A DNA stretch of 64,000 nt from Phytoseiulus persimilis (taxonomy: Eukaryota; Arthropoda; Arachnida; Mesostigmata; Phytoseiidae): NCBI GenBank assembly GCA_037576195.1, contig CM075101.1, positions 11,160,001-11,224,000 of the forward strand. Reading direction: 5' to 3'. Below the pieces are notes generated by a model. The model made no database searches. It was not told the origin of the DNA and saw only the letters and a list, made by a program, of their open reading frames with translations. Each line of letters opens with the position of its first letter. Positions within the stretch are counted from its first letter, which is position 1. Below, in pieces: positions 1 through 64,000 of the stretch. The translations under genes and the position numbers were made by a program.

Positions 1-37
1 GGTTCCGGGATACCGGCGCCGGCAAAACCAACAAAAA
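1..37 (+). CDS. omb-like: Gene A (Tbx2/3-class T-box factor, 3' part): end of T-box exon
   Basis: This is the end of a T-box exon cut by the window edge. Frame 3 reads FRDTGAGKTNKK, which is the invariant close of a Tbx2/3-class T-box (FRDTG) followed by the basic tail. Members of this class are nuclear DNA-binding repressors that set regional identity, such as optomotor-blind in Drosophila wing and optic lobe. Continuing in frame hits TAA at once, but a GTAAGG donor lies at 38. The leftover two bases (AA) join the G at 120 to restore lysine, so the splice keeps the frame. The DNA-binding part lies upstream of the window. Class assignment rests on FRDTGAGK plus the downstream LKSIQKMVSGLE element. 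Drosophila omb has nearly the same FRDTGAGK sequence as I recall it. Confidence 0.85.
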
Positions 38-119
38 GTAAGGAATGGTCAAAAAAGCATCATCCAGCTCACAGTCGGAAACGAGCAACGAGGAGTGATG
101 CGCACCTTCGGCTTTTCAG
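38..119 (+). other. Gene A intron (82 bp, phase 2)
   Basis: Short intron with donor GTAAGG and acceptor GGCTTTTCAG. It interrupts the lysine codon just after the T-box. Gene B has no intron at the equivalent position. Short introns of this size are typical of compact invertebrate genomes. Confidence 0.75.
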
Positions 120-220
120 GAGGTCTGCGGGAGAACAAGATTCAAGCGAAGAAGATGAAGGAATCGAGAGCTCGTCGAGCTCCATGCTCCAGATCCACAC
201 CGACTTCGACGTTGTTACGG
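120..220 (+). CDS. omb-like: Gene A exon: acidic/serine linker after the T-box
   Basis: This exon encodes a linker beginning RSAGEQDSSEEDEGIE, followed by a serine run and LQIHTDFDVVT. The acidic-serine composition is usual for the region just after the Tbx2/3 T-box. The exon starts after CTTTTCAG and ends at a strong donor, GTGAGT at 221. It leaves one base (phase 1), which pairs with the two leading bases of the exon at 4234 to make an alanine codon. An alternative is read-through: the same frame stays open past 221 to a TAA at 454-456, so intron retention would give a different C-terminus with no family motif. I favour the spliced form because it leads to the conserved C-terminal element. 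Confidence 0.75.
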
Positions 221-1213
221 GTGAGTTGAACTTACCCCAAGCTCGTATGAAGCTGGACACCGTCCTTCGCCTTTTCGTGCTGAACAGTTCCTGGCCGATG
301 AGTTCTGGGATTCCGACCGATTTCGGATTGGGTTATGATTCCTGGTGCCGCGCATTCCATGAGAGGCGGAAAGCAAAACCCGTGAGGCGGAGTGTGAAAG
401 CCAATTTGGAAAAATGGAACTTGAACAACGGGCGCCCGCTTCTGATTGTTGCGTAACGGCTAAGCTTCTCGGATGTTCCGCTTGCAACGGCCTTAATCGT
501 CGCTCGTCTCTCACGACGAGCCGAAAGTGACCACTTAGCTAACTCCTCTGAATAGCTTCGCCCGCGTGTGTGGTCCACCAATAGAGTGAGCACCGGCCAC
601 AGCCACAGTTGGATCTTCTGAAAGCGTGAAAACGGCAGGCTTTCCTGGAAAATTAACGATCGCCGGACTCACTCAGCTTTCGTTTCACTGCTGATGTCTG
701 AGGCGGACCGAAATTTCACGCCGACTCGGAGGTCCATCCCTTCCGAACGTGGCTGTCATGCTCGACTCGTCGAGTGCTGCCCTGGGACTCGACACGATCG
801 TGGAGACATTCTGGTTATTTTTAGATTGTCCAACGAGATGGCTCGTTCTCGCTAACCGCCCTTCCGCGAGACGACATCTCCTCGAGCATCTGACAAGACC
901 AGACCCGCCGATGAGCGGGCGGGCGGGCGGTCCCGAGCTTCCGACTCAATTTCCAGATCTCCCTTAGTCCAGAACACGATTTCCGTGGAGTCTCGTCACC
1001 AGTTCTGGATCGTGGAGTTCCAGCCTCCGCTTCCCAGTGAGTTCCCGCTCCATCAGAAGTTCTTGAGAGGGGGAGATACCGTCCGGAAGATTCTATGCCA
1101 AGGTGTCGACGACCCGTTTCGAAGGAGCCCGAGCCTCCCTCGAGAGGAACGTTTGAATCGAGTGTTTTCATGCACTATTTGTTTGTGGTGGATACGAGCC
1201 TGCACGGATAACA

Positions 1214-1233
1214 ACGACGACGACGACGACGAC
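1214..1233 (+). repeat. (ACG)n microsatellite
   Basis: About seven ACG units inside the 4-kb intron of gene A. No coding role is supported. Confidence 0.8.
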
Positions 1234-3629
1234 AAGATCGTCACTAATCTTGTTAAGCACATGTGCTTGCCAAGAGTAACAAGTCGCGACCCGCCCTGGA
1301 TCCTCCGGCAGTTCAGAAGTCCGGAGTCGGAGGAAAGGCCGGAGTGAACGCGTCCGGAGGCTTGAGAAGCGAAACGGATGCGACATTTGAGAATGAGTCG
1401 GATCAACAGCATTGCCTGACTTGAAGACAAATCTCTCTTTGACTAACGGAATGAACTCGTCGGTCGAGACATTCATTTGAACCGCGAAATGACGAACAGT
1501 TCAACAACGACTGTGGAGGCTCATTTGTGACCATGGTAGCCGTTTCCCGCTATTTTAGGGCCGCTCAACGTTTGTATTGTGAGCGCTCGTCTCGAATTTC
1601 AAGTGCTCTGAAGCGGGCTGGTTGTGTGTCGGACGAATCGGGAGTCGCTTCGGCTTAATCGCGAGGACGAGAGAAAAAAGACGACTTTGGTCAACTTTTA
1701 GAGATGTTTGATCATCAACAAAGATCGCCGTCCAGGAGCGTTGATAAACACGCAGGTGAGAACCTCGGGACGCGCTTCAGATGCGAAACTAGCGTGCGAA
1801 CGCTTCTGAAATGCGATGCTGATTAGAAATCTCCAAATTCGGAAAACACTCTTCGCCTAACAGCGCGGAATCGAAAGAAGAAGGCGGACGAAATCCTGCA
1901 CGAGAGAAGAAAAAAAATTGGCAACCGCCCGCGAAACGTCTGAGGAGAGAACTCCTATAAAATTTCTCAAGAGCAATTAAAAGATCGGGATGACAAATTC
2001 CGTCTTGATGATCCCACCGCACAGGTGTTACGTTCTTCGGTTTCGGTCGAGTTGTGGTCTGACAGAAAAACAAGAGCTCTCTCCTCTGCTGCTTCACGCG
2101 ATCGTGGTGCGAGTCCCCCGTTCTCGCCTCGCAGTGTCGAAGCGATCGCGACTCCCTCCATCCGAGCCTTCGTCCGATGCTGACGAATGTTCGTCGTTCT
2201 TATCCGTCGTTTTCGTCCATGCGGCAGTCGATTCGTCGTCCTCTTCGTCCCCGACCGGGCGTCATGTGGAGCTAGGACATCCCAGCTGTTGCTGTCCTGC
2301 GACAGATAGCTCACTCGGCTCACAGGGTCTTATCGTCGGATATCTCTGTGTCGTCTTCTTTTGTTGCTGTCGTTCTACCTGTTGTCGATGCTGCTGTCGC
2401 GTAGCTTCGAGCGAACGCTGTTAAAACCGTCGTAACACTTACTCTCCAGGTAGTCATCGTTATCAGCGATGCACAATCAGTCTGCTTGTTGAGTACCTGT
2501 TAAAACTAAACGTTTTTATCTCGAACTGAAAAGAGAACATCGACGACAACGGCACAGCGCCTTCTGAGACCCCGATTAGCTCGATCTGACTTCTGATCTG
2601 TTCGTTAGCTTGTAGGCTTTAGTTTATTTGTTTTCTCTTCGCGGACGAGCTCGGAGGAGCAGCTGCGCGATTCGGGTTCGCGCGGAGGAGCTTGCGGAGG
2701 GCGCGTTCAGCTATCGCCGTCGAACGGGCGAGTTGGAATCGACGAGGGCGAGACCGGAATCTCTCGCGTCCCGGATGGAAGTCCGAGAAGGGCTGCGACA
2801 ACTTCTCGAAAGCCCGGGTCCAGGAAAGGGCGACGGCCCTAGCTGGAACTATCGGCGGCGGAATCGCGACCGTCCAGAACAATGAGGATCGCTATCGACG
2901 GCGGCGGAACGGTGAGAAGAAAGCTCTCACTGACTCGGCGCGGTCCTAGCGCCAGACGAGACTGCAGATCAGGTGGACGCCGAGTTCCGAAAAGCCAGCC
3001 GCGGACACTCGGAAGCGAAAACGATCGGGTGTGCCGCTCGGTCCGTTACACTCGAAGGCTTGTCTGAAGATATCGTACCGTCCCGACTTCTCTACAAATC
3101 GAGAGGACGACGAGCGCCGGCCGTCGACGAGCTCGGAAGACGACTCCAGACGGACGCTGAGGACCTCCGGCGAAGTCGAAGATGCCTCAAAGACATTCCC
3201 TTTGCGAAGCAGACCGACAAAGATAGACCGAATCATCTCCTTTTTTCGAGTGTGTATGTTAGCATGTGGATGAGCCAGCGACTGAGCCGGCGAGTGAGTG
3301 AGTCCGTGCATTATCCAGTTTCGCTTTGAAGTTTCTCGTCAGATCGGAGAGAGATTCGAAGCGTCGACTCCGCACGCGGACAACTCATCCGAGAACATCT
3401 CTAAGTAAGAGAGAATGGCCGAGTCGATCTGTCGCCGTCGCGTCCCAACTCATCGTTCTCGAGTTTTGCGAAGTCGAAAGATCGCCAAGGTTTAGATGGA
3501 AGAGTATCCGAAGTAGACGCGGCGAGACTGCCGCTATCCGCCGAGGTCCGCCGAAAGACGAGACGAAGAATGGCCGACGAGGAGGGCGCACCAGGAAATC
3601 GAGGGCGAAGAAAAAAATTCCGGGTTTGA

Positions 3630-3645
3630 GGGGGGGGGGGGGGGG
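3630..3645 (+). repeat. Poly-G tract (16 G)
   Basis: Uninterrupted run of 16 G within the gene A intron. It is one of five long G or C homopolymers in the window. Length may vary or be mis-sequenced. Confidence 0.85.
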
Positions 3646-4233
3646 CAGGGAATCGACAGGAACTCTCCGAGTGAGCTTTTTCTGCTTCTTTTCCGAGGAG
3701 AACCTGACCAATGAATCAATGAGCTCACCCAGACGCTCACTGGTGAATAATCGGGAACGGGGAGCTGTCCTTACCGGAACTCGTTTCTCCAAATATTGGG
3801 ACTGCTGGCCAAACAGAGAATCGAGTCACGGACTTGTCAGCCTTCAGCGGACTCGTTGTTGAGTTGCTGCGCGTTCAAGGCCACATCGAACGCCGACCGA
3901 GTCGATACAGAGAAGTATCGATGTTGCATCGGAGAAATCCTCGGAAAAAATCGCACAAGATCAGCTTCTCCTCATTCTATACACATAGATTCAGACGCAA
4001 AGATGGTTCCCAATATTTTGAGCTATCCGCTTTAATCCCGCGTCAAATGCCAGAAATTCCGCCAGTGGGGAGGGAGACTTCAGTTTCCCATGAGGTCCGG
4101 TGGGGAAGTCCTCTATCCCACGAGTCGATACCTCTTCACCGGCTCCCGAGACATACGGGAAAGTGTCATTGATGAATTTCAGAGGATCGCGATGATCAAT
4201 AGCGTTAAGATGATCGTATTGTTCTCTTTGCAG

Positions 4234-4434
4234 CTCTACGACAACAGCACGAAGATCGGATGTCGGTAGCGTTTCCCGGTTACGGCGGACATAGTTTCCC
4301 CCCGAAACCGATGTTTTCATTTGGCCCTCGTGGGGAAATGGCTGGCGAAGACGCGAGCATCGTCTCGAGTGGATCCCATACTCTCACACGATCAGCGGAC
4401 GATCAGCTGAAAAGCATCCAGAAGATGGTGTCGG
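4234..4434 (+). CDS. omb-like: Gene A exon: C-terminal region with the conserved LKSIQKMVSG element
   Basis: Read with two leading bases completing a codon from 220, the exon begins LRQQHEDRMS. It continues through a glycine/proline/phenylalanine-rich stretch (GYGGHSFPPKPMFSFGP) and a serine/threonine stretch, and ends DDQLKSIQKMVSG. The last part matches the C-terminal element of the Tbx2/3 class, recalled as ELQSIQRLVSGLE in vertebrate TBX3 and ELKSMEKMVNGLE in Drosophila omb. The donor is GTGAGT at 4435, phase 1. Both ends agree in phase with the neighbouring exons, which strongly supports this model even though the middle of the exon is poorly conserved. The element's function is not firmly established; it sits in the repression-associated C-terminus of the family. 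Confidence 0.85.
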
Positions 4435-6966
4435 GTGAGTTATGGCCCAGTGCTTGCTTGACACAAAACACTCCGATTATGTTCGACAGAAAAGTAATCA
4501 CACTTGAGCGAACTCGCTCGTTTTCTCACTCACTGATCGATGCCGTCCCACAACGGCGGAAAAAATAGAAGTCGCGAATGATGTGGAGTTTCTGCGAAAC
4601 AGCGGAATTTTCCTCCACAAGCTTAGCAACAGTTATTCGTGATAGTTCATCGATGGCATTGGAAACCCGACGTTTGGACATTCCATCGTTGACCATTCCA
4701 ACGCTCGAATCGAAGTTGCGACGAATCGTTTACTGGATCTCTGGTAGAAGTCGTTGAGAGGGAAGGTGTGCGAACGACGATTCTGGAAGCGATATCAAGG
4801 AAGTTATGTTTGTCCTCGTCGCGAACCGCCGAAGGTTATTTATGTGCGACCGCGAACTGGAATCCACAAATTTCGAGCCGCTCCTGGAGAACGTGGTCAG
4901 CGGCGGAGAAGTCCTGGGGAAGCGGGCTGTCCACTGAGCGACTCCATGAAAACAACGTTGTCGCGCTGAGGGGGACGGGCGGACGCGCTGGCGGAGACGA
5001 TAGTTCGATTACGATGCTGACGTTTGCGGAGTCGTTTGATGGGCGCTCATTTGAGGGAAGCGATTCCGCTCGAACAACGTCGACGACTATAATAATAATG
5101 AGTGCAACGAGTTGACGACATGTTTGTCGCTCAGTTGCTGTCAACTTCGTCGGAGACGACTTTGTGGCGTTCGGCTGTCGCCGCCTACCGCGTTGGGTCC
5201 GATCACAGTCCGATCATCATCATGATCAGCTCCGCCATGAGGTAGCAATCGGCGACCGTTTGCCAACGAAGTTCGGGGACTCCTGCGACGGCCCCGGATC
5301 TCGCGAGCTGTGCGTGTGTTGTTTTACACGCAGACAGAAGCAAACGGCAGCGACGACGACGATCATTTTGTTCGTAAATCGGAAGGTGTTGCGTGATTAT
5401 TTCCAGCATCACGCTACCACCATCATCATTGGGCGACGCGGAATCACGATTTCCAGATAACTACGACTGTACAGCAGGGCGAAGACGGTGGACAGCCACT
5501 CTCCGCTCCGGAGCTTCTCGCGCCACACTTGCGTTCATGATGAATCACGTTTTTGGCGAGGATTGTCGTTCGATTCCCCGATCGATCTGGCATTTATCCT
5601 TATCGCATCGCTTGCCCGTTCCATTCACTTGGGAATCGCCGCCAGGGAGACTCTTGTGCCCGAAACTGAAATGAGGGACCTCGAAGTGTCTCTGCGATCT
5701 CTGTCCAGGGAGCCGCTCTTTCTGCAGCTCTCTCCCATGGACAGCTGATCCTGAGTTTGTAACATTCGAGTAGGTGAGCCGTGTTGGCGCGTTCATCGTG
5801 ACGCGCCTACGCGATTCAAACGTACGTAGTTCTCGCTCGTAAAGCGCTCATACGCGACCCTCCCACTCCGTCGGTGGCGACTGCACCAGAAACGTACGGG
5901 GAACAAGCCGAGGCGCTGCCTCGGCGAGCCGCCTATTTAGCAGCGGGCTCAACTAGCAGATAAATAGATGGACGTACAGAGCTACGGTCGGACGGACGGA
6001 CCGACGCCGCTGTTCCGGCGGAGCTGAGGAAATTCGAACCAACTCGTGAAGTCGTGAGCAACTCCCAGGCGCCGCTCCGTCCGGTCAGCGTTCACAATAT
6101 TTACCTACGACTACCGCCACTGACTAAACGCTTCTCCTCCCGGTTCCGTCGTCGTCTACGGCATCGTCGTTGTCGCGGCTGTTGCCGATGTTGTTCTATC
6201 ATCCTTAGCTGTTGTGTTAGAGCTGTTTGCTCAACACCAGGTTCTTTCCTCACTGATCGTAGATTATCTCGACCGGCGGCGGTGTCAGCTCGCTGGCTGC
6301 CACTTTGGTTGGTCGGACGGACGGATAGCCCTAGTACGAACGTTAGCAGCATCGTCGTCGCCGCTACCTACCATCACCACCACGAACAGCACCACCCCGA
6401 GAGCAGCTGTCGCTCGATAGACTGTATGTTGAACTAGTGGCTCACTCGAGGCCAGCGATTACATGGGTGGGACTAACTCGTTGTATTCATCCATATATTC
6501 GGTATGAGCATACACGCTCGCGTACTTTGATAGCTGTCGTTGGTTCTCGTACAACTCCTCTCGGATCCTCGTTGGTCGATGAGCTGCACCGTGTTGGGGC
6601 TTCTCCTTCCTTTCATTATTCGACGCTCGAAGTTCGTCTCCCTCCTCCAGAACTCTTTCGCCGCTGCCGTGGCTGGTCCTCCATTAGTGAAGTTGAGTTG
6701 TTTATCATCCGCACATAGGTACCGCTCACTACTACGACAGATTCACGGAATACGTGCGATGTCCTGGGGCGTATGCGTGACCGTGGTCAGGCCAGGAAGA
6801 AGAACATGAGATCCGTGGCAAGGCCCCCTCGTTTCGAGGATATACTGATGAGAGCTGGTGGCTCTTCGAGTCGGGACTCCGTAGCATGGGAAGGTCTCTG
6901 TTGGACGCGCTACCACTCCTGATTTAGGAACTGGCACTGAAGTTTCTCTCTTTTTCACTTCTCCAG
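4435..6966 (+). other. Gene A intron (about 2.5 kb, phase 1)
   Basis: Donor GTGAGT, acceptor TTTTTCACTTCTCCAG. It splits the glycine codon inside the conserved VSGLE motif. I see no gene in it; the open frames lack homology. Confidence 0.75.
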
Positions 6967-7028
6967 GTTTGGAAAGACGACAGGAGCAGTTGGCGATGAT
7001 GTCTTTGTCCCGTCTGGGAGACAAGTAG
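6967..7028 (+). CDS. omb-like: Gene A last coding exon
   Basis: The two leading bases GT complete the glycine begun at 4434, giving ...VSG-LERRQEQLAMMSLSRLGDK and then TAG at 7026-7028. LE directly after VSG is what the Tbx2/3 C-terminal element requires, and the charged, helix-prone RRQEQ follows. The protein then ends after 14 more residues, much shorter than the histidine/glutamine-rich tail of Drosophila omb. The visible portion of gene A after the T-box is about 120 residues, a short C-terminus for the class. Confidence 0.85.
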
Positions 7029-8415
7029 CTGCTGGTGAGTGATCTCTCGCTTCTGGGACTCGGGGCGTTCATAGGGTTCGAACCTTGGGTGTTGAACTGG
7101 TTTCCCCTCTTCTCCGCAGTTAGCCGTGGCCTCTAGTCAGTGTCCTTCGACTGTCCGGAGCAGTTCTCCGCATCATCATCGATGGAGCAATCGAATTTCA
7201 ACACACGTGAACTCCTCGACCTGAGCTCGAGTTCGCACCCGAGGCGTGATTGCAGAGAGGAAGGAGTTGAACTTTCCAGCGCACAACACAACCGAGTCTT
7301 CATTTCGTAGATCACGATCGTTGAAAAGAGGATTCTTCGACGAGAAAATATCCGCCGAAGGCGAAAGCGGCAGCTGAATGTCTCGTTTGAGATGCACGGA
7401 ATCGACAAGGCGGCTCCGTCAGAACTCCTTCGTTCATGCTATCCGACCGCGGTCCCTCATTTTCGATTGTCCCCCGCCTACTCCCCTCATCTGTGAGTTC
7501 CGAGTTCTCTCTATGGGTGATCCAGGGAGTCTCTTCGAGAATTAGATCCTGTAGGGGCTTCTCGCCGAGCTTTGGCACCATCTACGAGCGGTTGCGGCAT
7601 TCGTACAAAACCACGATCGTACAACCTCTTTATCAGACGTAAACCAGAATCAGATGGTCCCTGTTCAGGTCTGTGAACGGGAACGGTTTGTGCCGGGTCC
7701 CCGCCTCCGCTGTAAAACATCAACGAAAAGTTACTCTGCGATGGAGCGCTGAAATCAAGTGAAAACCCACAATGCATGACCATGAAGAAGAAGCTCAACT
7801 CAGTTCGAGTTCGAGCGCCATGCGAAGTGATTCAGTCGATCGTGAGCAAGCCGCATAGTGCTCTCGAAAGTTCCCGATTCTCAAGGGACAACGTCAGGGA
7901 AAACAGGTTATTCCGACAGATTTGGAGGTGAGGAATGGGTCCAGATTGTAGGAGATCGTCAGCTCGCTCTGTACGCTCGTGTAAACTGTTTCCGATTCTG
8001 TTGGGACGAGGGAAGCGATTTCGGAGAGCGCCGCTGTGCGAACGTGAACAAACCAAGGCTCATATTTGTGTGCACGTCTTCCGAGCCAAGAACGTGATCA
8101 ATTCCACGTTGAAAATAGTTCACATATGATTGTGTCATGACGATATGAGGGCTGCATCAGATCGAGAGGCTGATATTTAATTTTGGACAAATGAATTATT
8201 GGTTGGCGTGGCCCGCAAGGCGATGAAGCTACATGATGTTAAGCGGATTGAGACATTTGTATGAAAGTTGACAACTAATGGACTCGCCAAACAGTCGGAA
8301 TGCCTGGATGGAAGTGTGCTGGGTGACCAATCCGACGACAATAACGATTTCGATGACAATGACGACAACGAAAACAAACGTTAATGATGACAACTTACTA
8401 TTGTAACAACCAAAT

Positions 8416-8421
8416 AATAAA
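8416..8421 (+). terminator. Candidate poly(A) signal, gene A
   Basis: AATAAA followed by GCTTTTTCTG. It is the first signal seen after the gene A stop. Confidence 0.35.
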
Positions 8422-8601
8422 TGCTTTTTCTGAGGATTGATTATCAGTTAGGAGGCGTGTGTTAACTTCGTTCGCCCTGTTCTCTCTCGCATGCTCCAAA
8501 ACAACATATCTGAAGTCACTCACTAAGCCGAGGCCGTCTCTCGCGCAGCTTCTCTCATAGCCATGGAATGGAAGAGACCAAATGTGCAAATGGAGGATCG
8601 A

Positions 8602-8607
8602 AATAAA
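8602..8607 (+). terminator. Candidate poly(A) signal, gene A
   Basis: AATAAA followed within 10 bases by a T-rich stretch (CCTTTTCAATAGTTTTCC). It is an alternative to the signal at 8416. Confidence 0.4.
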
Positions 8608-9870
8608 TCCTTTTCAATAGTTTTCCAACCTCTTTCCGTCATTACCCCATGTCTCACTCATTTGATGGCTAAGCTGTAGAATCCTGGATGTAAGCTCGAG
8701 CAAAGTGCTGCTCTTGCCTATTGACACCTTTTCCATGCATAAAATTTTTGGATCACCTGACTTGCACCGGCCCGCTCAGCAAATATTTCTAGCGGAAGGG
8801 ATTGTTCTGGAAACACGATAATTGAATAGGATTTCGGACTATTATAACGGCATCATCTTAATTGATGCGTGTCTCCGTGTCACAGTTTCGTTTATTGTTC
8901 GCTCGACTCACGGAGCTCAACAAGCCGAGCAGCGCAGACATCGGCTCGTTGCTCAGCGGACTAAATGCGACGAGCGTCCGATAGAAAGGAAAGAAAATAC
9001 CCGCCGAACGAATTGGGAGTTCGTGACTCATCTCGCGAGAGTTTCGTTTTGTCTGCGATGTTTTGCTTCTGGACTGTCAACATTCTCTTGTTTACGGAGC
9101 CGACGAGTTCTACTGCACTGATGATGATGCTGTTGGAGATGCTGGTGGTAGCGGAAAGGATGCTGCGTTTGAAGATCTCTCGAATGGCGCAACCTTCGGC
9201 GTGAATCTAACCAGACTGATCCACTTTCTGACTCTCGCTCTGACCGTCGGTACGGCCGGGAGTATGCCAGGCCTTCTCGATAAGTGCCCGGAACGTGCAT
9301 ATACGATACGGAATTCATGACACGACCAATGAGCATCGACCACGGGGACGATCGCGCGCGCGAAAGCGGTCGTTAGTTCAAGCTAGAGCTCGTCGAGGAG
9401 ATTCGCTCGGCCTCGCAGCTTGGAGTGGAATCGGTTTCCTCAGGTGATGCATTCAGTTCGGGGTCGCTGGGATATCTTATGTATCTGAGAACGTTCGAGG
9501 CTCCGCACCCAACGAGACGAGACAGGCGCTAGCTCGGCAAGCAGAACTTCACTCCGAAAGCCTTCGAAGCAGATGGTGCTCGCAAACACCGTTGGGAAGG
9601 ATCAGTTCGCATTTTGGCTGGCGCGATGGCTGCTTGGCTATTCAGTTCCGAACAGACCTCATTATGCTTCTCGTTTCACAGCTTGCGACCCAGACACCGG
9701 CTCGACACGTGAAATTCATCGAGTCGCACATGAATTTTTCGCGGCTGAGAGTAGCGGAGTCGCGAACCGGTTCGCGAGGATTCCCGCAGCGGGAGAGGAC
9801 ACCGCGCTGGTTCCTGCTCGAGCGGAGAGAACTACTCCGGCGGACCGTGGGCAGACGGAGAGGGACTGAT

Positions 9871-9878
9871 TATATAAG
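9871..9878 (+). promoter_or_regulatory. TATA-box-like element
   Basis: TATATAAG set in G+C-rich DNA. It lies 4.1 kb upstream of the gene B start codon. It could mark a distal promoter of gene B, but no initiator or transcript evidence supports it. Confidence 0.15.
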
Positions 9879-12748
9879 AGCACCGGAAAACGTTCCCGCT
9901 CCGTCCGACTCGGGAACGAGAGAATTTCCAGGACTCATGGATCTGTTCTCGTTCCTCGTCTTCCCCTCGACTGCCAGTGTCGCTCCAGGTTTGTGAACAC
10001 AACTATGCTCATAATTGCAGGCGGATCGTTGAATACAATGAACGTTGGATCCGCTCAGCGCCGACCGGCTCCGCAGGATCATACCGGTCGACGAGTGAGT
10101 TCTCTGGATGACCGTTGCTTCGCCGTCGATGCCGCTTATCGCGGACACAGAAGAGGGTTATTACATTTTTCCGACCGATCCGCTCGCCTCCTCCATGTTG
10201 TCGCCACCATTTTACGGCCGTTACCGCCACCATAACCACCGCACAAGTGAATCAGCAGCGACTCAATTTTTTCTGACATCGGCGGGACGCCACGATCACC
10301 CGGCGCCCACGGAAAAGAAAAAACTCTCCTCTGAATCTTGTTTTTCCACGCAGTCTGATCACGGATGAGCCTCGATCGCTCGAACATCGTACGCTGGGAA
10401 CTAGTGCAGGAATTCGCCGATTCCACGGGGATCGCGCCTGTCCCGGATAGGAGCTCGGGACTTTCCTCAAGGTCAGGTCAACGTGGACCATGTCCGAAAT
10501 TGGTTTTTTCCTCTCTGGGACAACGGGTCGTCGAAGCCTCCCCTGCCCCTTAGGACGGCGTTGAGAAAACTTCCTGATCTTCGCGGGTCGCCAAAATCGA
10601 GAGCGTCGGGCCAATCGCGAGACGGAGGTCGAGAGCGTTCACGATCGACTGACAGACAAATGCGACGGTTGGAGCAGGGTTGCAGCTTTCACGCTTCCCG
10701 GGTGTGCAGCCAGTTTATTCAAAGATCAATTCTTCATCTGAAGTAGCGGCGGTGTGTGTTCGCGTCCGGATGCTGATCCCGAAGCCGAATGCTGAGTCTC
10801 GCTAATTTTCCTTCTTCTCTCTGCTGCCGACAGCTCCGAGACAAATTATGATTTCTTTCCGGAAAAGTCTCAGCTTGAACCATCCCAAGGAGCCGCGACT
10901 ATCCAGCCGCTCATCGAATCATGGAAGTTTTCCAGGCTTCTGACTCAGGCTTCGCCGCAAATAACTTCCGAATTAGAGTCTGTGACGTTCGAGGGCGTTC
11001 CGAGACTCGTTTCGGATGGCCCTCCGATCCCAAGCACCGTCTTCGAATGTCAAGCAAGAATGCTTCCGGCTCTTCCTACAGAGGAAGAGCGAGAACCCCG
11101 CTCCAGACGCGCAGCAGCCCGACGGACGACACTTTCGCCTCGACGTTCGAAGTCCGAGCTCACGCACGGAAAGCCGCGGCTCCCAACTGATCGTCGCTCA
11201 GTGGACGTGCTGACGCGCGGCTCGGTTTCTTTCCAATTTGCCTCGTTTGAGAACAGAGAAGAAGAGAATTCTAAGGAGAGGGTTCCGTCTTGGACGCCGT
11301 CGCATTCGTATTTCCACGAACGGAGTGCTTATGATTGTTCCATTGTTCAAAGAGCGTTCAAGTTGAAGCGAGATTTTGGAGTCCCACCGGAATTTTGAAG
11401 TTCGGATTTCATTCATTGTTTCACACGTTCGGGAATGGAAACATTAAGTGCGTGTGAAAAACGGGGACGTCTTTCGCTGGTGCCCTCGCGAGGCGGGAAG
11501 CCAGTTATGGTCATGATTTTCGCTGCTTATTTTTTGACGCGAAATCCCCTCAGGCCTCGACGACATTGTTGCAGGAACTCCCAATCTGTATCGTGGAAAA
11601 TTTCTGTGGTGAGGGAGAGCAGAAACGACGTCATCAAAGCTCTTCAACGAATGAAAAGAACGAGAACCGCTCTTTTCCACGTAATTCGCGCGAATTCAGA
11701 AAACAAAACCTTGGTGTAACCGCGTTGGCCTGTCGTTCTGCCGGGTCACGCTTCCACCGAATGAGCGGACGGATCGACGCATTTTTTTCCTTTGTGAGCA
11801 TCTGGGTTGAACCGGGGGCAAGCTTGCCCCGACCGAATTTTCGCTTTCCTGCTAGGTGCCTGACGCCATTCGATTACGTCTGACGTGTTCACTTTGATTT
11901 CGCGGAGATTTCGTCGTGTTTGGTGTAGTCGTCGTCGTCGTCGCTGATCTGACGGTGGCCGGCCAACGGTGCTGTTAGCGATGTTGCTGTAAGGTTTGCC
12001 CGATCAAGCAACATGATCGTCTCATCATTTCGACTCTGGCGTCGATTTGTTGTCGGAGCTGCTAAAGTCCCGCCCCGACGTTTGGCGCCGTCAGACGCGA
12101 CGGCGAGTCTCGGCTTCGCGTCTGGCGTTCCCGCATTCCGCCGCTGATCGTTACCTTCCTTCCCTCGTTCCTTGCTGCCTAACTGCCTACTCGGCTCGCT
12201 GGCTGTCTACCTGACTGTGAGGGCCTCGGGGGTCTTGCGGGTCGGTGTCGTCGTCGAAGATGGGCAATCGTGGTGGTGATGTACCTGCAAGGGCGACGAC
12301 AACGACGACGCAATCATCAACAGCATTGCCTACAGGCGCGTCGGATTGTAATTGGTCGCAGCTCGACCTTTCTGCTGATTTTCCGCAAGGTTTTCTCTAA
12401 CGGGTTCCACGCCAGCCACCGCATTTCTCCCAATGGAAGGCGCAGCCGCAATATAGACTTCTGGAGGACGCCTAAAATCTTGGCGCCGTGGGATAGTTCC
12501 AATCCCATCTTGAAGCAAAATGAAATCGCTTTGCTGCGGAACTCAGGATTCAGCGCCAGCTCATGGACGAGGTCCGAAGTCGAAGCTCGTCGTGCCCGTC
12601 TATTTGAGGAGATATTCATGATTCGAAGGAAAAACGAAGAGGCTTCTTCCCGATTTTCAGTCTATTCTTTGGCTCCCTCTCGCGATCTTCTGGATGTGAA
12701 TCTCTTCCCCATCAGGCCGCAGCTCATTGCGCGTTTAACCAAAGGGTC

Positions 12749-12860
12749 CCTCTCTCCCCTCTCCCTCAACTTCTTCTCCCCCTTCCCCTCCCCTTCTGGT
12801 CGCCCGTATCTGCCCTCTTCCCCGTTCCCCAACCTCACTTCGCTCCGCTTTTCCCCGACT
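12749..12860 (+). repeat. Polypyrimidine (C/T-rich) tract
   Basis: About 110 bases that are nearly all C and T on this strand (purine-rich GA on the other). It lies 1.2-1.3 kb upstream of the gene B start codon. GA/CT tracts of this kind are common at arthropod promoters, where GAGA-type factors bind; that role is inferred. Confidence 0.5.
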
Positions 12861-13464
12861 CAAATCCTCGTTCCTCCGCTCTCTTCGTCGCGTTGTTCCC
12901 TCCTCTCACACATTCTACACCGTGCAAAGCGCCATCCCACGCTCCCTCGGCGCTTTTTCCCCCGGTGTGCTCCCGCACACTTCGCCATTCTCCGCTTCCC
13001 GCTGGCTGCGTTCTCTCCCTCCGTACGGGCACACATACAGAGCGGAGGAAAATTATCGCGGCGCCGGCGTGGGCTGGGTTGCCGTCGTGGTCGCTTCTCC
13101 CGCGCGCTCCTCCATCAAGACGACGGAGTCGCCGCTGTCTTTTGTGATGGCAGCTTGCTTGAATGGCTGCTCGCGGAGAGTATTGCTCCTCGCTTGCAGC
13201 CAACCAGCCCGCCGGCCCTAGGTACCGCGGCGGGCTGCCAACGAGCGAGTGACCGAGTGGGAAAGCGAAAGACGGAGTGCGTAAGTGAGAGAAAGCGAGC
13301 GCGCCGGCGCCGTGGCGAGCCGCCGGCGAGTTGTCGGAGTGTCGAAGAGAGTGAGGGGGCGGAGCCTCGTTGGGGTGAAGGGAGGTCTTCGGAGGAGGGC
13401 GCAACGTCGGCGGCCGCCGCCGCCGCATGAGCGAGGGAAAGTCGCTCCGGCCCAAGGATTAGCC

Positions 13465-13578
13465 ATGGCGAGCACCACCAACACCAACAACACCAGCACC
13501 ACCACGATCAACGCGAGTACCAACACCATCGTCACTACCAGCCGCCGCCGCAGCCGCCGCCGCCGTCGCAGCAACACT
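13465..13578 (+). repeat. Trinucleotide-rich leader upstream of gene B (CAC/CAA/CCG)
   Basis: Dense ACC/AAC units followed by CCGCCG and CAG units, about 450 bases upstream of the gene B start codon. A very similar composition precedes gene C (59480-59625). It probably lies in the 5' UTR or promoter. Confidence 0.6.
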
Positions 13579-14028
13579 CGATGTGATGACGATGTGCTCG
13601 TCTTCTGACTTGACTCTGTTCTAGCTTTACCGTCGTGAGCAACACTTCTGCTGCGTCCGTCTCTTCTGGTGTTGAGCGCCAGAAGCTGCTCTCCTGTCCC
13701 TCGTCGCTCACTCGGTAATTGGTGGCTTGGGTGACCGTGGTCTCTGACGGGGAACTGTTTTCTCCAGTGGAAGTTCAAAAGCGCAGCGATACCAAATCGA
13801 AAAGTGCAAAGGAGACAACCGTTCTGACAAGTGCCACAGAAAAGAAACCCCGGGCCCCGCGGCTGAGATCCCGTTCAACTGCTCCGTGAGGTCAGAGTGA
13901 ACTCTGCCGAGTGACGTCGGTCGCGGAGACTCGATACGGTGCAACTGTAGTGGGCACCTGAGGAGCCAAACCATAGGTCGGATTCGGGTCGCGGTCTGAC
14001 CAAGGCTTGGACCCAGAGCTCCGGTACT

Positions 14029-14264
14029 ATGCGAGGTGGAATCGATGAGCCGGGAGCTGACGCCGTGAGCGAAAAGAAAAGAGTCGTGTCCAGCAAGCAC
14101 CACAAAGATTCGGACCAATCGATGGCGCCTCGAAAAACATCCGACTTCAGTATGATGTCGATCCTGGCTGACGAGTACGACCCCAAGGTGGTTCTCGAGA
14201 GTCAGGAACTCTGGGAGAGCTTCCACAATCTTGGCACAGAGATGATCATCACCAAATCTGGAAG
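14029..14264 (+). CDS. omb-like: Gene B (complete Tbx2/3-class T-box factor): exon 1
   Basis: First coding exon of a 374-residue T-box protein, made of exons 14029-14264, 22686-22953, 23786-23935 and 24360-24830. The product is a nuclear sequence-specific DNA-binding regulator of the class that in other animals represses targets during appendage, eye and neural patterning. Residues 39-46 (DFSMMSIL) form an eh1-like Groucho-binding motif. The T-box opens at about residue 51 with [20 protein letters not shown], then EMIITKSGR. The start at 14029 is the first ATG in frame. ATG 14122 (residue 32, MAPRK) is a plausible alternative that keeps the eh1-like motif. The donor GTGAGT at 14265 splits the arginine codon (phase 2), as in gene C. 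The N-terminus is short and lacks the roughly 50-residue spacer seen in gene C. Confidence 0.9.
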
Positions 14265-16078
14265 GTGAGTACTCCGATCGCATTATCATCCACCAAGTTG
14301 GCTGCAACACGGTTTGAGTCAGTTTCTAGATATACCCTCTTCCGTCCGATTGGTGCCGGTTTTTTCTCGAAATTTCGGGCTATCTCGTTGTCAACTTATT
14401 GAACTGAATGAGCGAGATCGATCGTGCCGAGGCAAACAATCAACTTGGTTTGTTCAGCGCGATGCTCGACTCGAAGGCAGCTGGGCGCGCACAGCTGCAT
14501 GACCGAGGTGCCTAATTAATATTCACGAGGTCGATGGAGGCGATCGCCAGTGGTGAGCGACCTTCTGCTTGCAGTTCTCTGTCCCGCGAAAGATTTTTCA
14601 CTGAGTAACCGGGCGCAGTCGCTCGACGCTTCGTTGATGCTTGCTCATGATCGCGACCATCTTTTACGGTCAAGTTCCGCATTTGACAACAAAGCCTACG
14701 AGCTCGAGCGGGCTCGTCTATGTTGCCGAGAGTTGGCGTGATCGGACTCAGCAGTGGTTGCTGGTCATTCAGCATGGACAGTCACGCTCCTCGCAGTCAT
14801 AGCAAAGTGTTCCCACTCCTCAACCACTCGAACCAACGGTACGGGATCTGTCCTCGACACGGACCCTCATCGAAGAATCGATTCTCCAATCCGCGCACTC
14901 GGTGCTTCCGACGACTCGACGAATCGATGCCGGCGCTCTGAGGGAAGTTCTACAAACACCGAAAAACTCGATTCCCCCGTTCATGCCATTCACAAGACGG
15001 TCAAATGAACGACTCTTTGACGGCGGTACCGAAGGCCCTACAATGCCACCTTCCCACTTTTACCTCTATCGACTCCGAAGTGAGCGCAGAAAATTGCCCA
15101 GAGCGGCCCCAGTCTCCATCTTCACGTCCCATTTTTTCACTCTCCCCGGCTACCTACGTTACGTACGCAGTTACTGTTTTCGATTACGCTGGCGTCGGCC
15201 TGACTGACTTTGCTTAACGATGCACCCAGGGCACAACTAAGGTAACCTGCGGCTGGCTGGCTCTGGGTGCCCCTAACAATATTCTCAATGAACGTAACTG
15301 CGCGACCGAGTCATTATCGACCGAGCCACAATTCAAGTTCGCCTGCCTTGACGAACTCGTTCCATGACGTGTTCGTTAACCAGACGCACCGCTCGGACCC
15401 GACCGTCGGAAGCTTCACGGTGTTCTGCTTCCGACCATCCAAATAGCTGATTCCGCCGTCTGCCAAATCTCCAGACGATCCGCGTCTCGTCCCCCAACAG
15501 TCGCGAACAGTTGCTCGAAAGTCCCAGCGGAAGAGTTGGCGCAACTTGAGCGTTAATCCTCCTCCCTGCCCGAAAGTCAGGTACCGGGCTCTCCAACGCT
15601 CAACACGAAACCGGACGATTCAGTATCAATGAGCAGAAGTCTCTGCCCGAGAACAGGCTACGCGGAGCCGCCCATCTCGGCGCGCGCGAGAGGAAAAGAC
15701 ACAAGTGGGTTTAAAAGTCAATTTTCGAAGGTGGGAGATGACGCCAGATGATTAAACGTGTCTGCGGCCGTGGCAACGGTTCGATGTGAGCGTCCGTTTG
15801 TGTGCAGGGTCTGCGTGTGAGAGCGTCCAGGATCGATGGGTGCTCACTTGTTCAATCGATGGTGGCTTGTTAACACTTCGGTCCGCGTCGAATAGATTCC
15901 CGTGCTTGTTTTAGACGAGTAATTCCCTCCTCCGACTTCGTCTTCTTCGTTCTGGTCGTCTAGGTTTTCGCAGTCGTCTTCGTCGTCGCAGTCGTTGTCG
16001 ACTCCGTCCGCTGAAATTTCGTGAGTTTGTGAGCTTGTCGTTGTCTAAACTGAGGCCCGAGCGTGGACGGCTACCTCG

Positions 16079-16100
16079 CTGACTGACTGACTGACTGACT
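16079..16100 (+). repeat. (GACT)n microsatellite
   Basis: Five perfect GACT units in intron 1 of gene B. Confidence 0.85.
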
Positions 16101-19100
16101 GGCGTCTTGTTCTCCCTGGATGGCGTCTTCATGGCGCGCCACGACGGGCTTTACTGACGCTTTACGGCGTCGGCGCTGATGAGTATCTCATTCGAAAAAG
16201 GCGAAGTCGGAGTTCCTCCGTCGCTCCGACCGCGCTCACCAGCCACTCATCCGGTCGCTCGACGAACAGTTCCAGGGTGCCTTCGGTCAGGATATCGCGG
16301 GAACACGACCTGCGTACCAGGATCCGGCGGTTTTCCGAAAAAGAGTCTGCGTGGAAACCAGGGGGCGGAAATTCATCGTTTCTGGAGGAACTTTTCTGAC
16401 CCTCGATCAGCAGCGCGATCTTGGACCTCAGAATGCAGTTGAGCGGCTCCGCCAGCAGAGGTCGCAAAAAGAGGCTCAGGCCGTGGACGCGCCAGCCAAG
16501 ACGAAGTTGAGCGGAGACAATGATGAGGACCAACGAGCCAGCGAGCAGCAGAGTGTCGACAATTAGCCTCCACAAGGATCATTACGTTGCGTTGTTCAAA
16601 CATCTGCCCATGTTTTCTGTGTGTACTTTTCTGCCCGCTTGTTTCGGAAGCAGCTGTTCGCTCGTTTTTCATCCTCTCGTCTCATGCTTTCTTCTTTCTT
16701 TGAAGACTTCTCGCGTGTTGTAAAAAACATAGCCGTACACTGTTCCGTACGGATACTTCTCACTGTGGACTCCCTGCAAGCCGCTTACGACGGCTCCGAT
16801 GCCTCGGATCTCATGGTTATCCGGCACGATCACGTTTTCGAAACAATTGTTGCGTTTTCTTCACGAGCTGTTCCGGTCGTCTTCTGGGCTTGCCAGTGGC
16901 AAGGAATACGGAGGCGTAACCTGGGGTAAGCTGGAACCAGAGAACACAACCATCTACCATCCGATGTGTTGATTCGGGCCTGATTTGAGGAAACGATATT
17001 TCGCAAGATATCCGCACAACCGATCCAATCTTTGCCATCCTCAGGGGCTTCGGAACAAATGTCAGCCTGAAATCGATGAGAAGCTCTTGTGAGCTGCGAG
17101 AAGTCGTCGGATTTGATGAGCTCTTGTGAACGGAGGTCTGAATTGATGGATACCGCGACAACTGTCAATAAAACACGACAGAAACAATGAGGAACGATAT
17201 GTGATGACCGGCGCAGATAGGATCGCTTGATATCCGGCAGCAGCAAGGTGTCATCTTTTCTGACGTATGCTCGGGGGACACATCACCTGAGCCTTCTGTT
17301 TTTCCTTACTTCGTTTGTCTCCTTATCTGTCCGTTCATCTGTGAATTGTATCTACTGCCCGAGCCGTTTCGTCTCAAGTCGACGATGCTCGATAGTTGCT
17401 AGCGACGCGAAGTAACGACACGAAGGGAAAATAACACTCGCTTATCTTCTTCGACGGGGAAACGCTCCGGTGGCTGACCGAATGAGTTGTCAACATTTGC
17501 GGCCGATTCGAGAACGGAAAAATCCAACAGCGGAGTTGGTCACTGCGACCACGCGGTCACATAATCGCTGCGCCTGAACTAGCGACGAAGCAAGATTCCA
17601 GAAGACACAGATCGCGTTTAGAGCAGACGAACAAAGCGCTAGCTGGTCTCGGCACTCCTGTCGGCAGAATTTTTTTTTCTGGCGATTCGCGGCTCGTTGT
17701 GTCATGCTTCGCGCTTCAGACGCGGCTCTGCTGGCGCCGCTCTGAAGGGTGCCTTCGCATAAATTCTGCGAACAGGTCGACAAGTCAGCGAGGCGTTTGT
17801 CTCCGGTCTCACGTACTAATGTAGTTTGGAGCTCGGTGCTGCCATATTCCCGCGAGGCAAAGAGTCACCTGTCTGCCACGCGGCGTTCGCACCATCGACT
17901 CTATTAGCTGCGAGTGTGCCCGCTCGACGGGCTTTGTCCTCTATCTGACTCCGTTAGCTTGTTGCACTGTACTGGGTGCGCGTGTTCCTTCCTCTAACCC
18001 TTGGTCGGAGAAAAAGTCTCCGTTGTCACTTTATCTTCTCGTTACATTTATTGAATTAGCCAAAACTCGAGAGCACACTTGTTCCAGCGAGCGTTGAGAT
18101 CGAAGCACGCGGAGCGCGACAAACAGAAGAACCAACGAGGAGTGGATTGAATTGCCAAGGGGACACGGAAAAAGAACACCACAGCCAAAGAAGAACACGC
18201 TTGTGCAGTTCCCACGACGGAGGCGAGACCAATTTGTTCGAAGCCTGGTTTGCTCAAGAGCGGAGGGCTTCGCGACCGGCCAATACATTGTGGACTTGCT
18301 CGATAGAATTCGCCGAGCAGACTCTCCCCCCGCTCGCTTGTGCCCGAGTTTGTTTGGTTTTTCGCTCCGAGGAGAAATCTAATTCGTGGAAGCTGTAGTT
18401 TCCCGAATGCGGAAGAAATTCCGAGGCTCGGAATCGACGAGGGGAGCGTTCGGCGTCACGGCACGAGAAGATTGAGTTGATCTCGGAGTCGGAAGAAGTT
18501 TCCAATTCAGCGTGCTTGCCCACAGCGGCGAGATATGTCCTCTGTGGTGGGGAATCGTCAAGGGATTCGGGCCTGTGGTCTCGGTCGAACTCTGCCGTTT
18601 TGAAAGACGATGAAATCGAATTACATCGTCACACAAGGAAAGAGAGTAGATGAAGCAACCAACGAGCGGATGGATCGAAAGACCAAGAACAGCTTTTGTG
18701 ATGGTAGCGAGCTGCTCGCCACACCACTGCCATGGGAGAGCTATGAGCACATTGCTTGGCCACCGTCGAATTATTAATTGTGCCCAAGACACGTGTCTGT
18801 CGTTGTCGAGTGTGTGCTTGAGAGTTCGGCTGTCGACACGGACAACATTTCGAAGTCATTTCAAAATTGAATCTCACTGACTTCTAACCGTGTTAGGGCA
18901 TTCATATGCGCAACCGTGACAGCTCTGTCGCATGAGACAGCGTGTCCGACCGTCTCTACTGCTTCCTCGTGTGCACGACGTTCACGTGCACGAACAGGCC
19001 GCCCTCGTGGCTGAAAAGCTTCGATCAGATGGACGGTCCTGCGAGATACGTCGGGAGTGGTTTTTGCTCGCTACTGCATCATTCTCCTTGGCGTGGAGCT

Positions 19101-21749
19101 GTCGATCCGCGGAATTCCGAGAGAACGCCAGATCAGAACTCGCCCGACATGTTACCGAGGGCATGGAGACGACGGATCCGGAGAAAAGCACCACATGGGA
19201 GTCCCGGAAAGGCCGCGGACGCCCCCTGAACTCCGGTCTGGCTCGGCGCCAGTCGTCTGGGTACAGGTTCCAGTATTGGAGCCTGATCCGCGTACCTTTG
19301 CTTCGTCTCACCTAGACTCCGTTCTCGGATCGACTGTGGGTCCCACCAGTCCGAGTTCTTCCATTTCTTGCGGTGTCTCATCAGAAGGGTTCGTAGACAC
19401 TTCTCGGCGTCAAAGTGTTCCGGAAAGCAGCGGAGCAAGAGTTAACGCCTGCTCGGAGTTTTTTTCGGACAATTTTCGCAGAAGAGCTATGAGACTCCCA
19501 GAGGCTCCGTGGACGCTCCAAGATCATCTACGGGTTCCGCGAACGTCGTCGGTCCAGACGCTCGTCTTCGTTCGGCCGATTAACGCCACCAGATAACACT
19601 GATACAGGAGTGACTGACGGCCTGACTGAGTCGGGACAGAAACACAAAAATGCGCGTCGTCGCCCTCTCAGTCACCCACGTTCAGGAGGCGACACTCGTT
19701 CTGTCCGCGGTTTGGCGTCAATTGATTCTCGCCTACTTCCGAGCGGGTTCCCGAGCGGGTGATTTCGAGAGCGACGCTCTGTCCGGACAGCTGATGAGCG
19801 CAGTTCTGAATCGCTCATCGTCGGCTTCGGACTTGCGAGCGTTTGTCGTTTCGATAAACACTGACAGTACGGTGCCGCTATCGATTCCGCGTGATCGTTC
19901 CAAGCGAGCCTATGAGCAATTAGCTGGCGCCAAGCGTTCGCTGGTTCTCCAAACCCTCAGCGCAACCCTTGGAGGCGTCGACGATGATGATTCGCGTTAA
20001 TCAGGCCACCGATACCGGAGAAGATTCGGAAGAAACCCTGCTGCCGAAAGCTGATAACCCGACACGAAACACAAGAACTAAGCGCCACTCGTATAAGGTT
20101 CCTCCGTCTGTATTGGGTTTCCTTTTTTTGTTTGCGAGACCCGTTGACGCGAATCGCCACGCTTCTGTGGAAGAGAGGAGAACGGTTCCGAAACGATCGG
20201 ATGCGATGCGCTAACAAAAACCTGAATCTTCGGGGGGACCGCGTAATTTCTATGAAACCAACGCCAGAGCGGAATCAATTGTCGCCATCTATCACGGTCT
20301 GCGCCGGAGGATGGCCCCGATACATCGCGATCAATAAACATGCACTCGTTGATCCAACAAACTACCACGAGCGGACGCGTCACGCCAGCCGCGCATCAGA
20401 CTCTCAGAGCACGAACCCCGTGACGCCGTCTTTGGGGTCTTTCGGGCGCCGTTCGGGAAACTTTCACACAGGACAGCCAACAAGTTGTCCCGCGGCATAC
20501 CTGCTTGGAACATGCTCGTCGAGACGAACTCATGCTCCGTCGGACTTGAGCATAAGTTGTCGCGACATAGTCTCGACTAATTGGTTTGTGAACTAACATT
20601 GCATAAAGGAGCTTCGTTGTTTGTTCGGGACCGACTGGCGCCATGTCGACCGCGTCATCCAGAACGACATCATCCAGACACCGGGCCGGAGACCCGAAGG
20701 GGAAAAGCGAAAACAATGGATCACTTCCAAGTTCACAACTGCTCTGGAAGCTACCGGCGCGGCTTTCCATTGTGCTCTCGAAGAGGAATCGGCCGGAGTT
20801 CGCGTTCGAACCTCTGTGTCGGTGCCCGATGTCTGCTTTCACTGGCTTGCTGCGATGCGATGCTCGCGATCTCCGATCGTTCGCGTAGGGGAGTTGTCGC
20901 GAGCTGCGGATCGCTATGAGGCTCCAGAGAGCGTTGGCTCACACTGCTACCGGTGCTGCTGCCGCCGCCGTCGCTGCTCGCAACCCTCAATCAGACACAA
21001 TTTACACGGAGGTGGCTCGTCGACGTGGTGGTGGCTGGAGCCGACGGACAGGAACGCCGAATACTGAGACGTCGACTCACGTCGAAGAGGCAGAAGTCGA
21101 AGTTAAGTAAATAGACTTCGATTTGGCGGCAGCGAGCTACGCGACTCTGTGGCTCCAGCCGAGAAAATTACACCTTTTGCCTTAAGCGTGTTCGTTCGCT
21201 TACGTGAATACGATGCTTAACAGTCCGGGAGCGAACAGGTTGAAGCATTCCCGATCGAAGAGCGCGGACTGTCCGCGGCTGATCACCGGGTCAACTCCCG
21301 CTCAAAACGTCGTCGTGGCGCTAACTGGGTGGCTTTTCTTTGGATACCCAGCTCAGTGGACAAACAGACTCACGGCCCCTCGTTCGAAGGACAATTGGCT
21401 GTCAAATTGAGACGTCTTGGTGATTCTGCTCGTCTTCTGTGTCTGCGGTAGCCCCCGGATCGGCCGGTTCCCCCAAATCCCGCCCTCCCCCCGTTCCTTC
21501 TCCCGATATTCATTCCTCTGAGCGACGACGCTAACAAGGCCTCGACTTGACGCCGCCGATTCCCCGATCGAGGGGCTTGCCGACGGTGTCATATGAGCGA
21601 ATAACTCTGGCGACAGCCCAGAATATAAAATATGGACGTCAATGTACCTCGGCCACCAGCTATCCGTTAGGTTTGTTTGTTTGTTGGTTGGTTTGTTCGA
21701 GCGTCCCCGTGCGTGTGGTCGAAATGGATTTTCAACGACCTGATCATTG

Positions 21750-21762
21750 AACACACACACAC
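21750..21762 (+). repeat. (AC)n microsatellite
   Basis: About six AC units in intron 1 of gene B. Confidence 0.7.
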
Positions 21763-22685
21763 GAGGCACCGCGTCTCGCGAACTTCGTCCATTTTGGAAC
21801 GCAGCATCACCATTCGGATTCAGTTTGCTCAGCCTGTCCAGAGCGAGGCGGCGATGCTGCGAAAAGTAGAGCGAGCCAGAACGCGTCGGCAGGAACAGAA
21901 CGAAATCACTCGCGGTTCGACTGCGTCGATCGAACTGCCGTCGAACGAGTTTCATCGGTGATTGTGTTTGTCTGTCGACGATGCTTTTGATCGCGCGTGC
22001 GAGCCAGCCAGCCGGCGAGCGACAAGAGCCACTTACGCGTCATTAGGTCGACAGCTCCGCGATACAGCTTCAACTCCTCCGATTTTGCAAGGAGCAACCA
22101 CCCAACAAAGTACAAGAAGCTCTGTGGGTTTGAGGGTGGTGGAAGCACCGAGCTCCGGTGACACCGGCAGAATTGAGTTGGGTATTGGCTCCACGGCTGG
22201 GTTCGACACCCGGCAACTGTTTCGGACGATCGTTCCCCTGTCTTGCTTACTCCTCCTGAATCCTACCGGCCGGCCGGGCGGCTTTCTTGTCCCATTCCCG
22301 CCAGGCTCCTTCGCCTAAGCCGAACATGCTGCTGGCGATGATCACGGCATCGGCAACAATTTCTCTTCTAAGAAAAATGTTTCGTGCTCCTATTTGTGGT
22401 AGACACGCGTTGCCCTTCGTTAGAACAATCTATCGACGGGAGAAAAATGTCCTGCCCATCGAATCATGGCCTCGCTCTGAGACCATAGAGGAGTGGCCGT
22501 TCGCTGCTCTTCGAACTCTGGGCTCAAACGCCGTGAAGCGCCTGGGGAGCGCCGAAGGTAACAGCGGACGGGGCGGCGGACAACGAATGACACTCAACGA
22601 GGGAGTTTCGGGAAACCAGTTCCTCCGGGAGCTTCAGCAGACCTGCGGAAGATCTGTTTCTAACGAGGATTCTTCTGATTTTCAG

Positions 22686-22953
22686 GCGAATGTTCCCTCC
22701 GTTCAAAGTCCGCATGAGTGGACTCGAACCGAAAGCGAAGTACGTGATGCTAATGGACGTAGTGGCGGCCGACGATTGTCGTTACAAATTCCAAAACCGT
22801 CGATGGGTCGTCGCGGGCAAAGCCGATCCCGAGATGCCGAAGCGGATGTACATCCATCCTGATTCTCCAGCGACCGGGGAGCAGTGGATGCAGAAAGTGG
22901 TTTCGTTCCACAAACTCAAACTCACCAACAATATCACTGACAAACACGGATTC
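22686..22953 (+). CDS. omb-like: Gene B exon 2: T-box core
   Basis: Residues 80-168 of gene B. The first base completes the split arginine. The exon then reads [19 protein letters not shown], a [15 protein letters not shown] segment, [28 protein letters not shown], and [16 protein letters not shown]. These are hallmark T-box elements, including the DNA-contacting RRMFPPFKV and [10 protein letters not shown] segments. [20 protein letters not shown] is characteristic of the Tbx2/3 class. The acceptor is TTTTCAG and the donor GTAAGT at 22954, phase 0. The exon boundary after HGF is the junction at which vertebrate TBX3 carries its alternative exon 2a, as I recall. Confidence 0.95.
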
Positions 22954-23785
22954 GTAAGTAGCTCGCTTCGAGTTTTGCTTTTCCTTCTCTGCTTTTCCTG
23001 CAAAGCCGCTCTCCCGAGAGATTCTCCGGAGTGGTGCAGGATTAGTGCGGGGCAGATTCAGGGCGCAACCAAACGGGGTGGCGGGCATTGCAAATCAAGC
23101 GAGTGCTTTTTCCTCCTTCGTCGGCGGCGGCGGAGCCTCTTTCGCTCCCCGGAGTGGCCCAGGATGGAGTTGGTCCATTGTCGTTGGTCCCCAGTGCCAT
23201 CTTGTCTGTCGGAATTGTCGTTCATTATGTCTCCATGGAGACAGGGCCTGCCGCCGCCGCCGCCGCAGCCGCTGGTCCTATAGCGACCCCGCGGGGCTGT
23301 GCTTGCGAGTCCTGGATCTTTTCAACCGGAGGAGCGTAGCATCTATCTGTCTGCAGCGTGTGTCTATCTTTTCGAGCTGTTGGTTCTTTACTGGCGAACT
23401 GATTCGTCTCTCGACTGGGTTGGCTCGCTCGCTCGCTGGGGCGGCTGCTCCCGTCAGGTCGCGTTCACTCCCGACGACAAGGGACGACGGCGAGCGCGTT
23501 TCCTCCGTGAAGCTCCCGATTCCGAGAGCCGCCGCCCCAGGACAAGATAATGATGCTTTGACCGATTCAACGAATCGGACTTGCCTCCAGAGCTCGCTTC
23601 GTACGAGCCGGCGGCCCCGACCAATCGCAGCGAGCTCAGGTGCTCACTCGTTTCCTGAATCCTTGCCACAATCTAAGAGAAACGCGGAGTGTTTATGAGG
23701 AGCGTCGTGATTCTCTTCGCGGAAACGCAACCGAGACATACAAATGTCCTACCGCCCCTTCTCTGAGCCCAGGTCTCCTCCACAG
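22954..23785 (+). other. Gene B intron 2 (832 bp, phase 0)
   Basis: Donor GTAAGT, acceptor GTCTCCTCCACAG. It includes a CCGCCG run near 23250. The long open frames here are extensions of exon 2 with no family homology. No alternative 2a-like exon was recognised. Confidence 0.9.
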
Positions 23786-23935
23786 CAAACCATCCTGAAC
23801 TCCATGCACAAGTACCAACCGCGGTTCCATCTGGTGAAAACGTGCGACCTCGCCAAAGTTCCCTACTCCAACTTCAGAACATTCGTCTTCCCCGAAACGG
23901 AATTCATCGCTGTCACGGCCTACCAGAATGAGAAG
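23786..23935 (+). CDS. omb-like: Gene B exon 3: T-box, [11 protein letters not shown] to TAYQNEK
   Basis: Residues 169-218. It reads [17 protein letters not shown], then [18 protein letters not shown], then [15 protein letters not shown]. This is the second half of the T-box, with the VTAYQN dimer/DNA-contact segment intact. The segment [12 protein letters not shown] departs from the usual RANDILKLPYST of the class, so this copy has diverged locally. The exon begins with one glutamine before TILNSM, one residue more than vertebrate TBX2 has at this junction. Both introns flanking it are phase 0. Confidence 0.95.
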
Positions 23936-24359
23936 GTACAATCAATCTCCATTGCACTTTCGTCTCTAGGTACTCTTCCGTCTGTTCCATGATTTCCGTG
24001 TCCTGGCGTTCCGGAAGCAGGCCCGAGGCAGCAGCCAACGCATGTCCATGATATTGACTCGAGCTCTGTTGGTTCGAAGTATTCATTCAAATCCAATACA
24101 TATCTGGTTTCTCGAGTATCTGCTCCTCGGCCGACGCCGAATCGACTCGTATCGGTCATGATTGCGGTGTTGGATTTCACGGCGCAACCTTGTGTTGTCG
24201 CGTGATTTGCTTTCGCTCGGTTTCGCTGAAGCCTCTATTTCTGTCGATTGCAACGAAAATTGCTTTCGGAGTAACTGAACACCCGCTCGGTTTTGCAAGC
24301 GTGCATCGTCGCTCGGATTCCGACCGCCGGCATTCATTCGAGACGTTCTCCTGTTTCAG
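23936..24359 (+). other. Gene B intron 3 (424 bp, phase 0)
   Basis: Donor GTACAA (weaker than the others), acceptor TTCTCCTGTTTCAG. No content of note. Confidence 0.9.
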
Positions 24360-24830
24360 ATAACCCAGTTGAAGATCGACAACAATCCGTTCGCCAAAGG
24401 TTTCCGAGAAACCGGAGCTGCCCGCAAAGATAAACGCAAATACGCGTTGCCGCCGGCATCGAAGTCGGGCGTGCTGCAGGCGCTTCAGACCGGCGGACCG
24501 GTTCCCACCCGGCTGAGCGCCACGGACGACGACTCCGAACCCGAAGACTCGATGGCGATGTGCGCCGGGAGTCCGGGCGTCGGCCTCGGCCTGCCGTCCT
24601 CTCCGTGCTCGCCCCCGTCGCCACCTGCACCTCCGATAGCTGCAGACTACCTCCTCCAGCAGCAGCTGGCGCAGTATCGCCAGTTCCACGACATGCTCCT
24701 CCTCGCGCAGTCGCATCTCACAACGGCTCCGCAGCTGGACTCGCAACTCGCGATGCGGAATTTGCTGCTCTCGCATCTGTCCAACCGCTACAACCCTTAC
24801 GGAAGACCTCCGTCGGCCGGCGAGCACTGA
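24360..24830 (+). CDS. omb-like: Gene B exon 4: end of T-box and short C-terminus
   Basis: Residues 219-374, stop TGA at 24828-24830. It opens [19 protein letters not shown], the diagnostic close of a Tbx2/3-class T-box. Then come the basic RKDKRK (240-245, a probable nuclear localisation signal), an acidic DDDSEPED (274-281), a proline-rich stretch (about 295-308), and a leucine/glutamine-rich probable helix ([11 protein letters not shown], then MLLLAQ). The end is hydrophobic-polar, [14 protein letters not shown]. Unlike gene A there is no intron after the T-box and no LKSIQKMVSGLE element. The whole C-terminus is about 137 residues in one exon. [10 protein letters not shown] also differs from the canonical FRDTG. 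The ORF is intact and there is no sign of pseudogenisation. Confidence 0.95.
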
Positions 24831-24946
24831 AATGTCGCCGAAGGGGCGAACGCCCACCGCGAGCGACACCATCTAGTCACAACGCTTCGTCGAGGAAGTG
24901 TCGGGAAACGATTCGAAATCGATCGAGACGAAGGAACACCCGCTGC

Positions 24947-24952
24947 AATAAA
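24947..24952 (+). terminator. Poly(A) signal, gene B (proximal)
   Basis: AATAAA 117 bases after the gene B stop codon. Confidence 0.5.
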
Positions 24953-25154
24953 ACCCAAACTCGAGTTCCTAACGCAACGGCTTCCTGCTCGGCATCAGAG
25001 CCCCGAACAACCCGAGAGGAGGCGGACGAGAACTCCCGAGCGGGAACTTCCGGGCGGACACCTTCCGGGAGGGTCGATGAGGGGCGCCCGCAGAGAAGGA
25101 CCGGGTCCCTGAACGGACTGCGAGCACGAGCGTTCTCTCCTTGTACCTATTGTA

Positions 25155-25160
25155 AATAAA
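25155..25160 (+). terminator. Poly(A) signal, gene B (distal)
   Basis: The sequence TTGTAAATAAACTCC contains AATAAA about 325 bases after the gene B stop. It is an alternative to the proximal signal. Confidence 0.5.
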
Positions 25161-27141
25161 CTCCATGATTTCAAACGGACAACATCGCCATCAGCAGCTG
25201 TACGGAACTCTCGTGGCCACCCACGACTCCCTCTCTCTCATCCATCCATCCAATCAACGAAACGAGCTCTCCGACGAGCTCCCCAGCCCCCTCCGACGCG
25301 GACGCTTCACGCCGGATCGATCCAGGCGTCAGATTTCAGCAGCTGTTAAACCCCGATCTCGAGTTTTGAACAATTAACTCCGTCGACGCACAACTGGATC
25401 AGCATCAAATCGGTGATTTCTGAAGCTTACTCTCAACCGACCCACACGGAAACGGTCTATAATCATTTTTATCTAGTTTACTACGTGAACATTGTAATTG
25501 ACATTCGTCTGCTCGATCACACCTCGACCACATCGCCGCGACAGGGGCTGAGTCGGCGAATGACGGTTGTAGCCTTTCAAACCCTCTCGACTTCGTTCCT
25601 GACTCGACAAGTATTCAATAGTGTCTAGTTGCTCAATCTGTGATCTTTCCGCGAAGCAGCGTCATGGCTCGAGACGGGGTTTGAGGGGTTATGCCAACGA
25701 ACGAGCATCGTTTTCCAGTAGCTATTAGAGCTGGGCATTTCATGTAGTCTTTAGCGTCTCTGCAACGAATCCCTCCGGAACGAACTGACGATCGGCTCTT
25801 ACCAGCTAGCATTACACTATTGCTGGACGCGAGCTTACGAGCGAGTCGGGAGAGAGCTCTCGGAGGATTCGGCTGCTCCGCTTCTCCGTTGCGATGCGTT
25901 TAGGGAAACAAAATAAATAATTTCTCCAGGAAATCTTTGGATCGTCCTTATTCGTCGCAGTCGAAATCATCCGATTCGTCGGCGGTCTCGTTGGACTCTC
26001 GGCGAACGGACCTTCGGGTGATGATATCGAAGGGTGCAGAAGGGTTTTCTGGCTCCGCAATTGTTCCCGCCAAGCGTCTGCTTTGGAATCGTCGCCAATC
26101 GTGACGGAAGCCGACCCCTGCGTCCGAGTCGGGCACTTCGGTTTTGGCACTGGGTTTAGCGGAAAGAGGTTTCGTATAGGCGCCGTCGTTTGCTACAACT
26201 TCTCAGATGAATTCTCAGACACTGACACCACTTGTTCCTTCCCCCTCTTCTAAATCTACTCGCTTGAGGTAGCCGCCGCCGCGGTGGTTGTTCGAAGCTC
26301 TCATACCTACTATACGACCTAACATAAACGGTTAAGAAGCTGAGAAGCTGTGAATTTTACAGCCGCACGTCTGAAACATCAACAGCCGCATCATCGGCAA
26401 CAGCGGCCGGGCCTCTACCTGCGCCGCGTATCTGGACAGTTTATTTTCTACTCGAACAGTCATTACTATTGTTATTACAACAGCCTGTGTAAACTCGTGG
26501 GGCTGCTAGTCTAGAAGGAGTATTCAACGAGCAAGCTTCTCCCCGAAACTGATTCCTGGAAAGGGGGGAGTTTGTTCAATACGTTTAAGTCTACCATTCG
26601 ACGGGAATCATCCCGAAGCGGGGAGCTCCCGCCGATTTCTCCCCGGTTTTCGTTTTAGCAGAACTTTTCCCGAACAGCGACTCCCTGTCGGTCAGGATAT
26701 CTCTCCTGTGACGTTTCCGGACTCGCGACTTGAAGTGAGCTCGCATCACGCTCCCTCATCTCAGACAGGTCGACCTCCTTCGAGCTGCCCGACCTGTGTG
26801 AACTCGATTTTTCATCGTTCGACCCAGACCCAATCGTGAACAGCTTATCTTCGCTGCCCTCGGCTTGGCCGCTGCTCCGCCGCTGCTGTTGTAAGTCGTG
26901 GCGTTCCTCATTGAGAATTTCAGCAGGCCAGTTAGCCGTTATCAGAAATGTCTCACTCGAATCAATGAACGTGCTGCAGCGCAGACCTCCCTCTTATCTC
27001 AATTGGCCGCACCCTCTGATAAAGTTGTCAAGTGGAGTAGAGAGAGAGCTGAGATACTGTCCGCCTTCCGAAAGAGTCCGGTCACGAACATATTCATTTG
27101 CGGTAGACTTCCTCCCCATACTTTCTCGGCCGAACTCGAAA

Positions 27142-27627
27142 CTACGCATGAAATTCTCGCTCCGTGACTGGAGATTCTTTCGAGCCCGGCGTTCGAAGCA
27201 TGGCCGTCGTGATCTTCACGAACCCCATCGAGGTGGAAACATCTCTGCCGAACTCGACGCCTGAAATGTTCGACAGCTCACGATGAAACGAGAATGAATC
27301 CATGACCCGCCTCATTTGGATCGCTCCAGCATACTTTTCCAACTGACTCTCGCACTCATCCGCTCGAACTCTCTCGACTCGAACAGACCGTGCCTTCCTC
27401 AAAATCTCATCTGACAGAGCTACACGCACGATCGGCACGTCCTGCGGAAAAACGGTAGCTCCCCAAAAACAGTTCATCATAAGCTTATAAATTTGCGCGA
27501 ATCCTTGTCTGGATCTGAAGTTGTTCGCATCCGACCCAGGCGTTGGAGGACTCGGAATCCGACGAAAGGCTCCCTCGGCGAGAAGCTCGTGAGGTCTGAT
27601 CTGTTCGGTTCGCGTGAGTTGCTGCAC
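27142..27627 (-). other. Candidate open frame on the minus strand, function unknown
   Basis: A 161-codon open frame ending in TAG. Its translation looks less low-complexity than most shadows here (for example KLMMNCFWGATVFPQDV and SMGFVKITTAML). The only start at its 5' end is GTG, so it would need an upstream splice (a weak GTGCAG acceptor is present) or an internal ATG at the MM pair. I do not recognise a family. Similar lengths arise by chance in this window. Confidence 0.15.
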
Positions 27628-27673
27628 CCGTAAAGTTGGTTTGGTGTGGCGTGTTTATAGCCAGTAGTCCGTT

Positions 27674-27697
27674 CGCCCGCCCGCCCGCCTGCCTGCC
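27674..27697 (+). repeat. (CCCG)n/(CCTG)n simple repeat
   Basis: Tandem CCCG units grading into CCTG units. Confidence 0.7.
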
Positions 27698-29600
27698 TCC
27701 TTCTTGCTACCATAAATGCCGTCCGTCCATAAAGGCTGTTGAAGCAGATATACTCATACGGCTGACCTGTTCCATACGCTCTTGATCCGCTGCGCGACAG
27801 TATTATAGGCGGCGGCAGAGACGACGAGTTCTCTTGTATCGCTTGCCGAGGCATCTTAACCCGCTAATGGAATTAGATTCGTCCCTTCCGCCGAGGGGAA
27901 TAGAGTCGAGGGACGAAACATCCGACGAGGCAGGACGGGTAAAACAAGAGGCTCGCGCGGGAAGCACTTCGCACCGGAGTGCAAGCGGAATATTTTGCGA
28001 AGATGATAAGAAGGAAAGAAGATAAGCTATTAGCGCAGAATAACGCTCCTCGACAGATCCACCGTTACAGCAAACCTGGATCTGAATTCTGATGGGGAAA
28101 TCGACGAAATTTCCCGAGATGATCCGGGACTTGAATATGTTGGCTCTCGGTCCAACATCGGAAGCGCTCCCTCCCTCCCGTCATGAAGAGAGAAAGTTTT
28201 TGTTCCATCCTTTCGTCGTGATCGCCTGTGGAATCCCCGCTCCAGGCGGGGTGCGCAGTTCGGCGAGAGTTTCTTGAGGTGGTTCCCGTTCCCATGCAGT
28301 AAAGAGTTCTATAGCCACGAAGCGGCATCCAACTCGAAAGCGCGAGTCGTTTATACTCTAAGCGACGATTTGAGCTCGTGAACGACTGGCCGATCGAGTG
28401 ACCCCTGGTCAAGCAAGATGCCACGGACGATTAAACTTGGAAGTGTACATTCAAGCTTGTCGGGCTGCTCACTGTCTACTCTTAACTGGCATTGCGAACG
28501 GCAGTTTGATTTCGCTCGATTCTCGCTAAATGCTCATGAGTTGTTGCCGTTGACTCTTAACTATCCGCTGGCCCGCGATCTGGGGTGTTAAAGGGTCTTG
28601 TTGTCTAAAGCTTCCCGGCGATTCGCGAGCTAAATTGCCAGCAGTGAGTCGGCCAGGAGATCAATCGACCGATGCACGGACGGACAGACTGGTCAGTCAT
28701 TCAGTCAGACCAAGACAGCGACCGGAGAAAGAGTCCGGTCTTATCTCGAGCACAGCTACAACTTGTAGATAGTGCCAAAGGCATAATATATCAGCCAGTC
28801 GGCTTCAAGTCGTCCACATGCAACAAGATAGAATGAGTCACCGCGAGCTGCAAAGCAATTTCTTAGCTGTGTAGACCGTCGGCCAGTTAGATAGATAGGC
28901 ACGGAGATGGCTTTGATCGGGTCACGTTATCCTCACATGTTGATTCCGACAAGTACAGTTTTCCCAACGGGGATCGTTCCTGCTCTCCATCAGGAGACCT
29001 TCGAGATCGATCCGAGACGGAGCAGGGAGCGTCAGGCACGAGGAAAAACCCAAACGGGGAGAGATGATTCCTCTGACAGCAACCACAGAGGTCGGTCGGC
29101 CGGCCGCCCGGTGAGACATTCGTCCAGACCCGGATGGCATCAAACAGCCCGCACAAATACCCGGATACATACAGGACTGGTATCGGAGGCCGGTGGTGGT
29201 AAGCCCGAAACTACCAAGTGGGGTCGGTCGTCGTGTGTTCGATTGAAAGAGGATCTCCATGCAACACGAAACCTTCCCCGGGCCTCAAAGGGTGAATCTC
29301 CAGATCCGTGGATGATAACAAAGATTCCCCGCTCGACAGAATACAAAGTACACCGGCAGCCGGGAAACAGAGCTGAGGACTCGGACGACAGATGACTCAG
29401 GGAAACAATCATTCGGCATGAGAGGAAGGATTTCACCGCGTTGTTCATTGCCACAAGATGGCCGCCATGAGCAACATTGGGATGTGCCTGAGCAGAGAAG
29501 CCATGCCTTCGGCCGCAAGAAGTGAGCGGGAGAAACAAACCCAGGTCGACGGGGACGTTCCGAACTCCACGCCCACCTTGGGCCTGCCAGACATTGGCAC

Positions 29601-29828
29601 ATGAAAAAGCGTGCAGCGAAAAGTTCACAAAAACTTCACCTCCGGATTTCTTACCTCCGGAGCAGATTAGTCGCAGACAGCCTCCTGGATAAGATGCGGG
29701 AGCTCGGCACGATGCTGATCGAAGCGATGGAGACCTCCTTGAAGAGCAAGTCTGGAAGCCTTTTTCGCCGGAGCCTCGAGGACAACGATACGTTTTTTTC
29801 CTTTCTGGAGACGATGGAGCAAGGATAG
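29601..29828 (+). other. Candidate 75-codon ORF, function unknown
   Basis: An ATG-initiated frame ending in TAG. The translation is helix-prone and non-repetitive (DSLLDKMRELGTMLIEAMET, then SLEDNDTFFSFLETMEQG), with few rare-looking residues. It could be a small gene, a last exon or chance. No homologue is recognised, and no AATAAA follows closely. Confidence 0.2.
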
Positions 29829-32800
29829 CTCAGCTCAAAAAAAAAGTGGAACGCAGAGAGACAATGTAGTTCTTCTTCTTGTGCTCCTCGTCATCCTGGA
29901 GACCGAAGCCTAATAGCCAGAGCAAACAGTGGATAATTCGTTTAATACAGTAGCAGCAGGAGCGGCGGCAGAAGCAACAGCACGGCTACCACCTTGCTCC
30001 AATTGAATTTTGGAGCTGGTTTTATCGTCTTTCCTCTTTTTTTCGCCTCCTCACAAGCGCCCAACGGCGACGACCAGCGCCTACTTAGCCTGATGTGTGC
30101 CCGATGTGCGCCTGCTTGACTGCTTCGGTCCCCTTGTTTAGAGTTCGCAGTCCGGAGCAGAGATCGAGGGAGGAACAGCAGAAAAAAAGGAAGAACCCGA
30201 GGAATTCGACGGCTGTTTTTTGAGGGAACAAATTCGCTCGCCGAGGATTTCCTTTGATCTCTGTCTTCTCCTGTGGGCGATAGTCCATTTAGGGCAGCAG
30301 TGAATTTGGACTGATTGCGAGCGAGCGAGGATCCGTTCAACAACCAGTCAGGACGACGATGATCAGGAGGACGAAGAGGATTCGGGAGTTTGTCAGGAGG
30401 AGCACAGCACAGTGAGGAAGCTGTTGCTCCACTGAAGCTTGTTCAACTTCGCTTCCACGAAGGGAATTTAAGAGCACGCGAGCAGTAGCATGGGATTAAG
30501 TGTGCACGACCAACCCCGCTTAGCATCCTTGATTTAACAAGAGCCTCGTTGTGCCAGGGACAGGACGATTCGATGATACCGCCGCCACCACCACTCCCAA
30601 CAAACATCGTTGTCTTGGCCTGTGTGCGTTGATGAGTCCACCGTGCTCGTTGTGTCCTCTTTCTCGCGGATAGGGAAATGTTCCAGGCGTCCCGACGTTC
30701 GGAACTGGTCGCACTCCCCTGCGAGGCCTATCGGTCTTTCGAGCGGGAATGCTGAGGAAACGAATCCGACTCAGAGAGCCCGAGACGAATGATAGATGGT
30801 CAGAGAACGACCGCGGCAAAAGTAGAGTAGGAGAAACTTTTTAAGGGCCAGTTGAAGCGGGGGACTGGATTTCACCTGGCAGAAGACACACCCCTAATGC
30901 TCCGTCGACGAGCATGCACCATTGTCAATTTAAGCACCAGAGGAAAATTCATTTGCTACCGATCCGCTGCTTGCGGTGCCACTCGAATTAAAACCTCCCA
31001 GGGGCGGAAAATCAAACTATGGGATACGAGGGGTGGTTCCGAGACTCGTTTGTCACCGGGATTGCCTCATCGGATCCCAGTGAGCCACAATATGGCGGTG
31101 GCCATCAACGACGAGGGCTCCGCACTGCACGAGGGGACAAGTCCCTACGAGTGTGGGGGAGACTCGAAGCTCGACGGTCGTCTTTCTCCCCCTCGGTCGA
31201 CTCTATCTACGACTCTCGTTGTTTCTCATCCTCGCTTCAAAAGAGAGGTCGTCATTCATTCGGGACAATTTAAGCACTGTTGGGTGCTGGCTCGTGTCTC
31301 TCCATTCCTCCGATGCGGCCACTAAAACAAATTATCGGCGGCCGGTATCGTTCCCAAAAGTTTGCCACCATACTCGAGTTCTTCCCACACTTGATCTCCG
31401 AGGACTGCCGGCATCCAATCTGGCACCGTGTGTCAACGACTCCTTCGTATCGGACTCTTGCCCCACCAGAAACGAGTACCAATCGACGATGGCTATCCGA
31501 GTGGTATGTGCATTTTTATCCGCAGTTTTCGTTCGACCCGCTCGGGGATATCATCCATCACAGATTGCGCAGGAAGTATGCTGTGGCTTCCCGACTTTAA
31601 TATGGAAATTTTTCGCTGCTCCTGTGGCATGACAAGCCAAATGTGGATGTATGTATCTCTCGACCACAATGTGAAGACCCTCGGACGGCGCGAGTCATTC
31701 AATGCTTTTCAATGTGATAAAAGAGCTCCGCAGAGAGCTTCGCCGCGCCGGCGTTCTGTCGGGTCGGCTGCAGGCTCATCCGCTCTGCGGAGTGTCAGTT
31801 CCGGAATTCCCCGTGAGAAGCCTCGGCCGTGCGGCATACTTGCCGCTCGTTTGGAGATCCTGACGTGGAGGAAATCCTCTGGGAACGCGCGGGTTTCCAG
31901 CTCGCGAGTAGAACCGCAACCCACCAAGGGTAACGATATGGGTGCCGACAGATGTGGTCGCAGACCACAAGCATGATTCAATTTGCTGAATAGAACAAGG
32001 CAAACTTGAGAGAATGCGCCAATTTCGCGAGTCGTTGCCACCATCTATCTATCCACTTCTCCAGGCGAGCGGGTAGACGGGCGGGCGGGGCGAGCGCGCC
32101 AACGAGCAAGTGGAGAAACACTTGGAAGCGATCCCTCATCGGGTCATCACGGTTTCCGATCACAGGGACGGCCGCCTCGATCCCTCTGCGATCGTTTCTT
32201 GGACGCGCAATGGTTCTCGAACTCAGAAACCGCGGGTCACGATACGCTGTATCACACAAGGAGAGAACAGCACGACGAATTCGTCCAGTGGGGAAGACAT
32301 TCCTCGCGGGAGGATGATCGAGCGGCTGAAAACTGTTTCGAGATTTCGCCGTTGTCGCAATCTTGGGGCTCGAACCGTGGCTCGACACCGAACCTCGTCC
32401 TTCGAGTTATTGGGCTCATGGATTGATCGAATCCCCGCGTAGACTTTTGGAAAATAAACACTTTGTCTAACGGACCCTCGACTCGGTGCATGTTACTCGA
32501 CTTACTTGGTGCCAGACTGCGAGAAACAGGTCTGTTGATTAGTAACTAGTTGTTGGGAGAAGAGAGGAAACAAGCTTGTTCGTTCGTAAAGAGAAAAATT
32601 GCTGTGCCTCTCAGCCTGTGGGATATTTATTTGTGGTTCGAGTTCGTCGGCGCAGCACCCATCTATCTGTCTGTACGACTCTGGCTGCGGTTCGAGAAAG
32701 AGCCGAGTTACGCCGCTCTTCTGCGCCCGACGAAGGAAGAGTGAGTGAACTGTGCACCTGACCCGCCGCTCCAGCTCCGGTTACAGCTGTTGAGTTTGTG

Positions 32801-35310
32801 CTAATCGAACTTGGGTTCACTTTCGTTCCACCAACAAATCATCCCTAATGGGCTCACTCCGCCGTCAGTGAAAAAAAACAAGCCTTGACCTACCTTCGCT
32901 CTTCCACCAGTTCTGACACCAGTTAGGTTGCTCTACCTCTCGGATATCCCCTCCACCGCCGGATCCCGGTTTCCCGAACCGGAATATGCTCCCGCTCGAG
33001 AGGGCTCTGGGAACTCTTGGAAAAACAGAACGGTCGAAGTTCGGGGAGTCTGTGACGCGTTTCGATGTTCCAAGCTCGACGAAAACAGAGGCTTTGGAAC
33101 AAAGCGATGTATAGTCACAACTCATAGTGGTCGGTGGTGGACAATTTTCTGGTGTCGACGATAAGTTCTTGAAGGGACGCGCAGCTTACGTCGACCGATC
33201 GTAAAACAGAGAACTCCACGAGGGCGACTTGGAGAGTCCCGACGACGTAACATTTAATTGACGCGCTGATAGTGCATGTTACACAAGTGACAAATTTTCG
33301 TGAACGGCCTACGACGCTATCGTTTTCCATTTCAGAACACATGCAGGCAACACATGATGATGACGACGAAGCGCCCGTTCCATTAGGCGACGACAGCGAA
33401 CGGCAATGCTTGACAGCAGCGCACCGTCAATTCAGCCGATGTGTCGGAGAGCCGAGCAACGATCCGAATCCACTTCTGCAACTCCTTTCAACGAGAAAAC
33501 GGTATCGGGTTGGTCCTCGTGGAAGTTTCATCGAGCCAGCGATCGGAAAGCACGGCGAGCTCGGCGCTGACGGGACCGGGCCAGGTGTCACCGAACGCTC
33601 CGGAGAGCTTTTACACGATTCAGCTCAACCACGTAATGGGTTGCATGCAGACCCGAATCACTGATCCGACTCGGTACATCGATCGTCTCGAATGAAAGCA
33701 GGCAAACGAAAATTTCCGAATCACTTTGCTTCGGCAGATGCACTTCGGGTCCCGCGTCAGAGCTCACCCCATGTTCACCGGGTGTCGGCGCCCAACGGGC
33801 GGGAACCGTCTCACCCCGTCCTCTGGGCGCCGGGGGACGCGGGAGAGCGCGACGGTTTCGCGGGACTCGGAGCCATTTCCGAAACACCGCAGTTGGTTTT
33901 TGGCTCTGATGGTGGGACGCCCCAGCGTCGATTGGCCCGTCTGGCGGAATGACGAACGTTAGTGAGAAGATTTTGAGCTGTTCGGACGACATGCTGTACG
34001 CTCTGGCTGTCTCTTGTGGCGACTCCACCCGTGCAGTTGACAGCTCGTAGCTTCGTGTCCTAGCTTCTGTTTCCGCGTGGTTGAGACCCCCGTGGTCGCG
34101 ACATTCTCGTGACTTCTCTCTGACAGTCGGAGTGAGCACGCTTCGTCAGAGCAGCAACAGCAGCGGGGGACGGACAGACGGAGGGTCAGCCCGAGAGGCA
34201 AGCACCCTGACCGACCGTGTCCGTGATTTCCAAAAACGCTCAGACGGTGCGAAGCTCTACGGCGAGGGGTGCCACCTAGGTTGGAAGTATGACGCTTCAA
34301 TGAGTTCTCGCAGCTGATCTCTCGGCTGTTCGACGCCGATGACATCGGACCGCAGACACCTTGACAGAGACACGGTCGCAGCGCACCTTTCCTGTCTATC
34401 CCGCCGACTTGGTCGACAATCGATCGCATTGTAGCGTTCCGAGACGCGTTGTTGGAATTGGTCGTTCCAGCTCGGGATGATTGCGGAGAACGAAACTCGA
34501 ATGACAGTTGTCTTCCAAAAATCGTGGACTGCGGTAGGTGTTCGTTTGAGAGCGCACAGTGCCTACGAACGTGTGTGATCTCCTTCTCGCGGGTGGGGAA
34601 AGAAGAAGGTGCGGGAAAAGCCCAAACTCCCGCCGCTGGCTCACTTTAGAATGTATTCGACGGAGGTCCCTTCCGCTACGAAGAGGACTCTGCAATAACT
34701 GGAGTCTAATATGTTGAAACAGGAAACAGCAGGGCCTGGATGATCGAGCAGGTGTGGCGCGTGTCAAGCTCAAGAGTTCCGTGAAAGTCATGTCACCTCG
34801 TAGCGGCGGAAAGGCCGAGTGACTCCTCGAGAATGACAACGAGAAACGACCTTGATTCTCCCGACCTCTGCTCTTTCAACTGATTCGCGGCAGGGTTCCG
34901 ACCTTCGGATACGCTGGAGCGACGCATCTAGATTCACGCACGGAGTGAACGACGTGCCCCCTCCCCGTCGGTAGCTTACGGTCAGACTCGTGAACACCGA
35001 GCCAGATAGGCAGGCGGTTTGTGTCGACCTCCCCAGAGCGTTAATTAGACCCGTCCGTGTGTTTAACGTTCTCGTGGTGCTCACCGCCGCTGCGGTCGCA
35101 GACGACGTTGGCGACGACGGTGACGACCGTGTTCATCCCCTAAACATCCTCCTAAGCAAATAGTCTAACTGAACTTCGAGAGAAAACAGATATAGTGATG
35201 ATCGCTGTCCGTAGCGGGGGGTCCGACAGATTGACGCCGTGTGCCTGCCCGCCCGCCAGCCGGAGTGCCTGCTCGACTGCTTTCAACATCATCATGCTGT
35301 ACCTATGATC

Positions 35311-35328
35311 GAGCGAGCGAGCGAGCGA
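35311..35328 (+). repeat. (GAGC)n simple repeat
   Basis: Four to five GAGC/GCGA units in the gene-poor interval. Confidence 0.6.
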
Positions 35329-38300
35329 ATAAACGAACGGACCTCACAACGAAGTCAACACGGATCTCTCATTAGTATCGGACTCTGGGCAAACAGAGAT
35401 ATCTACGTGGAATGTCTTTCCGTCCACCGGCTCTCCAAGAGCCCCCTCTCTCCGTGTACGACAGGGGCAATAGTTCACAATCGTTTCAGGATGAGCTCGT
35501 GAACCTTTTTTGAGGGAGCGAATCCGGAAGGATTTGATTCGGACTGTTCGAATAAAGTGAATTCCAATCAAATGAAGTCATTAGTGGATCCGATGAGCGA
35601 GGTTCGTCTGCAATTCATTGCGGTGTAAGCATTATCACATTGAATGACAGCGTTGTTCCGACTATTGGGTCGACTGGAACCAATGATGGAAACCGCGTGG
35701 ACGAACTCCGCAGGCGGAAACGGTTGCCGTAAGCGCTAGATCCGCGACATGGATTTCTCCCGAACCTCCATTCTCCGACTGGGGAGAGCTGCGTTGGGCT
35801 ACATCGACTCCGACGTCATTCGACTTCCGATTGAATTGGTCATGATGGTTTGCCTTGCCAATTTCGCCGACGCCCGGCGAGCCTCGCTCTCCGAAGATGT
35901 CTAACGTCTCCACATGAAGACTGTGGTGACACCTGGCGGCAGCAGCGCGAGACCGAGCACGAGCCGCCAGAGGGCTCCAGTGTCATCAGCGACTGCATTC
36001 GATTGGAAATCAATTTCAAGAGTCGCTCATTCGTGACAGCGCGAAGGGATGTTTCGTTACTCCGATCGGAATGTTCAGAAAACTCGAATCTCGTTGTGCC
36101 AGGAATCCATCTAGTTCCATTCTGTCCGATTCAAGCTGGATTGTAAACGCCTGAGCGTTCCGAGAACTTTCACCGAGATCACCGAGAAGCTGGATGGAAC
36201 CAAAAATATTGCATTTAGGTGGGGACCGCGGCCCCACAAGATACGATTCTGCCACATGTGGGGGTCTCTGACAAAGGCTGACTTCGCGCATATCACGATC
36301 GTTGAAAGTTGAAAGCTCTGCAATAGCAGACAATCGCTAACTCTGAGAGTTGACAGGCAAGCTGAGAAAGCGGCCGACTCACAACGTGAGCGCTCCGCTC
36401 CTGGACTCAGAGACAATAATGTCCGGAAGCTGAGAGAAGAGTTTCCTCGCGAACCCTGACTGTGGCATCCGGCCTGGCGTGCTCCCCACAGGAAGTTGAT
36501 GTTGCCTTTATTCAGCGGGAATCTTCGCTCACATGCACCGATACAGAAACCAACAGGTTAGCCCAAGACGGCACTGCTGCCTCGTCAGCACGATCGGCGA
36601 TCTCGAGGGAGATATTTGGCGCGGACTCACGGCTGGAGATCGAGAGCTGCTCCCAACGCCCAGGAAAGGATTCCCTCCACCACGTCGCGTACCTGGATTG
36701 AGATCCCGAAAATCATGTCGACACGGTGTGCGGGCGAACTCTGAGGGGAACTCGAGACTCTAGCTCGCCGGCAATTACGCGGAGTCATTATCGTCGATTC
36801 TCTAGAAGTTGCTGACAAGCCGTCGACCTGTAGGACATTGTCAGTCTAACCCTCCATCGGACTGCTTCGGCGGACATTATCGATCATTGGGCGTTTTAAA
36901 ATTAGGTTTCGGCTCAATATTTCATCGTGTTTCGCTTGTTCGCTGGCGCTAATGGTGGAATCTAAATGTCCTCGTTCTCAACAGCTCTTGTATCTATCTA
37001 ATGACGGAGATAGACAAAAGAAGTGGGGGACAGAGAGTGGACGCGAGCCTGTTGATCGGTATTGACTTTCACTGCACCCGGTGACGGTCGCAATGAATCA
37101 GGCAAACTCCGTTCCTAACTCGTGCATCCATCATAACTCGTTCTACCGGTCGGAGTCACCGCCTCTCCTGGAACGGAACGCGAATAATCTTGACAGGTGG
37201 ATTCTGAGCTGAACGACCGCGAAGTCCGAACAGGACATCGACGACCGATACGGAGCCGGATAGATGATCCAATCATTCCTGTATCCTATCTCGAATGGTG
37301 CCGTAACCACTCGATCAAGTCAATAGGGAGCCGAAAGGTCGCCCGGAATCGAGTGGATGAAGACGCACGCGTGCGAGCACAGAGAAAATCGCGCCAGGAC
37401 ATGCAGCCAACGCCGATTGATAGATGAAGACTAGGGCCGAAGGTTTCGCTCCCATGCACCGCTCTGGAAACGGTGGCAACGTTGGCGGCGTTTGGGTAAA
37501 GACCTCTCTACGCGGCTCTGATCGCCGACGCGGTCGTCGTCTCGTAGTCTCGCCAGGGCCTCGATGAAGTCTACAGCTAATTCTGTTGCTGCCGATCCAC
37601 TTGACGGTTGGTCGGCGGATCGGCCTGTGTTCAGGTTCTCTGCTATGTCATCACGGAATCAATTAACGGCAGTTGAGGAGCAGCATCGCCACCACCAGCC
37701 TCAACTGACTGCATGTGCTCTTCCCTGCTTGAGTGACTGACTGACGACTTAGCGGCGGCGGTATCGGCGGCGGCATCCGCACGACAACGTTGTCTGTGGC
37801 GACTCGAACGTCTACGTTCCGCAATGGCGCTCTTCCGAGAGGCGTTCACGTTCAGAGGAAACATAGCTTGGCATAGCAGCACGCCCCCCGCTGTATTGGC
37901 TGTTCCTCTGCTGCTGTTGGTTGGTCGGTCGGTCGGTCGACTGGCGGGTCGGTCTTGGCAGAAGCCGCGGCGTGTTTGCTTTGAGGGGCCGCCGTCGTCG
38001 TGAACGTTGTTGTTTTAGAAGCCTACGCGCGCAACTCTGAGTCAGTTTTTTCAACTTGTTCGACGCTCTGTCGTCCGGCGGATAATAAATTACAACCGGC
38101 AGATCGGCGACGGAACTCAACTAAACCGAACGCCAAGACGCTGCGTCTGCCGCCGAGCGGCAAGAAAGCGTTCGGACGAATTGAAAGGCAGGCGGCCAGC
38201 AGGCATCTCATTAGCCATCGTTTTACACTGAACTAATATTGGGCCGCCACCCAACAAACTTTGAGGAGAACCGACGGCCGCCAAGCAATCTATACGTCGA

Positions 38301-38573
38301 CGCCATTACGCCCGTTGCTATGCCTAAATACTGAAATTGTTTTTACACACACACGCACGCCAGCAAATGCATCCGCCTCGTCCACTGAACGCTGCGTCTG
38401 ATGCTACTTGTGTCTAGCGAACCCCATTGATCCACACCGCGGACTCCAAGCAATTAGAGAAATTGTTCTACAATCCTCTCCTGTCTCGACCGATCAACTC
38501 CACATTCAACCAGATGAGTCAGACGCGGTCAACTTGCGGCGCTTGTTTGAGTCCATACAGGGTAAGAGAGGAA

Positions 38574-38585
38574 GGGGGGGGGGGG
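38574..38585 (+). repeat. Poly-G tract (12 G)
   Basis: Uninterrupted G run in the gene-poor interval. Confidence 0.8.
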
Positions 38586-40337
38586 CGATTATGGACATTT
38601 GCGAAAAAGAACCTGTGGTACATGATTCTGAGGGTTCCGGAAGTGGGCATCCCGTGAAACTCCGGACTCAGTTTGAAGCATGGTTCATCAGCAGACATCA
38701 GCTCCGTGGTCTAGCAAGCCAGGGCTCGAAACCTGTTGACTGATGTTTCCTTTCATATGGTCGTAGAGAAATATCTCAAATCCGGGGGTACCTTCAGGCC
38801 ATGATTCCTGGACCCAGGCACCGGTTGCTGGTGCTCTCGCTGCGCCCGTTCGCGAATGATGATAGATGGATCGCTGCAATTTGAATAAGCTCGGTGCCGC
38901 GGATGTTCCGTTGTCAAGAGACAGACCGGGAGAGTGAGGCTTTTTAATACCAAGTATCGTGTTTTATTGGAGTCGTGCTCCACGCGACTTCCGGCCGCCT
39001 GCCGCCATCTCGCTTGGAAACTAAGTAAGCCACCGAGTAGGAGAGTGAGTCTGCCTCCCTGCCCGCCATCCTCGGTTTGCTCCGACGGAGCCTGACAGCA
39101 ATCGGCCTAATTCGTGGAGGCCACATTAGCGCATACGCTCTCTCACTCGCATGCTCTATGCGCATAAGTAAAAGACGAGTTTTATTACGGTGCTCATTCT
39201 CGTGCTAGCGGTGCTGATGGTTGTGCTGAGTGGAAACCAACGATGACAACAACCATGACGATGTGTTCATATGTATATCCGACGAAACACAGAGAGGCAG
39301 CGAGAGAGAGAGGGAAAGAGGGAGGAAGCGGCGGATGGATAGACAGACGAACACGCACACGTGACACCTCGTCATCTCTGGCCGCTACCACTCTTCAGTC
39401 ATTAGATCAACTACTCCACACAAAGAGAAACATGAGAGACGAGTGGAACGAGCGAAACAGAGGAGAACTGTGGCATCGAGAGGAAGAAAGCGAAAATTCG
39501 TGTTTCTCTGGAGTTCAGCGCGCAAACTTGTTGGCAAGCCTCGAGCACCTCTCGGAGGATGAGTCTGAGCTATCGCCCGAACCACGTCCACGTCGACCCG
39601 ATGTGTCGTAGTAAGAGACGAGAACTTCCGTGAGAAGCTTCCACTCCAGCAAAGCATCATCCGACGGTTTCCTCATGAGGGCTGCCGGAGACAATGCTCC
39701 CGCACATAACAACTGGCGTGTCCAGCCATACTCGCGAATGGACAGATCCGCTACTCCTTGAGCTCGGCTACTCTCAAAAGGGCTGCTGCTCCGTTGTTTC
39801 TCCTGAATACAGGATATAGCCCAGTCTGTCGCGCCATCGTCAGCTCCTCGTACAAGTTCCCGCGTCGTCAGGTCCGGGTTCGTGCAGAGGGCCATTACGA
39901 ACCAGCGAACGGACGAACAAGAACGCTCCGCGAGAGGAGCGTGGCGCATGGAGATCGGGGACAGAGGGGATCGCGAGGGGGCCACTGCTCCTCCTTCGAG
40001 CGCAGCAAGTCGGGTGGGTGCCCTCCTCTCTCGCATCTTCGAGCGAGCAATTTGTCTGCTATTTGAATTTCTGTCTCTCTGATCCGCTGGGTGTCGAGCA
40101 TCCCTAGCTGGTGTGCTCAAAAGAACACGAATGCAGTCTCCAGGGCGGCTTTGGTATACCATTCGCAACTCCCGATGTCCTAACGCAGCGCCGGGAGAAA
40201 GGCGCGATTTCTACGTGAAACTACCTGCTGGACATCATCTGTCGTTCTATTGCAGTCCCGTGTCGGTTCGGGTGTCAGCGCCTCTGTTTCTGGTGGTTCT
40301 ATCGCATTTGCACGAGGCTGAGTTACTCCAACCCAAA

Positions 40338-40376
40338 GCCGCCATCGCAGCCGCCGCCGTCGCTGCTGCTGCTGCC
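40338..40376 (+). repeat. Trinucleotide-rich stretch (GCC/GCT)
   Basis: Imperfect GCC, GCA and GCT units, alanine-coding in one frame. No gene is supported around it. Confidence 0.6.
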
Positions 40377-43300
40377 ATTGACGACATCGAGGGCGACTGA
40401 CGGAGACGAGTCACGTGCCTGTTCGGATATCTACATTGCTCTCTGCGTTGCTGAGCTTGTACTGCGTGCTGACTTGCCGGCTCGTTGCTCTGCAGACGAG
40501 CAGACAGCCGACGCGCAAGCGAACGAAAGCCAAGTTTTCGTCAGGACAAATTGCACTCAGCGACACGAACAAACAGCTCGGATCTCTACTTCACGAACAC
40601 GCAGATCCATAGCCACTCATATGTGCACAGCCGCACACACACACTCTCTGCACATACACACGTAGAGGTATCAGACATCCCCGTTTTGCTCTGCGAGTGC
40701 CTCAGAATTCGGCAGATTTCCTCTTTCCCCAATGATATCTCCAGAGAGGCCGGCGCGCGAATTGAGCGGCTTCGGCTCCTACAGATTCCGCGCGGAATGA
40801 GGAATGGGAACGAGTCCCGGATGGGCGGGTCGCAATCTGATTGTCAAATGCGTTTTCCGTGTCCACTCCGAGATCCACTCCCTCCAGGGTTTGAGAACTG
40901 TGATTCGGCGGGATTTCCGTGCTCGAGCTGGCTCACTCGTCTCCATCCGACGCAGGAAGAGAGTCGGACGAGGAATCCGAGGGAAACGATTCAACGATCG
41001 GCGAAACGCTGTCGACTTCAACAGGAGTTGAAAATTCTCACGGGCTCTATTGCCGATTTGGCGCGAGAGAGCGAGCTAGAGTAGGAACCAAAACAGTGGC
41101 ATTGTATCAAAATGGCGGCGATGGTCTCTGTGCAAGTAGTGGTGATGGTGTCTAGTGGTGAGTGGTCGCTTGCCAGCTTGGTCGGTCGGTCGCTCGGTTG
41201 ACCGGCTGACTGCCTCGCTCAACTCGCGTCATTCATCCTTTGATGCCGCGTGCAGACAGTTCCGGATGTCCCACAATGGCTGGATGCACTTAACGCGATC
41301 AAGCCGCATGTTGCCGATAGACCTCAGTGTTGTTGTTGTCGATGGTCGCCGCTGTCAAAGCTGGTCATCTGAAGAACCGCAATGCCACTTAGCCTTTGGC
41401 GTTGTTCTGCAGGGGGAGTTGCAGATTAGCGCATCCAATATGAGTCAACACGATGTTCGACTCCGAAAACGAATAAATATGCTCTTTGGCAGAGGTCTGC
41501 TCATGGGATCGAGGAGTTCATGAGCGACAAGGAAGCGAAGGCGCTGTTGTCGCCGGAGGAAGTGAAGCCCGAGCAGAAGTCTCGAGCACGCAGCCAAAGG
41601 AACGTGCACAGGAGTGCAAGGAAGTGACGTCTAACCTTTTTTCTTGCTCACGGAGACCAAATACATAGGAAACCGAAGATCTCCTCTTCCATGCGCGTCG
41701 AAGATTCGGAAGGGAGAGGAAGAGAGAGCGGATCCCTGCCAACAGAGGAAACGCTCAGAATCTGCTTCGAGTTCTCACCGATGCGTTCCTGCGCGGCTGA
41801 GCAAGATAACCGCGGAGGGGGATGAGTTCTGTTGGGTTTGCCTTCGCGATGGGGTTGTCGTCATTGTTGTGTCGGAGCTGGTCGCGGGAACATTTATCCG
41901 ATGGGACATAGCATCGTACAACGCAGCCCGAAATACGAGGACACAAGTGGGGTTGCAGCAAGGATCGGTTTCCTCTCTCATCCCTTCCCGTTCCCTCCCT
42001 GATATGTCCAGTTCGGTGACAAATTATCTGACTATAGTTCCGCTCGCCCTTCCTGTTTTTCCACCGCTTTCCAGTGTCAGTGTCCTTTTACCCTTGAAGA
42101 TAATGCTCGGGAGATTTAGCTCGGGCCAGTTCCCACGTGGGGAGCGTCACCACTGCCCTCTCTTCGTCTCCTTGGCCGGAGCCGCAGTCGGGGAGCCAGC
42201 CGCCTCTGGCGCTTCAGCTCCTGCGGCTGCGTGCGTCCCACTGCCTCTCCTGGAGCTGAAGGACTCACTCATGTTAAACGGGCTGCAGGTCACTCCTGTA
42301 TTCTCAGAATAACTCTGGACTCTGTCTCCTGGACCCTTGGAGGTTTTGTGGCATCGGGAGTCGCGACGATTTTTTTTAGCTCTCCACCGACAAGAGCATG
42401 TGAGGCATTTTTTAGTCTTTGAGGAACGTTGCTGATTAATTATCCCGCGGATGGAGGAGGGCGAAGCGGCGCCACGAGCCCGACAATCTCCTCATCAATT
42501 TCGTCAATTCTGTTCAAAGCACAGAGTTTCGCTCTCGAAGACGCCCAAGCAAACAGGCGTAGCAAGAGCCAGCCAGTTAGCGAGTCGGGAGGGCACACAC
42601 ACGCACGATGTTTAATGAAGATCACCCGATAAAGCTCATTAGGGAATTTCAATCGTGTCACAGATTGAAAGTCTGAGCGGTCGATCAGGAAACTCAGAGA
42701 ATCCAAACTGTTTTTTCTCCATTCCTCATAGTCACGCACAGGGTCGGCGAATGGCAGAGGAACGTTTTTTTTATGTCACAAACTGACTCCAGCCGCACCC
42801 ATCCCCTGATAGGAGATGTTGACAGAGTCAGATCGTTCCTCTCGAGGAACAAGACTGAAATTCAAGTCTGCGTACGTGGTGGCTGTTCGGAACGTTGAAC
42901 GAAAGCGATACCCTGTCATGAGGATGTTCTTCTATAGAGCAGAATCACGCTCATCTTATTCGCAACTTTCGAATGTTTGAAGTTTGATTCTCGCTCGTCA
43001 GAAAGGGAGCTTTATTCTGCGAGCGAGAGGTTTGTCGAGATTTGATCTGAGAATCAGAGAGACAATGAGTGGAATTGGGGCAAGCCGTTTGGGCGAATCG
43101 GCGTTTCGTGGTTCGAGGGCTTGCTCTTGGGGTTCTGAAGCCAACGAATAAGAGGCTTAGCAAGCGAAAGTCGAACAGAGAGCGGCGCCGATGATGCGAT
43201 TCCAGCCGTGTCCGATGCTCCGACATCAACGATTAAGAGTTCCGGATGAGTTATTCGACTAAACCTCCGAGTTCGTCGGGAAGAGGCAGAGTCACTCAGG

Positions 43301-43900
43301 ATGCTCAAGTGAAACACCCTAGCTTCGCGAGTGCCTGTCGGTGTCCGTCGTTTTGCGTTGATATACGCGTGTTTTCGAAGAATATCGGCTGATAGCTTGA
43401 GAACGATCGCTTGCCCCCGTACTCCAAGAGTAGAATTTCTCGTCCGACAAATCCAACGCGAGAGCGCGTTCCACTCAGAGTAAACATTTATAAGCTTCGG
43501 ATGTATATGGAGAATATGATGAATAACCGCAGCCTCTGGTACAAGCGGAGTTCGAGCGTCGTTTCAAGCTTGACTCGTAAATCAACTCGGAAGCACAGCG
43601 AGGCGCCTCAGAGAGCGCTCCCTGACAGCGGTATTAACAAGCACCAGTGAAAAAAACAATAAGAAAACTTGTGAGAAATGTCTCCTCAAACTGGACCGCG
43701 GACGCAGTCGCCCGCTCGCGTGGAGCTGAAACTCGTGGAGTAGGAGAACGATCATCCGAATAGCGGACTGAATTCAGGTCAGAAACGAGCTGCTCACCGG
43801 GTCGTCAGGCTATAGAGAGTTTCCAGCCGGCGGATTTTGAAGGGAATTTTTCAGATCACTGGAGCCCGCCATCAGATCGTCGACTTCAATGGCAGTGAGC

Positions 43901-43940
43901 GTCGTCGTCGCCACCACCGCCGCCGCCGCTACCGTCGTCA
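43901..43940 (+). repeat. Trinucleotide-rich stretch (GTC/CAC/CGC)
   Basis: Imperfect triplet array in the gene-poor interval, not within a supported coding frame. Confidence 0.6.
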
Positions 43941-45674
43941 TTTGAAAACAAGATAATCTTCGAAACAGTCAGAATGGACTCGATAATCTTGTTGAAGTAG
44001 CAGCGGATGGTGAAGGAAGGAAACGAACGCGGACGAAGAAGCAAGAACGACAGAAATAGATTCAAGTTTGGTATTCGCTTGTGATGGCGCGGTCGAGCTT
44101 GACGATTCCCATTGCGAAATCCCTCAGACTTACTCTCGTTTCCAGGCGTCTTCATATTCGATGTTCTCTCCTCCGTTCAGGTCGGCAGCTACCTCTGCTT
44201 TTTCCCGCATCCGGCCCCCTCCACTTTCTTCGACCCTCTGAAGATACGATGTGGTGGCTCCTCGAGGAACCGAGAAACTTGCTCAAGTTCCCAAAAACGG
44301 ATGGCTGGAACAACAGTCTGCTGGTATCGGACGAGTCAGCTCCCCGCCGGATCGGCTAACGAAACGTCCTCCGAGTTGGTTTATTCCCTGATGGCTCCGT
44401 AACGGTTCTTCGAGGCGGTGCGACCTGACTCCGCTGGATATTATCGCGTCTGTTCTACCTTCGACAGTGGGGAGCGTCTAGTTGGGAGGGATAAATGGCG
44501 AATCGTGGCTCCTATGAGACATGAGTTCTCGAGAGATCTCACAAAAAAGTATTCGATGACGAGCAGCTTCGAGTTCCAGCGAGAGTTCGTGCTGTTGAGG
44601 CTCCGTTCAAGTCGATACGGTAACGATCGCTGCTCGCCAGTGTGCCCCGAACCGATGTTCGCTGTTTGTTTAAAGCTCTCTTGTTTCGAAATGTTGAGGC
44701 GTGTCCAAGATCGTGAAATTCGTTCATTTCGTTAATTTGCCTTAATTTCGTTACTCACTCACTCGCGTGCTCGCAGTTTCGCTCGTTCGCTTCTTCCACA
44801 CTGTACTTTTGGGGTTTCGACAGTCCCATCGTTCCTCTCGTTCGCTCCGATCCACCATCCCATTCGCTCTCTCGAGCTGCTCGAGGAGTTTTCCCCCGAC
44901 TTCGTCTCTGCGCTTTGTCTAGTTTTGGGATTTTCTTGGCGATCGTGCCTCTTCGCGGAACCATGTTGGGGTAGACGATCACCGGAAGGGTGGCCATCGT
45001 CGAACAAAAGTGACCTCGTTACTCGAGGAACTCTTGAAAGGGGACCGGTAGGAGGTGAAACGTAGTTCGAGACGAAATAAACGCGGAAAATGTCCTCCGA
45101 AGATCATAAATCGAATGAGAGAACCGACGACCCGAGGAGGCCAGCGTTGTACGCGTTTCCGTAAAAGTGTGCTCGAGGGAACAGATGGAGGTGACCGATA
45201 GTCGTGCCAAATGAGCTCACACAGCTGATTAACGGCAGAGAATTCAATTTCAGCTTAGCCTGGCTCCTTGTCAGTTGAACGTCTAGTGAATCGGAACGCC
45301 CTGTTAAGTGAATGGCCAACCAGCTTGACGATGGCTCATGAGCATCATATTTTTTTCTTCGTCCTTTGATGGGCGGCCAACATCTGCCATCGAATCTTCA
45401 ACGACGCATCCAGCTACTGTGAGCTCGCGAGTGTTGTTCTAGTAAGGGGTCGTCGCGATTGCTTCGAGCGTCTTCCCCGGGCAAGTTGTTTCTCCCTTCG
45501 GCGACCGTTGTTTCGATTCTACCCCACCAAGTTTCTAATTGACTCCGATCATGTCACGATACGTTGAGATCCGCCGACAGCCGTGAATTGAATCTCGGTC
45601 GTCGCCGAAATCCACTACTATCAGTTGTTAACAACCACCAGCCACCGCGACGTTACCAATCACCGAATGAAGTC

Positions 45675-45688
45675 GCCCGCCCGCCCGC
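45675..45688 (+). repeat. (GCCC)n simple repeat
   Basis: Three GCCC units, similar to the array at 27674. Confidence 0.5.
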
Positions 45689-48600
45689 ATGCAACTTTCA
45701 GACGCTTTCATCTCTCAAAGGAACCGTTTGTTGATTTGGTGAAATACTTCCCGCGCTGGCGCTTCGAGAACTCGAATCCGCTGCAGATCTGAATATTTCA
45801 ACTCCGAGCTACCAGACAGGAGGCATGACCCGATTGTGGTAAGTGCTCCGCAACGAATCGCGGTAATGTCTTCATCATTCCTTGAGGTCCGCTGGTTTGA
45901 CGAGCTCACTCAAGTCTGGTGCCCAGGTCGTAAATAGCATTTTGGTGGTTTGTGCTTCGGATATCGGGAAGCTTGTCGCTTGAGTGAGCTTATCGAAAAT
46001 CTGCCCCGCGGTCCTCTGCTAAATGGATGGGGTTTATGAACGGCTTCCGAGTTTATGGCTGGGATTTTGCAGGATTCTGTGTCGCGGTCCTTCTTACTGA
46101 CCGGGATTTGCTTCATGGGGCGTTCATTCCTTGCGACCACAAAAAACACTGGAATAGTTTTGCTCCTGAGGCGGGACCCCGGGCACAGCCTAGAAAAGCA
46201 GAAAACAGAAGTGACCATTCCTCACTTGGAGCGACGTTCAGCATCACGTTATCGGTGGACATCGAGGCCATCGAGCCGAATTCCGCGATTCTGGGATTCG
46301 AGTACGTCATGCCATACCAGGAAGTCCGAAGCTCCTGTGTTCACGCCTTGCCGGATTCGGGTCGCTCCTTGAACCCGACTCGAGAGAATTCAAGAGGAAG
46401 GCACACCGACGAGCGATCCATCTATGCTTACACTCAGGGAACGGTTTTGACCGACGCCATTGCGTTCGGGCTTGTGCCGGAGGCACTCGCAGTGGCTTAA
46501 CTGGAAGAGGCAGATGCGTGCGATCCGCTTCGGTCGGAGGGGGCGGCATTTTCTTAGGCCCCCGAACTGTCGCCCCGGGCGGCATCCTGGTTGGTCACGC
46601 GACTGAGCACGAATCCGAGTAAGTCCTTCGAAGGCAGAAAGATCCCTCCTAGCAAATGAAGGAGCAGAATACAGGAGGATAGATGCAGAGAGACAGAACG
46701 CGAATCAACTCTGGACAGGAGGACGCCTGGTCGATAATGGAGGCATCAGGACTGATTTCCAACCTTTTTCAGATTTTACAACTCGGCCTCGATGACAAAC
46801 AGATGTTTTTGAGCGCACAATCATCCCAAAGTGGCTGCTCTGCAACCTTTCTACCCAAGGATTACCTTAGGGAGTGATGCGGCGTAGCGTTGAGCACCTG
46901 AGATCTGTTCTCGACTCCTTTCCTGTCGGGGCATAGTTCTGTCCGCTCGAGCACGATTCAATTTACGATCCGCATCTGCAACCGGGGCCGGGCAGTGATA
47001 GTGCTGAGTAGAACAGGTCGGAAAACTTGAGCGCATAGTCAACTCACAAGAATTCGACTCTGTCGCTGTAATCGCAATCGTTGATCAATTCGAAAACCTG
47101 CTCGCGGACTCACCTGTGTGCTAGTGAGCATAGATCCTGTTAAGGACGAATCGATGACCGAATACCATTTCGTCCGGTGTCCGATATTACGAAACGGCAC
47201 GATGTCACCCGATGGCTAAGTAGCTTTTTGACGATGATGACGACGATGACTGGGCCGGAGTGCAGGTGTAGCCAATATTGCCGATGTATTACATTCGCTT
47301 CGAGTTTCGACGACAGCATCGGACGAGGGACGACTGGGCGGTGTTGGTTTGTTGATTCTCAAATCGAAGCGTGACCACTAACCGCATACCTCGTTGTCGC
47401 AGGTGAAAGTCTGAGGCGACTTCCGACTCTGTGGAGCGAGCTCGTCGGTGCGACCGACCAATTCGAAACCACCGACTTTGTGACCCGCCAGAGTTCACGT
47501 CTAGTTGACATCAAGTCTTTGATCCCGACTCCGAGGGATGTCTCGAACGAGTTCAGAATTCCGGTGTGATCTCGCTCTCCGCAAATCAGATTGAGATGTT
47601 GAGCATGTTGTGATAAGATTGACATGTAGACCCTCTCGGGAATCCATCTATTCTAATGAGCCTGCGCTTCCCTGCTTGAGTCTGTTCTCGATGGCCGCCA
47701 ACTGTCCGAGCAATCGACCCGATCAAGAGATCAAAAGCGTCAGGCTCCGAATGGCCTCCTCCTTGTCCGATATTTTAGATGTGACTATCGAAGGGGAGCA
47801 GTGCTCGTTGGGAGGATTCGCGCGGAGTCACCTCGAAAGTCACCAACCCCTCTCGATGATCAAAACACAAGCAGTGGACATCGGTCATCCCTCATTCGCG
47901 TTCCGAGGAGGGATCGAGCAGTGCTCTGCAGTGAAGAGTACGGGGATGTGGAGGAGGGTCTCGGACACCACCCGAACTGGACGAAAATACAATTGAATTA
48001 CGCCTTCATCAAGGCATCGTTCGCTCGTCGTTAGTCAGGATTCGTGAGCGGAGAGGTCAAGGGTTGATAGGCCTGTTGTGTTTCAACGTTAATTTTCCTA
48101 CAAGCTGGGCACGAGCTCTGAGCCTGTGTCTGTCTTTCAAATCAATCTATTATTCGCCTCTCCGACCCATCAGCCCACGCTGCTTCACTTTCACTTTGGC
48201 AGCTCTGGAAGCTGCTGGCCAAAACCATCTGTGAGCGCGGCAAAAGTCCCCCCATTTCCTCCGATTCGCTCGCTCTCAATCGGACTGAATTCACCTCGTG
48301 GACACGGGAAGCGTTTTTCCGCCATTCCTCCCCGGAGGAAGTCCAGATCGGGGCCGCTTTGCAGCGAGAAATGCATCACCTCATGTGGCCCAGGGATCCC
48401 CATCGTTGCACTCAACTTTCATTGAGGGGGCTACGCGTGGCGTTCAAACCGTTTTCCACGTCGTCAGCGATGAAGGAAGAAAATTCTCGCTCGATTGAAG
48501 CCCCGGAAGTTCGTTTTCAAGAAGCTTTTGCGAGAAACAAGGGTCGGAGGACCGATGAGTGAAGCTTCAGATGGTGGGGCACTGAGCTCGGAGCTGGAGA

Positions 48601-51137
48601 TGACCGGTCTTCGGTGGCAAGGAAATGAGGACACATTCCCGAACTTGCCTTCGTGGGCGTGGATGGGTGGCCATGTGGGAACCGCGGTCTGAACCACATT
48701 GGCGGAATTGCATGTGGGGCCACGGTCACACAGACGCTACTTTCCGACGGAATTAGGGACGTGTTTGGTCTCTGCTCCTGCTTCAAGAATGGTTGCTGGG
48801 TTTCCCATCCAATTTGGAAGCAAACCTCTCGGACTCTCGGTACCGGGGCCGACGAACGTGCGGACCCGCAAAAGAGCAGATCAGGAGAAACTGGAGGAGG
48901 GCTGGAGTTTTTCCCAAGCCTTCGGTCAGAGGGAACGTTCCGGAGGGTTGAGAATCAGACAGATATGTCCGTCAAACACGAGATTCAAACATGAGCTCTC
49001 CAACGAGAGAACTGTCTCGATGCGTTGCCGTCGTATCTTTGTTCTCTGCTCGCATGACCAGAGGTCGGGGTTTCATGTTCCAGGACGTAGCCTTTCACAC
49101 ACGGGCTTGGAGCAAATCGTTGGATCGTGCCGAAAACAGTTTGCGATTGTGTGTCGCGAGGCGTTTGCTCAAAAGTCGAGGCAGAAACACAATGTGCCAA
49201 TTCAATGATGAAGTTCTGCGCGATATTTGAACAGAATGTGGCGTGGCGTGGCGCGGTGACTACTGACGCGGCAAGGTCGACAGCGTTCCGGCAACCGCTT
49301 ACTTGAAGTTCCACCTTCAACGCAGAAGAATGAAATGGGAAAACGATTCATACTTCTCTTCCATATTCTAAAGAACATGAAATCTATTAGGCGAAATCGA
49401 AAGACGAACGAGTATGATGCGAGAATCGCGAGATAGAGACGCCCTTCTCAGCAGGTATCCAACAATAGCGAGCCGACATCTGGAAAAAGGCTTTGGACGA
49501 AGTATCCGATGCGTCGGAGGTGTAACCCTTAGCCGCCCTACCTGTGCCGGTGTCCTTGAGCTCTATCTTGAGCGTTTCGGAGTCTTCGGCTCGGATTTAT
49601 TCCGAGCCTGACCCGAGAGTCGGAACAAGCGCGACTCCTTCAGATCCTTCTCCAGCCGCCTGGAATCACTCATTGTCTCCGGTCCTTCGCGGACGTTTCC
49701 GACAGCAAAATCCTCGCGATTCGGATTTCTCTCCTGAAATGAACGAACATCGCTCGCTCGCGGTCGGCTCGAGTGGGCGGCATCACAAGTCATCTCTTGC
49801 ATATCGTCCACAGTTTCCGAGCGACTCGAAGTCGATGAGGTTCATTCCGGCTTCGTGGAAGCTGATGTTCCCACAAATGAACTGTCTCGGGGACTCTCAT
49901 CGGAAACATCTTGCATAGTGATTGGACAATAAAGTAGCCGACGATTATGCGAACTGTCGTCGCCGCGGTGAGTTCGAACTCGGCTATTTCTGATTTGTGC
50001 TCAATTTCCTCATGTTGTCTCCCAGGACTTTGATTGCTGGTATCGAACGCACCGATCGTCGTGAAGCAAGACAGCGACGATGCTAATTTGTTCGTTTGTA
50101 ACGAATCGAACTCCGAAACGCAAATTTCACGACGTATTGCCCATTCCGATGTCAAAAGCTCCGAGACGATCGATCACCGTCGGTTCGCAAGATGACTCCT
50201 AAGGCTCTGGAGGAAACGTTCTCGATGCGGCCTTTGTTTATTCCGGCGAGCCTCTGTTGGTAAACCCCGACGACATTCGTTATTTGCCTCCTGGGGGTGA
50301 GTTCTCTTAGCGACTCTTCTGCGTACCGCGCGGGACTCGTGTTGTACTTTCTGATCGATTGGAGTCGTGCAGGGCGATCCTGTAAGGAGTGACTCCGCTT
50401 ATATATTACTTCCTCCAGAGTCAAGTTGCAGCTGATCGAGACTGTCAGACGAAACTAGCTTCGTAATCAGGCTCTGCAGCGTATTCACAGCTCCTCCGCT
50501 CCCGCGGATTGTGTTTCGATCCGGGGCTTGTCAAGCTCTGATCCGCTCCATCGGCAGCTTCTTCGCACGGCATGCGCTCAATTACGATTCGCTCAACTTT
50601 GGTCTGGACTCTCTGCAATCAACGAACTGGAAATTTCGAAATGAGTCACGCCGGAATTTCGTTCCCTCCCCTCATGGACACGAGGACTCCTTCCAGCGCA
50701 GGTTGACCCATGGTCACAAGAGTCTTCGATCCTCAGTCTGCGGTGCACCGGGTCAAAGAGGCAATGATGGCACTTGATATCGCCGCTGTCGCAGTTCACT
50801 GAAACCGCCTCAGCGCCGGCCGAGGGAAATTTCTAGCCGACTCATCTGAGTTTGCCGCCGAATGTTGGCGAAATCAACAACAAGGAAAGTATTGACGAGA
50901 TATGAAGCCGCCCCGTTTCGGGCTGAGACCTCACGGGACCGCTGACTGGCTGGCTGGCCGAACGAGCGAGCGAGCCGGCGACGTAACTGCTTTGTCGTCT
51001 TACGGAAAATTGATCTGCGACTGGGCGGTCAAGTGTTTGATTCTCCGCCTCGTTGTCGTGAATTCAATTCTTCTCTTCGAAGATTCGGTCGGCGTCTTCG
51101 TCTCACAATGTCCGAGGTCTCGGCGACAAGTTGAGCA

Positions 51138-51158
51138 GCGGCGGCGGCGGCGGCGGCG
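51138..51158 (+). repeat. (GCG)n microsatellite
   Basis: Seven GCG units. They give polyalanine or polyarginine in shadow frames only. Confidence 0.8.
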
Positions 51159-53237
51159 ATCCCGACTTCGACAAGGCAACGACGTCTTCTCGCCACAGGG
51201 AAACAGCGACGCAGCGAACAGCGTTCCACCACCGGGCTTGCTCGTCGTGAGCCTTGGTGAATTTCCCGCGCGTGCAATGCGTGACAACAGAATTTCGGAG
51301 CGACAGCGGTTGTTCATCGAAATATCTACAAGCAAACAGGAATACTGAGCCACATCAAACGGTCGAATACGGTTCGGATCCTAATTCTTCGTCCGGCTCT
51401 TCTCTTCAGCTCGTGTATCCGATATCGGCTAATGCCATGAGGGCGAGTGCCATCGTAGTTGTTGGAAGCTCTCCCGCGACAGCAGAGCTTGAGACCGGCT
51501 CTTCCAGACCAGGGACGTGGGATCGGCATTTCACCTGGACAGCATAACGGACCGACGGTCCTCGAGCTGAATGTTCGAACTGAAGAGGCGCTGCCACGGT
51601 AAGGAAGTGCCTCGCTCTAAACCCTCCCCTCGGAGATTGGGGAACACGGCTCCGGGAGCAAAGTGTGCCAGAATTTGCCAGACTGTCTTTTGGGCGGTGG
51701 TTATCGATCACCTAGGGAGCGGGTTGCGCGCGGGGCCCGACCACCAGTGAGATTGGCTGGGCCAAGCTGCAGTTGCCACCTTCGGAAGCCCGCTCACTTG
51801 AACGAGGTTGAACTGCTTCGGAAAATAATTTGGTAAATATCGCGCAGCGTGAGCGTCACCAGTAGGTTGAACAATTCCTGTAATTTGGTCTCGACTATCC
51901 CGCAGCGTCAGCTTGTTTGATCAGCTCCGAAGTTGCCGCTGGAGTCGTCGCTTTTGGCAAAGAGCGGCGCGTTTTCAGGATTAACAGACGAACGTTCGAG
52001 AAAGAAAGCAAACGAATGCCGAAACGTCGAGAAATATCGAAAAGCTCATCAGCAGCGATCGCCGAGGAAACGAAACACTACAAGATCTTGATACAGACAG
52101 GAGCAGCCACCGGGCGCGTTACAGTCAATACAGAATCATGACGCCGGGATCCGACGGACAGTGTCTTCGGCGCGGAATTGCTTCCGACCGCGCGGACGCT
52201 CGTTTCCAGCCCCTACAGCGCGCACCAGGAGTCACTCAATCAGAATTTCAACAAGTTTCCAACGGCAGCTGTTCTCCAGGCCATTCATCGAAGGCAAGTT
52301 CCACAGGACCTGTTCTCGTCGAAGAGTGCTTCCCGAAAAGATCACGGACTCGACGTGATGTGTGAGTTGCTGAGTCGAAACACCACCGGAGGCGGCCGCG
52401 AGACGAAGAAGATTCGAACGAGGCAATTGTCGACCTGGCGGCAAATTTTCAATTGAAGGAATCGGAATCCGCGTATGTTGAGAAAACTTCGCCGATCCGG
52501 AACGGATCATCGATACGATCTCCATCTTGGGTTTCTCACGCGCAAAACACACGGGCGAAAGCAGCCGCCGCTTCGATTCGGAGCAGAAAGGGATGACGGA
52601 GAAGCATCTCACTCGGCCCAACTCCCCGAGTCTGATCCGGATTCTGATCACCGTCGGTGGATTGTGAGCGGTGCTTCCAACGTCAACTGGTTATTCCAGC
52701 AATGAACTTATCTACCGAACGCGATGCCAGACGGCATCTGGGAGGACACAGGGCAAGGATACTCAGTCAAGTAAAGGATTGAACGAGCGAGGACTCCGAT
52801 CCGCGCTGGAAGGGGGGATTCTTGCGGATTCTCAGCTATTCTGCGGGGAAAAACGAGTCGGATCTGTTGAGGAATCTAGCGTTCGCCCGATATTTGGAGC
52901 GGAAGTTCGTTCCAGGAGTCCGATTTCGAAAGAACCTCTCTCAACTCCTCGTGGCATCGGGACACCCATCCTGGCCGTGTCCGATTTTCACAGATTTTCT
53001 CGCGGAGCAGAGAATCCTCCATGCAGCTCTGTGAGAATCGTGGTCGATGCTGGAATCAACTGTTTGTGATTAGGAGTCGCGGCTTTGCGCAGACCGTCCT
53101 GCGACATCCGATCGCAGACTGATAGAAGCAGAGGAAAGAAGAAACGCCGACGAGAAAAGTCGACACAACTTCACACAGACCCCATCAATCGAATCCTCGA
53201 CTGTCTGTTTCTTTATTCAAGCGTCCGCGGATGGATG

Positions 53238-53255
53238 TCTATCTATCTATCTATC
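53238..53255 (+). repeat. (TCTA)n microsatellite
   Basis: About four and a half TCTA units in the gene-poor interval. Confidence 0.8.
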
Positions 53256-56200
53256 GAGTGATCGCATTGCCGCTCACATAGAATCATTCCGAAAGAGGAG
53301 AAAGAAGAAAATAAATAAAGTCAACGTGAGAATTCCACCGGCGAAGGAATCCGTTCACTGGACGTGTCTTTGGAAGAACACAAAGCCGCTTTGGCAGTGA
53401 CACCGATTCGGAGTAAATCTTTTGGGACGAGTTTTCCCCTTCCGTTCCCCTACCTTCCGAGGAGCCTACTTCGCGTCCATAGCGATTAACAAGAGATCTG
53501 TCGGCCTGAATCGCACTTCATGAACGCATTGTGAACGTTTGACGTGGACAGATCAGAAAACCGCGCGGAGCCCAAAGGGCGGGTTTCGGATTCGGTGCAT
53601 TTTTCACGCGGTGCGATTTCCCCCGAGAGAAGTTCCGTCGCGGGGACAGGGAAGCGGACAGACGGGAAACTGGACGGACGGACGTCATTCTTCCGTTCGT
53701 CTCCTAACGTCTCAGGTCGTCGCCATTCTTCGTAACCTTTTGGCTTCTGTTGCGCAGACAATAACGTGAAAAAATATCTATATAAAATAGAAGATGTTGC
53801 TCGTTCGTTGCTTTCTTTCTTTCCTGGGCCATTTTTCTATTTTACTTCTCCGAGCGGCAGGCCGCCGGTGGCCGAGTGTGATCATGGTCGGCAAAAGAAA
53901 ATCATCATCGAGTGACCACAAAGGCATTATGAAGTCCACGACCAGCAAACGAAGCGAGCGAGGGAAGCGGCGAGCAACTGTTGCTGAAGACGCTTCTAGT
54001 GAAAAAGATGAAAACGTCTCCGCCATGGCCACATGGGTCACCTCGTTTCCATTCGCGGTTCAGAAAATGCAGAAGCAGAAAGCTTTTATTTCGCTTCTGA
54101 CTGGCTGGCCGGCAAGCGAGCCGAAGACGGAATATGATGCAGATGATCAAGTCCGGCCGAACAGCGCATGAATCCAGAGGAGCAATAGGTCGCGCGAGTC
54201 TACGCCTTCCGACCAGAAGCAGAACGAATCAATAAATCCGACATTTTCGAAACGAACCCTCGCTGCGCACATGGATCCCATCATCGATGGACACTGATCC
54301 GCGGTGCGCACTGCGACAATGCGTTCCGGAACATGTTCCAACAAGTCGGGTCTGGGCGACCTGCGTTCGGCTACCAGTGAATCAACGTTGTCGTCGGAGG
54401 GAAGGACCGACGATGGCATCACTCTGAGCGAGCGCTGACGTCCAGTTGTGGAAGTGTTTGGAATCGCCAAGATGAAGGAGTGCCAACACTGCGACGGAAA
54501 GAGTGCAATTATCCAATCCGTCCGCAACAGCGGACACTCGTGGATCCTTGAGATGGGAGTCGTCAAGATCCTTAGAAACGAATAACTGACGCTTTCAACC
54601 AGAATTCCGATCGCGGGAAACGGACGTCGTCAGCATCCACTTGCGGAGAACGTTCGGCGACATGTTGATCGCATTGATCAACCTTACGCCGTCGAAGATT
54701 GAAGTCTTCGAACAGAGTGCTACTTCGACAACGAATCAAGTGTAATGAGGAACTTGCGAGTCGTAGCAGCTCGCGTTCAAAACACCGCAACGCTCGATAT
54801 TCACCCTCGAATTTGCGTCGTGGCACGAGCCGAACCGTCGCGGCCGTGATTTGAACGGTTCGCTTCCAAGAGGAATGCATTACTTGATATTTATGACCCG
54901 AGCAGCTGGAAGTGATCCATCTGAGCGACAGATCAACGGTCAGCCGCTCGACAGAATCTTCGTCCGATCAGGCGCCGATGCAACACCGTCTCTGGTTCGA
55001 CATATAGTTTCAGAGAGCTCTTCCACCTTCTCGATGATTTTCGGAACGCACACGCTGACTATTATTCTGGATTTCGATCAAGTCTCGTCCTCATGTCTCT
55101 ACGGAACCCCTTGAAATAGGAGGTGTTTGACTGCAGCTGCGCATTGTCCAGCGCTCTCGGTGACATCTTTTCCCAAGCCGCCGTAGGATTCATGGGATTC
55201 AGACGCTAGCTCAGAACCTGAGGCTCGATCGTAGGGAATCGTCACGAGCTCACACCTAAATTTTTCGTACACAAAGGAATCATTCTCGAGTTCGAACTCG
55301 GTACTATTCGCAGATGATCCGACCGCTTCGGACTCCCACAGTTCCTGGCCGCTGAGGTCTGGTTCGGAGACCCCGCCTTGGTTTTCGTACCGCCTTTCTC
55401 GACTTGATTCACACTTTCGAGCGGATAAATAAAGAAGGCCGAACCGGTCGTGAGGCCCCTCGATTCACATACACAACACAAGAGAGCCACGCCGACGGCC
55501 GCCGTCAGAATTATCACAATCTATCGCGTACACTGCTCGACGGAACGGGGATATTCTCCTCATAATTATGGTTTCCGATTGGTGTTGGATTTGTGATGGA
55601 GAGTACGCGATATCCAGAAAAAGCCCAAGTTCTTTCTGAATCCTGATCGCTTTCTACAAAGTGCTAATCGAGCATTCATGCTTCGATGCGAGATTCTCTG
55701 AGGGTCGGCGTTGTCGTTGCTAGAGTTCATGCGCCAGTATGTTTGCCAACTGCTCGGAAGACGGCCGTCCTTTGTCCAAGAGTGGTCGCCCTCGCTCGCG
55801 AAAGTTTCGGCCTCATCTCGACTCTCCGATGATTAAGATGAGAGATTGCATTTGCCGGCGAATGTTCATCTTATTGTTGTTGTTGTTTGTCGGTGGTACC
55901 ATCACGGCTCGTTCAGTGAGAAGTTGAACATGGGGCCCGTCTTTTCCATGCCAATGGTCCACTAAACGCCATGAGACAGACCACCGGCGAGCTGCGGATG
56001 CCTCCGGACTGTTTGGCGTTCGGATGGTCGTAATTGTCGAAGCGTTGTTGCTGCTCTGTTTAGAACGTTGTCGATCGTCGGACACCGACTTCAAGGCTGA
56101 CTCCTTTTCGCGAGAGTTTCGCGTGAGACGGCGAATACGGAGAGGTCATCGTCTGGTTTCGTTCCGGATGGAGCTCGATTCTCCCCCTAACCGAGCCGAA

Positions 56201-57263
56201 GTCGGGGGGAATCGGCTTCCACGCGCTCAGAATCATCCGAGAGTGGTTCGCCGCTGGAAGTCTCCGAGGAAGCTCCGGTTCGATGCAATCGGTCGAAAAC
56301 GATCCTCCCCTTCTCTCCGGAAAGTGGAGTTCAAAAAGGGCATCATCAGGCACACAATGCGGGAAGCTGCCTAAGAACTACGGCCACAGCGCGTGGCGTC
56401 CGGAGCTGCGAGCTCATCATGGCACGCCACGATGCTAGGACCATCTTCAGGCTTTGACTGTTATCGATCGCTGGAGGTTTCCCCAAACCTGTCGTCAGTT
56501 CCAGTGACGGGTTGCGGTGTGCAATCAGTGAGCCCGCTGTTCCAGAACTCGTGGGACTCCTGGGAGAAGGCAACACCACAGAACGATTTCCGCCGAATGC
56601 TTTTCGTCAGCCGCAGGACCTGTATGCGAAAACGGTATCGGTTTGTGAGAACGGCAGCGTTCCCGTTCCGATGGGCATTTTGCAACCAACTGAAAAAAAA
56701 ATTGTCGACGCTCCCCGTATCCTACAGAGGGGAGCCGGAGCCCTCCTCCATGGGGGAAAAGTACTTCGTCGCCATCTATTTCGATGGACGCGTCCCGAAG
56801 AATCTTGAAGCAGTCGAGCAAAACGAGGCGAGACGTTTTACGAGGCGAGGGAAGGTTCTCGAGGACAACGCGGGATGGAGTCCGAACTCGGAATCCAAGG
56901 AGGGCTCTGAGTCGGGCTCCCTCTCTCAGCCCGGTCCTTCGCCTTAAGTGTCGAGGCTCCGCCCTAGCCGCCGAGAGTTTGGTCTCAGCTTAGCCTCAAC
57001 AACCTCAACCCAGGAGAAGACTTAGGGTGGTCCGCGGCAGTAAGCAATAAGGGAGAAGGATTCGCAGGCCTCGCATCGCTAAGCAGACGAGGGCACGGCA
57101 CGGCCAGCGATGCCGCTCGCTGTCTCCCTCAACTCCTGCACACTTCCATGCATGCCGCTACCCTCGACGGTTTCGGCCAAAGTTGAGCGGCCGTCCCTCG
57201 TAAAGTTCATGCGAGAAAGTTTGCGTGGAACCTTACAGCGGCTGCCTCTATCCAAACCCCCCT

Positions 57264-57281
57264 CCCCCCCCCCCCCCCCCC
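57264..57281 (+). repeat. Poly-C tract (18 C)
   Basis: An 18-C run just after a further CCCCCCT, so the stretch is almost pure C from 57257. Confidence 0.85.
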
Positions 57282-57873
57282 TCCGAACGTTTATGCACAC
57301 GCACGTCCGCAAACTCGCCGCGGAAGTTTCTTCCCGCGGGAAATTTACTAATTCTAACGACCGAGCTCGATCACAACCAGCGATTGGAAACGCTGCGTCC
57401 TGCTGAATGCGGGATGTATCCCAGAGATGCGAAATCGCTCGTCCACGTCGATACAATGGCGACGAACTTCGCAGATTGGGCACGTGATGAGCTCCTCCTG
57501 AGGACGGCGGCGGGACGAAACAGCTCATGAATCTCAGAACTTCGCGGGAAACCCGGGGAGAAGCGCGTAAATGGCATTGAACTCGTATGCTCGGATGGTT
57601 CCCATCACGTACCGCTGCACCGTGGAAGAGTCGAAGTGGAACGGCGCAGGATGCCCAATCTGCGGGCGTGAGAGGGAAAACCGCCACAGCCCAAAAAGTC
57701 CTGAACCCTACAAGAAACATTCGGAAGTGTCAAACCCTCCTCGCGCCCCCGCGATTCAAACACGATGCCATGAATCCGTAACGGCTCCGACGTGTCATCA
57801 TGGTGCCGAAGACACGAGACGGACAAGATCTAGGAATCCCCCTTGAAGCCAGAGACGTACCAACCACCAGTGA

Positions 57874-58158
57874 ATGGTATTTCGCTTTCGTCGCAGGCTG
57901 GGGGAGCTTCTTGTAGGAAGTCGAACAGTTAGAGCCAGGAGGACCATCCTAGATCCGGATTCCGAGCAGGAAGGGAGAATCCAGCTCACGGGAGAACTCG
58001 AGTATTCGTGCAGCGCCAACTGTCCTCGTATGACAGAAAAGTTGGGTGGCTTCGTTTACCGGTCCACTGCGACCTTCGACACCGAAGCACGGCCAATCTA
58101 CATACATCTACAGGATATCGCTCCCAAAGAGCTCTCGCCCATCATGGTCCAAATCTGA
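57874..58158 (+). other. Candidate 94-codon ORF, function unknown
   Basis: An ATG frame ending in TGA. After an arginine-rich start the translation is protein-like (TGELEYSCSANCPRMTEKL, then GFVYRSTATFDTEARPIYIH). A TTTCGTCGCAG acceptor lies inside it, so it could be a last exon. No family is recognised. It lies 2.5 kb upstream of gene C and overlaps opposite-strand open frames. Confidence 0.2.
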
Positions 58159-58732
58159 ACTCGTAACGCGTTCACGAGTCGAAAGTTTAGCGTTCAATGT
58201 CTTCCATTGACTGAAGTCGCAGCAGTCAGGGACAGCCCGTCGCAGTTTTTCGACCGACGTCTATTCAGAGGAAGAGTCACTTTGACAGGAATGGAATCAG
58301 GCGAAGCCACGCAACCGGCTCAACGGAGGCTTTCCCCACGTCTTTCTCCCTTGTACTCAGAGTGTGCATCATCGCCAACCCTTCCAAGCCATCGGAGGAC
58401 ATAACGGAGTGGAAAACTTGTTTCTCCCCCTAGGAAGGAGGAGCCCAGTCCAAACATACCAGAGCGACGACGGAACGTCGAGCCCCGAGTTCCTTCAGAG
58501 GACTCGACAGCTATGGCGGTCGCGGCGACGCCAGAGGAAGAAGGAAACTTGGTTGGTGCCAGACCAAGAGCTGCTTCCCTCCTTGCTCCGAGTCTGCTGG
58601 CTTGCCAGCGAGTCAGCCACCCTCCCAGTTTGTTTGACTGTGTGCGTTGATGGTGCTCCCCTCGGTAAGCGTGCGTGTGTGTACGACTCTATGAGCGGGT
58701 CTGTGAGTGTGTGTGTGTGCGGGCAGGGTTGA

Positions 58733-58749
58733 GGGGGGGGGGGGGGGGG
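58733..58749 (+). repeat. Poly-G tract (17 G)
   Basis: A 17-G run right after a GTGTGTGTGTG stretch, upstream of gene C. Confidence 0.85.
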
Positions 58750-59479
58750 TCGCCCTTACCACCGTACCCGTTGCAGCTGCAGCGGCGCCCCGGTGGTGGA
58801 GGCTGCTGCTGCCACATCGGCTGCGAGACCGGCGGCAACGACGACGACGAGTATCGGCAAGAAGAACGGCTCTGTGAGAGTGTGTGTGTGTGCGTGCGAG
58901 CGAGAAGTAAGCAAGCGAGCGACCGACCCTCTCCTCGATGGTGCGGGTCCGTTGTGACGTCAGCAAAATGGGCGTCAATTTCGGCAGCAGCAGCGGCGGC
59001 GGCGCGGCTGTTCCACTGGCGGCGGCGCCTGGCGAGGAGGTGACGCTTAGACCACACCTTCGGCGATAGCGGCGGCACCAGCGAGAGCGCCAGAGCCGCC
59101 TGCCCGCCCTCCCGTAGCCAACCCGCCAGCCAAGCAGCAGTCCGCCGGCCTGCTTGCCAGCCAGCTAGGTTGATGCTGTCGCTGCCGCCGCCGCCAAAGC
59201 ACCACCACTAAGCAGAGAAGCGCCGCGCGCGTTGAGCAGACACCCAGTCAGCGTGCCTGCCTGCCAGTCAGCCAGCGTGCCAGCCGACCAACCGGCCTCC
59301 CATCCACACAACAGTCGGTGGACCGACCGACGGACCGAAAGACGGACGGACGGACGCACAGACCGAAACACTACCACCACCAGCAGCGCCAAAGAGCCTC
59401 TCGCTTGCTTGCTAGCTCAGAAGGCGACGGCCGTCGTCGCAGAGCCTTCAGAGGAACGAGCCAATCGTCTTCGTCGCCT

Positions 59480-59625
59480 GCAGCCGCCGCCGCCGCCGTT
59501 GCTGCTGCCACCACCACTGTCGTCGACAACAACACCACCACCGCCGCCGCCGCCGCCGCCGCCATCACCACCACCACTATCACCATCTCCACACCAACAC
59601 CACGGCCACCACGATCGTCACCATT
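59480..59625 (+). repeat. Trinucleotide-rich leader upstream of gene C (CCG/CTG/CAC)
   Basis: Runs of CCG, GCT and ACC units about 1.1 kb upstream of the gene C start codon. The composition resembles the array in front of gene B (13465-13578). Confidence 0.6.
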
Positions 59626-60553
59626 TGGTATTGGCAGGCAGGCAGGCCGCGAGTCGACACCAGTCGACAAAGCGATCGCTCTCGTACTGGCCCGTCAGCG
59701 CAGGCTCCTCGCAAACAGTGTGTCGTCCCGATGAGCAGTGAGTGATCCTGGGAACATCTTTCGAGAGACTGATCCTTGCCAGGAGGATTTCGACGACGAT
59801 TGGGGACGGTGCAGCCGCAGATACACCTGCCAGTCCCGAAAACCTTCATGAGGATGTACAGCGGCGCTCGTGGATGAGAACTCGCGTGTCCCGTCAGTTG
59901 CGCCGAGAGCTCTCGCTACGTGTGCTCCTCGATTGTGAATTCACGGTTCTTCCTCCGCGTCTCGGCGAGCACGTTAACTCTAGTTTCGCGAAGCCTCTCC
60001 CCTGATCGCCGCAGTGAGTGTTCTGATCTGTGCGAGGACTCGTGCAAGCGAGAAAATCATTCGGCTTCCATCTTCGAGGAAAACGTTCAACTCGAACAGA
60101 GACGTCGCGCGCTTGAGCTCCCGCGAGCTCAATAGTTGCAGCGGTGGACAAACGGAGGCAGCACGAACCTCACGGAATGATTTAAAAGAGAGAACAAACA
60201 GAAACAGAGGAAATCGATCGGATTCATCAGGAAGAGACGATTCCAAAGTGGTCCGATGAGTGGCTGAGAGACGCGGTCTTTGACGGGGTAGGAACGAAAC
60301 CCCGCATCGTGACGAACTCTGTGTAAATGTGTGTGTGCGCGAGTGTAATCCCGGAGCAAACTTTAACTCGTCGGAAGTGACTCAATCTCTTCAATCTGAA
60401 CCGTCGCGCGTGAAGCTCTCATCGCCAACGACGACCGGTTCTCGATCGCCGTCGCTATCTCCTTAGTACTGTCCTCCGTGTTGCTCCATAAGTGCTTGTG
60501 TGTCCTCGCGTCTAAAGTCGCGCAGTGCCCTGACGTCGCCGACGCGTCCGTCG

Positions 60554-60574
60554 ATGGTAGTTGCGTGCTTCTGA
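60554..60574 (+). promoter_or_regulatory. Upstream ORF 1 of gene C (6 codons)
   Basis: ATG...TGA encoding MVVACF. Its stop overlaps the next ATG as TGATG. It is relevant only if the transcript includes this segment unspliced. Confidence 0.3.
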
Positions 60575-60600
60575 TGTCTGAAGTCCTGTCGTGCTCCTGA
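60574..60600 (+). promoter_or_regulatory. Upstream ORF 2 of gene C (8 codons)
   Basis: ATG...TGA encoding MSEVLSCS. Its TGA overlaps an ATG at 60600 (TGATG) that is in frame with the main coding sequence. Confidence 0.3.
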
Positions 60601-60647
60601 TGCGGTTCGACATTTCGCGAGCTTCGGTTCCTTCGCTCTCCAGCGCA

Positions 60648-60976
60648 ATGGCCGCTTTTCACCCGAACCCGTTCCAGATCCTCGGGACGACGACGTCGCC
60701 GCAGCCGAGTCAGAGATCGAGTTCATCGACGACCACCGATTTCTCGATGCATTCGATCCTCAACCAGCACGGCGGGAACAGTCCGAACGCGGCCCAGCTT
60801 TCAGTCCCTCCGGGACTCCTTCCCAGCCATCTGCTGGGTTCACCGTTAGGGTCCACGGCCCCTTCAGTCGAGGACGATGGAATATGCGACGACCCCAAGG
60901 TGGCTCTCGAATCGAAGGATCTCTGGGACAAGTTCCACGAACTCGGCACTGAGATGGTCATCACGAAATCGGGCAG
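60648..60976 (+). CDS. omb-like: Gene C (Tbx2/3-class T-box factor): first coding exon
   Basis: First 109 codons plus two bases of a third T-box gene; the rest lies beyond the window. The chosen ATG has a strong context (GCAATGG) and gives MAAFHPNPFQILG. This resembles the HPF opening of vertebrate TBX2/3 as I recall it. An in-frame ATG at 60600 would add 16 residues. Residues 31-38 (DFSMHSIL) match the eh1-like element of gene B. A serine/proline/leucine-rich spacer follows, including LSVPPGLLPSHLLGSPLG, and then an acidic VEDDGICD. The T-box opens with DPKVALESKDLWDKFHELGT and EMVITKSG(R). The donor GTCAGT at 60977 is phase 2 in the same arginine codon as gene B. Gene C has the more canonical Tbx2/3 N-terminus of the two. 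Confidence 0.9.
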
Positions 60977-61193
60977 GTCAGTGACTTCTCAACTTTCAGA
61001 GCTCAACCTGGAAACTTGACCGAGGCGAGGGGGAAAGAGTTCTCGAACGTTACGACGACTTTGGCTCAAAAGAGATGCGCTTTCCGGGTCGTTCGAGAAG
61101 TGTTTCGATCCCGGTGAACTGAGCCGAGCGTTCACCTGGAATCTCTGCAGATCGGAAATCGGTAGCGAAGCTCCCTCCAGGAATCTTATTTCC

Positions 61194-61215
61194 CCCCCCC
61201 CCCCCCCCCCCCCCC
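61194..61215 (+). repeat. Poly-C tract (22 C)
   Basis: The longest homopolymer in the window, about 220 bases inside intron 1 of gene C. Confidence 0.85.
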
Positions 61216-62573
61216 TGGATTTCTCGTCTACTCGAAACCGAGCTCGTGTACGCATCGCGAGCCGAAAGAGGCAAATCCTCGAATTTAAGAAGAATGTTCC
61301 CAGCGGGTTGCAACCTCTTTTCTTCTGGGATCCAAGCGCCACCTGGTGCTTCCCGCGAACAACTTGAGGGAAGTTTCCCTCTTGCCTCCTCGCAGGACTC
61401 GCGATTTTGATTTGTCGAAAACGGAGATTCGACGCCGCTTTACTCGGTGGACGATCTCGAGAACATGACGGAACGATGAAGATCATAGAAGTCCCTTGTG
61501 GATATATCTTCTTGTATTCGTACATCTGCCGCGATCTCTTTAGTTATGTCGAAGCAGCGTACGAACATGGAGACGCCTAAGTCGAGCACGAGCTTCGAAA
61601 GGAATCGTCCCGCTCCATTTTCTGGTACCTCCATTGGCTCGGCGTGGAAAGATCGACGCGAGTTGGCGTAGCGGATACAGCGCCAAGCTCATCACATCCG
61701 GAAACCCAGTGCTCTCCGTGAATTTTTTCACGGTAGTAACGGAGGAGAACGAACGTCTCGATCTGTTGTTCGGCTAGGCGTCCGTTCACGCCCATCGGCG
61801 TCACAGTCCCGTCCTCCCTCAAGTAGTTTACTTCTCGTCGTCAAACGCACGGACCCGGGGCACAAGCTGTCGTCAAACCGAAATCATCCGACGAAGATGC
61901 TTTGCTCGCTTTGAATTGAACTGATTCGCGATACGGATCGACTCGGGTCAGCCTTCCGACAAACATCAATGAGTGGACTTTATGGACTGTGTTCGGGGCA
62001 CTCTCCGGCGGGCACGGGCGAAAAATGAGAGTTCTTGATGAAATCAGCGTCACGGCGGCTTTCGAACTAGAGTTCCAGAGCCGGATTCGACCTGCCGGGC
62101 AGTTCCCGACTCTTGATCTGCGGATCTTATTAGCGAGTCGAGCTGCCCCATGCGTTTCGAGAAGCCGGAAGGCGCTGCATGATGCGAAACAGCACGCACT
62201 GCAACTCACCTCGATTCAGGAATGGATCTCACTCCAACTTGTCCGAGCGTCCGGCTGTTCAGCTGTCGTCGGGAACGACGATCACTGAGCTCTGTGAAAA
62301 CTACGCTACATTCCTGTTTACGCCCCTTCGGTGCTGCCTATATGCATTTTTGTTACGGAGACCGATTACCGAGATCGCATTCACAGACGGAGACGACGCC
62401 GCTGCTGACGCGGATCTCAGCGAGAAATCTCAGGGTTTTTTTTTCGCGCAACTTAGGGCGGAAACCTCGGCGTCGGAAATCTCTGCCCGTATCTGAAATC
62501 AGTTTCGAGGTCGCGGTGGTCCGAACGATCATTGAAGCTCATCTGCTGGTCGGATCTTGACTTAGCCGGTTCG

Positions 62574-62596
62574 CCAGCCAGCCAGCCAGCCAGCCA
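62574..62596 (+). repeat. (CCAG)n microsatellite
   Basis: Five to six CCAG units in intron 1 of gene C. Confidence 0.8.
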
Positions 62597-64000
62597 AAAC
62601 TCACTCACGCTACTCCCATTCATGGTTCAGGGATTCTGGTTTGTGACGGGTAGGGTCGTGGATACGTCGCGCTCGCTCCTCCTCGGCTTCTCTCTCATCA
62701 GACAGTCCGATTATCTATTTCCGCAAAAACAGTCTTCCCCCATAGTCTCGACGTCTCCGGCTTTAACCCCTTCATCAATCGACCTCGGGGCAGGTTGCCT
62801 GACTGACCGACAGACTACTCGGTCGACTGGTTTCAGCTTGTTAGCCAGCCTGAGATCCTGAAAAGATCCGGCGACGTGCTCAACCTCGAGCGAGGGTTCA
62901 GAAACCGCTTCGCAGGTTTCGTCGAAACGGAGCCCTCGTCTTAACGGTCTTTTCGTCGGAGAATCCGGCTGGATCGACCGCAATAAACTCTCGGGGCGCA
63001 GTGCCTCTGAGAGATTTCCAGCGATCTGTGTCAGTTTCCTTCCGGGACGCGTTACGTAACGCTCAGACAGTCCTAAACCGCTGGATCCGCGACGCCGCGT
63101 CGTCTTTGCGGTGAACGCTGTCGAGTGCGAACGTCGTTCACGGGTTTTCTTTTCCCTCCTCAGAGCGGAGGACGGCTCGGGTTTCATCGGAACGCCACTT
63201 TGCGATCTTGTCGTCCGCGCGAGTTCAGTTACGTCGTCCAAGACGTGAAACGTCTCGTGATCCGGAATGGCTCCGAACGGATTCCGGTCTCAATTTACGC
63301 CTGTTGCCCGCTCTCTTCTCGGAGGCGATCGCGAGTGGCAAGCAAACAGAGTCGCCGTCTTCCCGATGAGTTAAATAAAGACCCTGTCAACAACCGACTG
63401 GAGCAGAGTTCGGCTGCTTTTCGTTCTCTCGTCTGGCCGAACATAAGCATTCAAGAAACATCGGGGGCGAGGAGGGAGATCCCGGGAAAAGGATTGGAGG
63501 ATGCGATGGGACGACGCGCGACACCGCTTTTCCGGAAATCATCGAGGCCCTTCGACGCGAAGTGTTTCAAACGTCTCGCGGTCAGAAGCCTGGCCAGTCC
63601 CTTCCACGATCGAGATCGAAGCCTCAGTCTCCTCATCTAGCTCAATGATTTTCTCGAATCTTTTCGCGAAGGAAGATCTTCTCGCGAAGAAAGATCTTCT
63701 CGCGGCTCCTGGTGGTGGAGGGCCTGACGACAAGCCGAACGCTTCATGGTGGTCGAGTCTTTGACGGGATCGCTTCAAGAAGCCATCAAGACATCGTTGG
63801 CTGGTTGAGGCCGTTGAGCCATCATCTCTCTGAGCTGAAATTCAACCAATTTGATCTTGTTAGCAGCGGCGGATCTCTCGGCTGGCATTCGGTTTTCCCC
63901 TCATCCTCCACTTGTCGTTCGTTCCCTTTCTTTCTCTACGATGAAACAGAAAATATAGAAGAGCGAACGATGAAAAAGTATCGTCCCGGTCTTCACGGGT

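Follow-up and report, generated by a model that had tools for sequence, protein, structure and literature searches.

Three genes of the Tbx2/3 class, here called A, B and C, follow each other head to tail on the + strand over approximately 101 kb of the same genomic region, and the existence of this array can be considered as almost certain. The locus probably results from an old tandem triplication of a single omb/Tbx2/3 gene, the copies of which have been kept as described below. The window, i.e., the whole stretch of 64,000 nucleotides that was analysed (C1:11160001-11224000 of an assembly of 181 Mb in 127 contigs, with a GC content of 50-61% per 2 kb), contains the end of gene A, the whole of gene B and the beginning of gene C. 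An earlier note on this DNA had recognized three T-box loci on the same strand, and each of the corresponding proteins covers the whole 182-position T-box profile with E-values of 9.3e-84 to 2.2e-82, so that chance is excluded as a source of the three loci. Scores obtained with the Pfam T-box profile PF00907 (positions 1-182 of 182) amount to 275.9, 275.8 and 280.3 bits for the three proteins versus a cut-off of 26, and no other Pfam domain was found in them at E 0.1. At the level of the whole genome, the scan with this profile yielded 27 exon-level matches, nine of which are located inside the array (three per gene); the 27 matches were sorted into ten genes, the counts for large families being lower bounds.

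The spliced models of the three genes (Table 1) were built from splice signals and reading frame, and all the frames of the 144-kb stretch comprising the window and its flanks were compared with each other; splice signals and frame are also the basis for exons 4-6 of gene A and for the non-T-box ends of the models. The models are devoid of internal stops and all of their introns are of the GT-AG type. Extension into both flanks, proposed in the earlier note as a way to complete the annotation, gave complete open models for A and C: gene A enters the window with the end of exon 3, followed by exons 4-6 and the stop, its earlier exons being located upstream. Gene B is indeed complete within the limits initially proposed, and the coding parts described as intact are open in all three genes. 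The first exon announced for gene C occurs on the expected strand, with a corrected start: it is modelled from 60600 instead of 60648, and the ATG at 60648 corresponds to an in-frame Met inside the exon, either Met being a possible start. Each model possesses its own start, its own stop and a full T-box, on the same strand and with unshared exons, and A, B and C are thus predicted to be separate tandem genes instead of parts of a single transcription unit. AATAAA/ATTAAA signals, which are common by chance and prove little, occur within 3 kb past each stop, the first ones at 8416 (A), 24947 (B) and 80205 (C). Two introns have the same position in A, B and C, namely a phase 2 intron that follows the first T-box exon and a phase 0 intron at GF/TILN. 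An additional intron, NEK/ITQ before exon 4, occurs in B alone and is absent from A and C, and the T-box of B contains an extra Gln at GF/Q/TILN. Gene B encodes the shortest protein of the three, with the fastest T-box (the longest T-box branch), and gene C the longest protein, with the T-box closest to TBX3.

Table 1. Features of the T-box array and T-box matches elsewhere in the genome (window positions, except where preceded by C1 to C4).
Feature	Position	Strand	Basis or remark
Gene A, whole	C1:11139337-11167028 (window -20663..7028)	+	6 exons, 428 aa
Gene A, exon 3, end of T-box ...FAKGFRDTGAGKTNK	C1:11159814-11160037 (window -186..37; 1..37 inside)	+	splice model, Pfam match
Gene A, exon 4, acidic/serine-rich, RSAGEQDSSEEDEGIESSSSS	120..220	+	AG/GT flanks, frame kept; without homology support of its own
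Gene A, exon 5, LKSIQKMVSG, first part of C-terminal element	4234..4434	+	splice model
Gene A, exon 6, ...GLERRQEQLAMMSLSRLGDK then stop	6967..7028	+	splice model
Gene B, whole	14029..24830	+	4 exons, 374 aa
Gene B, exon 1, start codon, EH1-like DFSMMSIL, T-box opening	14029..14264	+	splice model
Gene B, exon 2, T-box core	22686..22953	+	splice model; TBX3 best PDB match (query without extra Gln)
Gene B, exon 3, T-box, extra Gln codon first compared with A, C and TBX3	23786..23935	+	splice model, alignment
Gene B, exon 4, T-box end, C-terminus, stop at 24830	24360..24830	+	splice model
Gene C, whole	60600..79956	+	4 exons, 591 aa
Gene C, exon 1, MRFDIS..., EH1-like DFSMHSIL, T-box opening	60600..60976	+	splice model
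Gene C, exons 2-4, beyond window	70908-71175, 78724-78947, 79050-79956	+	splice model
T-box match elsewhere, n=1	C4 7.80 Mb		profile scan
T-box match elsewhere, n=1	C3 6.61 Mb		profile scan
T-box matches elsewhere, n=4	C2 13.03-13.05 Mb		profile scan
T-box matches elsewhere, n=3	C2 43.78 Mb		profile scan
T-box matches elsewhere, n=9 in three genes	C2 48.14-48.27 Mb		profile scan

Little else was recognized around the three genes. An open frame of 415 aa (12183-13427, + strand), located in a GC-rich stretch just upstream of gene B, exceeds the longest frame (303) obtained when the 2.5 kb around it were shuffled 300 times by mononucleotides. Its only Pfam match, TPR_10, reaches 13.6 bits versus a cut-off of 27.5; a protein-coding gene appears unlikely in spite of this length, and the frame perhaps corresponds to leader or promoter sequence. 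Ten long frames of the window, chosen from 638 frames of at least 60 aa, gave no Pfam match over the cut-off, the best one being DUF2721 on 13218-13871 of the minus strand (E 0.0005, 20.3 bits versus 28.3). Among ten long frames chosen in the flanks, two, both upstream of gene A, encode C2H2 zinc fingers (C1:11128293-11129735, some 10 kb upstream of A and on the same strand), and the other eight gave no match. Further genes may occur in the spacers. Simple sequence of the GCC/GCT type makes up the short repeats located at 40.35 kb and at 59 kb, and no Rfam family was found in the window at the gathering threshold.

With respect to their subfamily, A, B and C had all been attributed to the Tbx2/3 class, and this assignment is supported by the comparison of their T-boxes. 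Once its extra Gln is left out, the T-box of B matches TBX3 among the PDB structures with 318 bits, followed by TBX5 (220), TBX1 (202) and T (166). In a tree of 13 T-boxes, subject to a long-branch warning, the three copies group with human TBX3 at 71/99; upon removal of two long rows (C4 and C2:43.8 Mb), T still being a long row, the Tbx2/3 grouping reaches 99/99 and the A+B pair 97/97. Constraining A+B+C with TBX5 is rejected (p-AU 0.004), and a distribution of the copies among different T-box subfamilies, also considered, is ruled out by their common grouping with TBX3. Pairing A with C costs 13.4 log units (p-AU 0.0495, a borderline value), and pairing B with C costs 15.4 (p-AU 0.0095).

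The other T-box genes of the genome are of diverse types. Using composite queries, the gene at C2:13.0 Mb corresponds to TBX1/org-1 (best PDB match, 292 bits) and that at C2:43.8 Mb to Brachyury (164 bits). Three genes grouped in one 120-kb region (C2:48144573-48174915 and 48257190-48265055) are taken here to be Tbx20-like; for one of them the best PDB match is TBX1, with no Tbx20 structure among the matches. Two members of this trio, on opposite strands, have nearly identical T-boxes, and since their exon DNA is 80-83% identical while their introns give no matches at E 1e-10, they represent an old, strongly constrained duplication. At C4:7800998-7801558, a divergent single-exon T-box has TBX3 as its best match (202 bits) and contains extra residues close to the place of the extra Gln of B. 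Finally, a very divergent T-box-like match with eight in-frame stops occurs at C3:6611784-6612449, and consists of either an intron-containing gene or a decayed copy.

The earlier note had proposed a lineage-specific expansion, which would be the likeliest reading of the copies. The first duplication could nevertheless predate the lineage, because C is left unplaced between A+B and TBX3: keeping A, B and C together costs 0.13 log units (p-AU 0.22), and joining C to human TBX3 costs 0.09 (p-AU 0.43). A third tree, which includes provisional sequences of omb and TBX2 and leaves out T, and which is a lead only, gives the Tbx2/3 group at 98/98 and A+B at 97/98, and places fly omb with human TBX2/3 (83/89), apart from the three copies; in this tree, A+B+C together costs 0.00 (p-AU 0.325), and A+B+C+omb gives a p-AU of 0.193. 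These results leave room for an ancient, pre-arthropod or pre-chelicerate split of C from A/B, of which most other lineages would have lost one side, only the separation of A from B being later and local. Such a scenario, rather unlikely in our opinion, is consistent with the grouping of the provisional omb sequence, with the low cost of the C+TBX3 constraint and with the T-box identities, since C shares 89.9% identity with human TBX3 (A, 84.8%; B, 84.2%), versus 88.6% with A and 85.4% with B. However, a short C branch alone can account for this likeness to TBX3, the grouping of the three copies is obtained at next to no cost, their tandem head-to-tail linkage points to a local origin, and a single omb is reported for both Drosophila (available part of PMC4625211) and an onychophoran (available part of PMC10809584).

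The T-boxes of the array have been under strong constraint. Over four T-box segments totalling 186 codons, dN amounts to 0.102 (A-B), 0.088 (A-C) and 0.117 (B-C), and dS to 1.33 (A-B), 1.65 (A-C) and 1.09 (B-C), values of dS that are only rough lower bounds because synonymous change has reached full saturation in one segment for the A-B and A-C pairs. These values, which give a dN/dS of about 0.05-0.11 over the T-box, indicate that the copies are old, constrained duplicates, a low ratio of this kind reflecting past and not present function. Together with the open frames, the low ratio suggests that the function of the copies has been maintained, as the earlier note had supposed. All of the 51 columns invariant in TBX1, TBX3, TBX5 and T, counted where the alignment includes all four references (the row of TBX1 ends before the end of the T-box), are kept by A, B and C, whereas the C4 gene keeps 43 of these 51. 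Similarly, the eight TBX3 positions L112, W113, G129, R130, Y163, H187, T210 and N212, taken from the accessible part of PMC4625211, occur in all three copies; not all of them are DNA contacts, Y163 being, in the same source, the site of a frameshift. It is therefore improbable that at least one copy, most likely B, is no longer a DNA-binding repressor and now acts as a decoy or a dominant-negative, or is in decay: the T-box branch length of B, its extra Gln and its short protein would fit this idea, but B, whose frame is open, keeps the 51 invariant columns, the eight TBX3 positions and an EH1-like motif, and the extra residues of the divergent C4 T-box near the site of its Gln suggest that this place tolerates changes in length.

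At E 0.01, DNA similarity between the copies is restricted to the T-box exons and their edges, besides three short simple-sequence matches, and the sole repeat of at least 40 nt within the window is the one formed by the T-box openings of genes B and C. An assembly duplication, or haplotype copies set in tandem, would explain the likeness of the T-boxes and nothing more, and can be dismissed as extremely improbable in view of exons that are 74.5-85.8% identical, introns and spacers that share nothing, near-saturated synonymous sites (dS 1.1-1.65) and exon numbers that differ between the copies. Depending on the exon, protein identity brings together different pairs, exon 2 being A+B-like and exon 3 A+C-like. 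The FKTFVFRETEF stretch of A and C may be the ancestral arthropod form instead of a product of gene conversion between copies, as a provisional fly sequence suggests.

Outside the T-box, the copies resemble each other at their N-terminal end and differ at their C-terminal end. One EH1-like heptad, defined as F-x-[IVLM]-xx-[IVL][IVL], occurs N-terminal of each T-box, namely FSVRSLL in A, FSMMSIL in B and FSMHSIL in C, and A and B have in common an APRK shortly before it. The heptad was found in 233 (A), 76 (B) and 379 (C) per 20000 shuffled N-termini (1.2, 0.4 and 1.9%, respectively). The C-terminal LKSIQKMVSGLE element is clear by eye in A only, in comparison with a provisional reference sequence, and DDQLKSIQKMVSGLERRQEQ occurs near the C-terminus of the same protein; an A-type element of this sort is presumably typical of Tbx2/3. 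In C, the best ungapped match to the element of A is RCDLSNMEALVDSLQQQQST, which 321 of 2000 shuffles equalled, i.e., chance level, whereas the best match in B was equalled by 41 of 2000, slightly better than chance. B may thus retain a weak form of the element, but the split of the copies according to their C-terminal elements is a weak one, because the best matches of B and C have similar scores. With regard to known members of the subfamily, Copley (2005; PMC1310626, in the portion available) describes an N-terminal EH1 motif in fly omb (written bi/omd), marginal in TBX2/TBX3, and PMC4625211, in the part available, states that TBX2/3 repression depends largely on a C-terminal domain.

The preferred reading of the locus, an old tandem triplication, would involve a first duplication into C and an A/B ancestor, followed by the separation of A and B, the sister copies of the trees, with C being probably the nearest to the ancestral form. 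Taking into account the intact invariant columns, the T-box of each copy very likely reads the same T-site, and each copy probably represses its targets, partly through an EH1-like motif that would recruit Groucho. The copies, which differ in the ways described, were probably kept by dividing expression domains and co-repressor contacts among them. Whether they have become subfunctionalised repressors with a true division of labour is, from their sequences, a question on which our opinion is evenly balanced. By analogy with omb, their roles would probably concern dorsal appendage and related patterning. In a stricter version, which is doubtful, a single pleiotropic repressor would have been split in a modular manner, A keeping the C-terminal element, C a DNA-binding domain close to the ancestral one together with its long N-terminus, and B hardly anything besides the T-box and the EH1-like motif. 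Groucho-dependent and C-terminal repression, and perhaps appendage, eye and neural roles, would then reside in separate genes, and the modes of repression would be separable by simple knock-down. More generally, three old constrained copies with different termini would offer a natural dissection of the parts of a Tbx2/3 repressor according to their role.

The array should also be useful for chelicerate evo-devo, in a genome where the Hox genes are scattered as well. A search with the Antennapedia homeodomain gave as the best five of the 42 matches listed those at C1:2.22, C1:33.41, C2:37.21, C2:51.47 and C4:11.27 Mb, which we tentatively take, from their signature residues, to be Antp, Ubx, abd-A, Scr and pb; two further high-identity homeodomain matches, each in two pieces, occur at C1:5.08 and C4:26.88 Mb. 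Scattered Hox genes are described for the phytoseiid Metaseiulus occidentalis (assembly of 151.9 Mb, PMC7738191) in the consulted portions of PMC4862073 and PMC6902594, and such an arrangement makes a mite likely here, perhaps a phytoseiid. However, PMC6902594 also attributes clustered Hox genes to another phytoseiid, Neoseiulus cucumeris (173 Mb). Since the available part of PMC6902594 reports the absence of Scr from Ixodes, M. occidentalis and N. cucumeris, either the Scr label of the gene at C1:2.2 Mb is wrong or it speaks against a phytoseiid. No telomere repeats were found at five chromosome ends, a sixth end consisting of N only.

It is common for transcription factor genes to be duplicated in tandem. 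Drosophila omb presumably possesses a C-terminal element like that of A. Like A, B and C, Drosophila omb/bifid associates a Tbx2/3-class T-box with an N-terminal EH1-like motif (available part of PMC1310626), but it is the sole Tbx2-subfamily gene of the fly in the account of PMC4625211, as far as available, compared with three copies here. In the available part of PMC10809584, a second onychophoran omb is reassigned to Tbx6/doc, and PMC13353597, in its available part on a spider, describes omb as a dorsal appendage factor that is conserved. No report of tandem omb copies in a mite was recognized in the literature search; the expansion may already be visible in the T-box tree including M. occidentalis to which the available part of PMC7738191 refers as a supplementary figure. 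Human TBX2/TBX3 belong to the same repressor class, and the T-box of TBX3 is 84-90% identical to those of the copies. This human pair results from genome duplication and occupies separate chromosomes, in contrast to the local tandem array described here. Tandem T-box arrays also occur in flies, where Doc1-3 and mid/H15 are linked, neighbouring and intact T-box paralogues. They belong, however, to subfamilies other than that of A, B and C, Doc1-3 being Tbx6-like and mid/H15 Tbx20, and mid/H15 are called redundant in the available part of PMC9167623. Within the same genome, the trio at C2:48.1-48.3 Mb resembles the array in bringing three paralogues together in one chromosome region, but differs from it in that one of the three lies on the opposite strand and that the member tested has TBX1 and not TBX3 as its best PDB match.
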